Shown: positions 1-64,000 of the stretch, one piece after another
Layout: the number at the start of each line of letters is the position of its first letter
Numbering within the stretch: the first letter of the stretch is position 1
Assembly: GCA_019638845.1 (NCBI GenBank)
Contig: JAHBSZ010000001.1
Coordinates: 248,001 to 312,000 of the forward strand
From: Salinibacterium sp.
Lineage (GTDB): Bacteria > Actinomycetota > Actinomycetes > Actinomycetales > Microbacteriaceae
Length of the DNA stretch: 64,000 nt
Direction of reading: 5' to 3'
Notes under the pieces: generated by a model
The model's input: only the letters and a program-made list of their open reading frames with translations
Database searches by the model: none
Told to the model about the DNA's origin: nothing
Made by a program: the position numbers and the translations under genes

Positions 1-697
1 TGCCCGCGAGCGCACTGAACTGTGGACTCGATCGCAGGTCGGCAACCGAGATCTCGTCTTTGCCCAGCAGAATCGTCACCGGGTCGAAGTTGATGCCGCC
101 GTCGTGGGCGGTCGGATTGAGGTCGACCGAGACGGGGATGGTGAAAAAGAAGAGGTCGAATTCGGTGCCAACTCGGATGAGCTGGTTCTTGAGCTCGATC
201 GACGTCAGATCGATTCCGCTCATGAAGCTCGAGAGTTTCTTGACGTTCTCTTCGGAGACCGTCACTTGGATGTCGAGCGTCTCCAGGGGCACGGAGCTAT
301 CGAGCGGGACCTTCGTCGCCGAGATCACGGCCGTACCTGAGATGTCGCCGAAGGTGATCGGGTCGACGTGCACCGTTACCTCGTCGAGGGCGCCCAGCGC
401 CGCCTGAAGCAGCACCGAGCCCGTGCCCACATCAACCTCGACGTCGGACGCGGGGTCGAGCTTGAGCACCTCGACGATGCGCTCGCGGACGTAGTTCTCG
501 GCATAGGTCTTCGCGTAGCGGTCCGCGACGAAGAACCCGACGACGAGCAGCGCGGCGACCACCACGAGCGCGATGAGCACTCCGATCCAGCGACGGCGTT
601 TCCGGGGAGGAGGCGTGGTGGGAGGGGTCTCGACAGGCTCGATCGACGGCGAGGGCCCGACCGACGGCAGCGGCACAGGCACGATCGGCTCGGCCAT
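1..697 (-). CDS. LmeA/DUF2993-type phospholipid-binding membrane protein (partial, C-terminus outside window)
   Basis: The frame is open from an ATG at 697 to the window edge (232 residues visible), so the C-terminus is missing. It has a Pro-rich cytoplasmic N-terminus, an Arg/Lys cluster at about residues 32-36, one membrane helix at about 38-57, and then a beta-rich extracytoplasmic domain. This layout and composition fit the actinobacterial DUF2993/LmeA family; mycobacterial LmeA binds phosphatidylinositides and supports lipomannan elongation. The start lies 3 bp after the argS stop, so the two are probably co-transcribed. Family assignment is from architecture only; a precise role is not claimed. 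Confidence 0.6.
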   Translation of the reverse strand, partial: MAEPIVPVPLPSVGPSPSIEPVETPPTTPPPRKRRRWIGVLIALVVVAALLVVGFFVADRYAKTYAENYVRERIVEVLKLDPASDVEVDVGTGSVLLQAALGALDEVTVHVDPITFGDISGTAVISATKVPLDSSVPLETLDIQVTVSEENVKKLSSFMSGIDLTSIELKNQLIRVGTEFDLFFFTIPVSVDLNPTAHDGGINFDPVTILLGKDEISVADLRSSPQFSALAG

Positions 698-700
698 GGG

Positions 701-2359
701 CTACATCCTCTCGGGTGCGCTCACTCCCAGAAGTCCGAGGCTGTTGCGGAGCACCTGCCCGACCGCGTTATTGAGCCAAAGGCGCGTGCGGTGCAGGTCT
801 GTGACATCCTCATCGCCCAGCGGGGTGACGCGGCAATTGTCGTACCACCGGTGGTAGGCCCCGGCTAGTTCCTCACTATAGCGAGCAACCCGATGGGGCT
901 CGCGGAGCTCCGCTGCTTGCCGAATCACCCGAGGAAATTCGGCGAGGATGCCCAGCAGGATGCTCTCGCTCTCATGCGACAACAACCCCGCGTCAAACGC
1001 CGAGGTGTCCACCCCGGACGCAGCCGCGTTGCGCGCGACGGAGTTGGTGCGAGCGTGGGCGTACTGCACGTAGAAGACGGGATTGTCGTTGGTGCGTTTG
1101 CCCCACAAGTTGAGGTCGATGTCCACCTGAGAGTCGATCGAGCTGCGTACCAAGGCGTAGCGCCCGGCGTCTACTCCGACCGCCTCGACGAGGTCTTCGA
1201 GGGTTACGACGGTTCCCGCGCGCTTCGACATGCGCACCGGTTCGCCATCTCGAACGAGGTTTACGAGCTGCCCGATGAGAATCTCGAGGTTGACATAGGG
1301 GACGTCACCGAAAGCCTTGGTCATCGCCATGAGCCTGCGCACGTAGCCGTGGTGGTCAGCGCCGAGCATGATGAGGTTGCGCTCGAAGCCACGCTCCCGC
1401 TTGTTCAGGTAGTACGCGAGGTCACCGGAGATGTAGCCAGCCTCGCCGTCCGACTTGATGACGACCCGATCCTTGTCGTCGTCGTAGTCGGTCGAGCGGA
1501 ACCAGGTTGCGCCGTCCGCCTCATAGATCGCGCCGAGATCACGCAGCCGTGTGATGGCCTTCTCGACGGCGCCTGACTCGTGCAGTTCGTTTTCGTGAAA
1601 GTAGACATCGAACCGAACGCCGAACTCGTGGAGTGCGGCCTTGATATCGCCGAACATGAGCTCGACGCCGTTGGCGCGGAACACTTCCTGCTGCTCATCG
1701 CGCGGGATGCGCGAAAGGTTGCCTGGATAGAGGTTGATGACCCGTGCCGCGATATCGGAGATGTACGCGCCACCGTAGCCATCCTCCGGTGCGGGCTCAC
1801 CCAGATAACTCGCGAGCAAGCTGCGCGCGAATCTGTCGATCTGTGCGCCATGGTCATTGAAGTAGTACTCACGCGTGACGATGCCACCCTGCGCTTCGAA
1901 GATGCGCGCGAGGCTGTCACCCACCGCCGCCCACCGAACGCCACCGATGTGGATCGGCCCGGTCGGGTTTGCGGAGACGAACTCGAGGTTAATCGTGACG
2001 CCCGCATAGAGATCGCCGCGACCGTAGGCATCGCCCTGATCCACGATCGTCTTCGCGAGCGCGCCTGAAGCCGCGGCATCGAGGGTGATGTTGATGAACC
2101 CCGGGCCCGCGACATCCACGGATGCCACGCCCTCCAGTTCACGCACACCGGCGGCGACCTCCTCGGCAAGCTCACGAGGGTTCGCCCCGAGCGGTTTGGC
2201 GAGTTTCATGGCGATGTTGGACGCCCAGTCTCCGTGATCGCGATTGCGCGGCCGCTCCAACAGGACATCGGCGACAGTTGGTTCCACAGTGCCCCCGCGC
2301 TGTTGCACGATCCGTGCGACGACGGCGAGCAGAGCGGCGGAAAGGTCGGCTGGATTCAC
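701..2359 (-). CDS. argS: Arginyl-tRNA synthetase
   Basis: Class I aminoacyl-tRNA synthetase charging tRNA-Arg in the cytoplasm; 552 residues, normal family length. The HIGH-type signature reads HIGG after NPTGPI (about residue 135) and the KMSKS-type signature reads RMSKRAG (about 376). The C-terminal 120 residues form the anticodon-binding DALR domain, ending [14 protein letters not shown]. The start is a GTG at 2359; a TAAGCT hexamer lies 8 nt upstream, so the transcript may be nearly leaderless. The DUF2993 gene follows 3 bp downstream. A tRNA-Arg(CCG) gene lies 1.5 kb away on the other strand. Confidence 0.97.
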
Positions 2360-2460
2360 AGGGACTTAGCTTAGCCGCGGCATCCGGAGTGAGCCTGCGG
2401 GTTTGGCGCAGCGCGGCGCGCGAATCCGGCCAACCGCGCACTGCGACGCACAATGGAGAT

Positions 2461-3036
2461 ATGCGCGTACGTCCGGCAGTACTTTTCGCCCCCCTCTTAG
2501 TGATCTTGCTCGCGGGCTGCTTCCCCACACCGGAGCCGATAGCCACTCCCACCGCGAGTCCCAGCCCGTCAGCCTCGGTGACGGCAACGCCCACGCCGAC
2601 CCCCACGCCGACTGCCACCCCTGATCCGGCGGCAATCCCCCTCGACATCGCGTGCGACGCGCTCATCTCGGCGCAAGCGTTCTACGACTTCAACCCGAAC
2701 TACAGCCTTCTGAACAACTTCACCCCCGACGCGGGAACTCCCGCTGCGGCAGCCGTTGCCGCCAAGGGCGTCGCGTGCCGCTGGGTCAACCAGAGCAGCG
2801 GTGTCACCATCGACATCTCCGCAGCAAGACTTCCCGAGCCCAAATTGAGTCAGACGAAGGATGCCGCGGCCGCGGCCGGAACCCCCGTGAGCGAGTTCAG
2901 CGCCGAAGGCTACTTCAGTAGCGGAACCGCTCAGGCTTTCACCGGCGACGCCTGGATCACTGCGGTGTCGCCCACGTTCCTCGGGGCTTCCGATGCGGCC
3001 TCGCTCATCAACGAGGCCATCGCCGCGGTCGGCTAG
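2461..3036 (+). CDS. Secreted lipoprotein with Pro/Thr linker
   Basis: A 191-residue protein with a lipoprotein signal peptide: MRVR start, hydrophobic core, and lipobox LLAGC with the lipidated Cys near residue 20. A Pro/Thr/Ser-rich low-complexity linker follows (about residues 21-55), then a small globular domain of about 130 residues with two Cys that may pair. I recognise no named domain. The ATG at 2461 is preceded by GGAG 3 nt upstream; an in-frame extension further upstream has no plausible signal peptide. It converges with the transglutaminase-like gene and is probably monocistronic. Expected on the outer face of the membrane; function unknown. Confidence 0.8.
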   Translation: MRVRPAVLFAPLLVILLAGCFPTPEPIATPTASPSPSASVTATPTPTPTPTATPDPAAIPLDIACDALISAQAFYDFNPNYSLLNNFTPDAGTPAAAAVAAKGVACRWVNQSSGVTIDISAARLPEPKLSQTKDAAAAAGTPVSEFSAEGYFSSGTAQAFTGDAWITAVSPTFLGASDAASLINEAIAAVG

Positions 3037-3044
3037 TTGGAGCC

Positions 3045-3839
3045 CTAGCCCAACTGGACGAGCGCGCTGACGTCGTCGATCGGGAGATCGTCGGCGATCG
3101 CGAGCACGCTCATGTCCGTAAGGATGAGATCAGCCCAGTGGTTGGTGAGGAATGCGATATCGGCAGCGTCACGCCCGGTGGAGATGCGCACCATGCTCTC
3201 GCGGGGGGCTAGGCGGGTGGCGTCGACCACCCACCATTCACCGTCGACGTGCGCCTCGGCAACCGCGTGGAAGTCCATCGGTGACAGCCCCGGTGCGTAG
3301 ACGGCAACCATGCGCGCCGGAACGTCCAGCGCCCGCAGCAACGCGATGACGAGGTGTGCATAGTCGCGGCACACCCCCTTGCGCGCGAGAAGCGTCTGCT
3401 CTGCGCCGTCGGTCGGCAGGCTTGATCCGGGAACATAGCGGAGGCGTTCCCACACCCACAGGGTCACGGCATGAAGCAAGTCGTGCCCTGTGAGCCCCGC
3501 GAACTGGGAGCGGGCGGTCGGGGTCAGGCTGTCGGACTCGCAGTAACGGCTCGGGCGCAGGTACGTGACCAGGTCGAGATCGATCGAGGGTGCCGGATCG
3601 GATCTGCCCGCAATGTCCGCGGTGTAGTCGACGAGCATCCGACCGGGTCCGCTCACGAACTGGTGCAGGCGCGTGCCATGGCGATCCGTGAGTTCCGTGG
3701 CCTTCATCGGTTCGCCGTCGAGCATGAAACTGAGGGTCTCCGAGGTCACTGCGGTGCCCTGAGCTGCGGTAATGCTGAACACCATGTTCGTCGTGCCCTT
3801 GATATCGAGCTCGAGATGATTGGTGACCGTGCGCAGCAT
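3045..3839 (-). CDS. Transglutaminase-like domain protein
   Basis: A 264-residue protein with an N-terminal beta domain and a transglutaminase-like cysteine-protease fold in the second half. The triad is visible: Cys in GVCRDYAH (about residue 156), His in MDFHAVAEAH (about 189) and Asp in WWVVDATR (about 204). Bacterial members are often proteases or amidases rather than protein crosslinkers, so the substrate is left open. There is no signal peptide, which suggests a cytoplasmic protein. It lies alone between a convergent lipoprotein gene and a divergent tRNA gene; AGGATCAGAGC just before the ATG may act as a ribosome site. Confidence 0.82.
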   Translation of the reverse strand: MLRTVTNHLELDIKGTTNMVFSITAAQGTAVTSETLSFMLDGEPMKATELTDRHGTRLHQFVSGPGRMLVDYTADIAGRSDPAPSIDLDLVTYLRPSRYCESDSLTPTARSQFAGLTGHDLLHAVTLWVWERLRYVPGSSLPTDGAEQTLLARKGVCRDYAHLVIALLRALDVPARMVAVYAPGLSPMDFHAVAEAHVDGEWWVVDATRLAPRESMVRISTGRDAADIAFLTNHWADLILTDMSVLAIADDLPIDDVSALVQLG

Positions 3840-3885
3840 GCTCTGATCCTGTCACGCCGCTGGTAACCTAGGTGACGTTCCCTTT

Positions 3886-3957
3886 GCCCCCATAGCTCAG
3901 GGGATAGAGCACTGCCCTCCGGAGGCAGGGGCGGCAGTTCGAATCTGCCTGGGGGCA
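3886..3957 (+). tRNA. tRNA-Arg (anticodon CCG)
   Basis: A complete cloverleaf can be folded by eye: acceptor GCCCCCA (3886-3892) pairs with TGGGGGC (3950-3956); D-stem GCTC/GAGC; anticodon stem CTGCC/GGCAG around the loop CTCCGGA (3917-3923), giving anticodon CCG at 3919-3921, which reads CGG (Arg); T-stem GGCAG/CTGCC with loop TTCGAAT. The discriminator is A3957 and no CCA is encoded. The gene stands at the left edge of a block of accessory-type genes. Confidence 0.95.
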
Positions 3958-3990
3958 CTTCAAAGAAAGTCTCGCCCGCGCTCTCGAGTG

Positions 3991-4006
3991 GTACGCTATC
4001 AAGTAC
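3991..4006. promoter_or_regulatory. Candidate YefM/YoeB operator
   Basis: Two GTAC cores, in GGTACG (3990-3995) and AGTACT (4002-4007), have centres 12 bp apart, 20-35 bp upstream of the antitoxin ATG. The E. coli YefM-YoeB operator is known for hexamers with a GTAC core (TGTACA) spaced 12 bp centre to centre, so this is a plausible autoregulatory site. Binding is inferred. Confidence 0.55.
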
Positions 4007-4024
4007 TACTTACCGGAGGCGAAC

Positions 4025-4276
4025 ATGTCGGCAATTACCGCGACCGAGGCACGCAAGAGCCTGTTCGGGCTCATCCAGCAGGTCAACGATGATCACACGG
4101 TTGTCGAGGTCGTGTCCCGCCATGGAAACGCGGTCATCCTGTCGAAAGATGACTACGACGCGATGACCGAGACGGCGTACCTGCTTCGCAACCCCGCAAG
4201 CGCCGAACGGCTGCTAGCGGCGATCGACCGCGCCCGGCGAGGCGAGTTTGAGCAGCACGACCTTCTGGACGCGTGA
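4025..4276 (+). CDS. yefM: Antitoxin, Phd/YefM family
   Basis: An 83-residue antitoxin. The N-terminal half (SAITATEARKSLFGLIQQVN, then a VVEVVSRHG strand) is the Phd/YefM DNA-binding fold, and the charged C-terminal tail is the part that would wrap and neutralise the toxin. It starts at an ATG with a strong GGAGG (4015-4019). The stop overlaps the toxin GTG as GTGA, so the two are translationally coupled with antitoxin first, as usual for type II systems. The YefM-YoeB complex normally represses its own promoter; candidate operator hexamers lie at 3990-4007. Confidence 0.93.
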   Translation: MSAITATEARKSLFGLIQQVNDDHTVVEVVSRHGNAVILSKDDYDAMTETAYLLRNPASAERLLAAIDRARRGEFEQHDLLDA

Positions 4277-4533
4277 CGCGGTCGATCGCCTTCGACCCGA
4301 ACGGGTGGGAGGACTACGTCTACTGGCAGACCCAGGACCGCAAGACGCTCAAACGCATCAACCAGCTGATCATTGACTCGCTGCGTGATCCGTTCGCTGG
4401 AATCGGCAAACCGGAACCCCTAAAGCACATCCTCTCCGGCGCGTGGTCACGCCGGATTGACGACGTCAACCGCCTCGTCTACTACGTCACCGATGACCAC
4501 ATCATCATCCTGCAGGCCCGTCAACACTACTGA
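4273..4533 (+). CDS. yoeB: YoeB toxin (ribosome-dependent mRNA endonuclease)
   Basis: An 86-residue RelE-superfamily toxin that cleaves mRNA in the ribosomal A site. Alignment by eye to E. coli YoeB gives an offset of two and preserves the active site: Glu48 (E. coli E46) in KPEPLKH, Arg67 (R65) in NRLVYYV, His85 (H83) and the terminal Tyr86 (Y84). The SGAWSRRI segment is also conserved. The GTG start overlaps the antitoxin stop, keeping toxin synthesis dependent on antitoxin translation. The pair looks intact and functional. Confidence 0.95.
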   Translation: MTRSIAFDPNGWEDYVYWQTQDRKTLKRINQLIIDSLRDPFAGIGKPEPLKHILSGAWSRRIDDVNRLVYYVTDDHIIILQARQHY

Positions 4534-4545
4534 CCTCGGCGACTA

Positions 4546-4954
4546 TCAGCTCAGTCGATGACTGCGGAAACAGTGCGTCCGGTACGGAAGAGTCCACCAT
4601 TCGAGGCCGCTGATTTCGGGGTCGTTTGCGACGATCTTGCGCACTCGAGCCAGAACCGACGCGCGACCCTCGTCATCGAGCACGATCATCTGACTTCGGC
4701 AGCGCCGCTTCCAGTTCGCCAAGCATCCGCGGCGCGGGGTCGACGGCGATGATCTGGGGAACTCGGCCCACCAAGAGACGGGTGAATTTGCCGGTTCCCG
4801 CGCCCAGATCCAAAGCAACATGGGGATCAGATTCGAGCAGCCAATCGACAGCGGCCTGCGGATAGCTCGGCCGGGCACGCTCGTACTCGGCTGCGGCCCC
4901 GTCGAAAGACCGGGCATGCTGCCGGAATGTCTCCGCAGCCGTGTCGTCAGGCAT
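4546..4954 (-). pseudogene. Class I SAM-dependent methyltransferase, internally deleted and frameshifted
   Basis: Two pieces of one methyltransferase lie in different frames. The N-terminal piece (ATG at 4954, about 90 residues) carries the SAM site LDLGAGTGKFTRLL and AVDPAPRML. The C-terminal piece (to 4546, another frame) has the family ending: DDEGRASVLARVRKIV and then EWWTLPYRTHCFRSHRL. The frames join near 4685, and roughly 120-140 residues that would normally separate these motifs are absent, so an internal deletion with a frameshift is the likely event. Relatives are about 240-260 residues long. The promoter hexamer TAGCGT 6 nt before the ATG is intact, which suggests recent decay. Confidence 0.8.
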
Positions 4955-4960
4955 CTGCCT

Positions 4961-4966
4961 ACGCTA
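4961..4966 (-). promoter_or_regulatory. -10 box of the methyltransferase pseudogene (leaderless type)
   Basis: TAGCGT on the minus strand ends exactly 6 nt before the ATG at 4954, the spacing seen repeatedly in this window. Confidence 0.5.
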
Positions 4967-5002
4967 CTGCTAGCCCAGCCGAGCCGACATGCATCCCGTT
5001 CG

Positions 5003-5020
5003 CATAGACTGCCGTCTATG
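5003..5020. promoter_or_regulatory. ArsR operator, copy 1 (overlaps arsR-arsC start codon)
   Basis: A perfect inverted repeat, CATAGAC-TGCC-GTCTATG, whose last three bases are the ATG of the ArsR-ArsC fusion. The same 7-4-7 palindrome recurs at 5998-6015 with a different spacer. It also covers the -10 hexamer TAGACT (5005-5010), which lies 7 nt before the ATG, so binding would block transcription of the fusion's own gene. Confidence 0.85.
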
Positions 5021-5971
5021 CTTCCCGTCAACGCGAGCGATCCCCCGACGGTGCCGCTCGGTCGTCCAGAGGCCGAGCAGATCGCGCGCAACCTCAGGGC
5101 CATGGCCGACCCGACCAGGATTCAGATCCTCGACCTCCTGCTCGAGGCATCCGGCGGCCGCCGCCCGGTCACAGAGTTGGCCGACGCCTTGGGGTTGACT
5201 CAGCCCACTGTGTCGCACCACCTGCGCGTCATGGCCGACGAGGGCCTAGTCGATCGCCTTCAGGAAGGGCGTCAGGTCTGGTATTCGATCGCACAATCCC
5301 GGATGACCGAAGTCTTCGATTCCGTACGGGCCGATCCGGTGACAGCCGTCGTCGCGCCGCCTGTGCTCGATCGCATCGCTGCCGACCTCGCGACCCGGTT
5401 CACCGGAACGTTCTCCGCGCAGACCGTCACGGAATACGTGCACGGCAGCTACTCGCTTTTGGCCGATCGTGCCCGCATCACCCGGTACCTGCCGTCCCTC
5501 ACGGCTCGATTCGCCGCGGATCGCCTTCAGGCACTCGCTTTGGCTGACGGCCTCACGACCGACCGGACACCTGAGGTGCTCTTCGTGTGCGTCCACAACG
5601 CGGGCCGGTCGCAACTGGCGTCGGCGATCCTACGTTCGCTCGCTGGCGACCGGGTGCGAGTGCTCACTGCCGGTTCGGAACCCGCGGGTTCGATAAGCCC
5701 GAAGATCATCGCGGCGCTCGACGAGATCGGTATCCCTGTTGGGGGCGAATATCCCAAGCCCCTCACAGACGAAGTCGTCCGTGCCGCCGACTACGTGATC
5801 ACCATGGGCTGCGGCGACGCCTGTCCCATCTATTCCGGCCGCAGGTACCTCGATTGGGACCTTCCCGACCCTGCCGAGCTTTCGATGGAAGCAGTACGGG
5901 CCGTGCGCGACGACATCGACACCCGGGTTCGCGGCCTGCTCGCCGAGATTGACTCCATGAACACTCCATGA
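5018..5971 (+). CDS. ArsR-family repressor fused to LMW-phosphatase-type arsenate reductase
   Basis: A 317-residue fusion. Residues about 15-95 form an ArsR/SmtB winged helix (MADPTRIQILDLLL; recognition helix LTQPTVSHHLRVM). Residues about 100-170 form a helical segment resembling the N-terminal three-helix domain of some actinobacterial ArsC proteins. Residues about 175-317 are an LMW-PTP-fold ArsC with catalytic Cys191 in CVHNAGRSQ and a second pair, Cys265 and Cys269, in MGCGDAC. The likely start is the ATG at 5018, which lies inside its own operator; an upstream extension lacks conserved sequence. It probably senses arsenite or a related thiophilic ion and reduces arsenate to arsenite. 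No Cys metal-binding motif is obvious in the recognition helix (TQPTVSHH), so the sensing site is uncertain. Confidence 0.88.
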   Translation: MLPVNASDPPTVPLGRPEAEQIARNLRAMADPTRIQILDLLLEASGGRRPVTELADALGLTQPTVSHHLRVMADEGLVDRLQEGRQVWYSIAQSRMTEVFDSVRADPVTAVVAPPVLDRIAADLATRFTGTFSAQTVTEYVHGSYSLLADRARITRYLPSLTARFAADRLQALALADGLTTDRTPEVLFVCVHNAGRSQLASAILRSLAGDRVRVLTAGSEPAGSISPKIIAALDEIGIPVGGEYPKPLTDEVVRAADYVITMGCGDACPIYSGRRYLDWDLPDPAELSMEAVRAVRDDIDTRVRGLLAEIDSMNTP

Positions 5972-5997
5972 ACGAAACCGGTGGCCGCTCCTAAACA

Positions 5998-6015
5998 CAT
6001 AGACAATCGTCTATG
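5998..6015. promoter_or_regulatory. ArsR operator, copy 2 (arsC promoter)
   Basis: CATAGAC-AATC-GTCTATG, the same arms as the copy at 5003-5020. It overlaps the candidate -10 hexamer TATGCT (6012-6017), which ends 6 nt before the arsC ATG. The second copy suggests that the fusion regulator controls the downstream reductases as a separate transcript. Confidence 0.85.
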
Positions 6016-6017
6016 CT
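6012..6017 (+). promoter_or_regulatory. -10 box of arsC (leaderless type)
   Basis: TATGCT, 6 nt before the ATG at 6024, partly inside the ArsR palindrome. Confidence 0.55.
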
Positions 6018-6023
6018 TTTCGC

Positions 6024-6431
6024 ATGACCCATAAGCCCACAGTCCTCTTTGTTTGCATCCACAACGCCGGCCGCTCCCAGATGGCCGCCGGCTACATGAC
6101 GGCACTCTCCGGTGGCACTGTGGAAGTCCGGTCCGGCGGCTCCGAGCCCGGCACCGAGATCAACCCCATCGCGATCGAGGCCATGGCCGAAGAGGGCATC
6201 GACATCTCGCAGGGAGTCCCCCAGCTCATGACCACCGAGCAGGTGCGGGACTCCGATGTGGTCATCACGATGGGCTGCGGCGACGTCTGCCCGATCTTCC
6301 CCGGCAAGCGCTACGAAGACTGGGAACTTGCCGACCCCAAGGGTAAGACCCTCGACGAGGTCCGTCCCATCCGCGACGACATCAAGCAGCGCATCCAGTC
6401 GCTGCTGGCCGAGCTCCTCCCCACCGCCTGA
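6024..6431 (+). CDS. arsC: Arsenate reductase, LMW-PTP fold (ArsC)
   Basis: A 135-residue single-domain arsenate reductase. The phosphatase loop VCIHNAGRSQ supplies the nucleophile Cys11; the general acid region reads DWELADP; Cys85 and Cys89 lie in MGCGDVC. In Corynebacterium, single-domain relatives form an arseno-mycothiol adduct that is reduced by mycoredoxin, whereas Staphylococcus ArsC uses thioredoxin; which route applies here cannot be settled from sequence, but this organism appears to make mycothiol. The gene has its own ArsR palindrome and promoter and is followed after 2 bp by a second reductase. Confidence 0.9.
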   Translation: MTHKPTVLFVCIHNAGRSQMAAGYMTALSGGTVEVRSGGSEPGTEINPIAIEAMAEEGIDISQGVPQLMTTEQVRDSDVVITMGCGDVCPIFPGKRYEDWELADPKGKTLDEVRPIRDDIKQRIQSLLAELLPTA

Positions 6432-6433
6432 CC

Positions 6434-7096
6434 ATGGACCTCACCGAGCGGCGCGGGATGCCCGGGCTCGCCTACCCCGAGGAGTACCTGAAACGACTGG
6501 CTCACGAGCTGAGTGAGAAGTTCGCCGGGATCTTTGGCGCTGAAACCGTCGAACGGTACGTGCTCGAGTCGTACACCGGCCTGCTGCGCACATCAAAGGT
6601 GAAAGCCCATCTCGCCTCGCAAACGGTCCGATTCGCGACCGACCGGCTCACCGCCCTCGCGCAGGCAAAGGGGGCCATCGAGTCCGTGGTGCCCGAGGTG
6701 CTGTTCATCTGCGAGCACAATGCGGGGCGATCGCAGATGGCCGCCGTGCTCACCAATCACCTCGGTGCGGGAAGGGTCCACGTCCGCTCCGCCGGGTCCT
6801 CGCCCACCGACTCGCTCAACCCGGCCGTCATTGCAGTGATGGCCGAACTCGGCCTGGACATGGCCGAGGAGTTTCCCAAGCCACTCACGGACGACGTGGT
6901 TCAGGCCGCCGATGTGGTCGTGACCATGGGCTGCGGCGACGCCTGCGCGATCTATCCCGGCAAGCGCTATCTGGATTGGGAACTCACCGATCCAGCCGGG
7001 CTCCCACTGGACGACGTTCGAATCATCCGCGACGACATCGAGGGCAAAGTGAGAGCGCTGCTGGCCGAGCTACCCGAATCGAGCATCAGTAGGTAG
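6434..7096 (+). CDS. Arsenate reductase with N-terminal three-helix domain
   Basis: A 220-residue protein. The first 80 residues are helical (YPEEYLKRLAHELSEKFAGI and following), matching the middle segment of the ArsR-ArsC fusion upstream. The LMW-PTP-type ArsC domain follows, with Cys93 in ICEHNAGRSQ and Cys167/Cys171 in MGCGDAC. The two-domain form resembles the corynebacterial ArsC1'-type enzyme, described as thioredoxin-coupled with three active Cys. It starts 2 bp after arsC, so the two form one operon. The 3' end overlaps the convergent SulP gene by 27 bp. Three ArsC domains thus sit in tandem within 2.1 kb. Confidence 0.88.
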   Translation: MDLTERRGMPGLAYPEEYLKRLAHELSEKFAGIFGAETVERYVLESYTGLLRTSKVKAHLASQTVRFATDRLTALAQAKGAIESVVPEVLFICEHNAGRSQMAAVLTNHLGAGRVHVRSAGSSPTDSLNPAVIAVMAELGLDMAEEFPKPLTDDVVQAADVVVTMGCGDACAIYPGKRYLDWELTDPAGLPLDDVRIIRDDIEGKVRALLAELPESSISR

Positions 7097-8722
7097 CTCG
7101 CGCGCGACATGGCTTCGGGCGTGCTCGACGGCGGCGGGGAGGTCTTCGAAAAGATGATTCTCGTGCCGGAGGGAGGTAATGACTCCCACCCGTGTCGCAA
7201 CCCTGAGGTGGCTGGGGCGAATGCCTTTGATCAACACCGTGATACCGCGACGCTCGAGCGCATGAGTCATCTCGGTCACAACCCGCGCTCCGGTGGCATC
7301 CAACACCTGCAATTGCGACATGCGAAGGATGACCACCGTGACATTGGCCACGCTGGTGACGCGCTCAAGAACCCGATCCGCAGCACCGAAAAAGAGGGCT
7401 CCGTCGAGGCGGAACAGCGCGATGTGGTCATCCCCTGGTTGGGCCGGCCCCGGTAGCTCTTCCCGATGCACTCCGCCCGACTTTGCCAAGGCACGCAGTG
7501 CAAAGAACGCAGCAACCCCGATCCCGATCCCGACCGCGACGATGAGGTCCACCGAGACGGTCACGATGGCGGTGATCACGAACACGGCGGCGTCGGAGCG
7601 GGACGACCCGAGAACCACGCGCATCGTCGAGAGTGACACCATCCGGACCGCGGTGACCATGAGCACACCCGACAGCGCTGCGAGCGGCACCTGCGAGATC
7701 ACTCCCGTCGCGAGATAGACCACCGCGAGGAGCACGAGCGAGTGGATGATCGCCGCGAGCCTTGTCCTGCCTCCCGACCTGAGGTTGACCGCGGTTCGCG
7801 CGATGGCGCCCGTCGCGGGCATCCCGCCGAAGAGACCGGACGCCACTGACGCCAGCCCCTGGCCGACGAGCTCGCGATCTGCGTCATAGGGACCGGTGTC
7901 GGAGATCGACGCCGCAACACGCGCGGATAGCAAGGACTCGATCGCCGCGAGCGCAGCGACCGTCAATGCGGGACCCACGAGTTGTTGGATCACGGTCATA
8001 TCGATTGTCGGCAACTGCGCGGCGGGAAGGGTCGACGGAAGCGTCCCGATGTCGGTCAGGGGCAGCGCACACAACGCTGCCACGACCGAGACGATGATGA
8101 TCGCGATGATGGAAGCAGGGAGCTGCTTGTGGATGCGTGGAATCCCGATCATGAGAGCGGCCACGACGACCACGACGAGCAGGGGCCACACGACGGTGCC
8201 CCACGCGACCTGGTCGAGCGATTGAACCGCCGCGACGAAAGCATTGCTGCTCGAACCCGGGTGCGTACCGAAGGCAGCCGGCACCTGCTGAAGAAAGATC
8301 AGCACAGCTATTCCGAGGGTGAAGCCTTCGATCACCGGCCACGGGATATACGACACCACGCGGCCCAGTTTCGCCGCGCCGGCCAAGAGAACCACCACAC
8401 CGGCCATGATGCTGACAATCGCCACGGCCCCGACCCCGTGAACGGCCACTATCGGTCCCAGCACCACGACCATCGCACCGGTCGGACCGGACACTTGGAT
8501 GTTCGAGCCGCCGAATACTGCGGCAACGAGCCCTGCGACGATAGCGGTAATGAGCCCGGCCTCGGCTCCCGCACCGGAGCTGACTCCGAACGCCAGCGCC
8601 AGGGGAAGGGCCACGATTCCGACGGTCACTCCCGCCAGTAGATCCCCGCGCCACGATTTCTTGAGCAGTCGATAGTCGGCCCGGCGAGGCAGCAACGATC
8701 GCGCATAACGCAACGCTTTCAC
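7070..8722 (-). CDS. SulP/SLC26-family anion permease with STAS domain
   Basis: A 550-residue inner-membrane transporter. Residues about 25-400 contain the many hydrophobic spans of the SulP core, including the early GIVALPLALAFGVSSGAGAE segment and SGPTGAMVVVLGP. Residues about 415-525 form a cytoplasmic STAS domain with the conserved DATG loop. SulP substrates include sulfate and bicarbonate; the substrate here is not determined. The ATG overlaps the stop of the upstream ArsR-family regulator (ATGA), so the two form one operon. It converges on the arsenate reductases; transport of arsenate-related or sulfur oxyanions is possible but unproven. Confidence 0.9.
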   Translation of the reverse strand: MKALRYARSLLPRRADYRLLKKSWRGDLLAGVTVGIVALPLALAFGVSSGAGAEAGLITAIVAGLVAAVFGGSNIQVSGPTGAMVVVLGPIVAVHGVGAVAIVSIMAGVVVLLAGAAKLGRVVSYIPWPVIEGFTLGIAVLIFLQQVPAAFGTHPGSSSNAFVAAVQSLDQVAWGTVVWPLLVVVVVAALMIGIPRIHKQLPASIIAIIIVSVVAALCALPLTDIGTLPSTLPAAQLPTIDMTVIQQLVGPALTVAALAAIESLLSARVAASISDTGPYDADRELVGQGLASVASGLFGGMPATGAIARTAVNLRSGGRTRLAAIIHSLVLLAVVYLATGVISQVPLAALSGVLMVTAVRMVSLSTMRVVLGSSRSDAAVFVITAIVTVSVDLIVAVGIGIGVAAFFALRALAKSGGVHREELPGPAQPGDDHIALFRLDGALFFGAADRVLERVTSVANVTVVILRMSQLQVLDATGARVVTEMTHALERRGITVLIKGIRPSHLRVATRVGVITSLRHENHLFEDLPAAVEHARSHVARELPTDARFG

Positions 8723-9099
8723 GACGTCACTGTCGACTGGAGCTGTTGCTGGGTGGTGTGCAGAATTTCGATGAGGAGAGAGCGGGAGACCACGAGCAGG
8801 TCGGCGACTTGGGGGTAGGCAAGTCGATAAAAGACCTGGCTGCCCCGCCGTTCTGCGACCACGAGATTGTGGCGCCGCAGTACAGCGAGGTGCTGAGACA
8901 AGTGCGACGGTTCCATGCCAGTGTCGACAAGGAGCTCCGCAACGGAGATATCGGGATGCGCGGAGAGCACCTCCAGCACCCGAACCCGAACCGGGTGGGC
9001 CAGGCCCTTGAAGAGGTTGGCCTTGACCTCGTAGAGCGGACGCTGGGTCTCGGTATACGGATCTATCCCGTCTCGATCGCGCTGAGTTTGCGATTTCAT
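8719..9099 (-). CDS. ArsR/SmtB-family regulator of the SulP gene
   Basis: A 126-residue winged-helix repressor: LFKGLAHPVRVRVLEVLS, then the recognition helix EPSHLSQHLAVLRRHNLV and the wing RRGSQVFYRL. The ATG at 9099 is preferred over an in-frame TTG at 9117, because TATGAT lies 6 nt before the ATG and the intervening sequence is part of a palindrome. It lacks the classical CxCxxC arsenic site; Cys is absent altogether, so it probably senses something other than a thiol-bound metal. SulP regulators of this type occur widely in actinobacteria. Translation is coupled to SulP by ATGA. Confidence 0.88.
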   Translation of the reverse strand: MKSQTQRDRDGIDPYTETQRPLYEVKANLFKGLAHPVRVRVLEVLSAHPDISVAELLVDTGMEPSHLSQHLAVLRRHNLVVAERRGSQVFYRLAYPQVADLLVVSRSLLIEILHTTQQQLQSTVTS

Positions 9100-9117
9100 A
9101 TTTTCATCATATCGCAA
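9088..9117. promoter_or_regulatory. Inverted repeat over the start of the SulP-operon ArsR gene
   Basis: TTGCGAT (9088-9094) and ATCGCAA (9111-9117) are perfect 7-bp arms 16 bp apart; the A/T-rich centre carries the start codon (9097-9099) and the -10 hexamer TATGAT (minus strand, 9106-9111). Probable autoregulatory operator, distinct in sequence from the CATAGAC sites. Confidence 0.7.
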
Positions 9118-9145
9118 TGCTCTCGGCAGGAACGACCTGCGCTGC

Positions 9146-9151
9146 TACCGT
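9146..9151 (+). promoter_or_regulatory. -10 box of the PLP-enzyme gene (leaderless type)
   Basis: TACCGT ends 6 nt before the ATG at 9158. Confidence 0.5.
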
Positions 9152-9157
9152 CTGTGC

Positions 9158-10879
9158 ATGGGAGCGGACGAGCACACAGCGGCATGTGTCATCCCGCCCG
9201 CGGACCCGACCCTTGTCGATTCACCACTGCTCACTCGAATTCGCGAGTCAGTGATCGGTGACGATCAGGTGACGCCAGGACCGTTCGGCCCGAGACGAGT
9301 CACCTATGCCGACTACACAGCAAGCGGCCGGTCCCTGACGTTCATCGAGAGTTTCATCCGCGACGAGGTGCTCCCGCGCTACGCGAACACGCACACCGAG
9401 TCGAGCGGCACCGGCCTGCAGACCACTCGGCTCCGCGAGGATGCCCGCGCCACCATCCATCGCTGCGTGCACGGCACCGACGACACCGTCGTGATCTTCA
9501 CCGGAAGCGGTTCGACTGCAGCGATCAACAAGCTCGTCGGGATCATGGGATTGCGCATCCCCGCCGATCTCGACCGCAACTACGGACTCTCGCTGCGGAT
9601 CCCCGAGGCTGAGCGTCCCGTCGTGTTTCTCGGGCCCTACGAACACCACAGCAACGAGCTACCTTGGCGAGAGTCGATCGCTGACGTCATCACGATCCAC
9701 GAGGATGCCGACGGGCATATCGACCTCACCCACCTCGCCGAAGAGCTTATGCGGTATGCGAACCGGCCTCTGAAGATCGGCTCCTTCAGCGCGGCGAGCA
9801 ATGTCACAGGAATCGTCACCGACTGCGAAGCCATCACCCGCGTGCTCCACGAACACGGCGCTCTCGCCTTGTGGGACTTTGGTGCCGCGGCCCCGTACGT
9901 GGACATCGATATGCGACACGGGTACGACGCAGTGTTCGTCTCTCCCCACAAGTTCATCGGTGGCCCGGGCACGCCGGGTCTGCTGATCGTGGACAAGTCA
10001 CTCCTGACAAACTCCGTGCCCGACATGGTGGGCGGCGGCACTGTTGCGTACGTCAACCCGCTTGAGCACCGGTACCTCACTCACCCCGCCCATCGTGAAG
10101 AAGCCGGCACTCCGGCGATCATCGAGTCCATTCGCGCGGGACTTGTGTTTGGGCTCAAAGATGCCGTGGGGGTCGACACGATCCAGGCATTGGAGCACGA
10201 CTTCCTGCGGCGAGCGCTCAGCGCATGGGACGCGCATCCGAACATTCAGATTCTCGGAAACCCGCTCGCTGATCGCCTCTCCATTGTCTCCTTCGTAGTG
10301 AAGCGGCCCGGCGGGCGGTATCTGCACCACAACGTCGTCGTGGCGATTCTCAACGACCTGTTCGGAATCCAATCGAGAGGCGGCTGCTCGTGCGCCGGCC
10401 CGTACGGACATCGCCTGCTCGGCATCGATCTCGACCGGTCGCACGAGTTCGAGCGGGAAATCGCGAGCGGCTGCGAGGGCATCAAACCCGGCTGGGTGCG
10501 GGTGAGTTTCAACTACTTCATCAGCGATGCCGTTTTCCAATACATCGTGAGGGCGGTCACGATGATTGCCGAACACGGCTACAAGCTCGTGCCGCGCTAC
10601 CGGTTCAGTGTGGCGACGGGGCTGTGGCGCCACCACGATGGCCCGGTCGAGCCGCCGTTGCGGCTATCCCAACTCGCATACGACGCCGACGGCCGTCTCA
10701 CCTATCCCCGTCACGACGATACGGCGCCAGAGTCCGCTCTGTCGGACTACCTCGCCCAAGCTGAAGAACTCTTCGCGTCGCTCCCGAAACCCGGCCCTGA
10801 GCATGTTGCCGACCTCGTGACCTCCGACTTCGAACACTTGCGCTGGTTCGATCTGCCCGAGTCGAGCCTCAAGAGCTAG
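9158..10879 (+). CDS. Class V aminotransferase-fold PLP enzyme (cysteine desulfurase-like)
   Basis: A 573-residue PLP enzyme, longer than typical cysteine desulfurases (about 400). Lys265 in SPHKF is the expected Schiff-base lysine; ASNVTGIV and the Asp in WDFGAAAP (about residue 240) fit the cofactor site. A GGCSCAG segment (Cys410 and Cys412) sits where desulfurases carry their mobile-loop Cys, but the CSC arrangement differs. The extra C-terminal 120 residues are uncharacterised. It is divergent from the ArsR-SulP operon, so a sulfur or selenium role is attractive but only inferred. The exact reaction is unknown. Confidence 0.8.
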   Translation: MGADEHTAACVIPPADPTLVDSPLLTRIRESVIGDDQVTPGPFGPRRVTYADYTASGRSLTFIESFIRDEVLPRYANTHTESSGTGLQTTRLREDARATIHRCVHGTDDTVVIFTGSGSTAAINKLVGIMGLRIPADLDRNYGLSLRIPEAERPVVFLGPYEHHSNELPWRESIADVITIHEDADGHIDLTHLAEELMRYANRPLKIGSFSAASNVTGIVTDCEAITRVLHEHGALALWDFGAAAPYVDIDMRHGYDAVFVSPHKFIGGPGTPGLLIVDKSLLTNSVPDMVGGGTVAYVNPLEHRYLTHPAHREEAGTPAIIESIRAGLVFGLKDAVGVDTIQALEHDFLRRALSAWDAHPNIQILGNPLADRLSIVSFVVKRPGGRYLHHNVVVAILNDLFGIQSRGGCSCAGPYGHRLLGIDLDRSHEFEREIASGCEGIKPGWVRVSFNYFISDAVFQYIVRAVTMIAEHGYKLVPRYRFSVATGLWRHHDGPVEPPLRLSQLAYDADGRLTYPRHDDTAPESALSDYLAQAEELFASLPKPGPEHVADLVTSDFEHLRWFDLPESSLKS

Positions 10880-11259
10880 CGCGCGATCTCCCAGATGTGA
10901 CCTGCTGGATCGGCGAACGCCGCGGTTCGGATGCCCCAGGGTCGGTCCATCGGCCCGTTGAGCAGTTCGACCCCGCGAGACACGAACACCTCCGCCGCCG
11001 CATCCACGTCGTCCACCGCGATCGTGAACTGCATGCGCGCCCCGGCGCTCGCGGGCGCGACGGTGGCCGGAGCGATCAGGCCCGGCGCCTCGCTCTCCTG
11101 CAGGAGGTTGATGAGCGTATTTGCAAAACGAAAGACCGCGGAGACGGCATCCTCGTAGTGCACAGGGAGGTCGAATGCGCGCGCGTAGAACTCCTTTGCA
11201 GCGGATAGATCGTCAACGAACAGGGTTATCGCGGTCAGTGCCAATGCAGACGGGGCCAT
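10876..11259 (-). CDS. VOC/glyoxalase-superfamily protein
   Basis: A 127-residue protein with paired beta-alpha-beta-beta-beta modules: ITLFVDDLSAAKEFYARAF at the N-terminus and the PWGIRTAAFADPAGHIWEI ending typical of VOC proteins. Family members are metal-dependent lyases, dioxygenases or drug-binding resistance proteins; the substrate cannot be named. The ATG is at 11259. The stop overlaps the convergent PLP-enzyme gene by 4 bp. It lies immediately downstream of the RamB-like gene on the same strand and could be read from the same transcript. Confidence 0.85.
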   Translation of the reverse strand: MAPSALALTAITLFVDDLSAAKEFYARAFDLPVHYEDAVSAVFRFANTLINLLQESEAPGLIAPATVAPASAGARMQFTIAVDDVDAAAEVFVSRGVELLNGPMDRPWGIRTAAFADPAGHIWEIAR

Positions 11260-11274
11260 ATGCCTGTTCTACAC

Positions 11275-12705
11275 CTACTTGGCGGAGTGCACCTCGAGGA
11301 ACTCGTACAACTCGCGATCGTCGACGCCAGGGAAGGTACCCGACGGCAAGGGGGAGAGGATGTGCGCGTGCAGTTTGGCGCTCGACCACGCCTTGCCCGA
11401 CCAGCGTTCGGTGAGGTCGGGTGCCGGGCGACGACAGCAGTTCTCGTCAGGGCAGGTGGACGAGGTGCGGTTCGTCGTCTCCCTGCCGCGAAACCACTTC
11501 GAGTGGGCGAAGGGCACGCCGATGCTGATGGAGAACTCCTCCGCCGCGGTGGTGCCGGTCTGAGTCGACTCGAAAAAGGTGCCCTCGGGCGTATCGGTGT
11601 ATTGGTAGAACTCGGTGGTGCGATTGGTCCGGGTGAAGGCTGTGCGTGCGCTCCAATGCCTGCACACGAACTGCCCTTCGGTTGAGCCTGTGACATCCAC
11701 GGGAAGACGAAGGTCGTCGTTCTCGTACGCCTTGGAGACGGCGCCGTCATCGCTCACCCGAAGGAAGTGCACTTCAAGATCGAGATGGGTGGTCGCGAGA
11801 TTGGTGAAGCGCAGCGCGGCCGCCTCGTGTGTGACCCCGAAAGCATCCCGGAAGTCTTCGACCGCGATATTGCGATCGGCCTTGGCCTGACGCAGGAACT
11901 CCACGGATTGGCGCTGCGGCATGAGCACCGCCGCTGCGAAGTAGTTGATCTCCAGACGCTGCTTCAGGAAGTCGGCGTACGTGGACGGGGTCGAATGGCC
12001 GAGCACGCGGTGCGCCATCGCCTGCAGTGCCATGCCACGGAGTCCGTGCCCGCCCGGAATCGAGGCTGGCGGCAGGTAGATGCGTCCGTTCTCGAGGTCG
12101 GTCACCGAACGGGCGGAGTGCGGGAGATCGTGCACATGCACGAGTTCGAAACCGAGCTTCTCGGCGAGCCGGCTCACCGAACGATGGGTGAGCGCGCCCG
12201 TCGTGTGCCCGACCTCGGCGAGAAGTCTTTCGGAGACCTCCTCGATCTCGGGCAGGTAGTTGTTGAGGGCCCGCATGTTTTGGCGCAGCTCGGTGTTGGA
12301 CCGTCGAGCCTCCTCGGGAGTGGCAATGGCCTCACGTGCGCGACGAGCAAGTTCGCGGTGCAGCCCCACAATCGCCTCGAGCGTCTCATCGCTCGTTCCC
12401 TTCGACACACGGATGCTCGGTAGTCCCAACGACGCATAGATGCTGCCGTGCTGCGCACGTTCAAGCTCGATCTCGAGGGCTGCCCGTTTGCTCGGCGGTG
12501 ACTCATCGAGCAGGTCGGAAAGCTGTACGCCCACTGCCACAGCGATCGATGAGAGCAAGCTGAGCCGTGGCTCCCGGCGACCGTTCTCCATGAGCGAGAG
12601 TTGGCTGCCCGCGATACCGATCTGTTCGCCGAGCTGATCGAGGGTCAGTCCCTCCCGGGTTCTGAAGTGTCGGATGCGCTGCCCGAGTGTCACAAGATCA
12701 TTCAC
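11275..12705 (-). CDS. RamB-like transcriptional regulator (XRE HTH plus short-chain fatty-acyl regulator domain)
   Basis: About 476 residues. An XRE helix-turn-helix fills about residues 8-62 (LTLDQLGEQIGIAGSQLSLM). A central segment resembles the IrrE/ImmA metallopeptidase-like region (GLRGMALQAMAHRVLGHS), and the Cys-containing C-terminal domain ends with GTFPGVDDRELYEFL. This architecture matches RamB, the corynebacterial regulator of acetate and gluconeogenic carbon metabolism. I chose the GTG at 12705 because TATTGT lies 7 nt upstream; a GTG at 12714 is the alternative. It is divergent from pckG, a plausible target. Confidence 0.85.
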   Translation of the reverse strand: MNDLVTLGQRIRHFRTREGLTLDQLGEQIGIAGSQLSLMENGRREPRLSLLSSIAVAVGVQLSDLLDESPPSKRAALEIELERAQHGSIYASLGLPSIRVSKGTSDETLEAIVGLHRELARRAREAIATPEEARRSNTELRQNMRALNNYLPEIEEVSERLLAEVGHTTGALTHRSVSRLAEKLGFELVHVHDLPHSARSVTDLENGRIYLPPASIPGGHGLRGMALQAMAHRVLGHSTPSTYADFLKQRLEINYFAAAVLMPQRQSVEFLRQAKADRNIAVEDFRDAFGVTHEAAALRFTNLATTHLDLEVHFLRVSDDGAVSKAYENDDLRLPVDVTGSTEGQFVCRHWSARTAFTRTNRTTEFYQYTDTPEGTFFESTQTGTTAAEEFSISIGVPFAHSKWFRGRETTNRTSSTCPDENCCRRPAPDLTERWSGKAWSSAKLHAHILSPLPSGTFPGVDDRELYEFLEVHSAK

Positions 12706-12712
12706 AAACCCC

Positions 12713-12718
12713 ACAATA
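12713..12718 (-). promoter_or_regulatory. -10 box of the RamB-like gene (leaderless type)
   Basis: TATTGT on the minus strand, 7 nt before the GTG at 12705; this supports that start over 12714. Confidence 0.5.
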
Positions 12719-12721
12719 GCT

Positions 12722-12739
12722 AAAGATTCAGCATTCTTT
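12722..12739. promoter_or_regulatory. Imperfect inverted repeat between the RamB-like gene and pckG
   Basis: AAAGATTCAGCATTCTTT has 5-bp arms AAAGA/TCTTT around 8 bp, with two further matching A/T positions. It lies beside the regulator's -10 box and about 80 bp before the pckG start, a suitable place for an operator acting on both genes. The binding protein is unproven. Confidence 0.4.
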
Positions 12740-12818
12740 CATCGTCAAGAGCCACATGACGGTGCAATTCGCAACGGATACTAGAAGAACACCACAATCT
12801 TCAAGAGGAAAGGGCGTC

Positions 12819-14645
12819 ATGAGTATCGCGGAGATCACCCGGACAGATACCCCCGCTCCCGAGGGCACACACCGCTCGGTATTCGAGTGGGTGGACACCA
12901 TTGCAGACCTGACACGTCCCGACCGGATTGTCTGGTGCAACGGGTCGCAGAGCGAGTGGGATGGGCTCGTCAACGACATGGTGAAGGCAGGCACGCTCAC
13001 CAAGCTCAATGCGGAACACCGCCCCTACAGTTTTCTCGCCCGAAGCGACCCGAACGACGTCGCTCGCGTCGAGGCGCGCACTTTCATCTGCTCCGAGAAA
13101 GAGGATGACGCCGGTCCGACCAACCATTGGGTGGCCCCCGACGAGATGCGCGCAACCCTTCACCCGCTGTTCGAGGGCAGCATGCAGGGTCGCACCATGT
13201 ACGTCGTTCCGTTCTCCATGGGGCCGATCGGGTCCCCGTTGGCCAAGATCGGCGTGCAGGTCACAGACTCTGCATACGTAGCCGCCAGCATGGGTGTGAT
13301 GACTCGCATGGGCGCGAAGGCCCTTGCCCGAATCGGCGACAAGACCGAATGGGTTCGCGCGATCCATAGCGTCGGCGCCCCGCTGTCGCCCGGCGAGCGC
13401 GACGTGCCGTGGCCATCGAACGACACGAAGTACATCACCCACTTCCCCGAGACTCGCGAGATCTGGTCATACGGATCGGCATACGGCGGCAACGCCCTGC
13501 TCGCCAAGAAGTCATTCGCCCTGCGCATCGCTTCGGTGATCGCCCGCGACGAGGGCTGGCTCGCCGAGCACATGCTCATCATCAAGGTGACGAACCCGCG
13601 AGGACGCGTGTTCCACGTCGCGGCGGCGTTCCCGAGCGCGTGTGGCAAGACCAACCTCGCCATGCTTCAGTCAACGGTTCCCGGCTGGAAGGTCGAGACC
13701 ATCGGAGACGACATCGCATGGCTCGGTCGCGGCGAGGATGGACGCCTGCGCGCCATCAACCCTGAAGCGGGATTCTTTGGCGTTGCGCCCGGCACCGGGT
13801 GGCAGAGCAACCCCACGGCGATGGAGACCATCTGGGGCAACACCATCTTCACCAATGTCGCACTGCGCGACGACGGAGACGTGTGGTGGGAGGGCATGAG
13901 CGAAAAGGCACCCAGCCACCTCATCGACTGGGAGGGAAACGACTGGACCCCCGCGTCCGGTCGCCCGGCCGCGCATCCGAACTCGAGATTCACCGTGGCG
14001 GCGCGACAGTGCCCCACCATCTCGGATGATTGGGAAGATCCCCAAGGCGTCGTTATCGACGCAATAATCTTCGGCGGTCGCCGCGCGACCAACGTGCCGC
14101 TAGTGGTGGAGGCACGGGATTGGGAGCATGGCGTCTACCTGGGCGCAACTATCTCGTCCGAGCGGACGGCGGCCGCCGAAGGCACTCTAGGCGAACTGCG
14201 GCGTGACCCGTTCGCCATGATGCCGTTCGTCGGATACAACATGGCCGACCATTGGGCTCACTGGCTCAAGGTCGGTGCCGAACTGCGCAAGACCGGCAGC
14301 GTACCCCGCATCTTCCAGGTCAACTGGTTCCGAAAGGGTGCCGACGGCAGCTTCCTCTGGCCCGGATTTGGCGAGAACTCTCGTGTCATCGAGTGGATGC
14401 TCGAGCGCGTGGATGGGCAAGTTCCGGCACAGGAGAGCCCGATCGGCCTGCTGCCCCAGAAAGGGTCGCTCAACGTGGACGGTCTCGACATCTCCGACGA
14501 GGTGCTCACCGAACTCTTCGCGATCGACCCGGAGTCGTGGCGAGCCGAGGCCGACGACACCGAAAAGTTCTTCGCCACCTTCGGTGACCGTCTCCCTACT
14601 CCCGTTGCGAACCAGCTCGCAGTTCTCCGCAAGAACTTGGCTTAA
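12819..14645 (+). CDS. pckG: Phosphoenolpyruvate carboxykinase (GTP)
   Basis: A 608-residue GTP-dependent PEPCK converting oxaloacetate and GTP to PEP, CO2 and GDP; committed step of gluconeogenesis and part of anaplerosis. The kinase-1a P-loop FPSACGKTN carries the family-specific reactive Cys275, and the nucleotide/metal regions [10 protein letters not shown] and [12 protein letters not shown] follow. The ATG at 12819 follows GAGGAAAGG and gives the normal length; the longer upstream frame is less likely. It is divergent from a RamB-like regulator, which suggests carbon-source control. A weak hairpin follows the stop. Confidence 0.96.
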
Positions 14646-14674
14646 CCCAACGTTCGAGGGTCGTCGTGCGTCTC

Positions 14675-14699
14675 AGTAGTTGTGGACCCCACTACTTTT
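14675..14699 (+). terminator. Weak hairpin with T-tract downstream of pckG
   Basis: AGTAG...TGG pairs with CCA-CTACT (bulge of 3), followed directly by TTTT. It is the only terminator-like structure between pckG and the ECF sigma gene. Confidence 0.4.
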
Positions 14700-14744
14700 G
14701 AGATGACCGGCGTATTCCACCCGGCGAGGCCCGGGAGGCGCGGC

Positions 14745-15269
14745 GTGGCGAAGTCGGCAAACGAGCCACGATGGGAAGAAGTAGTCGAGCGACTCGTCAG
14801 CGAACGCGGCGAGTCACTCACCCGCTACGCCTACCTCGTGTCGGGGAACAGCGACGACGCATCCGACCTTGTGCAGGATGCACTCGTCAAGACATTCGGC
14901 AGGCTGCGCAACGGGTTCACTATCGCGAGCGCCGAGGCCTACGTGCGGCGTGCGATTCTCAATACGTATCTCGACTCGGGACGCCGAATCAGCCGTTGGC
15001 GAGCGATTGCCCACCTACAGGCCCGGCCAGAGTTCGATGAGTCGAAGGCCACCGAAACCGAAGAGCGCCTCGACCTCCTCAGCCAGTTGGCGAGGCTCAG
15101 CCCGCGTGAGCGGGCGTGCATCGTGTTGCGCTACTACGAAGATCTCAAAGTCGACGACATCGCTGAGTGGCTCGCGATCAGCCCGGGCGCGGTCAAGCGG
15201 TACCTCAGCGACGGCCTCAGCAAAATGGCGATCTCACTCACAAACTCGGGGGAGGCTGACCGTGCCTGA
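14745..15269 (+). CDS. ECF sigma factor (SigE-family type)
   Basis: A 174-residue group 4 sigma factor. Region 2 includes LTRYAYLVSGNSDDASDLVQ and KTFGRLRNGF; region 4 includes LSPRERACIVLRYYEDLKVD and a helix-turn-helix IAEWLAISPGAVKRYLSDGL. The GTG at 14745 is 6 nt after GGGAGG and starts just before the conserved part; an ATG at 14703 is an alternative. The stop lies inside the next gene, an 8-bp overlap, so the two are translationally coupled and probably form a sigma/membrane-regulator pair. The inducing signal is unknown. Confidence 0.88.
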   Translation: MAKSANEPRWEEVVERLVSERGESLTRYAYLVSGNSDDASDLVQDALVKTFGRLRNGFTIASAEAYVRRAILNTYLDSGRRISRWRAIAHLQARPEFDESKATETEERLDLLSQLARLSPRERACIVLRYYEDLKVDDIAEWLAISPGAVKRYLSDGLSKMAISLTNSGEADRA

Positions 15270-16014
15270 CGAGGGAAGTTTGCGCGACGAGCTGCACCGG
15301 GCATCTGCTCCCAACACACTCGACTCCAGACGCATCATCGCCAAGAGCCGTGCTCGACGACTCCCCCGGCAGATCGCCGCGGGAACGTTGGGTGCGCTCG
15401 CACTCGCGGGGATCACCGTGCTCGCCGTACAGGTAACCCAGCTCGGCGACCCTGCAACCACTACCGCGGGTGCAGCCTTTGACGAGAGTGCGCCAGCCAC
15501 CAGCGAATTCAGCGGGGTCAAACGTGCGCCCGCCGACCGGATCAACCTGTGCGAGGCGCAACTCGCCGACGTAGCTCAGAGCCACTACGGATTAGAGCTG
15601 TCCGTCACATTCCCGGAGACCGTTCCGGCGGGCTCGAACCCCATCTCGGGAACTGTCCGTCTGACCAACACCTCCGATCGGGAGGTAGTCGGATCCACTC
15701 CCGCGAGCCCAGCTCTCACGCTCTCGCAGCAGGGCATCGTGGTCTGGCACACGAACGGTGCCACCGAGGTGGCCATGGTTTCCGTCGACCTCGCGCCCGG
15801 GGCATCCGTCGAGTATTCGGCTTCGTTCTCTCCCGTGCGCTGCGGAGTTGACGATGACCTCACGGGGGCATTTGGCCCAGACCTACCCGCCTTGGAGGCT
15901 GGCACGTACCAGCTCTCGGCGCTGATGGATTTCACCGCGGACCCCTCGATGGGCCAGAAGACAGCCGAACTCGACCTCGTCAGCGGTCCGCTCGCGACGA
16001 TCCAGATCGGTTAA
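15262..16014 (+). CDS. Single-pass membrane protein coupled to the ECF sigma factor (putative anti-sigma)
   Basis: 250 residues from a GTG preceded by GGGGGAGG. The N-terminal 36 residues are cytoplasmic and basic (SLRDELHRASAP; RIIAKSRARRLPRQ), one membrane helix spans about 38-57, and an extracytoplasmic beta-rich domain follows with two Cys that could form a disulfide and motifs such as NPISGTVRLTNTS. No HxxxCxxC zinc anti-sigma motif is present, so an anti-sigma role rests on the 8-bp overlap with the sigma gene and on topology. The domain could instead be an envelope sensor. A strong terminator follows. Confidence 0.65.
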   Translation: MPDEGSLRDELHRASAPNTLDSRRIIAKSRARRLPRQIAAGTLGALALAGITVLAVQVTQLGDPATTTAGAAFDESAPATSEFSGVKRAPADRINLCEAQLADVAQSHYGLELSVTFPETVPAGSNPISGTVRLTNTSDREVVGSTPASPALTLSQQGIVVWHTNGATEVAMVSVDLAPGASVEYSASFSPVRCGVDDDLTGAFGPDLPALEAGTYQLSALMDFTADPSMGQKTAELDLVSGPLATIQIG

Positions 16015-16056
16015 AACGGATTCGCCGCCACACCATTGTGACGGCGAATCCGTTTT
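16013..16056 (+). terminator. Strong intrinsic terminator after the ECF sigma operon
   Basis: AAAACGGATTCGCCG (16013-16027) pairs perfectly with CGGCGAATCCGTTTT (16042-16056). The loop itself can close further as CACA/TGTG around CCAT. The left arm overlaps the TAA stop; the T-tract ends the right arm. Confidence 0.92.
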
Positions 16057-16151
16057 ACCGTGCCCGAGCCTAACCCACCCGAAGAGGGGTCGTCGACACG
16101 GCACCCTTGGGCACTGTGCCACCGCCCACTGGCGCGAACACTGCCTGTCGC

Positions 16152-16157
16152 TAGTCT
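16152..16157 (+). promoter_or_regulatory. -10 box of the TPM-domain gene (leaderless type)
   Basis: TAGTCT, 6 nt before the ATG at 16164. Confidence 0.55.
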
Positions 16158-16163
16158 GGTTGC

Positions 16164-18164
16164 ATGCCGATGCTGCCACGACTGGGCGCGATAGTCGCGC
16201 TGTCCGCTGGGATGCTCTTTCTCGCGTCCTCCCCCGCACACGCCGAGGATCCCGTCGATCTTCAGGGTGCATATGTGCTCGATACGGTCGGGGCCGTCTC
16301 CGGGAGTGGGCCCGCAATCCAGTCCTCGCTCGACTCGTTGTACGACCGGGCGAGCATCCAACTCTTCGTCGTCTACGTCGATTCGTTCACCTCGCCGACC
16401 AACGCCATCGACTGGGCCGACAGCACTGCGATCGCCAACAACTTCGGTTCGAATGATCTGCTCCTCGCTGTCGCGGTCACTGACCGTGAATATGCCCTCT
16501 CGGTTGCTCCGGACTTCACCCTGACCGAGGCACAACTGGATGTCGTCGACGCCGCGATTGAGGCGAAGCTGCGCCAGAGCGACTGGTCGGGCGCGGCGAT
16601 CGCGGGCGCTCAAGAATTGGAAGCTCAAGCCACCGGTGTCGTGGGTCCCGGGCCCCAGCAATCCGGAGACGGGAGCGCCGAGTCCGGCGGAGGCATCCCG
16701 ATTCTCCCGATCGTCGGCGGTGCTGCGGTTGTCGGCGCCGGTGTCTTCGTGTACTCCCGCATCCGGCGGCGCGGAAAAGATGGCTCCGTCAGCGCAGTCC
16801 CGGAGAAGATGACGCAGCAGCAACTCGACCGGCGCGCGGGCAGCCTTCTCGTTCAGCTCGATGACTCGCTGACAACCTCCGAACAGGAATTGGGGTTCGC
16901 CGTTGCGCAATTCGGCGACAGCGCGACCGCCGAGTTCACTGCTGCGCTCGCTTCGGCACGCGCGAAAGTCACGAAGGCCTTCACCCTCAAACAACAACTC
17001 GACGACGCCCAGGCCGACAGTGCCGCGGACCAACGTGCGTGGACCACCGAAATCATCACGCTCTGTGAAGCCGCGGATGCCGAACTCGACGCGCAGGCCG
17101 ATGCTTTCGATGCGCTGCGGTCGGTCGAGAAGAACGCGCCCGAAGAACTGAGCAAGGTGCGTGCAGCGGCTTCCGCAGTTCGCGCTCGCACGGATGCCGC
17201 GACCACAGCCCTCTCGAGTCTCACCGCGACCTACGCGACGGCGGCAACAACCACCGTCACCCAGAACCTCGAGCAGGCAGCGAAACTTCTCGACTTCGTT
17301 GATGCCTCGGTAACCGCAGCTCAGGACGCGATCGACGCCGCCAAGCCGAGCGACGCCGCAATTGCTATCCGTTCGGCTCAGGCCAGTGTGGGCCAAGCGA
17401 CTCGGCTCTACGACGCGATTGACGCCCTCGGCGCCAATCTCGCGGACACCACCAGCAAACTCACGGCAGCGATCGCCGACACCGAACAGGACATCGCTGC
17501 AGCCAGTGCGCTCGAGCAGGATCCCGCCCTCGCGACGGCCATCGCCGCCGCTACGGCGGCGCTGCGAGCCGCGCCCGCGGATGATCCCACTGCGGCCCTC
17601 GCTCACGTCGAGAAGGCCAACGCCGCTCTCGAGCAGGTGTCCACCGGCGTGCGGGACAAACAGGAGGCAGTCGCTCGAGCTCGCACTCAACTTGATGCGA
17701 CCCTGAGCGGTGCGCGCGCCCAGGTACAGTCCGCGCGCGAGTACATTGCCACGCGCCGCGGCGGAATCGGCAGCGACGCCCGAACGCGGCTCAGCGAAGC
17801 AGAACGGCACCTGGCCGAAGCCACCGGGCTCGCCGCTGGCGATCCGGTTGCTGCGCTCGGCGAGGCGCAGCAGGCCGCCGCGCTCGCGGCAAGTGCCGTC
17901 GAGTTCGCGCGTTCCGACGTGAACAGTTTTGACAGCGGCTCACTCGTAGGGCAGCGCAACTATCCCGGTTCCGATGGGGCGGGTCTCGGTGGCATTTTGG
18001 GCGGCCTGATAGCGGGGAGTGGGGGCGGCAGTCGCAGAAGCAGCTCCGGAACCTCGGGGCGGGTTTCTCGCTCGAGTTCATTTGGGGGCAGTTCACGCAG
18101 CTCGAGTCGCAGCAGTAGCAGCAGTGGAGGTGGTGGGCGCCGTAGCCGCGGCGGTAGGTTCTAG
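16164..18164 (+). CDS. Secreted-domain TPM protein with coiled coil and Gly/Ser/Arg-rich tail
   Basis: A 666-residue membrane protein. A signal peptide (cleavage after AHA, about residue 27) precedes a TPM domain (about 30-150; QLFVVYVDSFTSP, NDLLLAVAVTDREYALSV). A Gly-rich segment and one membrane helix follow at about 180-200, then about 380 residues of Ala/Gln-rich helix predicted as coiled coil, and a Gly/Ser/Arg tail (about 600-666). With this topology the TPM domain is outside and the coiled coil inside. TPM proteins are linked to photosystem repair in plants and to envelope stress in bacteria. The pspA gene follows after 38 bp, consistent with a membrane-maintenance role. Confidence 0.82.
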   Translation: MPMLPRLGAIVALSAGMLFLASSPAHAEDPVDLQGAYVLDTVGAVSGSGPAIQSSLDSLYDRASIQLFVVYVDSFTSPTNAIDWADSTAIANNFGSNDLLLAVAVTDREYALSVAPDFTLTEAQLDVVDAAIEAKLRQSDWSGAAIAGAQELEAQATGVVGPGPQQSGDGSAESGGGIPILPIVGGAAVVGAGVFVYSRIRRRGKDGSVSAVPEKMTQQQLDRRAGSLLVQLDDSLTTSEQELGFAVAQFGDSATAEFTAALASARAKVTKAFTLKQQLDDAQADSAADQRAWTTEIITLCEAADAELDAQADAFDALRSVEKNAPEELSKVRAAASAVRARTDAATTALSSLTATYATAATTTVTQNLEQAAKLLDFVDASVTAAQDAIDAAKPSDAAIAIRSAQASVGQATRLYDAIDALGANLADTTSKLTAAIADTEQDIAAASALEQDPALATAIAAATAALRAAPADDPTAALAHVEKANAALEQVSTGVRDKQEAVARARTQLDATLSGARAQVQSAREYIATRRGGIGSDARTRLSEAERHLAEATGLAAGDPVAALGEAQQAAALAASAVEFARSDVNSFDSGSLVGQRNYPGSDGAGLGGILGGLIAGSGGGSRRSSSGTSGRVSRSSSFGGSSRSSSRSSSSSGGGGRRSRGGRF

Positions 18165-18202
18165 GGGAAGACGACGACCCATACTCACGAAAGGCATGCC
18201 GG

Positions 18203-18937
18203 ATGGCTAAGCAGACAATTCTTGGACGCATCACGCAGCTCCTCAAGGCGAACATCAACTCGCTCATCGACCAGGCCGAAGACCCGCAGCTCATGCTCGA
18301 CCAGCTCGTGCGCGACTTCACCAACAGCATCGCCGAGGCCGAAAGCGCGGTCGCTCAGACGATCGGGAACCTGCGGCTCATGGAACAGGACCACGCCCAA
18401 GATGTTGAGGCCGCAGCCGATTGGGGTCGCAAGGCCCTCGCGGCAAGCGCCAAGGGTGACGAACTGCGTGCCGCTGGCAATACCGCAGACGCCGACAAAT
18501 TCGACAACCTCGCGAAGATCGCGATCGGCAAGCAAGTCTCGGCTGAGAACGAGGCAAAGCAGGCGGAGCCCACCATCGCTTCGCAGACCGTCACCGTCGA
18601 CGCTCTCAAGAAGGGCCTCGACGGCATGCACGCGAAGCTCAGCCAGCTCACGTCGAAGCGCGATGAGCTCATGGCGCGGTCGAAGACCGCTGAGGCTCAG
18701 GGCCAGGTATTGGACGCCATCAAGTCGATTGACCTGATGGATCCGACAAGCGAGCTGGGTCGATTCGAAGACAAGATCCGGCGCGAAGAGGCCAAGGTCG
18801 CGGGTCAGCAAGAACTCGCCGCGTCTAGCCTCGACGCGCAATTCGAGAGCCTCGACGACCTTGCCGGACAAGCTGAAGTCGACGCACGTCTCGCCGCCCT
18901 CAAAGCGGGAGGCACCACGCAGGCCATTACGCAGTAA
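18203..18937 (+). CDS. pspA: Phage-shock protein A / IM30 family
   Basis: A 244-residue, almost wholly helical protein (starting KQTILGRITQLLKANINSLI) with the PspA family pattern DPQLMLDQLVRDFTNSIAEA and a C-terminal ELAASSLDAQFESLDDLAGQ segment. PspA proteins form ESCRT-III-like assemblies that stabilise the inner leaflet of the cytoplasmic membrane. It lies 38 bp after the TPM gene and probably shares its transcript. No pspB, pspC or pspF homologue is nearby. A strong terminator follows within 10 bp of the stop. Confidence 0.93.
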   Translation: MAKQTILGRITQLLKANINSLIDQAEDPQLMLDQLVRDFTNSIAEAESAVAQTIGNLRLMEQDHAQDVEAAADWGRKALAASAKGDELRAAGNTADADKFDNLAKIAIGKQVSAENEAKQAEPTIASQTVTVDALKKGLDGMHAKLSQLTSKRDELMARSKTAEAQGQVLDAIKSIDLMDPTSELGRFEDKIRREEAKVAGQQELAASSLDAQFESLDDLAGQAEVDARLAALKAGGTTQAITQ

Positions 18938-18943
18938 GTGATG

Positions 18944-18975
18944 CCCCTGGGAAGGGTTCCGCCTTCCCAGGGGTT
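18944..18975 (+). terminator. Intrinsic terminator after pspA
   Basis: CCCCTGGGAAGG (18944-18955) pairs perfectly with CCTTCCCAGGGG (18962-18973) around a 6-nt loop; the T-tract is short (TT). Confidence 0.85.
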
Positions 18976-19015
18976 CACCGCCCGCGGTCCGGAATCGCGC
19001 GTTGAGGCTTCGCGC

Positions 19016-19021
19016 TAGGGT
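19016..19021 (+). promoter_or_regulatory. -10 box of the arginase-family gene (leaderless type)
   Basis: TAGGGT, 6 nt before the ATG at 19028. Confidence 0.5.
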
Positions 19022-19027
19022 TCTGGC

Positions 19028-19843
19028 ATGACCGTCACATTCGTCGTCGTCCCCCAGTGGCAGGGCTCGGGATCACCACGGGCCATGCGCCTCGTGGATG
19101 GCGCCGACGCGATCCGCGGAGATCTGCCCTCGGCAACGACGCGCATCGTCGACGTACCTCTGGAAGCGGGCGACGAGCAGGGTTCGGGAGTGCACCGCCT
19201 GAGCGCGATTGTGGCTGTGCGCGACAACCTCGTCCGCGAGCTCTCCACCATCGACGGTGTCGCTGTGACAATCGGCGGCGACTGCGGAGTAGAGCTGGGG
19301 GCAGTGTCGCACGCACTGGATGCGGATGTCGCGGTCCTGTGGTTCGACGCGCATCCCGACCTCAACACCCCCGCGAGCAGTCCATCCGGCGCCTTCACGG
19401 GAATGGTGCTGCGCACCCTCCTGGGAGACGGTCCGGCCGCCCTCGTGCCAGGGACGGCACTGAGTGCTGAGCGAGTCGTGCTCGTCGGCGCGCGCGCGTT
19501 CGATCCTGAGGAGGACGCGGTAATCGCGGCACGCGGCATCCGGACTATCGATGCCGAAACCCTCTCTCCCGAGACCCTCATCGCTGCGGTCGAGGCGACG
19601 GGAGCCCGACGGGTCTACGTGCATATTGATTTGGACGTTTTGGATCCAGCTGACATGACCGGGCTGGGGAGCCCCCAACCGTTCGGAGTTCGCGCCTCCC
19701 TGCTGGTCGAATCCATCCGGGCACTTCTCGGTAGCTTTCCGTTGGCGGGCGCCGGAATCACCGAATTCGCACCTGCGACTCCCGAGGGCGCAGTCGAGGA
19801 TCTCCCGACCATCCTCCGACTCATCGGTGCCCTGAACTCCTAG
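19028..19843 (+). CDS. Arginase/agmatinase-family protein with altered metal motif
   Basis: 271 residues with the ureohydrolase fold. The second motif is DAHPDLN (Asp107, His109, Asp111) and the third HIDLDVLDP (His199, Asp201, Asp203, Asp206). The first motif, normally GGDHS with a manganese-ligand His, reads GGDCG, with Cys86 in the His position. Similar GGDCG proteins are common in actinobacteria, so the change is probably a subfamily trait rather than a defect; which amidine or guanidine compound is hydrolysed is unknown. It stands alone behind its own promoter. Confidence 0.85.
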   Translation: MTVTFVVVPQWQGSGSPRAMRLVDGADAIRGDLPSATTRIVDVPLEAGDEQGSGVHRLSAIVAVRDNLVRELSTIDGVAVTIGGDCGVELGAVSHALDADVAVLWFDAHPDLNTPASSPSGAFTGMVLRTLLGDGPAALVPGTALSAERVVLVGARAFDPEEDAVIAARGIRTIDAETLSPETLIAAVEATGARRVYVHIDLDVLDPADMTGLGSPQPFGVRASLLVESIRALLGSFPLAGAGITEFAPATPEGAVEDLPTILRLIGALNS

Positions 19844-19876
19844 CGGCCGAACCCTCGGCGCCGGGAACTCCCGAGC

Positions 19877-19882
19877 TAGTGT
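19877..19882 (+). promoter_or_regulatory. -10 box of the crotonase operon (leaderless type)
   Basis: TAGTGT, 7 nt before the ATG at 19890; this supports that start over an in-frame GTG at 19881. Confidence 0.5.
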
Positions 19883-19889
19883 GGGGAAC

Positions 19890-20681
19890 ATGACTCGAAT
19901 CACAGTCGAGCGGGACGGCCACGTGCTGCTCATCGGTTTCAACCGGGTGGAGAAGCGCAACGCCGCCGATCTGCGCCTGCTCGAAGAGCTCTCGCTCGCC
20001 TATGCAGAACTCGAGCGCGATCCCGACCTCCGAGTGGGGTTCGTCTTTGCGCATGGGGAGCACTTCACCGCGGGCCTCGACCTCGCCGACGTCGGCCCCC
20101 GCATCGGTCCCGATGGTCTTGCGATCGTGCCCGAGGGCGGGATTAACCCTTGGCGGGTCAGCGCGCACAACGACGGCGACGGCATCAGCAAGCCCATCGT
20201 CATGGCAGTGCAGGGCACATGCCTCACTCTCGGCATCGAGCTCATGCTGGCGAGCGACATCGTCGTTGCCGCGGACTCGACGACCTTCGGGCAAATCGAG
20301 GTCGCACGGGGCATCCTGCCGTTCGGCGGGGCGACGATTCGGTTCCCACGCGCGGTGGGGTGGGGCAACGCGATGCGGTGGATTCTCACCGGCGATTCGT
20401 TCCCCGTCGAAGAGGCTTACCGGATCGGCCTCGTGCAAGAGGTGGTTCCGCACGGCGAGCACTACGCACGCGGACTCGAACTCGCCCAGCGCATCGCCGC
20501 GCAGGCACCGCTAGCGGTGCAGGCCGCCCTCGCTAATGCACGAATCGCAGTGCGAGACGGGGAGGCCGCAGCCGAAGCCGCCCTCCAGCCCGAACTCGTG
20601 AGACTGGCCATGAGTAAGGATGCCGCAATCGGCATGCAAACGTTTCTCACCCGCGAACCCGCGGTCTTTACCGGAAAGTAG
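19890..20681 (+). CDS. Enoyl-CoA hydratase/isomerase (crotonase) family protein
   Basis: 263 residues with the crotonase fold: oxyanion-hole segments HFTAGLDLADVG and QGTCLTLGIELMLASDIVVA, then TFGQIEVARGILPFGG. The Glu in GIELML and the segment QIEVARGI occupy the usual catalytic region, but the specific hydratase, isomerase or hydrolase activity cannot be assigned. It starts the operon with the flavoprotein gene 8 bp downstream. Nothing else in the neighbourhood belongs to beta-oxidation, so its pathway is open. Confidence 0.85.
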   Translation: MTRITVERDGHVLLIGFNRVEKRNAADLRLLEELSLAYAELERDPDLRVGFVFAHGEHFTAGLDLADVGPRIGPDGLAIVPEGGINPWRVSAHNDGDGISKPIVMAVQGTCLTLGIELMLASDIVVAADSTTFGQIEVARGILPFGGATIRFPRAVGWGNAMRWILTGDSFPVEEAYRIGLVQEVVPHGEHYARGLELAQRIAAQAPLAVQAALANARIAVRDGEAAAEAALQPELVRLAMSKDAAIGMQTFLTREPAVFTGK

Positions 20682-20689
20682 GCAATCCC

Positions 20690-22102
20690 ATGACCTCAAC
20701 AACCTACGATGTCGTGATCATCGGAGCGGGCGCAGTCGCCGAGAATGTTGCGGATCGCGTGGTGCAGGGCGGGCTTACCGCCGTACTCGTGGAGAGCGAA
20801 CTCGTCGGCGGCGAGTGCTCGTACTGGGCGTGCATGCCCTCGAAGGCGCTGATCCGTAGCGGACTCGCACTTCGGGCCGCTCAACGAGTGGGCGGTGCGA
20901 AGGAAGCGACCACAGGTGACCTCGATGTCGCTGCAGTATTCGCGCGTCGGAATGCGTTCACTCACGACTGGGATGACGCAAGCCAAGTCACGTGGGTTGC
21001 GGGAGCCGGTATCGAGCTCGTGCGCGGGTATGGCCGCGTGACCGGGATCAAAGAGGTGACAGTCACGGCCGATGACGGCTCAACCACGGTACTGACCGCG
21101 ACCCACGCGGTGGTCGTCTCGACAGGATCAGATCCCATGCTTCCCGACATTCCCGGCCTCCTCGAATCGAACCCCTGGACGCCGAGGGAAGCCACGAGCG
21201 CCCAAACTGCCCCGACCAGCCTCGCGATCATTGGCGGCGGAGTGGTCGCGGTGGAGATGGCGACCGCCTACGCCTCGTTCGGGACGGCGGTGACGATCAT
21301 CGCGCGCAGCGGACTGCTTCAGGGTCAAGAAGACATCGTCGCCACAGCAGTGACGGCGGGCCTGCGCGGCCTCGGCGTCGACATCCGCCACGGCTCCCCC
21401 ACGAAGGTCGAGCGCTCGGAGGACGGTGTCGCGGTATACGTCGGCGATCAGGATGCGATCATCGCTGAAGAGGTGCTCGTTGCGACGGGACGCATCCCGC
21501 GCACCACCGATATCGGCATCGAGGTCGCGGGACTCACCCCCGGCAAGTGGATCGAGGTCGACGACACCCTGCGCGCTACCGGATGCGAATGGCTCTATGC
21601 CACCGGCGACGTCAACCATCGCGCACTGCTTACCCACCAGGGCAAGTATCAAGCTCGCGCCGCCGGCGACGTCATCGTGGCCCGGGCTCTCGGCAATCCT
21701 GTCGACGAGAAGCCGTGGGGCAGGCATGTTGCGACCGCCGACCACGCCTCGGTTCCCCAGGTGACGTTCGCCGAGCCGGAGGTCGCCTCAGTGGGCCTCA
21801 CCTCGGAGGCGGCGCGCACGGCAGGATTCGACATCCGCGTTGTGGACTACAATCTTGGCTGGGTCGCTGGAGCATCACTGCAAGCCGATGGCTACGAGGG
21901 CACTGCGCGCATGATCGTCGACGAGAAGCGAAAGGTCATCCTCGGCGTGACGTTCGTGGGTCAGGACGTGAGCGAACTCATCCATGCTGCGACAGTGGCG
22001 ATCGTCGGCGAGGTGCCCCTTGACCGCCTGTGGCATGCCGTGCCCGCGTACCCGACAATGAGTGAGGTCTGGTTGCGTCTGCTGGAGGCGTACGGGCGCT
22101 AG
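20690..22102 (+). CDS. FAD-dependent pyridine nucleotide-disulfide oxidoreductase
   Basis: 470 residues. The N-terminal FAD dinucleotide fold (VVIIGAGAVAENVADRVV) precedes a redox disulfide CxxxxC (Cys43-Cys48 in GGECSYWACMPSK). An NAD(P) fold follows (LAIIGGGVVAVEMATAYASF), and the dimer-interface domain carries His449 and Glu459 (HAVPAYPTMSE), the base and partner of lipoamide/mercuric reductase-type enzymes. The disulfide flank differs from dihydrolipoamide dehydrogenase (GGTCLNVGC), so the substrate disulfide is probably different. It is transcribed with the crotonase gene and ends overlapping the convergent mshA-like gene by 4 bp. Confidence 0.88.
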   Translation: MTSTTYDVVIIGAGAVAENVADRVVQGGLTAVLVESELVGGECSYWACMPSKALIRSGLALRAAQRVGGAKEATTGDLDVAAVFARRNAFTHDWDDASQVTWVAGAGIELVRGYGRVTGIKEVTVTADDGSTTVLTATHAVVVSTGSDPMLPDIPGLLESNPWTPREATSAQTAPTSLAIIGGGVVAVEMATAYASFGTAVTIIARSGLLQGQEDIVATAVTAGLRGLGVDIRHGSPTKVERSEDGVAVYVGDQDAIIAEEVLVATGRIPRTTDIGIEVAGLTPGKWIEVDDTLRATGCEWLYATGDVNHRALLTHQGKYQARAAGDVIVARALGNPVDEKPWGRHVATADHASVPQVTFAEPEVASVGLTSEAARTAGFDIRVVDYNLGWVAGASLQADGYEGTARMIVDEKRKVILGVTFVGQDVSELIHAATVAIVGEVPLDRLWHAVPAYPTMSEVWLRLLEAYGR

Positions 22103-23325
22103 CGCTTCACGCCCGCGTAGACGCCGAGCAAGCTCGTCGCCGCGGCACCCCACGTGAACCGCTCAGCGAATCCGCGGGCCGAGACTCCGAGCGCCGCTCG
22201 TCTGTCGTCGTCTTCGATAAGGACGGCCATCTCCGTCGCCCAGTAGCGAGGTTCGCGGGTTCCGAGCAGCAGACCGGATGTCCCTTCCGCAACCGCCTCG
22301 GGGAGTCCACCGGCACGATAGGCCAGCACGGGAGTACCGCTCGCCGCCGACTCCAGGGCGACGAGTCCGAATGTCTCGGAGAACGACGGCACGATCGTCA
22401 GAGCTGCCGCCGCCAGCAGGCCGGCGAGGGCATCCCGGTGAAGGGCACCCACAAAGCGCACGTCGGCGGCAACCCCGAGCTCAGCCGCGAGCGTTCGGAG
22501 CAGCCCCGCGAACGCCTCATCACCTGGCGTCACCTCACCCGCGATGACGAGCACCGGCGCCCAGCCGCGCAGCCGATGAAGCTCAGCGAGGGCCCGTACC
22601 GCGAGCTCGTGGCCCTTGAGCGGCTGCACCCGACCGGCGATCACGACGATGGGACGATCCGGTTCCAGCCCGAGGGACGTGCGGGTGACAGCATGGGATG
22701 CGACGGCGCGCGGCGAGAACATGTCGAGATCGACCCCGGGCGGGATGATCCACGTGCGGTCGGGAGGGGCGCCAACGTCATCGATGAGCGCGGTCGCCTC
22801 GGCTGACGAAGCGGCGATGATCGCATCCACCTGCGTCGCGAGGAACATCTCGCTGCGGATCCGCTGTACCGGCTCGGGGGACTGACCCTCGCCCGCGAGT
22901 GAATTCTTCATTGCTCCGAGCGTGTGGAAATTCTGCACGAGCGGCCGAGCAAGTTCGATCGATACTGGCAAGGCCGCGATGCCGCTCAGCCAGTAATGCG
23001 CGTGCAGCAGATCGTAGTTGCGCACGCGCGCGAGGCGCCCGATCGCCTCACCGAACTCATCGGTAACCTCCGGCATTCGGGCCTTCTCCAGCACTCCGGA
23101 AGGGCCAGCAGCGAGTTCATGCAGCGTGACACCGGGAATCAGCTCGCTCACTCCCGGGTTGCCGGTCGCTCGCGTCAGTAGGTCGACATGCACACCACGA
23201 ATCGCCAGCTCGGCCGCGATCCCCAGCACCGCGACGTTGAGTCCACCCGCGTCGGCGGTTCCCGGCTGAGCCGTCGGAGAGGTGTGCATCGCGATCATTG
23301 CGACCCGCTCGACAGTAACCGACAT
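22099..23325 (-). CDS. GT4 glycosyltransferase, MshA-like (mycothiol biosynthesis)
   Basis: 408 residues with the GT-B fold. The N-terminal HTSPTAQPGTADAGGLNVAV is very like MshA, which transfers GlcNAc from UDP-GlcNAc to 1L-inositol 1-phosphate in the first step of mycothiol synthesis. The C-terminal nucleotide-sugar site EX7E is in SETFGLVALESAASGTPV. MshA orthologues are usually somewhat longer, so a paralogue is possible. The ATG at 23325 fits the family start and has TACAGT 6 nt upstream. Mycothiol use is independently suggested by the sigR-rsrA pair and the arsenate reductases. Confidence 0.8.
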   Translation of the reverse strand: MSVTVERVAMIAMHTSPTAQPGTADAGGLNVAVLGIAAELAIRGVHVDLLTRATGNPGVSELIPGVTLHELAAGPSGVLEKARMPEVTDEFGEAIGRLARVRNYDLLHAHYWLSGIAALPVSIELARPLVQNFHTLGAMKNSLAGEGQSPEPVQRIRSEMFLATQVDAIIAASSAEATALIDDVGAPPDRTWIIPPGVDLDMFSPRAVASHAVTRTSLGLEPDRPIVVIAGRVQPLKGHELAVRALAELHRLRGWAPVLVIAGEVTPGDEAFAGLLRTLAAELGVAADVRFVGALHRDALAGLLAAAALTIVPSFSETFGLVALESAASGTPVLAYRAGGLPEAVAEGTSGLLLGTREPRYWATEMAVLIEDDDRRAALGVSARGFAERFTWGAAATSLLGVYAGVKR

Positions 23326-23331
23326 GTTGCC

Positions 23332-23337
23332 ACTGTA
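23332..23337 (-). promoter_or_regulatory. -10 box of the mshA-like gene
   Basis: TACAGT on the minus strand, 6 nt before the ATG at 23325. It shares two bases with the opposing -10 box at 23336-23341. Confidence 0.55.
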
Positions 23338-23341
23338 TTCT
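23336..23341 (+). promoter_or_regulatory. -10 box of the HExxH-protein operon
   Basis: TATTCT, 7 nt before the ATG at 23349, overlapping the divergent mshA-like -10 box in an intergenic region of only 23 bp. Confidence 0.55.
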
Positions 23342-23348
23342 GCGGAGT

Positions 23349-23768
23349 ATGGTCGAGACCCCGCGAAAAGGACCGGGACTCGTGCGACGGCTCCGCGGCA
23401 TCCGGGGCCTTCGGCCGATCGTGCTTTCACCCATCGTCGCGAGGCCCGGCTATTGGTTTGCGACCGCGTGCGGGCTCGCGTGGGGTGGGGTGCTGAGCGG
23501 GTTTCGGCTCCATCGCGAGGGTGGGCTCATCGTTGCCGCACACCTACCCGGCTGGGCATTCGGGCGCGGGGGCACCACGATCGGTGCGGTGTACCTCACC
23601 TCCGACAACATCTCACCGAGCATCCTTGAACACGAAGCCGTGCACCGTGACCAATGGAGGCGCTACGGGCTCGTGTTCCTCCCGCTGTACCTCGACGCGG
23701 GCCGGGATGCCCACGCCAACCGGTTCGAAATCGAAGCCGGTCTCAAGAAGGGTGGATACCTCAGGTGA
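23349..23768 (+). CDS. Small HExxH-motif protein, function unknown
   Basis: 139 residues. A basic N-terminus is followed by a moderately hydrophobic stretch (about residues 36-55) that could be one membrane segment. The sequence SILEHEAVHRDQWRRYG places His95, Glu96 and His99 in an HExxH zinc-protease-like motif, followed by FLPLYLDAGRDAHANRFEIE, where a downstream Glu could be the third ligand. Homologues are sometimes annotated without evidence as Fe-S oxidoreductases; no Cys cluster exists here. The stop overlaps the SDR start (GTGA). It is divergent from the mshA-like gene. Confidence 0.7.
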   Translation: MVETPRKGPGLVRRLRGIRGLRPIVLSPIVARPGYWFATACGLAWGGVLSGFRLHREGGLIVAAHLPGWAFGRGGTTIGAVYLTSDNISPSILEHEAVHRDQWRRYGLVFLPLYLDAGRDAHANRFEIEAGLKKGGYLR

Positions 23769-24574
23769 CCAAGACAATCGTGATTACCGGCGCCAGCTCG
23801 GGCATCGGAGCCAACGCTGCGGGCCGTCTCGCCGCAGCCGGCTGGGACGTGGCCGTGGTGGGCCGAAACCCTGAGCGCACGAAGGCCGTCGCCGAACAGG
23901 TCGGGGGCACGGCGTTTCTCGCGGACTACGACCGGCTCGACGATGTGCGCGAGCTCGCGGCATCCGTGGCGAAACGCTACGACCGGATCGACGTGCTCGC
24001 GAACAACGCGGGCGGGCTCATCCACAAGCGCGGGCTCTCGACAGACGGCCATGAACGTACCCTTCAGCACAATCATCTGGCACCCTTCCTGCTGACCGAC
24101 CTGCTCATGCCGGTGCTGGAGGCGAGCTCAGCACGAGTGATCGGCACGGCAAGTGTCGCGAATCTGTCCGGCAACCTGAGACTCGATGATCTGGAATGGA
24201 CGAAGCGGCCCTGGCTTGGTGGCTGGCGAGCCTACGGAACGTCGAAGATCGCCACGATCGTATTCGCACGGTCGCTTGCCGAGCGCGGAATCGACGCCTA
24301 CTCATTCCACCCGGGCTATGTCGCGACCAACTTCGGGGTCGATTCGCCGCTGGTCAGGTTTGGCAACTTCGTGTCGCGAAACAGACTCGCTATCTCCCCG
24401 GAGCAAGGTGCAAGCCCACTCGTGCACCTCGCGACCGCCGACGAGCTCGGCGTGCCGAGTGGCACCTATTTCGACCGCCTCGACCCCTATGGTCGCGTCA
24501 ACTCCAGTGCGAACTCACCCGGAGTCGGCGAGGCCCTGTGGGCCGCGAGCTCTACCTACGTGAGCCTGACGTAG
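23765..24574 (+). CDS. Short-chain dehydrogenase/reductase
   Basis: 269 residues from a GTG overlapping the previous stop. The Rossmann nucleotide site reads TGASSGIG, NNAG follows near residue 80, and the catalytic YxxxK is YGTSK. The sequence resembles retinol-dehydrogenase-like SDRs (NHLAPFLLTDLLMPVL), but the substrate is unknown. It is coupled to the HExxH protein and converges on the amidase gene. Confidence 0.87.
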   Translation: MTKTIVITGASSGIGANAAGRLAAAGWDVAVVGRNPERTKAVAEQVGGTAFLADYDRLDDVRELAASVAKRYDRIDVLANNAGGLIHKRGLSTDGHERTLQHNHLAPFLLTDLLMPVLEASSARVIGTASVANLSGNLRLDDLEWTKRPWLGGWRAYGTSKIATIVFARSLAERGIDAYSFHPGYVATNFGVDSPLVRFGNFVSRNRLAISPEQGASPLVHLATADELGVPSGTYFDRLDPYGRVNSSANSPGVGEALWAASSTYVSLT

Positions 24575-24585
24575 GGAGCACGATT

Positions 24586-26001
24586 TCAGGCAGTCCAGAC
24601 CGGTGGATGCCGCCGCTGCCAGAGCAGCCGCCGCTCGAGCTGGGCACCGATGGCGAGAAGCGTGTGCTCACCACCGGGCCTGCCGATCAGCTGCACCCCC
24701 ATGGGCAGCCCGTCCTCGGTTTCGGCAACGGGCAGCGTGATGGCGGGCAACCCCGCGACGTTCACAAAGCTCGTCCACGGCGTGTACTGGCACTGCTGAG
24801 CGAAGTTGTGCTCGGCATCCACCGCATCGAACCAGCCCACCGGGCGCGGGGTCATTGCGAGTGCGGGCGTGAGCACGACGTCGAAAGAGGCGAATTGCCG
24901 GATGACGCTGCGCTCGAAGAGGGTGAGGGCCTGCAGTGCGTCCGCAAGCTGGCGGGCCGAAAGCTCACGCCCCCTCGCCACCAGCCACTGGGTGAGCGGC
25001 TCCAGGAGGTCGAGCTGCTCGCCCTCCGCAGGAATCCCGCTCGCACCGGCTTGCCACAGGGTCCGGAAGGCGGTTCCGTAGGTCTCATCGGGTTCGAGGG
25101 CGAGCTCCTCGACCCCGTGCCCGAGCGCGTCAAGCCCCCGGAGCGCCACCTCGAGAGCGGATTGCGCCTCGGCCGACACCGCGATCTCGTAGGCGCTGTC
25201 CCACGGCGAGGTCGTCATCACCCCGATCTGGAACCGGCCCTCCCCTCGCACCGCGGCATTCAGGTATGCACCGCCGTCCCAGGTGGGCGGTTGGACAGCC
25301 CACGGCGATGGCCCGAGCATGGCGTCGAGTAGCAGCGCCGCATCGGCGACCGTGCGGGCGAGCGGGCCGACGGTGACGAGACCACCGAGGGAGAGGAATC
25401 CTGAGCCGGTTGGCACGCGACCCCGCGAGGGTTTGAGCCCCACCAGTCCGGTCGCAGCGGCGGGGATGCGAATCGACCCTCCCCCGTCGGAGCCGGGGGC
25501 GACGGGCAGTAGGCCGGCGGAGACCGCAACCGCGGCTCCCCCGCTGCTGCCTCCCGCACCCCGCGACGTGTCCCACGGGGTGCGAGCGGGTGGCGCCACG
25601 AGCGACTCGGTATAGGCGGCGAGGCCGAACTCTGGCGCGTTGGTCTTTCCGAGGCTCACCGCGCCTGCGGCATCGAGCGCCTCAACGATGTCGTCCGAGA
25701 CCTCCGGGATGAGGTCGGCGAAGAGGCGCGATCCCATCGTGGTGCGGACGCCCTTGCGCTGCCAGAGATCCTTGTCACCGAGCGGGATGCCCCAGAGCGG
25801 GGCGGCTTTCGGTACGGTCTGCTGCACAAGACGAGCACGGTCGAGCGCGGCATCCCTCGTCACCGTCGTGAAAGCCCCGAGTCCCGGGTCGAGCCGCGCG
25901 ATGCGATCGAGATAGTGGGTAGCCAGCTCCTCCGGTGAAATGTCACCACGACGCAACCACTCGGACTGTTCCTGCGCGGTGAGGTGGTGGAGTTCGAACA
26001 C
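24586..26001 (-). CDS. Amidase-signature enzyme
   Basis: 471 residues with an intact amidase-signature catalytic triad: Lys77 in GDKDLW, cis-Ser152 in GAGGSSGGAAV and nucleophile Ser176 in GSDGGGSIRIPA. The spacings of 75 and 24 residues equal those of fatty-acid amide hydrolase. The substrate is unknown; a GatA role is unlikely, as no gatB or gatC is adjacent. The start is a GTG at 26001 with TAGGCT 6 nt upstream. It is divergent from the YtrA-type operon. Confidence 0.88.
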   Translation of the reverse strand: MFELHHLTAQEQSEWLRRGDISPEELATHYLDRIARLDPGLGAFTTVTRDAALDRARLVQQTVPKAAPLWGIPLGDKDLWQRKGVRTTMGSRLFADLIPEVSDDIVEALDAAGAVSLGKTNAPEFGLAAYTESLVAPPARTPWDTSRGAGGSSGGAAVAVSAGLLPVAPGSDGGGSIRIPAAATGLVGLKPSRGRVPTGSGFLSLGGLVTVGPLARTVADAALLLDAMLGPSPWAVQPPTWDGGAYLNAAVRGEGRFQIGVMTTSPWDSAYEIAVSAEAQSALEVALRGLDALGHGVEELALEPDETYGTAFRTLWQAGASGIPAEGEQLDLLEPLTQWLVARGRELSARQLADALQALTLFERSVIRQFASFDVVLTPALAMTPRPVGWFDAVDAEHNFAQQCQYTPWTSFVNVAGLPAITLPVAETEDGLPMGVQLIGRPGGEHTLLAIGAQLERRLLWQRRHPPVWTA

Positions 26002-26007
26002 TTCTCG

Positions 26008-26013
26008 AGCCTA
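26008..26013 (-). promoter_or_regulatory. -10 box of the amidase gene (leaderless type)
   Basis: TAGGCT on the minus strand, 6 nt before the GTG at 26001. Confidence 0.5.
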
Positions 26014-26025
26014 CGACTTGACAAG

Positions 26026-26070
26026 AACCAACCAACCTGATTGGTTAGTTACTGAACCAACTAACTAACC
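26026..26070. promoter_or_regulatory. Operator region of the YtrA-type GntR/ABC operon
   Basis: Nested inverted repeats: AACCAA (26026-26031) with TTGGTT (26041-26046), and GGTTAGTT (26043-26050) with AACTAACC (26063-26070). A TTGACA at 26018-26023 could be the -35 element. The repeats sit just upstream of the ribosome site, where the first-gene GntR protein would autoregulate. Confidence 0.65.
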
Positions 26071-26087
26071 ATCGGAAGGAGGTCTTC

Positions 26088-26444
26088 ATGGATGAATCCC
26101 GTCCCATCTTCGCTCAGCTTGCGGAGCAGATCGAGAACGACATCATCATCGGCGTCATGGCCGAGGAGACCCAAGTTCCGTCGATCAACGAGTTCGCCGC
26201 GTTCTACCGGATCAATCCGGCAACAGCGCTCAAAGGCGTCACGATGCTCGTCGACGAGGGAGCGCTCTACAAGAAGAGAGGTATCGGCATGTTCGTTGCC
26301 ACGGGCGCCCAGGCACGACTTACGACGAAACGGCGCGACAACTTCAGCGCCGAGTTCGTCGCTCCGCTGCTGACCGAGGCAGCCAAGCTCGGCATTACCC
26401 CCGAGCAGCTCGCAGAGATGATCAGAAAGGCAGACACGGCGTGA
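26088..26444 (+). CDS. GntR-family regulator, YtrA subfamily
   Basis: 118 residues. An N-terminal winged helix (RPIFAQLAEQIENDIIIGVM; VPSINEFAAFYRINPATALK) is followed only by a short helical dimerisation tail, as in YtrA regulators, which lack a large effector domain. The ATG has a strong GGAAGGAGG (26074-26082). The stop overlaps the ATPase start as GTGA, so regulator and transporter are made together, and the inverted repeats upstream suggest autorepression. In Bacillus, YtrA systems respond to cell-wall-active peptides; the inducer here is unknown. Confidence 0.9.
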   Translation: MDESRPIFAQLAEQIENDIIIGVMAEETQVPSINEFAAFYRINPATALKGVTMLVDEGALYKKRGIGMFVATGAQARLTTKRRDNFSAEFVAPLLTEAAKLGITPEQLAEMIRKADTA

Positions 26445-27331
26445 CAAACATCATCGAGGTCTCCGGCCTCACCAAACGCTTCAGCGGCGTGACCGCGGTT
26501 GACGACGCGACCTTCAGCGTCGGCGAGAACAAGATCTACGGCCTGCTGGGACGCAACGGTGCTGGCAAGACGACGCTCATGCAGTTGCTCACCGGCCAGG
26601 ACTTCGCCACGAAGGGCGAGATCAGCGTCTTCGGGCAGTCGCCGGTCGAGAACGCGTCGGTGCTCCAGCACATCTCCTTTATCAAAGAGAGCCAGCGCTA
26701 CCCCGAGGACTTCCGTGCAAAGCACGTTTTCCGAAGCGCACCCTGGTTCTTCTCGAACTGGGACGCCGACTTCGCAGAGCAACTGATCGCGGACTTCCGC
26801 CTGCCCCTGAACCGTCGGATCAAGAAGATGTCGCGCGGGCAGGTTTCGGCAATCGGTGTCATCGTCGGGCTCGCCTCACGCGCTCCGCTGACCTTCTTCG
26901 ACGAGCCGTACCTCGGCCTCGATGCCGTCGCGCGGCAGACGTTCTATGACCGACTGCTGGCAGATTACGCCGAGCACCCTCGTACGGTCGTGCTCTCCAC
27001 CCACCTGATCGATGAGGTGAGCAACCTGCTTGAGCACGTGCTCGTCATCGACGAGGGCCGCATCATTATCGACGAAGACGCCGAAACCTTGCGCGGCAGT
27101 GCCACGACCGTGGTGGGCACGCGGCCGGCCGTCGATGCCTTCGTCGGAGCCCGCGAGGTGCTCCATCGCGATGCGATCGGTGGCCTCGCCTCGGTGACCA
27201 TCACCGGCCTTAGCGCTCAGGAACGCAAGGATGCCACAGCCGCCGGCCTCGAGCTGGCACCGGTATCCCTACAGCAACTCATCGTCCGTCGCACCAACAC
27301 CAGCGAGAAGGAATTCGAGGCCATCGCATGA
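26441..27331 (+). CDS. ABC transporter ATP-binding protein of the YtrA-linked system
   Basis: 296 residues, GTG start. Walker A GRNGAGKTT, signature region KMSRGQVSAIG, Walker B LTFFDEPYLGLD and switch His in LSTHLIDEV are all recognisable. The signature is SRGQ rather than SGGQ, as in several exporter ATPases. The C-terminal 80 residues are an accessory domain. Coupled at both ends (GTGA upstream, ATGA downstream) to the regulator and the membrane protein. Confidence 0.93.
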   Translation: MTNIIEVSGLTKRFSGVTAVDDATFSVGENKIYGLLGRNGAGKTTLMQLLTGQDFATKGEISVFGQSPVENASVLQHISFIKESQRYPEDFRAKHVFRSAPWFFSNWDADFAEQLIADFRLPLNRRIKKMSRGQVSAIGVIVGLASRAPLTFFDEPYLGLDAVARQTFYDRLLADYAEHPRTVVLSTHLIDEVSNLLEHVLVIDEGRIIIDEDAETLRGSATTVVGTRPAVDAFVGAREVLHRDAIGGLASVTITGLSAQERKDATAAGLELAPVSLQQLIVRRTNTSEKEFEAIA

Positions 27332-28089
27332 CCGCCATCACCACTGTTCGCCCACCCGCGAGCGCGCTCGGACGCGTCCTGAATGTCGTGAAATTGCACG
27401 TCACGAACCCGTGGAACACCATCGCCGTGCCGTGGATGATCATGGGGATCATCCTGCTCGCGAACCTCGCGATCTGGGGGATCATCCTTTCTGCCGCGGC
27501 TCCGGCAGATCGCGTCTCCATCCGCGAAGGCCTCGCCTACAGCGGAGGAAGCACGTTCATCTTCGTCTACATGATGGTGGTCGCCATCCAAGCCATCTCC
27601 GTGACTTTCCCGTTCGCGTTGGGTTTCGGGGTCACGCGTCGCGACTACTATCTGGGCACGGCACTCGCCTTCACGGGTCTTGCCGCCATGTTCAGCATCG
27701 GGCTCACGATCCTCGCAGCGATTGAGGACGCGACCGGCGGCTGGGGTCTCGGCGGACGACTCTTCACCACCGCATACTTCGGCGAAAACTGGATTCAACG
27801 ACTGTTCATCTACTTCGCGGCCTTCCTGTTCTTCTTCACCATTGGAATGGCCGCTGCGTCGATCTGGGTGCGGTGGAAGGCAAACGGGATCATTGCGTTT
27901 TTCATCGGGCTCGGCATCGTCGTTATCGGTGGGGCAGCACTGCTGACCTACACGAACAGCTGGGGAGGCTTCGGCAACTTCTTCGCCACCGCCGGCTTGG
28001 TGGGGTCGTTCGCGTGGAGCCTCGTGATCGCGGCAATCGCTGGCATCTCCGGGTTCTTCGTGCTTCGGAAAGCGACTCCGAAGAACTGA
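27328..28089 (+). CDS. ABC transporter membrane protein of the YtrA-linked system
   Basis: 253 residues with about six hydrophobic segments, no recognisable catalytic motif, and the layout of ABC-2-like membrane partners (small cytoplasmic N-terminus, then VPWMIMGIILLANLAIWGII). It overlaps the ATPase gene by ATGA and ends the operon; a long hairpin follows. The exported substrate is unknown. Confidence 0.82.
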   Translation: MTAITTVRPPASALGRVLNVVKLHVTNPWNTIAVPWMIMGIILLANLAIWGIILSAAAPADRVSIREGLAYSGGSTFIFVYMMVVAIQAISVTFPFALGFGVTRRDYYLGTALAFTGLAAMFSIGLTILAAIEDATGGWGLGGRLFTTAYFGENWIQRLFIYFAAFLFFFTIGMAAASIWVRWKANGIIAFFIGLGIVVIGGAALLTYTNSWGGFGNFFATAGLVGSFAWSLVIAAIAGISGFFVLRKATPKN

Positions 28090-28096
28090 GTTCGCT

Positions 28097-28132
28097 CGAT
28101 GGTCCGTCCCGGCAATCCGGGGCGGACCATCG
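28097..28132. terminator. Bidirectional hairpin between convergent ABC and VOC genes
   Basis: CGATGGTCCGTCCCGG (28097-28112) pairs with CCGGGGCGGACCATCG (28117-28132), with one T-G wobble and a CAAT loop. There is no clear T-tract, so termination may be imperfect, but position and stability fit a shared terminator. Confidence 0.7.
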
Positions 28133-28143
28133 TCGTACGCTGC

Positions 28144-28566
28144 CTAGGATTCGCCCCCCAACTCCTGGAATGCCGTGATCTGCATTCCGCCGGGCGCCTC
28201 AAGGCGCGCGTTGAGGGAGTTCCACGGTGTGACGGTCGGCGCCGCGAGTACTGTCGCCCCCGCGGCTTCGAGAGTGGTCGTCGCGGCGGCCGCATCCGTG
28301 ACCTCGAAAGCCACTCGCACAGTTCCCTCATAACGACGACTCGTCGGTCTGCCCACCTCTACCGCGTCGATGTACCGCACCTGCGCTGGATTCGCGAGCT
28401 CGAGCGTCACCGACGGCACCGAAAGGATGATCACGCGGGCACCATCGGGCCCATCGTACGATTCGAGCTCGGTGAGGCCGAGCCCATCGCGGTAGAAAGC
28501 AAGGGCTGCGTCGAGGTCGTCGGTTTCGAGAACGAGTCGGAGCTGAAGCGCGGGGTTGGTCGTCAT
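28144..28566 (-). CDS. VOC/glyoxalase-superfamily protein
   Basis: 140 residues with the paired beta-alpha-beta-beta-beta pattern (LRLVLETDDLDAALAFYRDG; PWNSLNARLEAPGGMQITAF). Related to glyoxalase/bleomycin-resistance proteins; the typical metal ligands are incomplete, so a binding function is as likely as catalysis. ATG at 28566 with TAGGCT 6 nt upstream. Divergent from the SMR/TetR operon and unrelated in sequence detail to the other VOC gene at 10876. Confidence 0.82.
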   Translation of the reverse strand: MTTNPALQLRLVLETDDLDAALAFYRDGLGLTELESYDGPDGARVIILSVPSVTLELANPAQVRYIDAVEVGRPTSRRYEGTVRVAFEVTDAAAATTTLEAAGATVLAAPTVTPWNSLNARLEAPGGMQITAFQELGGES

Positions 28567-28572
28567 TGCACA

Positions 28573-28578
28573 AGCCTA
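28573..28578 (-). promoter_or_regulatory. -10 box of the VOC gene (leaderless type)
   Basis: TAGGCT on the minus strand, 6 nt before the ATG at 28566. Confidence 0.5.
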
Positions 28579-28591
28579 CGATCCTCCATTC

Positions 28592-28607
28592 TGGTACGTT
28601 TGTACCA
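28592..28607. promoter_or_regulatory. TetR-type operator upstream of the SMR/TetR operon
   Basis: TGGTAC-GTTT-GTACCA is a perfect 6-4-6 palindrome, 20 bp before the SMR start and between the two divergent genes. The second gene of the operon encodes a TetR-family protein, the likely ligand. Confidence 0.75.
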
Positions 28608-28627
28608 CAACATTGGGAGTACAGCAC

Positions 28628-28957
28628 ATGGGCTATCTTTTCCTCGCGCTCGCGATCATCGGTGAGGTCGTCGCTACGTCATTCCTCAAGGTCACCTCGG
28701 GCGAGAAGTCCGTGTGGTGGGCGTATCCGATCGTGATCGTGGGCTACCTGTTTGCCTTTGTCATGCTCTCCTTCACGCTCCAGAAGGGCGTGCCCCTCGG
28801 CATCGCCTACGCGATCTGGGCGGGCGTCGGTGTCGTGGCCGTCGCGATCATCAGCTGGCTCGTGTTCCACGAATCCCTCACCTGGCAACAGCTGGTCGGC
28901 ATGGTTCTGGTTGCCGGCGGGGTAGTGCTGCTCGAGGCCGGAGGCAAGCACGCGTGA
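28628..28957 (+). CDS. Small multidrug resistance (SMR) family transporter
   Basis: 109 residues, four membrane helices. The start MGYLFLALAIIGEVVATSFL places the essential membrane Glu at residue 13 (Glu14 of EmrE), and the third helix has GIAYAIWAGVGVV, as in EmrE-type drug/proton antiporters rather than the Gdx/SugE group. The ATG follows GGGAG at 28615-28619. The gene overlaps the TetR gene by GTGA. Expected to export quaternary or aromatic cations. Confidence 0.92.
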   Translation: MGYLFLALAIIGEVVATSFLKVTSGEKSVWWAYPIVIVGYLFAFVMLSFTLQKGVPLGIAYAIWAGVGVVAVAIISWLVFHESLTWQQLVGMVLVAGGVVLLEAGGKHA

Positions 28958-29496
28958 CCTTCACACCGAAGGGCGAGGCGCGACGCGACGCGCTGCTCGA
29001 CGCAGTGCTTCGCGTTCTGGCGCGCGACGGCTCCGGCGGCATCAGTCACCGCGCGGTTTCGAAGGAGGCCGGGGTGCCACTCGCGGCAGCGACGTACTAC
29101 TTCGAGAGCCTCGACGACCTCTATGTGAGCGCGCTCAAACGCGCCACCGCCGAGCAGGTGGCGCTGTTCGAGGGCCTGGTAAGCGGCGACCTACGCCAGT
29201 TCGCCGAGGCACTCTACGACTGGGTCTATCGCGATCGTGGGGCCGCTATCGCGCAGTACGAGCTCATGTTCTTGGGAATGCGACGCGACGCACTGCGTGA
29301 GGACGCCGAACACTGGTACCGCTCACTCGAGTGTGCGCTCGACCCCCAGGGTCAGCATCCGGAGCACGCACGTCTCGTGTCGATGGGCGTTGACGGTCTT
29401 CTGCTGCGAATGATGTGGCTCGGCGAGCCAGCGACAGTCGACGCCGTCGAGGCGACGGTGCGCGACCTTATTTCCGCAACGACCTCTGCATCATGA
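28954..29496 (+). CDS. TetR-family regulator of the SMR transporter
   Basis: 180 residues from a GTG overlapping the SMR stop. The N-terminal HTH reads ALLDAVLRVLARDGSGGISH then AVSKEAGVPLAAATYYFESL, typical of TetR. The helical C-terminus would bind a drug. Its position in the operon and the 6-4-6 palindrome at 28592-28607 support repression of the SMR gene with ligand-induced release, although this is inferred. Confidence 0.9.
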   Translation: MTFTPKGEARRDALLDAVLRVLARDGSGGISHRAVSKEAGVPLAAATYYFESLDDLYVSALKRATAEQVALFEGLVSGDLRQFAEALYDWVYRDRGAAIAQYELMFLGMRRDALREDAEHWYRSLECALDPQGQHPEHARLVSMGVDGLLLRMMWLGEPATVDAVEATVRDLISATTSAS

Positions 29497-30049
29497 CGGT
29501 ACCGAGCCATCTGTCGAACTTGTAGCCGACGCGACCCATGTGACCAACCTCTTTGAACCCAAAGCGCTCGTGCAGGTTGATCGAGGCATCGGCATTCTTA
29601 TCAGCGATCAGGGCGATCATCTCCTTGAGGCCGGCGGCCTGGGAACGCGCGATGAGTTCGGTCATGAGGGCCTTTCCGAGACCCTTGCCCGTGGATGCCG
29701 GTCCCAAATAGATGTGGTTCTGGACGGTGAACCGGTACGCGGCCTTCTCCTTCCACGGATACACGTAGGCGAATCCCAACAGCTGACCCGACGGGTTCTC
29801 CGCCACGATGAATGGCATACCGCGCTGACCCGCGCGCTCGAATTTTTTCCGCAGCTCCGGGAACGTCCACGGGTTGTCGTCGAAGGTAATCGAGGAGTTC
29901 AGTACGTAGTGGTTGTAGATCTCACGGATGCTCGGTAGGTCGCCCAACTCGGCAGCGCGAATCTCGTACCGAAACGGCACTTCCTCGGGCAGCGGGTCAC
30001 GCAGATGGAGCGGCAACTGCCGCCGGGGCTGGTATTCCTCCTCGAGCAT
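29468..30049 (-). CDS. GNAT N-acetyltransferase (phosphinothricin acetyltransferase-like)
   Basis: 193 residues. The core starts YEIRAAELGDLPSIREIYNH, and the acetyl-CoA loop is in PASTGKGLGKALMTELIARS; the C-terminus KNADASINLHERFGFKEVGH followed by GYKFDRWLGTVMMQRSL is characteristic of the phosphinothricin/methionine sulfoximine acetyltransferase group. About 25 extra N-terminal residues precede the domain. The ATG at 30049 is the only convincing start. Its 3' end overlaps the TetR gene by 29 bp on the opposite strand. In nature the enzyme may detoxify glutamine-synthetase inhibitors. Confidence 0.85.
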   Translation of the reverse strand: MLEEEYQPRRQLPLHLRDPLPEEVPFRYEIRAAELGDLPSIREIYNHYVLNSSITFDDNPWTFPELRKKFERAGQRGMPFIVAENPSGQLLGFAYVYPWKEKAAYRFTVQNHIYLGPASTGKGLGKALMTELIARSQAAGLKEMIALIADKNADASINLHERFGFKEVGHMGRVGYKFDRWLGTVMMQRSLRK

Positions 30050-30086
30050 CAGGCAGCACCATCCATGGCCACGAGCATACGACGAG

Positions 30087-30905
30087 CTAGGTAATGTCTC
30101 GCCGCCACGACGTGAGATACCCCGCAATTGCCACCACGACCGCGAGCGCGAGCAAGACGAGCCCGCCCTGCCACCACTCCAACATCTCGACGCTTCCCCC
30201 GCCGATTCCGAACGCGGTAAAGACGCTTGAGCCGACCAGAGCGTCACTCGCCGCACCGGGAAGGAAGCGCCCAACCGACGCCGTCCACTCCCAGATCGAC
30301 GTACCGAATCGCAGAATGGGCTCAACGAATTGGGTGAAAGCGAGAACGACCACGATTGCCGCGATTTGGTTCGGGATGAGGGATCCGACGCCCACTCCGA
30401 CAACCGCCCACAACGCCATCGCGAGCACGATCCGGCCCGCGAGCGCCCACGTGTCGGAGGCATCGAGGGCAGCGTCGGTTCCGGTCGCGGTTAAGATCGG
30501 TGCGCCGAGCCCCATCGCTGCCACGAGCCCGATGACACCGAAGACGGCGCCCGCCGCGGCTAGCACCATGAGTTTCGCCGCAAGTACCCGGCCGCGCTTG
30601 GGCTGGGCGAGGAACGTCGGGGTCAAAGTTTGATAGCGCACCTCGGAGGTAATGGCGAGGGTGCCGAGGATGAGCGGGAACACGTACCCGACAGCGGTTA
30701 CCGTCGAATACACGACCGGGGCGATGGCCTCCGGCGGGAGCTGGGGTGCGCCCGCCTGGCCGCCGAGCTGGTCGCCGAGCGCCCCGAAGAGTCCCGCAAG
30801 CAGTCCGGCGGTAAAGCCGACGTAGCCGATCATGATCAGGGCGAGCACCCACCACAGCCGGGTGGTGAGCAATTTGCCGAGCTCAGCGCGAAGTGTGGCG
30901 ATCAT
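30087..30905 (-). CDS. ABC-2 type exporter permease
   Basis: 272 residues with about six hydrophobic helices. The N-terminal IATLRAELGKLLTTRLWWVL and VRYQTLTPTFLAQPKRGRVL patterns are typical of bacterial ABC-2 permeases of the bacitracin/antibiotic exporter kind. Its ATG overlaps the stop of the ATPase gene (ATGA), so the two form a unit. Export substrate unknown. Confidence 0.87.
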   Translation of the reverse strand: MIATLRAELGKLLTTRLWWVLALIMIGYVGFTAGLLAGLFGALGDQLGGQAGAPQLPPEAIAPVVYSTVTAVGYVFPLILGTLAITSEVRYQTLTPTFLAQPKRGRVLAAKLMVLAAAGAVFGVIGLVAAMGLGAPILTATGTDAALDASDTWALAGRIVLAMALWAVVGVGVGSLIPNQIAAIVVVLAFTQFVEPILRFGTSIWEWTASVGRFLPGAASDALVGSSVFTAFGIGGGSVEMLEWWQGGLVLLALAVVVAIAGYLTSWRRDIT

Positions 30906-31801
30906 GCGCCGACCCCCGTTCCTGGTCCGACGAGTTGGAGGAAGACATCTTCGAGACCCGCGCGCTGGGCGTGGAGGAGGCTGAGCGGAACACCCGCGCG
31001 CTGCGCTATTGCGCCGATGTCGGCCGACGCTGCGCTGACGACCAGCCCGGCATCCGTCTCGGTCACCACGAGCTGTGCCGCTTCGAGCGCCGTGCGAAGT
31101 GCATCCCGATCCGGGGCGTCGACAATTGCCGTCGCGGCGCTCTCCAGAGCGTCGAGCGTGCCCTCGTAGACGATGCGCCCATGGGAGACGATCACCACTC
31201 GTTCGACAGTTTGCTGCACCTCGCTGAGCAGGTGCGATGAGACGAGAACCGTGCGCCCTTCGGCGGCGAGCTGCTGGAGAAGGCCGCGAATCCAGCGGAT
31301 GCCTTCCGGATCGAGGCCGTTGATCGGCTCATCGAGCACAAGCACTTCAGGGTCGCCTAAGAGGGCGAACGCGAGCCCGAGTCTCTGACGCATGCCGAGC
31401 GAGTATCCGCCCACCCGACGATCTGCCGCCTCGGCTATCCCGGTCAGTTCGAGCACCTCCCCCACCCGCTTCCGGGCGATTCCGGCGGCTATCGCATACA
31501 CCGCCAGATGGTTGCGCGCGGTGCGACCGGGGTTGAAACTCGAGGCTTCGAGTGCCGTCCCGACTGTCGCAAGAGGTCGCTCGAGGTTTCGATATTCGAT
31601 GCCTCCGAAGGTCGCAGTTCCGCTCGTCGGTCGAACGAGGCCGAGGAGCATGCGCAACGATGTCGTCTTTCCCGCACCGTTGGGACCGAGAAAACCCGTG
31701 ACCCGCCCCGGCTCGACGGTGAAGCTCACATCGGAGACCGCGTGCACAGCGCCGAAGTTCTTCGTGAGGTTTCGGAACTCGATATTAGTTCTAGTTCGCA
31801 T
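30902..31801 (-). CDS. ABC exporter ATP-binding protein
   Basis: 299 residues. Walker A GPNGAGKTTSLRM, signature YSLGMRQRLGLAFALLG, Walker B VLVLDEPINGLDPEG and switch His in VSSHLLSEV. The C-terminal extension is usual for drug/peptide exporter ATPases. The ATG at 31801 is supported by TATAGT 6 nt upstream. An inverted repeat, GTTCTA-N7-TAGAAC (31788-31806), surrounds the start codon. No regulator gene adjoins. Confidence 0.93.
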   Translation of the reverse strand: MRTRTNIEFRNLTKNFGAVHAVSDVSFTVEPGRVTGFLGPNGAGKTTSLRMLLGLVRPTSGTATFGGIEYRNLERPLATVGTALEASSFNPGRTARNHLAVYAIAAGIARKRVGEVLELTGIAEAADRRVGGYSLGMRQRLGLAFALLGDPEVLVLDEPINGLDPEGIRWIRGLLQQLAAEGRTVLVSSHLLSEVQQTVERVVIVSHGRIVYEGTLDALESAATAIVDAPDRDALRTALEAAQLVVTETDAGLVVSAASADIGAIAQRAGVPLSLLHAQRAGLEDVFLQLVGPGTGVGA

Positions 31802-31806
31802 AGAAC
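31788..31806. promoter_or_regulatory. Inverted repeat over the ABC ATPase start codon
   Basis: GTTCTA (31788-31793) and TAGAAC (31801-31806) flank GTTCGCA; the second arm abuts the -10 hexamer. Candidate operator for an unlinked regulator. Confidence 0.45.
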
Positions 31807-31807
31807 A

Positions 31808-31813
31808 ACTATA
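31808..31813 (-). promoter_or_regulatory. -10 box of the ABC exporter operon (leaderless type)
   Basis: TATAGT on the minus strand, 6 nt before the ATG at 31801. Confidence 0.6.
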
Positions 31814-31839
31814 TTCAACCGATCGGGAAAAGGCCAGAA

Positions 31840-32514
31840 CTACGGCGCAAGCGACCACTCCACCGGCGGAGCACCCTGCTCCGCGAGCACGGCGTTTGCG
31901 CGACTGAACGGTCGCGAGCCGAAGAACCCGTTGCGCGCGCTCAATGGGCTCGGGTGAGCACTGCGGATGATCGGGGTATCCCCGAGCAGTGGCGCGAGAG
32001 ACGCGGCATCCCGCCCCCACAGGATCGCCACGAGCGGGCCGCCGCGGGTGGCGAGAGCGCGGATCGCAGCCTCGGTGATGACCTCCCACCCCTTGCCACG
32101 GTGGGAACCCGACAGTCCCGGCTGCACGGTGAGCACGCGGTTGAGGAGCATGACACCATGCTCGGACCAACGCGTGAGGTCACCGTGCTCGGGGATCGCC
32201 ACCCCTAGGTCGTCGCGCAGTTCGCGATAGATGTTCTGCAGGCTCCGCGGCACGGGCCGCACGGCGGGGTCTACCGAGAACGACAAGCCAACCGGATGCC
32301 CGGGGGTCGGGTAGGGGTCCTGGCCGACGATCAGCACCCGCACGTCGGCGAAAGGATACTCGAACGCTCGCAGCACGCGCCGGCCCTCGGGAAGGTAGCC
32401 ACGCCCCGCCGCGGTCTCGCCCCGAAGGAAGTCGCCCATGGCATGGATCTCGGCCTCGACCGGCTCGAGCGCTGCGGCCCATCCCGGGTCGATAAGTTCG
32501 GCGAGCGCCTTCAC
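31840..32514 (-). CDS. ung: Uracil-DNA glycosylase
   Basis: 224 residues, family 1 UDG, which removes uracil from DNA. The water-activating motif reads [18 protein letters not shown] with catalytic Asp66 (E. coli Asp64), and the minor-groove loop [11 protein letters not shown] carries the catalytic His. The more common form of the first motif is GQDPYHGPGQA, so the PTP and PV changes are a mild variation. The start overlaps the peptidase E gene stop (ATGA); together with the phosphoribosyltransferase this is one operon. Confidence 0.95.
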
Positions 32515-33233
32515 GCCCCGAGAGTCCCGACCAGCACGCCGTTGGGGTCGGTCGTAACCTTCCAGACACTTCCCGCGCCCTCCACCCGGAGGTCACCGTC
32601 TCCGACGATGAGCACCGTGAACTCGTCGATCGCTACGCCACCGTCAACGAGACCTGCCTCGGTCGCTGCGATCAGGCGCGACAGCGTTCCCCACTGGGCG
32701 GCGTGCACGTCGATAGCCAGGTCGACGAGGCCCAGCCCCTCGACGACGGTCAATTCGTCGAGATCCTCACCCGCTTCCTCTGGGCACACGGGAACTCCGC
32801 CGATCTGCCAGCCGCCGATGATCGCACGATCGGAGGCGATCATCGATCCGGCCGAGAAGCCCGCGTAGGGTAGCCCGTCGGCCACCAGCAGGCGGATCTC
32901 GGCGACGAGTGGCATGACGGCCTCGAGATACGACGGCGTGTGCCCGCCGCCGATCAGCAGAGCGTCAATATCGGTGAGCACCGCCGAAGCGAACAGCTCG
33001 CCCTCGGCAACCTGCATCACGACGGGCTCACATGGAGCAGTACGCAGTAGCTGTTCTCGGTAGGCCCGAGCAAAGATCGGCGCATCATCACCACCGCCCA
33101 CGAGCAGGACGGCGACCCGGGCGAGCTGGCGACCGCTAACGGATGCCCGCGCAGCAGCCTCCTCGAGGAACACCTCATAGACCTCACCGGCGTAGTCCTC
33201 CGAGCGACCGCCGCCGATGAGATGGATGCTCAC
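32511..33233 (-). CDS. Peptidase E-like (family S51) / class I glutamine amidotransferase-fold protein
   Basis: 240 residues from a GTG overlapping the upstream stop (GTGA). GFSAGSM carries the nucleophile Ser of the S51 family, and [14 protein letters not shown] resembles the substrate loop of peptidase E, an Asp-X dipeptidase. A later IDVHAAQWG His may complete the site. Cyanophycinase-type activity is the main alternative. It sits between the phosphoribosyltransferase gene and ung. Confidence 0.8.
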
Positions 33234-33727
33234 AGCGTCACCACGGGCAGCACCGACCACGGAAAGTTGATCCACTTGTCGGTGCGCTTCCAAGAGTAGG
33301 TCGGCTCATAGACCGTGCCGGGCTTCGTGTACAGCACGACGGTGCGCAGATCGGCGCCGGCCGCCTCCAGAAGGTTCACGACCATCGCGAGGGTTCGACC
33401 CGAGTCGGACACGTCGTCGACGAGCAGCACCCGCTTTCCGAGAATCGAGGCCTCGTCGAGCAACGGCGGCATCATGATCGGTTCCGGTAGGCGCGTTCCG
33501 ACGCCCGTGTAGAACTCCGCGTTGACGGCCCCGCAGTTCTTGATTCCGAGCGCATAGGCGATGCTGCCCGCGAGGAGCAGTCCACCCCGGGCGATCGCGA
33601 CGACGACCTCGGGCTCGAAGCCGCTGCGCAGGATGTCGAGGGCAAGGTCACGGGACGCCACCCCGAAAGCCTCATAGCTGAGCGATTCGCGCTCCTGGGT
33701 GGTCTCGGCTTCGGGGTTTGCGCTCAT
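33230..33727 (-). CDS. Type I phosphoribosyltransferase (Gpt/Xpt-like)
   Basis: 165 residues with the PRPP-binding motif VLLVDDVSDSGRTL and an upstream EVVVAIARGGLLLAG loop; the family includes xanthine/guanine phosphoribosyltransferases used in purine salvage. The short C-terminal hood makes a base hard to assign. The ATG at 33727 has TAGCGT 6 nt upstream. First gene of the operon with the S51 protein and ung; divergent from an MFS gene across 32 bp. Confidence 0.85.
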   Translation of the reverse strand: MSANPEAETTQERESLSYEAFGVASRDLALDILRSGFEPEVVVAIARGGLLLAGSIAYALGIKNCGAVNAEFYTGVGTRLPEPIMMPPLLDEASILGKRVLLVDDVSDSGRTLAMVVNLLEAAGADLRTVVLYTKPGTVYEPTYSWKRTDKWINFPWSVLPVVTL

Positions 33728-33733
33728 GCGATA

Positions 33734-33739
33734 ACGCTA
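33734..33739 (-). promoter_or_regulatory. -10 box of the phosphoribosyltransferase-S51-ung operon
   Basis: TAGCGT on the minus strand, 6 nt before the ATG at 33727. Confidence 0.55.
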
Positions 33740-33747
33740 CTGGGCGG

Positions 33748-33753
33748 TAGCAT
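33748..33753 (+). promoter_or_regulatory. -10 box of the MFS-RraA operon
   Basis: TAGCAT, 6 nt before the ATG at 33760, facing the divergent box at 33734-33739. Confidence 0.55.
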
Positions 33754-33759
33754 CCGTTC

Positions 33760-35235
33760 ATGTCACTCGTGCGTGGGAAGGCCGGCGCTATCACGTTCGG
33801 CCTCGTCGGTTACCTGTTTCTTGTCGAGCTCGTCAGTGGAGTGCTCCAGGGGTACTACGTTCCCCTCATCCCTGATCTGGTCGAACATCTCGGAATTCGG
33901 GATGCCGACTTCAACTGGTTCGAAGCAGCCCAGCTGTTGCTTTCGGCGATAGTCGTCCCCATCCTGGCCAAGCTCGGCGACATGTACGGCCACAAGCGCA
34001 TCCTGCTCATCTCTACGGTGCTCACCGCGGGCGCTACCTGGTGGCTCGCCTTCACCGGTGACTTCACGAGCTTCCTCATCGCCTGGGCTCTGCAGGGCTT
34101 CTACGTCGTCTGGCTACCCCTCGAGGTCGCGCTCATCTTCGACCGCGGACGGGTCACGGGTCGAGGCGCGTCCCAGACCAGGCGAGCCGCTGGCTACCTC
34201 GTGGTCGCCCTCGAGGCCGGTGCGATCATCGGCGCGCTGGGCGGTGGACGCGTGTTCAAGGCCCTCGGATCCGACAGCGCGGCCGTGACACCCACCCTCA
34301 TGGTTCCCGCCATCGCGGTGACTCTCGTGTTCTTCGCGATTCTGTTCGGGGTGCCGGAGTCCAAGCCGCTACCCGGTCGCTCGCTCGATCTGTGGGGCTT
34401 CGTCCTGCTGACCATCGGCCTCCTGTTCATCACCTCCGGGCTCACGTTCCTGCGCATCAACGGTCCAGGCACCTGGTGGGTGTACGTCCTCATGCTCGTC
34501 GGGCTCGCCACCTTCGTCCCGTGGAGCCGGTACGAACTGCGCCAGAAAGACCCGGCCATCGACCTACGCGTACTCAAGCAGCCCACGATGTGGCCGGTCC
34601 AGCTCACCGCTGGCCTCGTCGGGATCAGCCTCCTCGGCGCGCAGGCACCGCTTGCCACATTTGCGGGAACCGATCCGATCAACGGCTATGGGCTAGGAAT
34701 GGAGGCCGACTCCATCTCGTACATCATCGGGGCCTACCTCGTCTCGATGATTGTCGGGGCCCTCATCTTCCCCCGCCTCTCGAAATGGACGAGCCCGCGG
34801 ATTGCCCTCATCATCGCCACATTCTTCGTCGCCACCGGGTATCTGCTCTTCCTCGTCAACCACACCACAATTGCGGGCACCTTCGTCAACATGGCGATCG
34901 CTGGCCTCGGCTCGGGAGCTCTCGTCGGCGCTCTCCCTTCGGCAGCGGCCGCTGCCGCGCCTCGCGGTCAGACCGGAATCGCAACCGCGCTGACCAACAC
35001 GACCAAGACGATCGGTGGATCGTTCGCGTCCGCGATCTTCGCGATCGTGCTCGCAGCGGGTGCGGCTACCGCGGTGACCGCTACCGCGTCCAGCCTGCTT
35101 GGCTACATGACCGTGTTCACCATCTGCGGTGTTGGGGCCCTAGTCGCCGCCGTCTTGCTCTTCCTGGTTCCGAAGCTCGCGTTCGCCGACGTCGAGGACG
35201 AGGTGGTACTGCCCGGATCAGTCGATGTTGACTGA
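33760..35235 (+). CDS. MFS transporter
   Basis: 491 residues with about 12-14 hydrophobic segments. The loop after helix 2, GDMYGHKRILLIS, is the MFS motif-A type. Extra length and a 14-helix-like pattern suggest the drug:H+ antiporter group, but the start FGLVGYLFLVELVSGVLQGY is unlike textbook members. It overlaps the RraA-like gene by 11 bp, so transporter and enzyme may act on the same compound, for example a keto acid. Confidence 0.85.
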   Translation: MSLVRGKAGAITFGLVGYLFLVELVSGVLQGYYVPLIPDLVEHLGIRDADFNWFEAAQLLLSAIVVPILAKLGDMYGHKRILLISTVLTAGATWWLAFTGDFTSFLIAWALQGFYVVWLPLEVALIFDRGRVTGRGASQTRRAAGYLVVALEAGAIIGALGGGRVFKALGSDSAAVTPTLMVPAIAVTLVFFAILFGVPESKPLPGRSLDLWGFVLLTIGLLFITSGLTFLRINGPGTWWVYVLMLVGLATFVPWSRYELRQKDPAIDLRVLKQPTMWPVQLTAGLVGISLLGAQAPLATFAGTDPINGYGLGMEADSISYIIGAYLVSMIVGALIFPRLSKWTSPRIALIIATFFVATGYLLFLVNHTTIAGTFVNMAIAGLGSGALVGALPSAAAAAAPRGQTGIATALTNTTKTIGGSFASAIFAIVLAAGAATAVTATASSLLGYMTVFTICGVGALVAAVLLFLVPKLAFADVEDEVVLPGSVDVD

Positions 35236-35923
35236 GCGCTTCGCGGCGCTCACCACTCCGCACCTCGCGGACGCATGTATGCGCGTCGGAGTTCCGGTGC
35301 GCTGCGCACCAGCGGAGCTGGTGGCACTCGTGCCGGGTAGCCGCCTGTTTGGGCGCGCGCTCCCCGCCCGACACGTCGGAAGTGTGGATGTCTTTCTCGA
35401 AGCCATCCAGTCCGCCGCTCCCGGGGACGTGCTCGTCGCCGACAACGGAGGACGACGGGACGAGTCCTGTGTCGGCGACCTCGTGGCACAGGAGGCCGCT
35501 TCGGCCGGCCTTGCGGGAATCGTGATCTGGGGACTGCACCGCGACACAGTGGATATCTCGGCAATCGGAATCCCGCTGTTCAGCACCGGGAGCATCCCGA
35601 CCGGCCCCCTTTCGGTCGGGCCACGCCCGGCAGGCGCGCTCGAGTCCGCGCGGGTTGGCGAGTTGACGATCACGGGCGGCGACTGGGTCGCGGGCGACGA
35701 GGATGGCGTGCTCTTCCTCCCCGCCGATCGCGTTGACGACTTGTTGTCGGTCGCCGAAGGGATTCGTGACACCGAGCGTCGGCAGGCCGACCTGATCCGG
35801 GAGGGCGGGAGTTCACTGCGAGAGCAGGTGAACTTCGCCGGGTTCCTTCAGGCTCGGATCGGGCATCCGGAACTCACATTCCGCGAACACTTGCGCACGG
35901 TGGGCGGCGAGATCGAGGTCTAG
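35225..35923 (+). CDS. RraA-like / HMG-CHA aldolase family protein
   Basis: 232 residues with the RraA fold: GDVLVADNGG near residue 64, then VGDLVAQEAASAGLAGIVIW. This family includes 4-hydroxy-4-methyl-2-oxoglutarate aldolases and RNase E inhibitors; many annotated menaquinone methyltransferases are really members. In aldolases the following motif is GAVRD; here it is GLHRD, keeping the Arg-Asp. Enzyme activity is therefore plausible. It overlaps the MFS gene by 11 bp, and its stop overlaps the convergent SDR by 4 bp. Confidence 0.8.
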   Translation: MLTERFAALTTPHLADACMRVGVPVRCAPAELVALVPGSRLFGRALPARHVGSVDVFLEAIQSAAPGDVLVADNGGRRDESCVGDLVAQEAASAGLAGIVIWGLHRDTVDISAIGIPLFSTGSIPTGPLSVGPRPAGALESARVGELTITGGDWVAGDEDGVLFLPADRVDDLLSVAEGIRDTERRQADLIREGGSSLREQVNFAGFLQARIGHPELTFREHLRTVGGEIEV

Positions 35924-36699
35924 CGCCCCTTCGGCACGAGCGGTCCCCGGATCACCTTGTGTTGCGCAGCTTGAGCAACGGGACGAACCGTCAACTGCTC
36001 GACGCTCACGTTGTGCGGCAACTCGAGGGCGCCAACGATAGCGAGTGCCATGTCGTCGGCCGTGAGCGGCTCCTGCACGTTCTCGTAGACCTTGTCTGCG
36101 GCCACCTTGTCGCCCCCGAAGCGATTGAGGGAGAACTCTTCGGTCGCGACCATTCCCGGTGCCACGTCGATGACCCGGATCGGCTCCCCCGCGAGTTCAA
36201 GGCGCAGCACTCCGATCATCGCGCGCTCGGCGAACTTGGAAGCGTTGTAGCCGCCGCCACCCTCGTAGGTCACATAGCCCGCGACCGAGGTAACGGTGAG
36301 GATGTCAGCACTCGTCCCCGGCGTCCAACTCTTGCGCAGCAGCGGCAACATGGCGGTGGTGACCCGCTTCGTGCCGAGGACGTTCACATCGAACATCCAC
36401 TGCCAATCCTCCACACTGCTCTCCTCGACGGATCCCATACCCCGAGCGCCTCCCGCATTGTTCACGAGCGCGTGGATGCCGCCGGAGGAATCGACATACG
36501 TCGCGAGCGCGTCGACGTCCTCCTGCTTGGTCACGTCGGCGACGAAGACGTCGCACCCTGTGGATGCCGCCAGGGCGTCGAGACGATCCTTTCGGCGCGC
36601 GACACCGACGACGTTCCAGCCGTGCTCGCGCAGCAGCCGAACCGTGGCCTCGCCGATCCCGGAACTTGCACCTGTCACTACCGCGCGTCGAGCTGTCAT
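35920..36699 (-). CDS. Short-chain dehydrogenase/reductase (YdfG/serine dehydrogenase-like)
   Basis: 259 residues. Cofactor site TGASSGIGEATVRLL, NNAGGARG near residue 80, and catalytic YNASK. The ARRKDRLDAL pattern after the Rossmann loop resembles NADP-dependent hydroxy-acid dehydrogenases of the YdfG type. The ATG at 36699 has TACTTT 6 nt upstream. Single gene, lying between a convergent RraA-like gene and the PadR/MFS operon. Substrate unknown. Confidence 0.87.
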   Translation of the reverse strand: MTARRAVVTGASSGIGEATVRLLREHGWNVVGVARRKDRLDALAASTGCDVFVADVTKQEDVDALATYVDSSGGIHALVNNAGGARGMGSVEESSVEDWQWMFDVNVLGTKRVTTAMLPLLRKSWTPGTSADILTVTSVAGYVTYEGGGGYNASKFAERAMIGVLRLELAGEPIRVIDVAPGMVATEEFSLNRFGGDKVAADKVYENVQEPLTADDMALAIVGALELPHNVSVEQLTVRPVAQAAQHKVIRGPLVPKGR

Positions 36700-36705
36700 G
36701 CCTTA

Positions 36706-36711
36706 AAAGTA
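36706..36711 (-). promoter_or_regulatory. -10 box of the SDR gene (leaderless type)
   Basis: TACTTT on the minus strand, 6 nt before the ATG at 36699. Confidence 0.5.
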
Positions 36712-36734
36712 GCGCCGTTCTGGGAACGAGGGTC

Positions 36735-38204
36735 TCAGTGGAGATCAACCTTCTTCGGAAGCGTGAATACGAGAGCAAACGCGGCGAGCGCAAACGCGGC
36801 ACTCAGGGCGAGCGCCGGCGTCGCTCCCTGGCCGAAGGCCGCAGGAAGATCACTCGGGCCGGCGATCGGGCCGATGTTGCCGAAAAGTACCGAGCCGATG
36901 ATCGCGATTCCGATCGCAGCACCGATGCGTTGCATGACACCGATGACGCCACCGGCAGCACCCGCCTCAGAGCGATCGACGGTCGCAACGATGAACCGCG
37001 CGTTGGGGGCGATGAAGAGTCCGGATCCGAAACCCGCGACCAGGAGCGGTCCCAGGAGGTCCCAGTTCGTGAGATCGGCCGTCGGGACCCACAGCACGAT
37101 GAGGAACAGCGCAATGAGACCTACCGAAAGTAGGCCGTTGCCGAGCACGAGCACCGTGCGCCCGAGCCGCTGTGCGAGCCGGTCGCTTTGCGAGGCACCA
37201 ATGATGTTGCCGAGTGCGAATGGCACCGACACGAGTCCAGATTCCAGCGCGGTGTGACCGAGGCCCGCCTGCCAGAGAATCGAGATCGTGAAGAAGATGC
37301 TCGTGAATCCGGCAAAGAAGACGAGGGCGAGAATCGTTCCCCCCGTGAATGCAGGGTGCGAGAAAAGGTGCGGCGGCACGAGCGGTTCGACCCCTTGTGA
37401 CGCAACACGGCGCTCCCACAGGGCGAAGAGCACGAGCAGCCCGATCCCGCCGGCGATCGAGATGTAGGTCCACAGCGGCCATCCGGCATCCTGACCTTGA
37501 ATCAGTGGCACAAGAATGGCGACCAGGGAGCCACTCAGCAGCAGCAGTCCGACCGCGTCGGTAGAGGCCTTCTTGCCTTCACTACCTTTCGGCAGCAGCG
37601 CCGCTGCAGCGATCAACGCGGCGAGACCGATGGGCAGGTTTACCGCGAAAATCCAGCGCCACCCGTTCTGCTCCCCCAAAGCTTCGATAAGGAGGCCACC
37701 CACGATGGGACCGAGTGCGGACGAGACGCCGATGACCGCGCCCATAATGGCGAAAGCCTTGCCGCGAGTCATGGGCGGGAAGAGCAGTTGGATGAACGCT
37801 GTCACTGCGGGGAAGAAGATGCCGCCGCCCAGCCCCTGCACGACGCGCGCGACGATCAGGCCCGTGCTGTCGAGGGTAAGTCCGCACGCGAGGCTTGCCG
37901 CAGTGAACGCTGCAAGCCCGGTGAAGAACACCCACTTGTGCCCGTAGCGGTCACCAATTCGACCAGCGGGGATGAGGGCGAGTCCGAAGGCAAGCGCGTA
38001 GCCGGAGATAATCCACGAGAGGGTCGCCTCCGAGGCGCCGAGGGATGTCCGGATCGTCGGAAGGGCGACGTTGACGATCGTGGTGTCCAGCAGGGCCATG
38101 AACGCACCCGCGAGCAGGACGACGAGGGCGAGCCAGGCCTTTCGGGGCACCTCGGTCGAAGCGTTGAATGCGGCCGTGACGGGGCTGACAGGGGTTGAGC
38201 TCAT
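36735..38204 (-). CDS. MFS drug efflux transporter (DHA2 family)
   Basis: 489 residues with the 14-helix layout of DHA2 (EmrB/QacA-like) antiporters: FMALLDTTIVNVALPTI in helix 1 (motif D1), GRIGDRYGHKWVF (motif A) and ARVVQGLGGGIFFP (motif B). Located in the membrane; likely exports hydrophobic drugs by proton antiport. The ATG at 38204 overlaps the PadR stop (ATGA), so efflux pump and repressor are co-expressed. The whole operon lies downstream of a 32-bp inverted repeat. Confidence 0.92.
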   Translation of the reverse strand: MSSTPVSPVTAAFNASTEVPRKAWLALVVLLAGAFMALLDTTIVNVALPTIRTSLGASEATLSWIISGYALAFGLALIPAGRIGDRYGHKWVFFTGLAAFTAASLACGLTLDSTGLIVARVVQGLGGGIFFPAVTAFIQLLFPPMTRGKAFAIMGAVIGVSSALGPIVGGLLIEALGEQNGWRWIFAVNLPIGLAALIAAAALLPKGSEGKKASTDAVGLLLLSGSLVAILVPLIQGQDAGWPLWTYISIAGGIGLLVLFALWERRVASQGVEPLVPPHLFSHPAFTGGTILALVFFAGFTSIFFTISILWQAGLGHTALESGLVSVPFALGNIIGASQSDRLAQRLGRTVLVLGNGLLSVGLIALFLIVLWVPTADLTNWDLLGPLLVAGFGSGLFIAPNARFIVATVDRSEAGAAGGVIGVMQRIGAAIGIAIIGSVLFGNIGPIAGPSDLPAAFGQGATPALALSAAFALAAFALVFTLPKKVDLH

Positions 38205-38773
38205 GAGGTGTGGTGTCCTTTCCTGGACTTCTCGTCGTCGATGATCGCGGGCAGATTCGCGATGAGTTCTTCGTGCCAGGCGATCTCGCCCGACAAGCGG
38301 TGGTACTGGTGACGGATGACGTGGGCCTCCGTGAGGGTCAGGTACTTCCTGATCTGCTCGGCGTGGGCGAGCCAGTGGTCTCGATCGACCCGGAGCGCGT
38401 CGAGCCGCCTGCGCAGGATGCCCCCGAGGCCATCGAGTCCCTCGGTATCGAGACGCGCGAGTGCTAGGTCGACGGGGTCGTGCCGGAAGACGATGGTCTC
38501 GAGCGTCTCGCGTCGCAGTTCCGCGAGGACCACCGCACCGGCATCCGTGATGCCGTAGACCTGACGCTCGGGGTAGTTGCCCTCGCGCTCGGTGCGCCGC
38601 TCGTCGATGAGACCGTCGGCGGCCAGTCGCTTGATGGCGCCGTAGATCGAGCCGGGACCGAAGTCGGTCCACTCGTCGATGTGCTCCTCCTCGGCAAGCG
38701 CGCGAAGGGCGTGCCCGTGCATCTCGCCGCGCTCCTCGAGGGAACCGAGGATGAACAGCCGAATCGAACTCAC
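38201..38773 (-). CDS. PadR-family transcriptional repressor of the MFS pump
   Basis: 190 residues. The N-terminal PadR winged helix has IRLFILGSLEERGEMHGHAL and the DFGPGSIYGAIKRLAADGL recognition region, with the wing NYPERQVYGITDAG. A long C-terminal helix pair (about 100-180) supplies dimerisation, as in the Vir-type PadR group. The GTG at 38773 matches the usual family start (VSSIRLF); a longer frame to a TTG at 38809 is unlikely. The start codon lies in the right-hand arm of the inverted repeat at 38771-38802, so autorepression is expected, as in LmrR systems. Confidence 0.9.
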   Translation of the reverse strand: MSSIRLFILGSLEERGEMHGHALRALAEEEHIDEWTDFGPGSIYGAIKRLAADGLIDERRTEREGNYPERQVYGITDAGAVVLAELRRETLETIVFRHDPVDLALARLDTEGLDGLGGILRRRLDALRVDRDHWLAHAEQIRKYLTLTEAHVIRHQYHRLSGEIAWHEELIANLPAIIDDEKSRKGHHTS

Positions 38774-38802
38774 GGGAGTACTCTCGCATGAGTACTCCCG
38801 TG
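38771..38802. promoter_or_regulatory. PadR operator, 13-bp perfect inverted repeat
   Basis: CACGGGAGTACTC (38771-38783) and GAGTACTCCCGTG (38790-38802) are perfect arms around TCGCAT. On the minus strand the final GTG is the padR start codon, so a bound dimer would cover the translation start or leaderless transcript start. Confidence 0.85.
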
Positions 38803-38918
38803 ATCGCAACTGTTACGTCTCATTGCGGACTCGATTGCCGCACACCTGATGCGTACCTAGGCTCACTCACGAGTGGGCGACCGCCCCGCCCCCAAAAGAT
38901 TCGATCGAGGAGACCACC

Positions 38919-40235
38919 ATGAGCGACTGGAAGTTCGAAACCAAGCAGGTTCATTCGGGCGCGCAGCCCGACCCGACGACCAACGCACGCGCGACGCCGA
39001 TCTACAAGACCACGTCGTACGTTTTCAACAGCACCCAGCACGCGCAGAACCTCTTCGCGCTCGCCGAGTTCGGCAACATCTACACCCGCCTCATGAACCC
39101 CACCACGGATGTCGTCGAGCAGCGCGTCGCTGCGCTCGAGGGTGGCACCGCGGCGCTTGCCGTGGCATCCGGCTCGTCGGCCATCACCTACGCGGTCCTC
39201 AACATCGCCCGCTCGGGAGACCACATCGTCTCTTCATCGTCGATCTATGGCGGTACCTACAACCTGTTCAAGTACACCCTCGCGAACCTCGGCATCGAGG
39301 TCACGTTCGTAGAGGACCAGGATGACGCTGACGAGTGGGCGGCAGCCGTTCGCCCCAACACGAAGCTGTTCTTCGCGGAGACCATCGGCAACCCGAAGAT
39401 CAACATTCTCGATATCGAGAAGGTTGCCGAGATCGCGCACGCCAACAACCTTCCGCTCATCGTCGACAACACGATCGCGACCCCGTATCTCATTCGTCCG
39501 TTCGAGTTTGGCGCGGACATCGTTGTGCATTCGGCGACCAAGTTCCTCGGTGGCCACGGCACGGTCATCGCCGGCGTGATCGTCGACGGCGGAAAGTTCC
39601 CGTGGGCGGCGAACGCCGACAAGTTCCCCGGACTCACCGAGCCCGACCCGAGCTACCACGGCGCGAGCTACACGGGGGTGCTCGGCGACGCCATTGCCTA
39701 CGTCATCAAGATCCGGGTCACGATCCTCCGCGACACGGGTGCGGCCCTCTCGCCGGACAGCGCCTTCGCCCTTATCCAGGGCATCGAGACCCTTAGCCTG
39801 CGCATCGAACGCCACGTTCAGAACACGCAGGAGATCGCCGAGTGGCTCGAGAACCACCCCGACGTCGCCTCGGTCAACTACTCCGGACTTCCCTCGAGCC
39901 CCTGGTACGCGGCCGCGAACAAGTACGCACCCAAGGGTGTCGGCGCAGTCGTCTCGTTCGAGCTCAAGGGCGGCGTCGAGGCAGGTCGCGCACTCGTCGA
40001 AGGCGTCGAACTGTTCAGCCACCTCGCCAACATTGGTGACGTGCGCAGCCTCATCATCCACCCCGCGTCCACCACGCACTCGCAGCTCACCCCCGAACAG
40101 CAGCTCACGACCGGCGTCACGCCCGGCCTTGTGCGTCTCTCGGTCGGCATCGAGAACGTGGACGACCTGAAGGCCGACTTGCAGACCGGCTTCGACGCGG
40201 CTCGCGCCGTCACGGCGGCCAGCGCCACCGCGTAA
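38919..40235 (+). CDS. metY: O-acetylhomoserine sulfhydrylase
   Basis: 438 residues, Cys/Met metabolism PLP-dependent family. It joins O-acetylhomoserine with sulfide to give homocysteine (and may take O-acetylserine). Motifs: [10 protein letters not shown] near residue 30, [15 protein letters not shown], and the PLP lysine in [11 protein letters not shown]. The ATG follows GAGGAGA. The product of the neighbour metX is its substrate, so the pair forms the direct-sulfhydrylation route to methionine. A strong terminator separates the two genes, implying separate promoters. No recognised riboswitch is present. Confidence 0.95.
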
Positions 40236-40260
40236 CTCGTTTCGACAAGCTCCATAAGCG

Positions 40261-40297
40261 AAGGCCCCGGTGTAATAAAAACCGGGGCCTTTCGTTT
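40261..40297 (+). terminator. Intrinsic terminator after metY
   Basis: AAGGCCCCGGT (40261-40271) pairs with ACCGGGGCCTT (40281-40291) around a 9-nt A-rich loop and is followed by TCGTTT. Confidence 0.92.
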
Positions 40298-40318
40298 ATC
40301 CCGGATACTTGACGGGAC

Positions 40319-41524
40319 ATGGATTGGCAAACACCCGAGGACACGGTCCCATCGGCTTTCATCACGGAAGCCAACGCGCGCGCCGTTCTGGGGAAACCGC
40401 CGGCCACGGGCGCATGGCGTGAAGGCGACCCGAGCGGCAATCGCATGTTCGCCTCCCTCGGAGCAATGACCCTTGAACGCGGCGGCGAGCTGCCATCGGT
40501 CCGCGTCGCGTACGAGACCGTCGGCACGCTCAATGCACACCGATCGAACGCGATTCTCGTCGTGCACGCACTCACGGGAGACAGTCACGTCGTGGGCAAC
40601 CCGGGCCCCGGGCATCCGACCGGCGGCTGGTGGAACGAGCTCGTTGGCCCGGGCAAAGCAATCGACACCGACACGTGGTTTGTGGTCGCGCCGAACATGT
40701 TGGGCGGATGCCAGGGCACCACTGGTCCCGCATCACACGCCCCCGACGGGGCGGAGTGGGGTGCACGGTTCCCCTTCGTCACGATCCGCGACCAGGTCGC
40801 CGTGCAGCGTGCGCTCACGGATGCGCTCGGCATCGACCGGTGGGCGGCGGTCATCGGTGGTTCGATGGGCGGCATGCAGTCGCTCGAGTGGGCGATCATG
40901 TATCCCGATCGACTCGAACGGGTGGCGGTACTCGCCGCGCCCGCCACGTCAAACGCCGACCAGATTGCGCTCAACTCTGTGCAACTCGAGGCGGTGCGCA
41001 TGGATCCCGCCTGGGCGGGCGGTAGCTACTACGAGGCTGCGGACGGTGAAGGGCCACACCGAGGGCTGGCTCTCGCGCGGCGCATGGCCTTACTCAACTA
41101 CCGATCGCCCACCGAACTCAACGAGCGGTTCGAGCGAAGTTGGCAGAGTGAAGTCAATCCCCTCGGGGGCGGCGGACGGTACGCAGTGGAGAGCTACCTG
41201 GACTTCCACGGCAACAAATTCACCCGGCGTTTCGACGCGAACAGCTACCTCGTTCTTGCGGAGGCGATGAACTCCCATGATGTGGGTCGGGGTCGCGGTG
41301 GCACGGTGAACGCACTGAAACAGGTGACGGCGAAGGCTCTCGTTCTCGCGATCGACAGCGATCGGCTCTTTCCCGTTCCCGATCAGCAACACATCGCCGC
41401 CCATGCGCCCGGCAATATTGACGGCGATGTGCCGCACATCATCTCTTCTCCGTTCGGGCACGACGGATTCCTCATCGAGGACGGCCTCGTCGGCACACAG
41501 ATCCGGCGACTGCTCACTACCTAG
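40319..41524 (+). CDS. metX: Homoserine O-acetyltransferase
   Basis: 401 residues, alpha/beta-hydrolase fold. Converts homoserine and acetyl-CoA to O-acetylhomoserine. Triad Ser182 (GGSMGGMQSLEWA), Asp348 (AIDSDRLFP) and His381 (FGHDGF). The early NAILVVHALTGDSHV segment is the oxyanion region. It lies 83 bp after metY, behind the metY terminator, with TTGACG overlapping the upstream region as a possible -35. Confidence 0.95.
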   Translation: MDWQTPEDTVPSAFITEANARAVLGKPPATGAWREGDPSGNRMFASLGAMTLERGGELPSVRVAYETVGTLNAHRSNAILVVHALTGDSHVVGNPGPGHPTGGWWNELVGPGKAIDTDTWFVVAPNMLGGCQGTTGPASHAPDGAEWGARFPFVTIRDQVAVQRALTDALGIDRWAAVIGGSMGGMQSLEWAIMYPDRLERVAVLAAPATSNADQIALNSVQLEAVRMDPAWAGGSYYEAADGEGPHRGLALARRMALLNYRSPTELNERFERSWQSEVNPLGGGGRYAVESYLDFHGNKFTRRFDANSYLVLAEAMNSHDVGRGRGGTVNALKQVTAKALVLAIDSDRLFPVPDQQHIAAHAPGNIDGDVPHIISSPFGHDGFLIEDGLVGTQIRRLLTT

Positions 41525-41633
41525 GCGCTGAGAGCTCACGTTGGCTTAAGCCCGGGTGGCGACAAAACCCGTGAGGAAAGAGTGGCGATTCCTGCGGTGC
41601 GGCACCCCCAATTGTGGGGCACGCTGTGGCACC

Positions 41634-42809
41634 ATGACGGCAATGGACCTCATAGCCAAGGAGCGCGACCGGCTGCTCCAACGCACCGCCCGCGTCTACG
41701 GCCTGAGCTTCACCGTGGTCTCCTTGCTGTGCTTGGCGATTCCGGGGGCCGTCGACATGGCAAGTTTCTTCGTCTGCCTGCCGCTGTACCTCATCATCGC
41801 GTTGTGCCAGTACCGCATCGGATCGAGCAGGTCGATGCTGTGGGCGGTACCGATCCTCATCGCGGGCCTCGGCATCGTCGGCGTCGTCGCGCTGCTCGCG
41901 CCCGAAGGCACGAGCGAGGCTGGCGTATCCGCGGTTGCACAACTCACCGCGGCATCCATGGCCTCCATCGCAATCGTGCTCACCACCGACCTGCGCCGTC
42001 GTCTGTTTCTTGCCCTTGCATTCGTCCTCACTCTCGGGCTCACGACATTCCTGTTGCTTCCGCTCGAAGCCGCGCTCGGCCGGACCGTCTCGCTGATCGT
42101 GCTCGGCTGGGTGCTCACCACGATCATCGGGTTTTGGATCAGCGCCGGCGTACCGCAAGCCGCACGCCGCATCGCCAGCATCGGTCGCGCTCATCGCGCC
42201 GAACGCCAAGCCAGCGAAACGGAAGCCCAACGTCGTCAGGGCGCGCGCCTCCTTCACGACACCGTGCTGGCAACCCTCACCCTGCTCGCACACTCGGGCG
42301 TCGGTGTCGCTCCCGAGGCCATGCGCCAACAAGCCGCCGACGACGCGCGACTGCTGCGTCAACTGCGGCTTGGTGCGACTCCGGCGCCTCAACAATCCGG
42401 CGATTACAACCTTGAATCTTCGGATGACACGGTTCTCGGCACGACACTCGAATCAGTCAAGCAGCGCTTCGGGCGCATGGGGCTCGAAGTGAGTTGGCAC
42501 GGTACCGGTCAGGTCCTCCTGCCAAGCGATGTTCTCGACGCCTTCCTCCTCGCTCTCGCGGAGTGCCTCGAGAATGTCCGCAGGCACTCGGGCGTCACCG
42601 AGGCCCACGTGACCATCACCGAGGACGAGACGATGGTTCGCGCCATGGTCACCGACTCGGGAGTCGGCTTCACCCTCGATGACGTCGACTCCGCCCGTCT
42701 GGGATTCAAGGAATCGGTCGTGGCACGACTCAAGGAAGTCGGCGGCAAAGCCCGCCTGTTCTCCGCTCCCGGCTCGGGCACGACTGTTGTACTGGAGGTG
42801 CCGCGATGA
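41634..42809 (+). CDS. Membrane histidine kinase
   Basis: 391 residues. About five to six membrane helices (to residue 180) are followed by a short coiled segment and an HPK7-type kinase: phospho-acceptor His208 in RLLHDTVLATL and the ATPase N-box LALAECLENVRRHSG, with G-boxes DSGVGF and GSGTTVVLEVP. The ATG at 41634 or that at 41643 is the likely start. It overlaps the next gene by ATGA. The signal is unknown; no extracytoplasmic sensor domain is seen, so the membrane domain may be the sensor. Confidence 0.88.
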   Translation: MTAMDLIAKERDRLLQRTARVYGLSFTVVSLLCLAIPGAVDMASFFVCLPLYLIIALCQYRIGSSRSMLWAVPILIAGLGIVGVVALLAPEGTSEAGVSAVAQLTAASMASIAIVLTTDLRRRLFLALAFVLTLGLTTFLLLPLEAALGRTVSLIVLGWVLTTIIGFWISAGVPQAARRIASIGRAHRAERQASETEAQRRQGARLLHDTVLATLTLLAHSGVGVAPEAMRQQAADDARLLRQLRLGATPAPQQSGDYNLESSDDTVLGTTLESVKQRFGRMGLEVSWHGTGQVLLPSDVLDAFLLALAECLENVRRHSGVTEAHVTITEDETMVRAMVTDSGVGFTLDDVDSARLGFKESVVARLKEVGGKARLFSAPGSGTTVVLEVPR

Positions 42810-44059
42810 GCTACGCGCCACCAGAAGAAAACACCCTCGGGGTCATCCTCGGTCGCGGAAAACGTCGCGAAGCCGACGCCACTCGCCGGGTCATCGGCGC
42901 CGCAACCCCGCATCGCTCCAGTCTGGGCACCGGGTTTATTGCGATCGGTGCTGCGATCGTGTGTGGATTGCGTGCAATCTACGGATTCGCGTGGTTCGCT
43001 GGGCAAGTCGCTACGGGCGAGGTCTATGCCGAATTGTGGCCGGCCGCAACTGCCTGGGGCGTTCTTATCGCGGTGCTTGTCGCCACCTTCGTCGTCTCGC
43101 GCGTGCTCGGACACCTCCCCGACTGGATGTTCGCGATCTTCCTCGTCGGCCTCACCGCCGCTGTTGTCCTCGATCTGTATTCGATCTGGCCACTGCACGA
43201 CATCGGACGACACGGGACCGCCGCGATCACAGCCGGAATGGGACTCGTCGTCGTCCTCACCCTCCGCCGGACCGGTGAACTTCTCATTGCCGTGAGCGTG
43301 CTCGGTGCAGGCCTCCTCGCCGCGATGATCATCAACACCCCGTGGGACCTGAGCTATCTCGCACCCCAGCTGACTGCTCTCGCCTTCGCAGTCCTTCCGG
43401 CGGTCATCGGTGTCGTCGTCATCAGCGGGTTCCGCCGGCTCGTGCAGGTCGAACTTGACCGGGTACTCGTGCAAAGCACGGTCTCCGCGCCACGATTCGC
43501 CGTGGGCATGATGGCCTCAGAAGAGCTCGCCCGTCTTGACCTCGCGGCGGAGGAACTTCTCGACACGGTGGCGACCGGGAACGTAAAACTCCCGCTCGAG
43601 CCCAAGACGGCGTCCGTCGCCGCGTCACTGGCCACGGAACTACGCCTGCACCTCATCGAGGGGAGACGGGAAACCTGGCTGTATCACGCGATCACCGAAT
43701 CCGACCATCTCGGCAAGGCCGTCACCCTCCACGACAAGTCGAGCCTGGCGGGGTTGCTCGACCCGCAGCAGCGGGACGGGCTCCTTTCTACCGCCTGGCT
43801 GCTCGTCAGCGATGGGACGAAAAACGTGAGCCGCAGCGTGCAGATCACGGTGGGGCCCGCGACGGATTCCCTCGAGACCCGCGAGGGTCGCAAGATCACC
43901 GTACCGATCGTCATCGAGTCAACGGGAGTTGCACGAAATCGTGTCGACCCGGCCACGTGGGAAGCCATCAGCCGGGTCGGGCAGTACAGTGACTCGACCC
44001 AAAACTCAAGTCTTCGAGTCGATATTGAATGTCTCGTGGACAACCCCGCCGACCAATAG
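42806..44059 (+). CDS. Membrane protein coupled to a two-component system, function unknown
   Basis: 417 residues. Six to seven hydrophobic helices (about 40-225) precede a cytoplasmic C-terminal half. This half includes a helical stretch (LARLDLAAEELLDTVATGNV; ASLATELRLHLIEGRRETWL) that resembles, in pattern only, the dimerisation helices of actinobacterial histidine kinases, but it has no phospho-His and no ATPase G-boxes. I read it as an accessory or pseudo-kinase partner. It overlaps the kinase gene by ATGA and precedes the response regulator by 21 bp. No known family is recognised. Confidence 0.6.
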   Translation: MSYAPPEENTLGVILGRGKRREADATRRVIGAATPHRSSLGTGFIAIGAAIVCGLRAIYGFAWFAGQVATGEVYAELWPAATAWGVLIAVLVATFVVSRVLGHLPDWMFAIFLVGLTAAVVLDLYSIWPLHDIGRHGTAAITAGMGLVVVLTLRRTGELLIAVSVLGAGLLAAMIINTPWDLSYLAPQLTALAFAVLPAVIGVVVISGFRRLVQVELDRVLVQSTVSAPRFAVGMMASEELARLDLAAEELLDTVATGNVKLPLEPKTASVAASLATELRLHLIEGRRETWLYHAITESDHLGKAVTLHDKSSLAGLLDPQQRDGLLSTAWLLVSDGTKNVSRSVQITVGPATDSLETREGRKITVPIVIESTGVARNRVDPATWEAISRVGQYSDSTQNSSLRVDIECLVDNPADQ

Positions 44060-44080
44060 CCCAACCGAAGGATTACTATC

Positions 44081-44752
44081 GTGCCCGATTCGACTGACCG
44101 CATCCGCGTAGCCCTCGTCGACGACCACCGGATGCTCTTGGGTGCCCTCACGGAGTGGATAGGCAACGCCGCAGACGACATTGCGATGGTCGCGGCTGTA
44201 CCGACTTGGCCCGAACTGATCATGCACTCCGAGTTCCCGGTCGACGTCGTGCTCCTCGACCTCGACTTGAAGGACAACATCCCGGTGTCACTCAAGATCA
44301 ACACCCTGAAGACCACGGGCGTCCGGGTTGTGCTCATGAGCACCTACTCGGAGCCGAACGTCGTCAGGGAAGCGCTAGCGGCCGGCGCCCTCGGCTACCT
44401 CGTCAAGAGCGAAGACGCCAACATGATCGTCGAGGCCATCCGTGCCGCGGCCAAGGGCGAGTCGTTCGTCTCGGCAGAGCTCGACCTCGCGCTCAACGCG
44501 GGTGAAGTTGGCGGCTCCCCCAAACTCTCCGCCCAGGAGCGCCGTGTCATGGCGCTCTACGGTGGTGGCGAGCCGGTGAAGGCGGTCGCCTTCCAACTCA
44601 GCATCTCTGAGGAGACGGCAAAGAGCTACCTCAAGCGTATCCGCGAGAAGTACCGGGTCGCTGGCTTCGACGTCGGCACCAAGGTGGCCCTCCGCAAGCG
44701 TGCCATCGAAGATGGAATCCTCGTCGAGAGCGACCTGCCGCGCCAGTTCTGA
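44081..44752 (+). CDS. NarL/LuxR-family response regulator
   Basis: 223 residues. Receiver domain with the acidic pair in VALVDDHRMLL and phospho-acceptor Asp60 in VVLLDLDLKD, then KSEDA as the Lys loop. The C-terminal HTH has KLSAQERRVMALYGGGEPVK and EETAKSYLKRIREKY. The GTG at 44081 follows GAAGGA. It is the output of the kinase and membrane protein upstream. Target genes are unknown. Confidence 0.92.
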   Translation: MPDSTDRIRVALVDDHRMLLGALTEWIGNAADDIAMVAAVPTWPELIMHSEFPVDVVLLDLDLKDNIPVSLKINTLKTTGVRVVLMSTYSEPNVVREALAAGALGYLVKSEDANMIVEAIRAAAKGESFVSAELDLALNAGEVGGSPKLSAQERRVMALYGGGEPVKAVAFQLSISEETAKSYLKRIREKYRVAGFDVGTKVALRKRAIEDGILVESDLPRQF

Positions 44753-44777
44753 TCTACCGGTTCGGAGGGCGAATCCC

Positions 44778-45176
44778 ATGTCTGTCGGCTCCACCGATCT
44801 CGCCGCAATGCTCGCGACCCTCGACGCTGCTGCAAGGCCAGACGACTACGTCTATGTGGTCGTGGACCCCGCGCACCCCATCGTGGAGCTCGCGGCGGCG
44901 ACGGTTCACGAAGAGGAGGGTCTCACTGTCGTTGCGCGCCGCGTCGATGCCGACCGGCTGGGGCTGTCCTACGACTTCGTTGCTACCTGGTTGACCCTGA
45001 CGGTTCACTCGTCGCTTGAGGCGGTAGGGCTTACTGCCGCGTTCTCCGCAGCCCTGGGCGATGCGGGTATCAGCTGCAACGTGATCGCGGGTTTCCACCA
45101 CGATCATTTGCTCGTTCCGGCATCGGAGCGAGATCGCGCTCTGGCCGCCATCCACGCCCTGCGAACGAAGGGCTGA
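44778..45176 (+). CDS. ACT-domain protein
   Basis: 132 residues: MSVGSTDLAAMLA start after GGAGG (44764-44768), then an ACT-type fold (YVYVVVDPAHP; LTVVARRVDADRLG; AGISCNVIAGFHHDHLLVP). ACT domains bind amino acids and regulate enzymes, but this standalone DUF2241-like form has no established partner. It lies 25 bp after the response regulator and may be co-transcribed. Confidence 0.82.
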   Translation: MSVGSTDLAAMLATLDAAARPDDYVYVVVDPAHPIVELAAATVHEEEGLTVVARRVDADRLGLSYDFVATWLTLTVHSSLEAVGLTAAFSAALGDAGISCNVIAGFHHDHLLVPASERDRALAAIHALRTKG

Positions 45177-45188
45177 ACGGGCGCGGGC

Positions 45189-46406
45189 TTATCCCGCCAG
45201 TTCTGACCGGGGTGCGCCTCGTCGCTCAAGACCGAGACTGATCACGGCCAGTGCGACGCCCGGAACACAGAGCAGAAGCCCGACCCAGGTCGGCGACAGG
45301 TAGCCGAGACCCGCCGCGATCGTGACTCCACCGAGGTAAGCGCCAAGGCTGTTGCCAATGTTGAGGGCCGAGTGGTTTATCGCCGCGGCGAGCGATTGTG
45401 CGTCGCCCGCGACATCCATCAGTCTGGTCTGGATTGTGGGCGAAAGGGCCGATGCTGCAGCACCCACGAGGAAGCTGAAGAAGAAGAGCCCGACCGGCCA
45501 CTGGGCAGTGAGCGCGAACCCGGCCAAAGAGATCGCGAAAATCCCGAAGCACACGAAGAGCGTGCCCATGACATGGTGATCAGCGGCGCGCCCGCCGGCG
45601 AAGTTCCCGATAGTCATGCCGAGCCCCGCTGCGGCGAGAACCCAGGGAAGCAACCCTGGATCGAGCTTGGAGACGTTGGCTGCGACCGGAGCGATGTACG
45701 TGTAGACGGCAAAGAAGCCGCCAAATCCGAGCGAGCCGAGAAGAAGTGTGAGCCACACCTGCGGCCGCCTAAACACGCGAAGTTCGCGGCGCATGGTCGC
45801 CGCCGGATCGCCCGCCTGCAACGGCACCAGGAATGCGACCGCGACAAACGTGAGGACGAACACAGCGGTCACCGCGAGGTACGCCGCACGCCACCCCGCC
45901 TGCTGCCCGAGGAACGTGACCGCGGGCACGCCTACGACATTGGCAATCGTGAGCCCCGCGAGCACCATGGCGACCCCTCGCCCACGCTTTCCCGGACCCA
46001 TGAGTGAGGCCGCAACGAGCGCCGCGATTCCGAAATAGGCGCCATGCGGGAGCGCTGCCACAAACCGCGCGACCAGCAGGAGGCCGAAGGTGGGCAGTAG
46101 CGCGGAGGCGATGCTACCGAGGACGAAGACTCCCACACACGCGAGCAGCAGTTGTTTTCGTGGGAAGCGTGCGGCGAGGGCGGCGATTGTCGGGGCACCA
46201 ACGACCACTCCGAGCGCGTAGGCGGCAACGAGCCATCCGGCCTGAGCATTTGCACGTTCATGGGAGACCGCCCAGAGGTCGGGCAGGAGATCGGCCGCCA
46301 GGTTGGGAAGCAGCCCCATCGCCACGAACTCGGTAAGTCCGATGCCGAATCCGCCGAGGGCGAGAGCGAGAATCGCGAGGTGGGTACGAGCTGGGGAGAG
46401 AGACAT
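45189..46406 (-). CDS. MFS transporter (AraJ/YdhP-like)
   Basis: 405 residues, twelve helices, similar in pattern to the arabinose-polymer/drug efflux group: FGIGLTEFVAMGLLPNLAAD in helix 1, then VVGAPTIAALAARFPRKQLL as motif A. It probably exports small molecules. ATG at 46406. It follows the GT87-like gene on the same strand after 56 bp and converges on the ACT gene across 12 bp. Confidence 0.87.
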   Translation of the reverse strand: MSLSPARTHLAILALALGGFGIGLTEFVAMGLLPNLAADLLPDLWAVSHERANAQAGWLVAAYALGVVVGAPTIAALAARFPRKQLLLACVGVFVLGSIASALLPTFGLLLVARFVAALPHGAYFGIAALVAASLMGPGKRGRGVAMVLAGLTIANVVGVPAVTFLGQQAGWRAAYLAVTAVFVLTFVAVAFLVPLQAGDPAATMRRELRVFRRPQVWLTLLLGSLGFGGFFAVYTYIAPVAANVSKLDPGLLPWVLAAAGLGMTIGNFAGGRAADHHVMGTLFVCFGIFAISLAGFALTAQWPVGLFFFSFLVGAAASALSPTIQTRLMDVAGDAQSLAAAINHSALNIGNSLGAYLGGVTIAAGLGYLSPTWVGLLLCVPGVALAVISLGLERRGAPRSELAG

Positions 46407-46462
46407 GCTGGCCGATCATGTGAGAGACGGAGGACGTGCTCACCGTCGAGCCGCGGACAAGT

Positions 46463-47758
46463 CTACGACCGGTTGGCTCCATCGACTCGGTGCGTGAACG
46501 GCCACACCGACGGCAACCACTCGACGTTCGGGTCGTCGTCGGCACCCGGCTGCTGGGGGGCACGGATCACCGCCAGAATCGCCCAACCCAGAAGCACGAA
46601 CTCGAGGATGTTCCGCACGGTGAGCACGATGAGGAGCATCGGGTTGAGACGGAGCACGTCGAGGTAGAGATAGGGATACAACACCTGCGTCAGACCGGCA
46701 ATCACAAGGACAAGAGCGGCGGGGAATCGGAATGAACGCCCGTGCCCTGCAGCGCTCGTGGCCAAACCCAGCACTACGGGCACCGCAAGCCATCCGATGA
46801 ACTGGGGCGAACCGACCTTGTTAACCGCGATCAGGGCCGCGACGAGCGCGAGAGTGAGCGGGGGAAAAAGGTCACCCGCGGATGCCCCGACCCGGCTTGC
46901 CCGGATCCCCAGAGCCGCGATCGCCGCCACCGTGATCCCGAGGAGGAGGGTCATCAATGCCGCCGCGATCTCGATGCCGGGTCCCCGCACCTGGTAGGTG
47001 AGGATCTGATGGTTGTAATACACCGCCGCGCCCGGCACGCGCACAAATGCCTGCCAAAGCCACGGTGTGGCAATGGGCGCCTCGACCTGCACTCCCCGAC
47101 CGGTCTGTTGGGAAATGAAGCTGAACACGTTGAGGCCACTTCCTAGTGCGAGCGCGACAACGATGACAGCGCCCGAGACCACCAGAACGGCGACGAAGAT
47201 GCGCCCGCGATCCCTCAGCGCGATGAGTGCAGCCCCGATAATCGCCGCGGGCCAGACCTTGGTCCAGGTCGCCAGCGCGAGGATCACCGCCGCAGTGCGG
47301 GGGCGGGTGGCGATGAGCGTCACTCCGACTAGGGCGAGCGGCACCGTCACGGAGTCGATTCGCCCGAGAGCGATCGGCCCCAGAAGCAGCAGGAACCCGA
47401 CCCACCACCACGCGACCCCTTTCCGCCCCGGCGATCGGCCCCAACCCGTGATGAAGCCGAAAGCGACGGCATCCAGAACCATGATCATGGTGAGCCAAGT
47501 CGCGCCGTACTGCTCGGGGCCGAAGACCGTCGCTGCGAACATCGGAACGAGCGCGAGAACCGGATACACCCACACGCTGTCGATGCCGACCCAGAAGTTG
47601 GCGACGGTTGCCTGGTCCATCCAGAACTTGTAGACGATGGTGACGTCGCCCAAGGGAAGACCCGGCGCGTACAGGTTGAGCAGCCCGAGCCACAGGTGTA
47701 CAAGGATGAACGCCCCCCAGATTATTGCTGGGTTGCGTACGACGGTCCCGAGATTCAC
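46463..47758 (-). CDS. Polytopic glycosyltransferase, GT87/DUF2029-like
   Basis: 431 residues with about 10 hydrophobic helices. A short DxxWVYP-type region near residue 50 (GIDSVWVYPVLALVP) and a loop GRIDSVTVPLALVG fit the polyprenol-phosphate-mannose-dependent mannosyltransferases of actinobacteria. No soluble catalytic domain is present, as expected. GTG at 47758 is preferred to 47764, because TACGCT lies 6 nt upstream. A cell-envelope glycosylation role is inferred. Confidence 0.78.
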   Translation of the reverse strand: MNLGTVVRNPAIIWGAFILVHLWLGLLNLYAPGLPLGDVTIVYKFWMDQATVANFWVGIDSVWVYPVLALVPMFAATVFGPEQYGATWLTMIMVLDAVAFGFITGWGRSPGRKGVAWWWVGFLLLLGPIALGRIDSVTVPLALVGVTLIATRPRTAAVILALATWTKVWPAAIIGAALIALRDRGRIFVAVLVVSGAVIVVALALGSGLNVFSFISQQTGRGVQVEAPIATPWLWQAFVRVPGAAVYYNHQILTYQVRGPGIEIAAALMTLLLGITVAAIAALGIRASRVGASAGDLFPPLTLALVAALIAVNKVGSPQFIGWLAVPVVLGLATSAAGHGRSFRFPAALVLVIAGLTQVLYPYLYLDVLRLNPMLLIVLTVRNILEFVLLGWAILAVIRAPQQPGADDDPNVEWLPSVWPFTHRVDGANRS

Positions 47759-47764
47759 TCGCAC

Positions 47765-47770
47765 AGCGTA
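47765..47770 (-). promoter_or_regulatory. -10 box of the GT87-like gene (leaderless type)
   Basis: TACGCT on the minus strand, 6 nt before the GTG at 47758. Confidence 0.5.
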
Positions 47771-47856
47771 GCCCGGTAATAATTCGTCCCGAGGTCGCCC
47801 ACGCGCGCACTGCTGCGGGATGATGGGAACACACAGCATCCCCCTAGGAGACAGCC

Positions 47857-48702
47857 ATGACACGCACAGCCCTTCGTCGCACCCTGGCCGTGGCGGCAGC
47901 CGCGAGCCTCGCCCTCTCGCTCGCCGCCTGCGCGCCGAGCACCACGCCCGCAGGCGATGCCGCAAGCGGATATGTGACCGACGGAAAGCTCACCATCGGA
48001 ACCGGTGAGCCCGCCTACTACCCGTGGGTTATCGATGACAAGCCAGAGTCTGGCGAAGGCTTCGAAGCCGCAATCGCCTATGCGGTCGCCGAAGAACTCG
48101 GCTTCTCGAAGGACGACGTCGTGTGGGTTCGCACCACGTTCGACGAGGCAATCGCCCCCGGCGCCAAGAGCTTCGACTTCAACCTCCAGCAGTTCTCCAT
48201 CACCGACGAGCGCAAGCAGAACGTCGACTTCAGCTCGCCGTACTACGAGACCACTCAGGTCGTCATCACGACGGAGAGCTCGAAGGCCGCTGGCGCAAAG
48301 TCCATCGCCGACCTCAAGGGATTGTTGATCGGCGCGCAGACCGGCACCACGAGCTTCGATGCCGTCGAGCAGATCATCAAGCCAACCGCAGGTGCACAGG
48401 TCTTCAACACCAACGACGACGCGAAGCTGGCACTCGAAAGCGGTACCGTCGACGCGATTGTCGTTGACCTCCCGACGGCGTTCTACCTCACCGGAGTCGA
48501 GCTCACCGGTGGACTCATCATCGGACAACTCCCCCTGAGCGATGGAAAGAGTGGCGACGAGTTCGGTCTCGTCCTTCCGAAAGACAGCCCGCTGACCGCG
48601 AAGGTCACCGCGGCGGTTGACGCCCTGCGTGCCAATGGGACGCTCGCCGACATTGCGGCGCAGTGGCTCGCGGATGCCGCTGATGCACCAGTCCTGAAGT
48701 AG
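47857..48702 (+). CDS. Amino-acid ABC transporter substrate-binding lipoprotein
   Basis: 281 residues, lipoprotein signal with lipobox LSLAAC (lipid Cys about residue 27) and the family-3 binding-protein fold (KLTIGTGEPAYYPWVIDDKP; GFEAAIAYAVAEELGF; DLKGLLIGAQTGTTSFDAVE). Binds a polar or charged amino acid, or a related compound, outside the membrane. The permease and ATPase follow. The ATG has TAGGAGA upstream. Confidence 0.92.
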   Translation: MTRTALRRTLAVAAAASLALSLAACAPSTTPAGDAASGYVTDGKLTIGTGEPAYYPWVIDDKPESGEGFEAAIAYAVAEELGFSKDDVVWVRTTFDEAIAPGAKSFDFNLQQFSITDERKQNVDFSSPYYETTQVVITTESSKAAGAKSIADLKGLLIGAQTGTTSFDAVEQIIKPTAGAQVFNTNDDAKLALESGTVDAIVVDLPTAFYLTGVELTGGLIIGQLPLSDGKSGDEFGLVLPKDSPLTAKVTAAVDALRANGTLADIAAQWLADAADAPVLK

Positions 48703-48708
48703 CAGTAG

Positions 48709-48714
48709 TAGCGT
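48709..48714 (+). promoter_or_regulatory. Internal -10 box before the amino-acid permease (leaderless type)
   Basis: TAGCGT, 6 nt before the GTG at 48721, allowing permease expression without the binding protein. Confidence 0.45.
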
Positions 48715-48720
48715 TACCGG

Positions 48721-49584
48721 GTGATTGACGAGAAGGCCCGGCGGCCCAGCGAGATTGAACTGGGGCGCCGGGCCTTCCGCCGTCGGCAGGGAATTCGGTC
48801 AGTTCTCGTGAGCCTCGCGAGCACAATCGTGCTTGCGGCGGTGGCGTGGATCACCATCATCAACACGCCCGGCTGGTCGCGAGTGCAGGAAACGTTCTTC
48901 AACCCCGAGGTTGCGCTCCAGGCGCTCCCCCGGGTCGGGGAAGGGTTCTTGCTCAACATCCGCGTGCTGCTGTTCGCGGCAGTGGGCGTTCTCGTGCTGA
49001 GCATCACGCTCGCGGGCATCCGCACCCTGCGTGGCGCCGTGTTCTTCCCGTTGCGCGCGCTCGCAGCGGGCTACACGGACCTCTTCCGAGGTATGCCGCT
49101 CATCATCACGCTGTACCTCGTCGGTTTCGGCATCCCCGGGCTGATCGGTTCCGGGGGGCCGCGCATCCCCTCCGAGGTGCTGGGAACTATCGCCCTCATC
49201 CTCACCTACTCGGCCTACGTGTCAGAAGTGTTCCGCGCGGGCATCGAGGCCGTGCATCCATCACAGCGTCTCGCCGCCCGCTCACTCGGGCTTTCACACG
49301 GCGCGTCGATGCGGCTCATCATCCTGCCGCAGGCCGTGCGCAAAGTTACTCCCGCGCTCATGAACGATTTCGTTGCGATGCAGAAAGACGTCGGCCTGAT
49401 CTCGGTGCTCGGCGCAGTCGACGCGGTGCGCGCCGCCCAGATCGAGACCAGTCACGCCTTCAACTTCACCCCTTACGTCGTCGCTGGGCTGCTGTTCGTG
49501 CTACTCGCCCTGCCGATGATCCGATTCACCGACTGGTACACAGCGCGATTGCGTGAACGTGAGCAGATCGGCGGAATCGTATGA
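48721..49584 (+). CDS. Amino-acid ABC transporter permease
   Basis: 287 residues from a GTG. The N-terminal 40 residues are charged and cytoplasmic, followed by the usual HisM-type five to six helices. The EAA loop is at IEAVHPSQRLAARSLGLSHG, and the segment FRGMPLIITLYLVGFGIPGL is typical of polar amino-acid permeases. ATGA overlap with the ATPase. Preceded by an internal -10 hexamer. Confidence 0.92.
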   Translation: MIDEKARRPSEIELGRRAFRRRQGIRSVLVSLASTIVLAAVAWITIINTPGWSRVQETFFNPEVALQALPRVGEGFLLNIRVLLFAAVGVLVLSITLAGIRTLRGAVFFPLRALAAGYTDLFRGMPLIITLYLVGFGIPGLIGSGGPRIPSEVLGTIALILTYSAYVSEVFRAGIEAVHPSQRLAARSLGLSHGASMRLIILPQAVRKVTPALMNDFVAMQKDVGLISVLGAVDAVRAAQIETSHAFNFTPYVVAGLLFVLLALPMIRFTDWYTARLREREQIGGIV

Positions 49585-50330
49585 CCGCGTCGAAGTCCGC
49601 CGAGGTCTTGCGACTGGAGAACATCTGGAAGTCGTATGGCGACACCAGTGTTCTGCGGGGGATAGACCTCGCCATCAACTCGCACGAAGTCGTCGCCCTC
49701 ATCGGTGCGAGCGGCTCAGGCAAGTCCACGCTGTTGCGCACGATCAACCTCCTCGACGCCATCGATGACGGCCAGATCTGGCTCTCGGGTACGGACATCT
49801 CGACCCCGGCCACCAAGTCCGACACCGTGCGCGCTCGCATCGGCATCGTGTTCCAGCACTACAACCTCTTCCCCCACCTGTCGGTGCTCGACAACGTGAC
49901 CCTCGCCTCTCGACACGTGCTCCGGATGCCCCGCGCCGAGGCCGAGGCGCGTGGGCTCGAGTTGCTCACCCGCATCGGGCTCGCCGAACATGCCCGCTCG
50001 TTCCCCGATCGGCTCTCGGGTGGGCAGCAACAGCGTGCCGCGATCGTGCGCGCCGTCGCCACCAACCCCGAACTGCTGCTCCTCGACGAAATCACGAGTG
50101 CGCTCGACCCGGAGCTCGTCACCGAGGTATTAGACCTGGTGCGCGGTCTCAAGAACGACGGTACGACGATAGTCATGGCCACCCACGAGATGGCATTCGC
50201 GCGGGACGTCGCCGACCGGGTCGTGTTCCTCGACCGCGGAACCATCGCCGAACAGGGCACGCCAGCGCAAGTGTTCGGCGCACCGCGGGAGGCGCGCACG
50301 CGCGAGTTCCTGTCCCGCTTTCTGGGCTAG
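49581..50330 (+). CDS. Amino-acid ABC transporter ATP-binding protein
   Basis: 249 residues: Walker A GASGSGKSTLLRTI, signature LSGGQQQRAAIVRAVA, Walker B LLLLDEITSALDPEL, switch His in VMATHEMAFARD. Typical GlnQ/HisP group. Walker B reads DEITSALDP, as in many polar amino-acid importers. The stop overlaps the convergent nnrD gene by 4 bp. Confidence 0.95.
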   Translation: MTASKSAEVLRLENIWKSYGDTSVLRGIDLAINSHEVVALIGASGSGKSTLLRTINLLDAIDDGQIWLSGTDISTPATKSDTVRARIGIVFQHYNLFPHLSVLDNVTLASRHVLRMPRAEAEARGLELLTRIGLAEHARSFPDRLSGGQQQRAAIVRAVATNPELLLLDEITSALDPELVTEVLDLVRGLKNDGTTIVMATHEMAFARDVADRVVFLDRGTIAEQGTPAQVFGAPREARTREFLSRFLG

Positions 50331-51106
50331 GTGTTCAGCAAGTCCCTGACCGTTGCTGGCACCTGCGCGATGAGGTCGAGGATCGTGAATGGTCCCCCCG
50401 CCCGCTCACCCGCACGCCCGTGGATGAGCGCCGCCGTTGCCGCGAGCGGCGCAAGAGGTGCCGTGCTGTTGGTTGCGACGAGTGCGCCGAGGATTCCCGC
50501 GAGCGCATCGCCCGAGCCGGCAGTGGCGAGCCACGTCGTTGGGCTCGTCACGGTCAGGGCGTGATCGGGGCCGCACACGTAGGTCGTATGACCTTTGAGC
50601 AGCACTGTAACGCCCAGCTCGTCGGCGGTCCGCCGAGCGAAGCCCGCGGGGTCGGCAGAGACTTTCGCACGGGTGATCCCGAGCACCCGGGCGAGCTCCC
50701 CGTGGTGGGGTGTGATCACGACGGACCCCGTCGCGCGGTCGTGGAGATCGAGCGCTCCCCCGTCGAGGATCGTGGGCACGCCCTGTACCAGTGCCGTGAG
50801 CAGCGGCTCGAGCTGACGTTCGATGTGGTCGATTCCCGAGCCCAATAACCACGCCTGCACCCGCCCGTCAGCGGTCACGACCTCCGGCCTGCGGTGTAGG
50901 ACGAGTTCGCGCGCCTCGCCCGCGTAACGCACCATCCCCACGCCCGTGTGCAGCGCAGCCTCGACGCCGAGCACTGCCGCGCCCGGGTACATCGCAGACC
51001 CCGTCATCACCCCGAGTACACCGCGCGTGTACTTGTCGTCGTCGACTCGCGGCACCGCGATGCAGGCGGAAGCGGCATCCGGAGTCCACTCGGTGTAGGA
51101 GGTCAT
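50327..51106 (-). CDS. nnrD: ADP-dependent NAD(P)H-hydrate dehydratase
   Basis: 259 residues, ribokinase-like fold. Repairs damaged (hydrated) NADH and NADPH using ADP. PHHGELARVLG and the phosphate-binding loop TAGSGDALAG are diagnostic; the KGHTTYV segment is also conserved. The epimerase (NnrE) domain that is fused to NnrD in many bacteria is absent, and no nnrE is adjacent. ATG at 51106 with TATCGT 7 nt upstream, 23 bp from a divergent gene. Confidence 0.9.
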   Translation of the reverse strand: MTSYTEWTPDAASACIAVPRVDDDKYTRGVLGVMTGSAMYPGAAVLGVEAALHTGVGMVRYAGEARELVLHRRPEVVTADGRVQAWLLGSGIDHIERQLEPLLTALVQGVPTILDGGALDLHDRATGSVVITPHHGELARVLGITRAKVSADPAGFARRTADELGVTVLLKGHTTYVCGPDHALTVTSPTTWLATAGSGDALAGILGALVATNSTAPLAPLAATAALIHGRAGERAGGPFTILDLIAQVPATVRDLLNT

Positions 51107-51113
51107 GTGTCTC

Positions 51114-51119
51114 ACGATA
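51114..51119 (-). promoter_or_regulatory. -10 box of nnrD
   Basis: TATCGT on the minus strand, 7 nt before the ATG at 51106; shares two bases with the opposing box at 51118-51123. Confidence 0.55.
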
Positions 51120-51123
51120 GTTT
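51118..51123 (+). promoter_or_regulatory. -10 box of the HAD/EamA operon
   Basis: TAGTTT, 6 nt before the GTG at 51130. Confidence 0.55.
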
Positions 51124-51129
51124 GGGCGC

Positions 51130-51759
51130 GTGGCTATCAGCATCCCAAACCGCGTTGTCGTCTTCGACTACGGCGAGGTCATCTCGCGATCGCCGAGTGA
51201 ACAGGACCGCGCCGCGCTGGTTGCGGTCGCCGGATGCCCCGAGCCCGCGTTCTGGACTGCATACTGGGCCCACCGCGACGGTCTCGACCAGGGCACCACG
51301 AGTGTGCCCGAGTATTGGGCGCTCGTCGCGGCCGACCTCGGAGTCAGGTGGCGGGCCTCTACTGTTCACGCCCTGTGGGTCGCCGACTTCCGCAGCTGGT
51401 GGAGCGTGGAGCCCGGAACCCTCGACCTCATCGAAGAACTGTACCACGGCGGCACCCGCCTCGCGATCCTCTCCAACGCTGGCTTCGACTTCGCGAGCGG
51501 CTTCCGCGGATCACCCATGGCGCTGTTCTTCGAGCGCGTTTTCGTCAGTGCCGAGATGGCCGCCATCAAGCCCGACCCCGCGATCTACACCGAGGTGGCT
51601 GACGAGTTGGGCATCCGTCTCGACGAGATGATCTTCATCGACAACAAGTCGGTGAACACCGATGCTGCAGCGGAACTGGGTGTGACCGCCCACCACTTCA
51701 CGTCGGTAGCGGGTCTCGACGGCTTTCTCCATTCTCTTGCGACGCATGACCTCCGGTAG
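51130..51759 (+). CDS. HAD-superfamily hydrolase
   Basis: 209 residues. Motif I is unusual: VVVFDYGEVISRS gives DYGEV where the pattern DxDGT/V is expected, so the second Asp is replaced by Gly, as in several acid-phosphatase-like HAD proteins (DYGGV). Motif II AILSNAG, the Lys in AAIKPDPAIYTEV and motif IV MIFIDNKSVNTDAA are intact. Substrate unknown; probably a small phosphate ester. It overlaps EamA by 14 bp. Confidence 0.85.
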   Translation: MAISIPNRVVVFDYGEVISRSPSEQDRAALVAVAGCPEPAFWTAYWAHRDGLDQGTTSVPEYWALVAADLGVRWRASTVHALWVADFRSWWSVEPGTLDLIEELYHGGTRLAILSNAGFDFASGFRGSPMALFFERVFVSAEMAAIKPDPAIYTEVADELGIRLDEMIFIDNKSVNTDAAAELGVTAHHFTSVAGLDGFLHSLATHDLR

Positions 51760-52645
51760 CCCGACGCGAGGCCTTCTCTTCGGCTTCCTCGGCGTGCTCA
51801 TCTTCTCGTTCACGCTCCCGCTGACTCGATTCGCCGTCGCCGAACTGCCTCCCCTATTCATCAGCAACGGTCGGGCCGTCGTCGCGGGAGCACTCGCGCT
51901 GGCCGTCCTCGGGATCACTCGCCAGCGACTACCGCGCGGCAACCAGTGGGTGCGACTCGGGGTCGTCGCGTTCGGAGTGGTCTTCGGGTTCCCGCTCTTC
52001 ACGTCCTACGCTCTGCAGACGGTTCCCTCGGCCCACGGCGCTGTCGTGATCGGGTTGCTGCCTGCGGCTACCGCGGTCGTCGCGGTAATCCGTGGCAATG
52101 AACGCCCGTCACTCGGATTCTGGTTGGTGAGCGGCGCGGGGGTTGTCGCTGTCGTAGCCTTCGTCGCCATTGCGGGTGGTGGAATCGACGGTCTTCGGCC
52201 CGGCGATCTGCTCCTCCTGGGCGCAGTCGTCACCGCCGCGATCGGGTACGCAGAGGGTGCGCTGCTGTCGCGCGAAATCGGGTCGTGGCAGACGATTTGC
52301 TGGGCGCTCGTCCTCGCACTCCCCGTCACTGTCACGCTCACCGCCCTCGCGATCGCACCCGGCTGGCCGACGGCAAGCGGCGCCGCCTGGCTCGCGTTCG
52401 GCTATACGGCCCTGCTCAGCATGTTTCTCGGCTTCTTCGCGTGGTACCGCGGCCTCGCTATCGGACCGATTGCTCGGGTCAGCCAGATTCAGCTCGTGCA
52501 GCCCGTGCTCACGATCATCTGGTCAGCTCTCTTGCTCGGCGAGCTGTTGGACTGGTCAGTGTGGGTCGGAGCCCTCGTGGTGATCCTGTGTGCGGGACTT
52601 GCGGTTCGGGCTCGGATCCGAGCAGTTACGGCCTCCGCCGCGTAG
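51746..52645 (+). CDS. EamA/DMT-family transporter
   Basis: 299 residues, ten helices in two EamA repeats (GFLGVLIFSFTLPLTRFAVA; LGAVVTAAIGYAEGALLSRE; FFAWYRGLAIGPIARVSQIQ). Members export amino acids or metabolites. The ATG at 51746 is preferred over a TTG at 51737. The 3' end overlaps the convergent CNNM gene by 20 bp. Confidence 0.88.
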   Translation: MTSGSPTRGLLFGFLGVLIFSFTLPLTRFAVAELPPLFISNGRAVVAGALALAVLGITRQRLPRGNQWVRLGVVAFGVVFGFPLFTSYALQTVPSAHGAVVIGLLPAATAVVAVIRGNERPSLGFWLVSGAGVVAVVAFVAIAGGGIDGLRPGDLLLLGAVVTAAIGYAEGALLSREIGSWQTICWALVLALPVTVTLTALAIAPGWPTASGAAWLAFGYTALLSMFLGFFAWYRGLAIGPIARVSQIQLVQPVLTIIWSALLLGELLDWSVWVGALVVILCAGLAVRARIRAVTASAA

Positions 52646-53666
52646 CATCCTGCACTTCGCCCACGAGTTCCTCGATGATGTCTTCGAGGAACAGCACTCC
52701 GCGCGTCGCGCCGTTCTCATCGAATGCGCGCGCAACGTGCACTCCCGACCGACGCATCGTCGCGAGAGCATCTTCAAGGTCGGCGCCGCGGAAGATGGAG
52801 ATGAGCTGCCGGATGCGCTTGGGCGGAACGGGTTCGGAGAACTCATTCTCGTCATCCAAGTCGATCACGTCCTTGAGGTGCAGATACCCGGTGGGTTCGC
52901 CCCCGTCGTCGACAAGGATGTACCGCGAGAAGCCGCGCTGCGCCACGGCACGCTCGACATCGGCCGGAGTGGCATCCTCGGGAAGTGTGACGAGGGAGGC
53001 CATGCCCACCGCGACGTCACGCACCTTCTTGGAGGTGAACTCGAAAGCAGCGCTCAGCGTGCCGCCCGCGTCGGTGAGCACTCCCTCGCGCGTGGACTGC
53101 GCCACGATCGTTGCGACCTCGTCAAGGGTGAAGACACTGTTCGCTTCGCTCTTGGGCGTCACTCGGAACACTCGGAGGATTCCATTGGCCGTCGCGTTCA
53201 AAACAAAGATGACCGGATTGAAGATCCGAGCGATGAACACGAGCGGTGGCGCAAGGATAAGCACAGCGCGATCCGGCAAAGAGAAGGAGAGGTTCTTCGG
53301 AACCATCTCGCCAAGCACGACATGGAGGAACGACACCAACAGCAACGCGATGATGAAGGCGATGGTCGCGATGACCTCCTCGGGAAGCCCCGTGAGGTGA
53401 AGTGGAATCTCGAGCAGGTGATGGATCGCCGGCTCCGACACATTGAGGATCAGCAGCGACGCCACGGTGATTCCCAATTGGCAGGCCGCGAGCATGAGCG
53501 TGGCGTGTTCCATCGCCCAGAGGGCAGTCTTCGCCGCGCGTGAGCCCGCCTCCGCTCGGGGCTCAATCTGCGAGCGGCGGGCGGAGATCACCGCGAACTC
53601 GGCGGCGACAAAGAACGCATTGACGAACAGCAGCACGAACAGCCAGACGATTCCCCACACGTCCAT
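52626..53666 (-). CDS. CNNM/CorC (hemolysin-type) family membrane protein with CBS domains
   Basis: 346 residues. The N-terminal DUF21 membrane domain with about four helices (VWLFVLLFVNAFFVAAEFAV) is followed by a CBS pair (about 205-325; FSRYILVDDGGEPTGYLHLK). It lacks the C-terminal CorC_HlyC domain of its neighbour. CNNM-type proteins take part in Mg2+ (and perhaps Co2+) efflux. The start touches the upstream gene's stop (TGATG), making a two-gene operon. The proteins may form a heteromeric complex. Confidence 0.87.
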   Translation of the reverse strand: MDVWGIVWLFVLLFVNAFFVAAEFAVISARRSQIEPRAEAGSRAAKTALWAMEHATLMLAACQLGITVASLLILNVSEPAIHHLLEIPLHLTGLPEEVIATIAFIIALLLVSFLHVVLGEMVPKNLSFSLPDRAVLILAPPLVFIARIFNPVIFVLNATANGILRVFRVTPKSEANSVFTLDEVATIVAQSTREGVLTDAGGTLSAAFEFTSKKVRDVAVGMASLVTLPEDATPADVERAVAQRGFSRYILVDDGGEPTGYLHLKDVIDLDDENEFSEPVPPKRIRQLISIFRGADLEDALATMRRSGVHVARAFDENGATRGVLFLEDIIEELVGEVQDATRRRP

Positions 53667-54979
53667 CAGATCACCGGCCCGTCATCAACGATGGGCGTGT
53701 AGCGCACTCGATCGATCCGTCGACCGTCGAGACGCTCGATGCGGAACGTTCCCCCATCGACCTCCACGGTGTCGCCGGCGGCGGGGAGTCTGCCCAATTC
53801 ACTCATGAGCCAACCTGCAACCGTTTCGTACGGGCCTTCCTCTGGCACCGACACTCCGGTGCGCTCGAGCAGTTCATCCGGCCGCAAAATTCCTGGGAAC
53901 GTGAACCAAAGCCGGGAGCGCACCACATCGGCCTTGGTGCGGTCGTGTTCATCGGATACCTCGCCCACGAGTTCCTCGACGAGATCTTCGAGGGTTGCGA
54001 CTCCCGCAGTGCCGCCGTACTCGTCAAGCACCACGGCCATCTGATATCCGCGGCCGCGAAGTTCGGCAAGCAAACCGTCGAGCTTCATCGTCTCGGGAAC
54101 TCGCAGCGCGTCCGACTGGAGCGCCGACACCGGCACATCCGCGCGCTTTTCACGCGGAACCGCGACCGCCTGCTTCACATGAACAATGCCGACGACGTCA
54201 TCGATGCTGTCGTCAATCACCGGGAAGCGCGAAAAGCCCGTGCGCCGAGCAAGGTCGATCACGTCCTGGGCGGTATCCGTGCGATCGATGCTCGTCACCC
54301 GCGGTCGCGGCGTCATGACGTCCTGAGCGGTGTGATCGGCGAAGGCTAGGGTGCGCGCGAGGAGGGTCGCTGTGTCGCGATCCAGACTGCCTTCTCGTGC
54401 AGAACGGCGCACGAGCGAGGTGAGTTCCTCGGCGGTGCGAGCACCCGAGAGCTCCTCTTTCGGTTCAATGCCGAACAACCGAAGGATGCCGTTCGCCGTG
54501 TTGTTGAGCACCGTCACCGCGGGGCGGAACACCGCGGTGAACACCACCTGGAACGGGATGACGACCTTGCCAATCGCCCGAGGAAGCGAGAGCGCGAGGT
54601 TCTTGGGAACAAGCTCGCCGATGATCATCGACAGCAGCGTTGCGACGAGAATCGCGACCACGGATGCCACCACGGCGACGAAAGCTTTCGGCAGGAAGGT
54701 CACCAGAACCGGGGTGAGAAGTGCGCTGAAGGCGGGTTCAAGGGTGTACCCGGTGAGCAGCGTGGTGAGCGTGATACCCAACTGCGCGCTCGACAGGTGC
54801 GTAGAGGTGCGCTTGAGCGCAGAGATAACGACCGTGAGACCGCGTTCGCCCCGCTCCTGCCGCACTTCGAGATCGGACCGATCAAGATTGACGAGCGCGA
54901 ATTCCGACGCGACGAAGAATCCCGTGCCTACGGTGAGGAGCAGGCCGACACCGAGCATGATCAGCTCATACATCGGCAC
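53666..54979 (-). CDS. CNNM/CorC family protein with DUF21, CBS and CorC_HlyC domains
   Basis: 437 residues: DUF21 helices (LIMLGVGLLLTVGTGFFVAS), a CBS pair (about 210-330; FSRFPVIDDSIDDVVGIVHV and GYQMAVVLDEYGGTAGVATL) and the C-terminal CorC_HlyC domain (about 350-430). Probable divalent-metal exporter or regulator. The GTG at 54979 gives the listed length; an ATG at 54973 is equally possible. First of the two-gene operon with the shorter paralogue. Confidence 0.89.
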   Translation of the reverse strand: MPMYELIMLGVGLLLTVGTGFFVASEFALVNLDRSDLEVRQERGERGLTVVISALKRTSTHLSSAQLGITLTTLLTGYTLEPAFSALLTPVLVTFLPKAFVAVVASVVAILVATLLSMIIGELVPKNLALSLPRAIGKVVIPFQVVFTAVFRPAVTVLNNTANGILRLFGIEPKEELSGARTAEELTSLVRRSAREGSLDRDTATLLARTLAFADHTAQDVMTPRPRVTSIDRTDTAQDVIDLARRTGFSRFPVIDDSIDDVVGIVHVKQAVAVPREKRADVPVSALQSDALRVPETMKLDGLLAELRGRGYQMAVVLDEYGGTAGVATLEDLVEELVGEVSDEHDRTKADVVRSRLWFTFPGILRPDELLERTGVSVPEEGPYETVAGWLMSELGRLPAAGDTVEVDGGTFRIERLDGRRIDRVRYTPIVDDGPVI

Positions 54980-55026
54980 GACGTCGACGGCATCTACTGG
55001 GAGGGTCGTCCATTATCTGAGTAACT

Positions 55027-56466
55027 CTACCAAGAGACCGGCAGGGCTTTTCCCTCTTCATATCCGGCCGCAGACTGTACTCCCACGAGGGCGCGCTCAT
55101 GGAAATCGGCAAGCGTAGTTGCGCCCGCATAGCTCAGCGAACTGCGCACGCCAGACGTGATCATGTCGAGCAGATCTTCGAGTGACGGTCGCAGGGGATC
55201 GAGGTAGATTTTGGAGCTCGAAATGCCTTCCGCAAACAGGGTCTTGCGCGCGAGCTCGTAGGCATCGAGCGTGTCGAAACGCTCACGCACCGCCTTCGTC
55301 GACGCCATTCCCCAGCTCTCCTTGTAGGCACGGCCGCTGTCATCGACCGCGAGCATGCCGGGGGCCTCGATGGTCCCCGCAAACCATGAACCGATCATCA
55401 CGGATGCCGCGCCGGCGGCGAGCGCGAGGGCGACATCGCGCGGGTACCGCACTCCCCCATCGGCCCACACGTGGGCGCCCAGTGCCCGGGCCGCAGCTGC
55501 GGTTTCCAGTACCGCGGAAAACTGGGGACGGCCGACCGCCGTCATCATGCGCGTCGTGCACATCGCGCCGGGACCAACCCCGACCTTGATGATGGTGGCG
55601 CCCGCCCCCACAAGGTCGTTGACCGCATGGGCGGTCACAACGTTCCCCGCGACGATGGGTACACCGAGATCGAGGGCCGCCACCGCCGCTATCGCACGCA
55701 CCATGCCGTCCTGATGCCCGTGCGCGGTGTCGATGACGATGACATCGGCGCCGGCCTCGACGAGCGCCTTCGCCTTCGCTGCGGGATCACCGTTGATGCC
55801 GACGGCGGCCGCGACCGAGAGACGGCCGTGTATGTCCAGCGCGGGCGTGTAGAGCGTCGAACGCAAGGCACCCTTGCGACTGAGGGTCCCCACGACCTTG
55901 CCCTCATGGAGAACGGGGGCGAACTGGATATCCGCGGCGACCATGAGGTCGAACGCGGCACGGGGTCCCGTGAGTTCATCGACATCTATCGAAGCAACGG
56001 ATCCACTGAGCAGGTCCCCGAGCCTCGCGCCGGGCAGCGAGGTTGCCAGTCGTTCCGCCGGGATCACCCCCAGGAATGTCCCTCGCTCGTCGTGGAGCAC
56101 GATGCCGTGGCCTTCGACAGCGGGTAGTTGTGTGAGGGCCGCGGCCACAGTCTCCTCGGGACGCAGGTCGAGTGCGGCGTCGAATCCCACCGGCTGCGCC
56201 TTCACCCACCTGATCGCGTCATCCAGAGCCTGCCCGTGCATGTCTTGAGGCAGTACCCCTAACCCGCCTCGCCGCGCGAGGGTCGCGGCGAGGCGCGGAC
56301 CGGTGACTGAGTTCATGTTCGCGGACACGATGGGGATGCTCGCCGACGTCCCATCCCGCGGGGAGAGCGAGACATCCAATCGACTTCCGACCGCTGAACG
56401 CGAGGGCACGAGGAACACATCGGAGTATGTGAGGTCGTGCACAGGAGACGTTTCGTAAAAGCGCAT
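55027..56466 (-). CDS. guaB1: GuaB1-type IMP dehydrogenase-related enzyme (GMP reductase)
   Basis: 479 residues, IMPDH/GMPR barrel with a CBS insertion (about residues 95-200; IVLHDERGTFLGVIP). Catalytic Cys303 is in GPGAMCTTRMMT, and the GVGPGAM loop and GGVRYPRDVALALAAG phosphate site follow. Actinobacterial GuaB1 is now assigned as a GMP reductase (GMP to IMP) in purine recycling. The ATG at 56466 has TAGCGT 7 nt upstream and fits the family start MRFYETSPVHDL. Divergent from kgd. Confidence 0.92.
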   Translation of the reverse strand: MRFYETSPVHDLTYSDVFLVPSRSAVGSRLDVSLSPRDGTSASIPIVSANMNSVTGPRLAATLARRGGLGVLPQDMHGQALDDAIRWVKAQPVGFDAALDLRPEETVAAALTQLPAVEGHGIVLHDERGTFLGVIPAERLATSLPGARLGDLLSGSVASIDVDELTGPRAAFDLMVAADIQFAPVLHEGKVVGTLSRKGALRSTLYTPALDIHGRLSVAAAVGINGDPAAKAKALVEAGADVIVIDTAHGHQDGMVRAIAAVAALDLGVPIVAGNVVTAHAVNDLVGAGATIIKVGVGPGAMCTTRMMTAVGRPQFSAVLETAAAARALGAHVWADGGVRYPRDVALALAAGAASVMIGSWFAGTIEAPGMLAVDDSGRAYKESWGMASTKAVRERFDTLDAYELARKTLFAEGISSSKIYLDPLRPSLEDLLDMITSGVRSSLSYAGATTLADFHERALVGVQSAAGYEEGKALPVSW

Positions 56467-56472
56467 GAAATT

Positions 56473-56503
56473 AACGCTAGCGTCCCACGGTGGCGCCAGC
56501 GTT
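56473..56503. promoter_or_regulatory. guaB1 promoter with inverted repeat
   Basis: AACGCTAGCG (56473-56482) and CGCCAGCGTT (56494-56503) are 10-bp arms with one mismatch, 11 bp apart. The left arm includes the minus-strand -10 hexamer TAGCGT (56474-56479). Candidate operator; the regulator is unknown. Confidence 0.5.
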
Positions 56504-56598
56504 TGCACAGTGACTGCCCTTAAGATTGATGAGGCGCTCCCCTTGCGGATGCACCAACGGATTGCTTCATCAAGAGAACTGAAAGTGGGCGGTCGGCC

Positions 56599-59500
56599 GT
56601 GTCAAGCCAAGTGACCGGAGTCACACCCGACGGGGATTCCTCGGGCGAATTCGGAGCCAATGAATGGCTCGTTGACGAGATGAACGAGCTCTACCTCAAG
56701 GACAAGAACCTCGTCGACCCGTCTTGGTGGCCGGTTCTCGAAAGCTACAACCGAACCGAAGACCCGACTCCTACCGGCACGATCACTCTGCCCCCTCCCG
56801 CTGCGCAACCCGAGCCCGTTGCCGAGGCCGCACCTGTCGCCGAGGCCGCACCTGTTGCCGACCCGCCCTCCCCCGCAACCGGTAGCCAGCCGATCGCCCG
56901 CACGACCTCGGTGGAGGCAAAGCCACAGCCCATTCCGGCTGAGGCCCCCGCGACGCTACCCGTTGCCTCAACGGATGCCACCCAGCCCACCGAAGCGCAG
57001 GATCAAGCCGCTGTGCTCAAGGGCGCAGCAAAGAGCCTGGCCGCGAACATGGATGCCTCGCTTACCGTTCCTACGGCCACCAGTGTGCGCACAATGCCGG
57101 CCAAGCTCCTGATCGATAACCGCATCGTGATCAACAATCACCTCAAGCGTGCACGGGGTGGAAAGGTGTCCTTTACGCACCTGATCGCGTGGGCCATGGT
57201 CGAGACTCTCAAAGAGTTCCCGAGCCAAAACGTCTTCTACGACGAGATCGATGGCAAGCCATCCGTCGTCACGCCTGCCCATATCAATCTCGGTATCGCG
57301 ATCGACATTCCGAAGGCTGACGGCACTCGATCGCTCGTCGTGCCCGGAATCAAGCGTTGCGACACCATGGGGTTCGCCGAGTTCCTCGTGGCGTACGAAG
57401 ACGTTGTCGCGCGGGGCCGAGCCAACAAGCTCACTGCGGCCGACTACGCCGGTAACACCATCTCGCTGACCAACCCCGGGGGCATCGGTACCGAGCATTC
57501 GGTACCGCGGCTCATGCGCGGCGCCGGAACCATCATCGGCGCGGGAGCGCTCGAGTACCCGGCAGAGTTCCAGGGTGCGAGCCCGAAGACGCTCGCCGAG
57601 TTCGGCATCGGAAAGACGATCACTCTCACGAGCACTTACGACCACCGCGTCATTCAGGGAGCAGGCTCCGGCGAGTTCCTCAAGAAGATCCACGAGCGCC
57701 TCATCGGCGAGCACCGCTTCTACGAGGACATCTTCTCGGCACTGCGCATTCCGTATGACCCGATTCATTGGGCATCCGATATCTCGGTGGACCTTGCGGA
57801 CAACGTCGACAAGACAGCTCGGGTGCAAGAACTCATCAACTCCTTCCGGGTGCGCGGGCACCTCATGGCAGACACCGATCCGCTCGAGTACCGCCAACGG
57901 TCGCATCCCGACCTCGACATCTCGAGCCACGGCCTCACGTTCTGGGACTTGGACCGCGAGTTCGTCACGGGTGGTTTCGCAGGCAAGCGCACCGCGTTGC
58001 TGCGCGACATCCTCGGCGTCCTGCGCGACTCGTACTGCCGCACGATCGGCATCGAGTACATGCACATCGCCGACCCGGCGCAGCGGCGTTGGATTCAGGA
58101 ACACGTCGAGCAGAAGTACACCAAGCCCGACCATGACATGCAGATGCGCATCCTCGGCAAGCTCAACGAGGCAGAAGCATTCGAGACATTCCTGCAGACC
58201 AAGTATGTGGGCCAGAAGCGGTTCAGCCTCGAGGGCGGCGAGTCGACGATCGCACTGCTCGATGCTGTGATCCAGATGGCCGCCGAGGCGAACCTCGAAG
58301 AGGTCGCCATCGGCATGGCCCATCGCGGTCGCCTCAGCGTGCTGACCAACATCGCCGGCAAGACGTACGGCCAAATCTTCCGCGAGTTCGAAGGAACCCA
58401 AGACCCGAAGACAGTGCAGGGTTCGGGCGACGTGAAGTACCACCTCGGTACCGAGGGCACCTTCACGAGCGCGAACGGGCACAAGATCCCCGTCTACCTC
58501 GCCGCAAACCCCTCACACCTCGAGGCTGTTGATGGCGTTCTCGAGGGAATCGTCCGCGCCAAGCAAGACCGTCGTCCCATCGGTTCGTTCACGGTGCTGC
58601 CGATCATGGTGCACGGCGATGCCGCCATGAGCGGTCAGGGCATCGTGGTCGAGATCCTCCAGATGTCGCAACTTCGGGCCTATCGCACCGGCGGCACCGT
58701 GCACGTCAACATCAACAACCAGGTCGGTTTCACGACCCCGCCGGCCGAGGGTCACACCTCGACCTATTCGACGGATGTCGCCAAGACCATCCAGGCGCCG
58801 ATCTTCCACGTGAACGGCGACGACCCCGAGGCCGTCGTCCGTGTCGCGGAACTCGCCTTCGCGTACCGCCAGGAGTTCCACCGCGATGTGGTCATCGACC
58901 TCGTCTGCTACCGCCGACGCGGCCACAACGAGGGCGATGACCCCTCGATGACGCAGCCGCTCATGTACAACTTGATCGAGGCCAAGCGCTCGGTCCGCAC
59001 CCTCTACACCGAGGCCCTCGTCGGTCGCGGCGATATCACTCAGGAGGAGTACGAGGCCAGCCACCAGGACTTCCAGGATCGCCTCGAGCGCGCATTCGCG
59101 GAGACCCACGCGGCGCAAACCGGTTCGATGCCGATCATTACCGCCGACGCTATCGCCGACCTCGAGAAGCCCGAGTCGCAGAAGGACAACACAGCGGGCG
59201 AGCCCGCGACCACGGGAGTAGACGAGTCGGTCATCCGTGCCGTCGGTGACGCGCACGACAACCCCCCTGCCGGCTTCACCGTGCATCCCAAGCTTCAGCA
59301 GCTCCTCAAGAAGCGAGTCGAAATGAGCCGCAACGGTTCGATCGACTGGGCGATGGGCGAGTTGTTCGCGCTCGGCTCGTTGCTGCTTGAGGGCACGCCC
59401 GTGCGTATGGCGGGTCAAGACACGCGCCGCGGCACGTTCGTTCAGCGTCACGCGGTGCTGCACGACCGTGAGAATGGCCAGGAATGGTTGCCTCTCGCGA

Positions 59501-60366
59501 ACCTGTCTGACAGCCAGGCGCGACTGTGGATCTACGACTCGCTCCTGAGCGAGTACGCGGCAATGGGCTTCGAATACGGCTACTCGGTCGAGCGGGCAGA
59601 TGCACTCGTGTTGTGGGAAGCCCAGTTCGGTGACTTCGCCAATGGCGCGCAGAGTGTCATCGACGAGTTCATTTCGAGCGCGGAACAAAAGTGGGGCCAG
59701 CGCTCAAGCGTCGTGCTCCTGCTCCCGCACGGTTACGAAGGGCAGGGTCCAGACCACTCGTCCGCACGGATCGAGCGCTACCTACAACTGTGCGCCGAGA
59801 ACAACATGACCGTCGCACGGCCGTCGACGCCCGCGTCGTACTTCCACCTGCTGCGCCGTCAGGCCTACATGCGGCCTCGACGCCCCCTCATCGTGTTCAC
59901 TCCCAAGGCGATGCTTCGCCTCCGCGGGGCCACGAGTGAGGTCTCCGATTTCACCAGCGGACGATTCGAGCCGGTGCTCGACGACAAGCGCATCGACGAC
60001 AAGTCGTCGGTCAAGCGCGTCATCCTCACTGCTGGCAAGATCTACTACGACATCATCGCCGAGCTCGACAAGCGTGAGTCGAAAGACATCGCCGTCGTGC
60101 GCATGGAGCAGTTCTACCCGCTGCCTGTCTCGGAAATGAATGCAGCCCTCGGGCAGTACCCGAACGCCGACTTGGTGTGGACGCAAGACGAGCCCGAGAA
60201 CCAGGGCGCGTGGCCCTTCATCTGCCTCGAACTCGCCAAGCACCTCAAGGGGCGCACGATGACCGTTGCCTCGCGTCGTTCGTCGGCATCACCGGCGACC
60301 GGCTCGTCGAAGCGCAGCGCGCAGGAGCAAGCAGACCTGATCGAGAAGGCGCTCAACCTGGGCTAG
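56599..60366 (+). CDS. kgd: Multifunctional 2-oxoglutarate decarboxylase/dehydrogenase (E1o-E2o fusion)
   Basis: 1255 residues, GTG start. The N-terminal 45 residues (NEWLVDEMNELYLKDKNLVD) match the start of actinobacterial Kgd/OdhA. A Pro/Ala-rich linker follows (about 50-135), then the E2o-type acyltransferase core with catalytic His in TYDHRVIQG (about 347), and the thiamine-diphosphate E1o from about 390 (GMAHRGRLS near 572, HGDAAMSGQG near 671). There is no lipoyl domain, as usual for these fusions; lipoyl groups come from the shared pyruvate-complex E2. Central TCA-cycle enzyme; activity is normally controlled by the FHA protein GarA/OdhI. Confidence 0.97.
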   Translation: MSSQVTGVTPDGDSSGEFGANEWLVDEMNELYLKDKNLVDPSWWPVLESYNRTEDPTPTGTITLPPPAAQPEPVAEAAPVAEAAPVADPPSPATGSQPIARTTSVEAKPQPIPAEAPATLPVASTDATQPTEAQDQAAVLKGAAKSLAANMDASLTVPTATSVRTMPAKLLIDNRIVINNHLKRARGGKVSFTHLIAWAMVETLKEFPSQNVFYDEIDGKPSVVTPAHINLGIAIDIPKADGTRSLVVPGIKRCDTMGFAEFLVAYEDVVARGRANKLTAADYAGNTISLTNPGGIGTEHSVPRLMRGAGTIIGAGALEYPAEFQGASPKTLAEFGIGKTITLTSTYDHRVIQGAGSGEFLKKIHERLIGEHRFYEDIFSALRIPYDPIHWASDISVDLADNVDKTARVQELINSFRVRGHLMADTDPLEYRQRSHPDLDISSHGLTFWDLDREFVTGGFAGKRTALLRDILGVLRDSYCRTIGIEYMHIADPAQRRWIQEHVEQKYTKPDHDMQMRILGKLNEAEAFETFLQTKYVGQKRFSLEGGESTIALLDAVIQMAAEANLEEVAIGMAHRGRLSVLTNIAGKTYGQIFREFEGTQDPKTVQGSGDVKYHLGTEGTFTSANGHKIPVYLAANPSHLEAVDGVLEGIVRAKQDRRPIGSFTVLPIMVHGDAAMSGQGIVVEILQMSQLRAYRTGGTVHVNINNQVGFTTPPAEGHTSTYSTDVAKTIQAPIFHVNGDDPEAVVRVAELAFAYRQEFHRDVVIDLVCYRRRGHNEGDDPSMTQPLMYNLIEAKRSVRTLYTEALVGRGDITQEEYEASHQDFQDRLERAFAETHAAQTGSMPIITADAIADLEKPESQKDNTAGEPATTGVDESVIRAVGDAHDNPPAGFTVHPKLQQLLKKRVEMSRNGSIDWAMGELFALGSLLLEGTPVRMAGQDTRRGTFVQRHAVLHDRENGQEWLPLANLSDSQARLWIYDSLLSEYAAMGFEYGYSVERADALVLWEAQFGDFANGAQSVIDEFISSAEQKWGQRSSVVLLLPHGYEGQGPDHSSARIERYLQLCAENNMTVARPSTPASYFHLLRRQAYMRPRRPLIVFTPKAMLRLRGATSEVSDFTSGRFEPVLDDKRIDDKSSVKRVILTAGKIYYDIIAELDKRESKDIAVVRMEQFYPLPVSEMNAALGQYPNADLVWTQDEPENQGAWPFICLELAKHLKGRTMTVASRRSSASPATGSSKRSAQEQADLIEKALNLG

Positions 60367-60404
60367 TGATTGCAGGGTGAGTGGCTGTAGGCCAAGCCGA
60401 AAAC

Positions 60405-60635
60405 TTATGCGTCAGCCAACCGCGCCCGGATGGCCTCGACGAGATCTTCGGGAGCGGTCTCTCGACACGCCTGACGCACTTTGAGGGTCAGCGCGAGTCC
60501 GACGTTGTGCTCTTCGGTGCAATCCACGCAGTTCGACATGTGCTCGGCGACGTCAGCGGCATCCTGTTTGGCCAGCTCATTGTGAAGGTATTCCTCGAGT
60601 TCGGCCTTGGCCTTGTCGCATCCGCAATCGGTCAT
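60405..60635 (-). CDS. rsrA: Zinc-binding redox anti-sigma factor (RsrA family)
   Basis: 76 residues with the anti-sigma zinc motif HxxxCxxC (His32, Cys36, Cys39) plus an N-terminal Cys pair (Cys4, Cys6). In Streptomyces, oxidation of RsrA releases zinc and frees SigR. The start overlaps the sigR stop (ATGA), so the pair is made together. RsrA completes the SigR disulfide-stress loop with the mycothiol-linked genes in this window. Confidence 0.93.
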
Positions 60636-61246
60636 TTCTGGGCTCCTGTGGGGGAAGGCGCGACGATCCCACGGTCACGCGCGTAGTCTGCCAGCGACTC
60701 CCGCAGCATCCGGCGTCCGCGGTGCAAGCGGCTCATCACGGTTCCCACGGGGGTCTTCATGATGTCAGCGATCTCTTGATAGGAGAAGCCTTCGACGTCT
60801 GCAAAATAGACGGCGAGACGGAAGTCCTCCGGAATCGCCTGCAGTGCATCCTTGACCGCGCTGTCGGGTAGGTGATCGATTGCCTCGGCTTCCGCAGATC
60901 GCGTCGACGTTGACTGAGTCACCGATTCAGCGCCGCCGAGTTGCCAATCTTCGAGATCATCGATGGTGCCCTGATAAGGGTTTCGCTGGTTCTTGCGATA
61001 GTTGTTGATGAAGGTGTTGGTCTGGATCCGGTAGAGCCAAGCCTTCAGGTTGGTGCCTTGCTGAAACTGCGCAAACGCCTGAAAGGCCTTGACGAACGTC
61101 TCCTGGACAAGGTCCGCCGCATCGGCAGGGTTGCGCGTCATCCGCATTGCTGCGGCATAAAGCTGGTCCATGAACGGAAGTGCCTGCTCCTCGAAGAGGT
61201 CGCGCTTGGCGCGAGCCTCTTCTTCCGGAGTGCTGTCGATAGTCAT
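60632..61246 (-). CDS. sigR: ECF sigma factor SigR/SigH (thiol-oxidative stress)
   Basis: 204 residues. Region 2 ([40 protein letters not shown]) and region 4 ([40 protein letters not shown]) match the SigR/SigH group. The ATG at 61246 is chosen because upstream codons are not conserved. A SigR-type promoter (GGAAT-N18-GTT) stands at 61344-61319, indicating autoregulation. Likely targets are thioredoxin, mycothiol and Fe-S repair genes elsewhere. Translation is coupled with rsrA. Confidence 0.94.
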
Positions 61247-61318
61247 CAGCGCCAATTCTAGATCGCCGGATGCCACACCCAGGGGCCGCGCCTCAAGAAC
61301 CATCGTCATGGTGAGGTG

Positions 61319-61344
61319 AACCATCCCGTACGTCCCGCTATTCC
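61319..61344 (-). promoter_or_regulatory. SigR-type promoter of sigR-rsrA
   Basis: On the minus strand GGAAT (61344-61340) is followed after exactly 18 nt by GTT (61321-61319), the consensus of Streptomyces SigR and mycobacterial SigH. The predicted leader is about 60-70 nt. Confidence 0.85.
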
Positions 61345-61366
61345 GTGACCACACCCGCACCGCCGG

Positions 61367-61372
61367 TACTCT
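61367..61372 (+). promoter_or_regulatory. -10 box of aroA (leaderless type)
   Basis: TACTCT, 7 nt before the ATG at 61380, about 23 bp from the start of the divergent SigR-type promoter. Confidence 0.5.
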
Positions 61373-61379
61373 GGTCTCG

Positions 61380-62735
61380 ATGGCGATTTCCAAGGCGGCC
61401 CAGCCCCAATTCAACCCGTACGGTGACGACGACCCGATCGCGCCCATCGACGACGGGCCGTGGGTCGCGCCCGTCGCGAGCGGTCCCCTCAATGCCGTAC
61501 TGAGTCTTCCCGGCTCGAAGAGCCTCACGAATCGCGAACTCGTACTCGCGGCGCTCGCCAACGGACCGTCCCTGCTGCGGGCACCGCTGCACTCGCGAGA
61601 CACTGCCCTCATGGTCGAGGCGCTGCGCACCCTCGGCACCAGCATCGTGGAGGTTCCGGGCGACGGCGCCTTCGGAGCGGATCTGCTCATTACCCCCGGC
61701 GAACTCGGCGGTGGATCTATCGACTGTGGCCTCGCGGGAACCGTCATGCGGTTCCTGCCGCCCGTGGCGGCTCTCGCGCTCGGACCCGTCGCATTCGACG
61801 GCGACGAAGCCGCGCGCCGACGACCCATGCGCACGACTGTCGATGCCCTCCGGGCGCTCGGGATCGACGTGAGCGATGACGGTCGAGGCGCGCTGCCCTT
61901 CAGCCTGTATGGCACCGGCGCAGTCGCGGGCGGAGCACTCGACATCGACGCGAGTGCATCGAGCCAGTTTGTCTCCGGCCTGTTGCTCGCGGCTCCCCGG
62001 TTCGACAACGGACTGCGCCTTCGGCACACCGGCACCACACTTCCGAGCCTGCCCCACATCGACATGACCATTGCGTGCCTCGCGGCGCGCGGCGTTCACG
62101 TCGAAAACCCAGAACCCGGCCTGTGGATTGTCGAACCCGGTGAGATCCAGGCCCTCGATGTCGACATCGAGCCCGACCTCTCCAACGCAGGACCATTCCT
62201 CGCCGCTGCGCTTGTCGCGGGCGGGAGTGTGACCGTGCAGGGCTGGCCGACACACACCACTCAGGTTGGCGCGCGCATGGCCGACATCCTGCGCGACATG
62301 GGCGGGAGGGTGACCCACGGCCCGACGTCGCTGACCGTGGAGGGCGGCGACGGCATCCGAGGCATTGCCCTCGACGAAGCGAGCGAACTTGCACCCACCG
62401 TCGCCGCAGTAGCCGCGCTTGCCGATTCGGAGACCGTGCTCACGGGAATCGCTCACCTGCGCGGTCACGAAACGGACAGACTCGCCGCACTCGCGGCCGA
62501 GATCAACGCGCTCGGGGGGGATGTCACCGAGACCGTTGACGGACTCATCATCCGGCCAGCGACGCTCACGGGCGGGCCGTGGCACGCTTACGAAGATCAC
62601 CGGATGGCGACCGCGGGCGCGATCATCGGTCTTGCCATCGCGGGGGTGTCCGTCGACGACATCGGATCGACCTCGAAGACTCTCCCTCAGTTTCCCGAGC
62701 TTTGGGCTGCACTGGTGCACGGGCACCTACCGTGA
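61380..62735 (+). CDS. aroA: EPSP synthase (3-phosphoshikimate 1-carboxyvinyltransferase)
   Basis: 451 residues. [20 protein letters not shown] is the conserved substrate loop; [20 protein letters not shown] and [18 protein letters not shown] contribute phosphate and catalytic residues; [15 protein letters not shown] is the C-terminal signature. It makes EPSP from shikimate 3-phosphate and PEP in chorismate biosynthesis. Whether it is class I or II by glyphosate response cannot be told from sequence alone. First gene of an aroA-rsgA-hisN run next to sigR, an order common in actinobacteria. Confidence 0.96.
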
Positions 62736-63778
62736 GTTGGCTCACCGACGACGGCGATGACGAGGGCGACTACGCCGAGTACGACGAGTCCGCCGCGAAG
62801 GTGCGCCCGAACCCCAAGGCCAACAAGCCACGCAGCAAGAACCGTCCTGAGCACGCCGATGCCATCTCGGGCCGAGTGTTCAGCGTCGATCGTGGCCGTT
62901 ACGGCGTGTGGGTCGACGAGAACACACCAGACGAACGCCAGCTCATCGCCACCAAAGCTCGGGAACTCAGGACTCAGGAGGGCCGCATTTCGGTAGTAGC
63001 GGGCGACCGCGTCGACCTCGTGGGCGACACGACGGGCGATGAAGGTTCTCTCGCACGCATCGTCCGGGTGCAACCCCGAACCACGCTGCTTCGCCGCAGT
63101 GCGGATGACACGGATGCGGTCGAGCGCATCATCGTCGCGAACGCCGACCAGATGCTCATCGTCGTCGCTTCGGCCAACCCCGAGCCGCGACCGCGCCTCG
63201 TCGATCGCTATCTGGTTGCCGCCTTCGACGCCGGAATCGCCCCCATCCTCGTGATCACCAAGACCGACCTCGCCGACCCGGCGGAGTTCCTCGCGAACTT
63301 CGCCGGGCTCGACATCCGCGTGATCCAAAGCCGTTCCGACGAATTCCCCCTCGACGAGTTGCACGCGATTCTCGAGGGGCACACCACGGTCGCGGTCGGC
63401 CATTCCGGTGTGGGTAAGTCAACGCTCGTGAACGCCCTCGTGCCCGACGCGAACCGCGCTGTCGGTCGCGTGAACGACGTCACCGGACGGGGCCGGCACA
63501 CGTCGTCATCCACCATCTCGTACCGTGTGGGTACCGGCTGGATTGTCGATACCCCCGGCGTGCGCTCTTTCGGCCTCGGCCACGTCGACCCGTCGAACAT
63601 CCTCAAGTCGTTCACCGATCTTGCCGACCTGGCCCGGGACTGCCCCCGCGGGTGCACCCACTTGCCGGATGCTCCTGACTGCGCGATCGTCGAGGGTGTC
63701 GCGGCGGGGCGGCTCGGCGAGCTCGGTGCCGAGCGTCTCGAATCCTTCCAGCGACTGATCACTACGCTGGGATCGTGA
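62732..63778 (+). CDS. rsgA: Ribosome small subunit-dependent GTPase A
   Basis: 348 residues from a GTG overlapping the aroA stop (GTGA). An acidic N-terminus, then an OB fold, then a circularly permuted GTPase: G4 VITKTDLAD precedes G1 GHSGVGKST, followed by [12 protein letters not shown]. The zinc site Cys-x3-Cys-x-His-x6-Cys is in [14 protein letters not shown]. Helps 30S subunit maturation. The stop overlaps hisN by GTGA. Confidence 0.95.
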
Positions 63779-64000
63779 CCGACTTTTCTCTCGCCGACGA
63801 TCTCGCCCTCGCCCTGGCCCTCGCGGCCGATGCAGACCACATTTCGCTTGACAGGTTCCGAGCCGTCGATCTCGTCGTCACCACGAAGCCCGATCGCACC
63901 CCGGTAACGGATGCCGACCAGGCGGTCGAACGCAGCATCAGGTCAGGTATCGAAGCTGCACGGCCGACGGACTCGATCCTCGGCGAAGAATATGGCACTC
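63775..64000 (+). CDS. hisN: Histidinol-phosphatase / inositol monophosphatase family (partial)
   Basis: The GTG at 63775 overlaps the rsgA stop; 75 residues are visible before the window ends. [20 protein letters not shown] then [10 protein letters not shown] and SILGEEYG are the N-terminal metal and lithium-sensitive motifs (KPDxTPVTxAD, GEE) of the HisN/IMPase family. In actinobacteria the gene in this position is usually a histidinol-phosphate phosphatase, the basis of the symbol; an inositol monophosphatase role is the alternative. Confidence 0.85.

Follow-up and report, generated by a model that had tools for sequence, protein, structure and literature searches.

The heptamer GGATGCC is over-represented throughout the genome from which our window (the whole 64,000-bp stretch of DNA that was analysed) is taken, and its same-strand copies avoid each other over ~0.4-0.8 kb whereas opposite-strand copies do not. 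We propose that GGATGCC may be a directionally read, Chi-like signal, with the AdnAB helicase-nuclease as its likeliest reader and break repair as its probable setting. We give this reading a probability of about 0.45, and hold it tentatively because the word lacks replichore polarity, because some genomes with an AdnAB-like pair have no such word, and because DNA uptake offers a rival explanation.

Exact matches to the word occur 34 times on the plus strand of the window (946..952, 2120..2126, 2859..2865, 6456..6462, 9439..9445, 9703..9709, 10929..10935, 17075..17081, 17192..17198, 20618..20624, 23705..23711, 24605..24611, 25785..25791, 27229..27235, 29693..29699, 31297..31303, 32294..32300, 33141..33147, 33900..33906, 36474..36480, 36562..36568, 38416..38422, 40706..40712, 46880..46886, 48672..48678, 49924..49930, 51232..51238, 54484..54490, 54662..54668, 55402..55408, 56973..56979, 57051..57057, 61268..61274 and 63909..63915) and 31 times on the minus strand, where the plus strand reads GGCATCC (2379..2385, 5146..5152, 7295..7301, 7818..7824, 11146..11152, 15801..15807, 16692..16698, 19535..19541, 20310..20316, 22429..22435, 23397..23403, 23959..23965, 24814..24820, 25849..25855, 31049..31055, 32005..32011, 35862..35868, 37485..37491, 38540..38546, 39164..39170, 40611..40617, 41951..41957, 47468..47474, 49015..49021, 49129..49135, 51074..51080, 51610..51616, 52971..52977, 57771..57777, 60558..60564 and 62352..62358). 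The original prediction of about 33 and 31 copies, near-equal by strand, where composition predicts about 14, was borne out: base composition gives 14.1 for both strands together, and the 2.96-Mb genome holds 2,625 copies (1,288 + 1,337) versus 295 (158 + 137) of the reversed word. Its eleven example positions were less secure, one being exact (5146), six within 3 bp and four displaced by 10-32 bp (17043 for 17075, 20588 for 20618, 36544 for 36562, 51064 for 51074). The even spacing it described is not significant in the window alone, and in data pooled over genomes the copies are only somewhat more regular than random, an effect of the same-strand pairs treated below. Models of order 2, 3, 4 and 5 raise the window expectation to 14.3, 18.8, 29.9 and 56.8 copies; the word does not stand out at order 5 because that model conditions on 6-mers which the word itself inflates, and the top 6-mer under that model, GCATCC (123 versus 76.1), is part of it. 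We found no description of GGATGCC in a whole-word search of open-licence PMC papers.

The claim that this is no simple codon effect also stood. The window has 64 genic copies versus 20.7 after synonymous shuffling (sd 3.8, maximum 28 in 100 shuffles) and 26.4 expected under a context-dependent codon model (maximum 38 in 50), and in two further comparisons shuffling left a similar excess (535 versus 131.8 and 357 versus 125.2), so that the three give ~3 to 4-fold. In intergenic DNA the word is 3.4 to 6.2-fold above base composition, its density per kb being no higher between genes than within them. At synonymous sites, tested by frame and position, the word's base was favoured in 12 of 13 tests, with odds ratios of 2.3-12.3. 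Position 4 was among the strongest (10.8 and 12.0), and the sole contrary test was Cys TGC/TGT at position 6 (n = 15), for which the other position-6 test gave 12.3. Each of the seven positions was favoured in at least one test, by transitions and transversions alike, and therefore no one kind of mutation, C-to-T in GGACGCC for instance, is the source. Near-cognates are graded upward at the 3′ end (GGATGCT 2.08x, GGATGTC 1.48x).

Many relatives within the family share the word, albeit unevenly. Across 249 Microbacteriaceae genomes the density of GGATGCC runs from background to ~1.9/kb, the enriched genomes that we studied lying at ~0.9-1.9/kb. Certain lineages carry a different word: CGGATCC or GCAGGATC was found in 4 of 16 sampled genomes low in GGATGCC, and all three words have GGAT in common.

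How do copies of the word relate to each other? We compared genic pairs, by distance bin, with a protein-constrained null. Same-strand pairs were depleted at 8-30 bp (12 observed/37.8 in the null), 30-60 bp (26/49.7), 60-100 bp (44/71.4), 100-200 bp (130/172.6), 200-400 bp (286/343.7) and 400-800 bp (570/642.7), with z from -4.8 to -2.3, and no longer at 800-1600 bp (1249/1213.5); opposite-strand pairs had z between -0.9 and +1.9 at all distances. No significant depletion was seen for any of four control words (lowest z in the same-strand bins -1.5). The depletion was alike for sense-sense and antisense-antisense pairs, extended to pairs in different codon classes (65 versus 112.4 below 200 bp), and appears without any model in the direct:inverted ratio, which rises with distance through 0.34, 0.73, 0.82, 0.94, 0.96 and 1.03. 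Among same-strand pairs in neighbouring, oppositely directed genes there was no depletion below 800 bp (148 versus 144), with 23 versus 28 below 400 bp, a point against the reading proposed here. Within 7-60 bp there are 103 inverted pairs versus 33 direct ones, an imbalance due to the missing direct pairs; terminator hairpins were rejected as its source, as 94 of the 103 are genic and GGATGCC...GGCATCC and the reverse arrangement are equally common (47 each). Genomes that use CGGATCC have as many direct as inverted pairs, which also counts against it, but these are uninformative on direction because the core of that word is a palindrome, and the 91 copies of GCAGGATC are too few for the comparison. 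Comparing direct with inverted pairs is a cheap general probe of directional reading for iterated words.

Avoidance confined to the same strand suits a directionally read, Chi-like signal better than an orientation-free uptake sequence, and it points towards the recombination or repair word that was among the possibilities first raised. We envisage a genome-wide functional word that would be read in a fixed direction along a single strand by a DNA-tracking machine, most likely AdnAB, which it may switch from degradation to recombination. A nearby second copy on the same strand would then add little, while a copy on the opposite strand would serve a machine arriving from the other side. Synonymous codons and intergenic DNA could be drawn toward the word by selection, or by gene conversion begun at it.

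AdnAB is the break-processing enzyme of mycobacteria and streptomycetes. In Microbacteriaceae, RecC was found in none of 58 genomes, which led us to reject RecBCD as the reader, whereas at least two PDDEXK_1 matches occur in 47 of 49 genomes and an adjacent pair of ~1,000-1,170 aa proteins in 12 of 13 regions (G095 was left out of the gene calls). From the PDDEXK_1 domain, size and adjacency we take this pair to be AdnAB-like. It looks near-universal in the family, and it is the only complex of the RecBCD/AddAB class that we recognised with a search that had no AddAB-specific models. It is this combination, of RecC not found and an AdnAB-like pair nearly everywhere, that leads us to propose a Chi-like signal for AdnAB. 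Chi regulation of AdnAB was not known as of 2016, according to the available text of PMC4824097, and the accessible part of PMC5217627 names none of the Microbacteriaceae genera we looked for. A dense candidate word across a family, together with species in which the word has naturally switched, makes the Chi-AdnAB question directly testable. A search of plasmids with an AdnAB-type protein as query yielded none from Microbacteriaceae.

Like the Chi sites of RecBCD and AddAB, GGATGCC is asymmetric, GC-rich, lineage-specific, over-represented beyond composition and codon use and, as the same-strand redundancy indirectly suggests, perhaps read in one orientation. Chi sites are 5-8 bases long, and their lengths and words differ between lineages. 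The candidate enzyme differs, as does the density: E. coli Chi occurs at ~0.2/kb (one per 5 kb) and is polarised along the replichores in the part of PMC8022716 available, whereas GGATGCC, at ~0.9-1.9/kb in enriched genomes, shows no such polarity in the two genomes analysed, the largest value over any origin placement being 0.530 in G242 (n 946, P 0.39) and 0.542 in G021 (n 589, P 0.22). A Chi-like signal acting at two-ended breaks would for that reason be unpolarised, which is one branch of a broader reading that we put at about even odds: that the family carries a strand-autonomous word with switchable dialects, either the first Chi-like signal of the AdnAB class or a new directional chromosome signal distinct from Chi, DUS, KOPS and HIP. 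KOPS is likewise a short, asymmetric, directional word, but GGATGCC has no orientation toward the terminus in G242 or G021, and a KOPS role was rejected.

Could another directional machine read the word? An unknown translocase, nuclease or replication-restart factor, with AdnAB not involved, would also fit the same-strand redundancy. Within genus g98, G192 uses CGGATCC and G232 uses GGATGCC, and the AdnAB-like proteins of G143 and G266 are approached more closely by those of G192 than by those of G232; since their divergence does not follow the word, it lends no support to AdnAB as specificity determinant. Neither, as far as the PDDEXK_1 model shows, does a third large PDDEXK_1 protein of some genomes follow the word, and no word was detectable in G147, G062 and G089, all of which carry the AdnAB-like pair. 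Against such a machine, we found no candidate gene, and KOPS-like roles need the arm polarity that is not seen. We consider it unlikely.

We regard as similarly improbable that GGATGCC is a DNA uptake sequence, preferred by a Tad (Flp) competence pilus or by ComEA and raised by transformation and recombination, with the alternative words as uptake dialects. Much of the distribution would suit it: uptake sequences have a density near 1/kb, equal strands and no arm polarity (PMC1939737, in the part available), and Neisseriaceae dialects have a common core (accessible text of PMC3630211), as our words share GGAT. Copies likewise lie both in and between genes, but intergenic density is not above genic density, unlike the description in the available part of PMC1939737. 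Micrococcus luteus is transformed with Tad pili (PMC4322843, available text), and the window's genome has Tad and com loci, including ComEA and Tad proteins. ComEC, found in 49 of 49 genomes, is not discriminating, being present also where no word is visible. Median GGATGCC density is 0.76/kb in 49 genera with an inferred second Tad-like set versus 0.34/kb in 17 without (each genus represented by a single genome, 76 out of the 249, with ten genera ambiguous; P 0.003 with kinship ignored). Counts of TIGR03819, with eight candidates scored per genome, could not separate a single tad locus from a pair. Yet the word is enriched, at 0.69-0.97/kb, in genera g61, g8, g4 and g40, where neither a second Tad set nor PilC was detected (detection being marginal in some), and in G143, among the densest genomes, the 12 kb around tadABC has no match to the pilin-type proteins of G192. 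Furthermore, if orientation did not matter to the site, all neighbours would by our own reasoning be redundant, whereas only same-strand copies of GGATGCC are mutually redundant. Uptake sequences are 9-12 bases long, for which seven bases is short. If GGATGCC were nevertheless such a word, our search of open-licence papers found none described earlier in Actinobacteria.

Less probable still is a methyltransferase or HIP-like word, the target of an orphan methylase that is kept numerous and replaced when the methylase changes. The likeness to HIP1 suggested at the outset holds for extreme iteration in one family and for replacement in some members, as cyanobacterial HIP1 gives way to other iterated words that accompany methylases (PMC4390886, in the text available), but fails in that HIP1 is palindromic and GGATGCC, which differs from GGCATCC, is not. 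GGAT is common to the lineage words, and GGATG and GGATC are type IIS specificities. The graded near-cognates speak against a methylase, which moreover does not predict same-strand-only redundancy, and in the genes of the first 30 kb of two related Microbacterium phages, whose hosts may or may not use GGATGCC, there was neither avoidance nor clear enrichment (9 versus 5.6 and 8 versus 6.0).

That the word owes its abundance to codon usage, to composition or to one mutational bias is already refuted, and we give it next to no credence: a share of the excess is codon-driven (a shuffled mean of 20.7 versus 14.1 from base composition) and GGACGCC is depleted (0.44x) in step with the excess of GGATGCC, but the excess over shuffling, the intergenic enrichment and the pull by transitions and transversions alike stand against it, as do relatives of overlapping G+C with no enrichment. 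As for the frames first named for the word, Asp-Ala and Ala-Ser, NNG-GAT-GCC and NNG-GCA-TCC do show a large fold excess, but the frame GGC-ATC-C, which had been omitted, holds 16 of the 64 genic copies.

GGATGCC is over-represented on both strands of the window, as the original prediction held, with 34 copies on the plus strand and 31 on the minus strand for an expectation from base composition of 14.1; order-3, order-4 and order-5 Markov models predict 18.8, 29.9 and 56.8 copies, respectively. The whole genome (2,961,827 bp in 13 contigs, the window being positions 248001-312000 of contig 1) carries 1,288 + 1,337 copies, and 158 + 137 of the reversed word, a control in which the same letters are written backwards. 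Ranked against an order-3 model, GGATGCC is the top 7-mer in seven of nine samples of the genus, including the window, and is fourth in genome G019 and second in G016; against codon shuffling within genes it ranks first in the window.

Can codon use or mutation bias explain this excess? Genes were called with our own simple codon-model script, unverified against annotation, which gave 66 genes and 94.8% coding sequence for the window. After synonymous shuffling within genes, 20.7 genic copies (sd 3.8) are expected in the window and 64 are found; the figures are 535 versus 131.8 for 400 kb of the relative G021 and 357 versus 125.2 for seven other congeners. A stricter null, in which each codon is conditioned on its amino acid and the adjacent bases, predicts 26.4, 184.6 and 173.9, respectively. 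The excess peaks where rare codons are required (in G021, NNG-GAT-GCC 235 versus 34 and NNG-GCA-TCC 121 versus 9.6), and over nine samples GAT accounts for 399 of the 491 Asp codons that stand between a G and GCC, and for 122 of the 494 between a C and GCC. Where the rest of the word matches and one base can vary synonymously, 12 of 13 frame-by-position tests show a preference for the motif base, with odds ratios of 2.3-12.3; the sole contrary case is Cys TGC/TGT (n=15). Shuffling excess and synonymous-site preference together bear out the earlier suspicion that the word is unlike a simple codon effect. Since the favoured bases include A over C, G and T as well as G over C, a single mutation type is ruled out as the cause. 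Enrichment over base composition also holds between genes, in stretches of 15-600 bp from four sets (66/10.6, 34/6.5, 9/1.7 and 22/6.5), and the window's own intergenic DNA holds one copy in 3.6 kb.

The word is most rigid at its 5′ end. Over all groups, mismatches inside GGATG reach at most 1.28x the level of codon shuffling, whereas those at position 7 are raised for T (2.08x), A (1.47x) and G (1.36x), and those at position 6 for T (1.48x) and A (1.34x) but not G (0.85x). Past the word there are weak 3′ preferences for C at position 8 (137 versus 82) and at position 13 (C 395 versus 283; G 124 versus 220).

Enrichment extends to each of the 26 other congeners searched. A PEPCK scan of named genomes ranked Cryobacterium, Ruicaihuangia, Agromyces and Microbacterium highest, all genera of the Microbacteriaceae, and we infer that the family compared (f1) is this one. 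Among 249 family genomes, G095 marks the background end of the density range, with 229 copies against 245 of the reversed word, and G101 of genus g74 the upper end, at about 1.9/kb (7,364 copies in 3.9 Mb; reversed word 293). Among the top 25 and bottom 10 of the 80 loci from that scan, Microbacterium sp. CSI-V is densest at 9.9x base composition, followed by a Microbacteriaceae MAG, Agromyces, Ruicaihuangia, M. galbinum, Leifsonia sp. Root4 and Cryobacterium sp. Y50 (3.9x); Streptomyces loci stay at or below 2.5x, bar one short locus with three copies (3.2x), and M. sufflavum, of the same family, is low at 1.7x.

Some genomes poor in GGATGCC carry another word instead. In 16 such genomes, sampled at 40-100 kb each and tested against codon shuffling, CGGATCC stands out in G192 (127 versus 28.4) and G081 (87 versus 13.2), and GCAGGATC in G127 (44 versus 7.5) and G091 (25 versus 3.3). 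G138 of genus g41 (L228-L229) has a weak excess of CGCATCC, that is GGATGCG (30 versus 11.6), possibly another variant of GGATGCC. In the remaining 11 samples we saw no comparably outstanding word, which is a judgement because some of their top words, such as AGGAGGCG in G147 (76 versus 27.2), reach z about 9 and are level with codon-pair-like words. Whole-genome counts of CGGATCC are consistent with this, at 2,682-3,319 per strand in all five sampled g54 genomes and 3,129/3,174 in G192; the reversed form of this word includes CTAG and serves poorly as a control, hence our reliance on codon-shuffle tests. G180 has 1,427/1,444 copies in 1.9 Mb, versus 167-243 per strand in its congeners G031, G128 and G221, so that in this small-genome genus one sampled member alone has about 1.5 per kb; weak T2SSF matches number two in G180 and 0-1 in the three congeners. 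G159 of genus g74 carries two iterated words together, GGATGCC (3,026/3,020) and CGGATCC (2,061/2,050), and in its three sampled congeners CGGATCC stands at 410-573 per strand.

In two single-contig genomes, sampled evenly and with all origin placements considered, we found no replichore polarity (G242, maximum 0.530, n 946, P 0.39; G021, maximum 0.542, n 589, P 0.22), and genic copies in G021 are 266 sense and 269 antisense. Spacing does depend on strand. In 20 genome groups with 2,315 genic copies, we compared pairs with a null in which each protein-permitted site was filled at the genome's own rate for its codon class (150 simulations for GGATGCC, 60 for controls). Same-strand pairs are depleted at 8-30 bp (12 versus 37.8 expected) and in successive bins up to 400-800 bp (26/49.7, 44/71.4, 130/172.6, 286/343.7 and 570/642.7), with no depletion at 800-1600 bp (1,249 versus 1,213.5), whereas opposite-strand genic pairs show none (z -0.9 to +1.9; 47 versus 45.0 at 8-30 bp, 1,310 versus 1,210.8 at 800-1600 bp). 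The control words CGATGCC, GGACGCC, GGTCGCC and GGATCGC lack significant depletion, the two rarest having small deficits at 8-30 bp (1 versus 2.4 and 1 versus 3.5; z -1.0 and -1.5). Within genes, antisense-antisense pairs behave like sense-sense pairs, and pairs of differing codon class are also depleted (65 versus 112.4 below 200 bp). A model-free count that includes intergenic copies gives direct:inverted pairs of 41:122 at 8-60 bp, 204:280 at 60-200, 342:419 at 200-400, 712:759 at 400-800, 1509:1564 at 800-1600 and 2968:2889 at 1600-3200 bp; first-bin ratios for seven control words are 0.6 to 2.2, the lowest of them resting on small counts (3:5, 6:9), and GATGCCG, which overlaps GGATGCC, gives 98:107. 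Across gene borders, same-strand pairs are depleted between co-directional neighbours (219 versus 263 below 800 bp) and, in small numbers, not between opposite-direction ones (148 versus 144 below 800 bp; 23 versus 28 below 400 bp). We conclude that GGATGCC is genuinely iterated across the family independently of codon choice, that it has dialects, and that its spacing follows a rule specific to strand.

What might read such a word? Redundancy of same-strand neighbours alone would be expected of a signal read one way by a tracking enzyme. Our survey of the RecBCD/AddAB class, made with RecC and PDDEXK_1 models, found RecC in none of 58 family genomes and in three of seven from other families. 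Of 49 genomes, 47 have at least two PDDEXK_1 matches. In 12 of 13 regions read (the thirteenth, in G095, being without gene calls) the matches are two neighbouring proteins of about 1,000-1,170 aa each, mostly near a UvrD-type helicase; we take this pair to be the helicase-nuclease AdnAB. The same-strand redundancy, the failure to find RecC and the AdnAB-like pair lead us to propose GGATGCC as a candidate Chi-like signal for AdnAB, with a probability of roughly 0.45. Against this reading stand the lack of replichore polarity and the presence of the pair in word-free genomes, and genus g98 gave no sign of AdnAB changing along with the word. GGATGCC seems Chi-like in its mode of action; we do not class it as a Chi site because polarity, a defining feature, was looked for and not seen. 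A third large PDDEXK_1 protein (1,106 aa, L181:2953-6270, minus strand), similar to the TM0106-type RecB-like nucleases, occurs in the window's genome and some relatives, and as far as the model shows its presence does not track the word.

An unlikely alternative is that GGATGCC is a DNA uptake sequence. ComEC is found in 49 of 49 genomes, and comEA-comEC and a tad locus lie about 15-21 kb past the window's right end in the genome that holds it; Micrococcus luteus, according to one study, transforms via Tad pili and requires two tad clusters (PMC4322843). Genera with a second Tad-like set are richer in GGATGCC (median 0.76 versus 0.34/kb, P 0.003, kinship ignored) when each genus is represented by a single genome (76 of the 249); in this comparison 10 genera were ambiguous and T2SSF detection was marginal in some. 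However, with that same marginal detection, genera g61, g8, g4 and g40 are enriched without a second set, and the pilin-type proteins of G192 have no match in G143 (1.65/kb) within the 12 kb surrounding tadABC that were read. Two further papers describe uptake sequences without orientation bias (PMC1939737) and with dialects (PMC3630211), both of which fit GGATGCC, but redundancy confined to same-strand copies does not. Open-licence literature yielded no uptake sequence in Microbacteriaceae, an absence that is weak evidence. Adjoining tadABC in G143, on the flank that holds the tad pilin genes in G192, G232 and G266, is a gene (L241:157-3486) whose product is 28-35% identical to phage DNA primase/helicase or AAA ATPase proteins; this neighbourhood is possibly a mobile insertion.

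For GGATGCC, proposed here as a Chi-like signal, and for the alternative words, no published description was evident in open-licence papers, where matches looked unrelated (again weak evidence). Other words exceed order-3 models in these genomes: the HIP1 octamer GCGATCGC (58 versus 21.5 in G003, L090-L092; 44 versus 14.9 in G024, L096-L098), GAAGTCC (19 versus 3.4 in G003; 17 versus 4.5 in G007, L093-L095) and TACCTCA (12 versus 2.4 in G007; 12 versus 2.3 in G024). The window's sole tRNA gene is tRNA-Arg (CCG) at 3886-3958, and at 56599-60366 lies a 2-oxoglutarate dehydrogenase E1 fused with a 2-oxoacid dehydrogenase acyltransferase domain, an actinobacterial arrangement.
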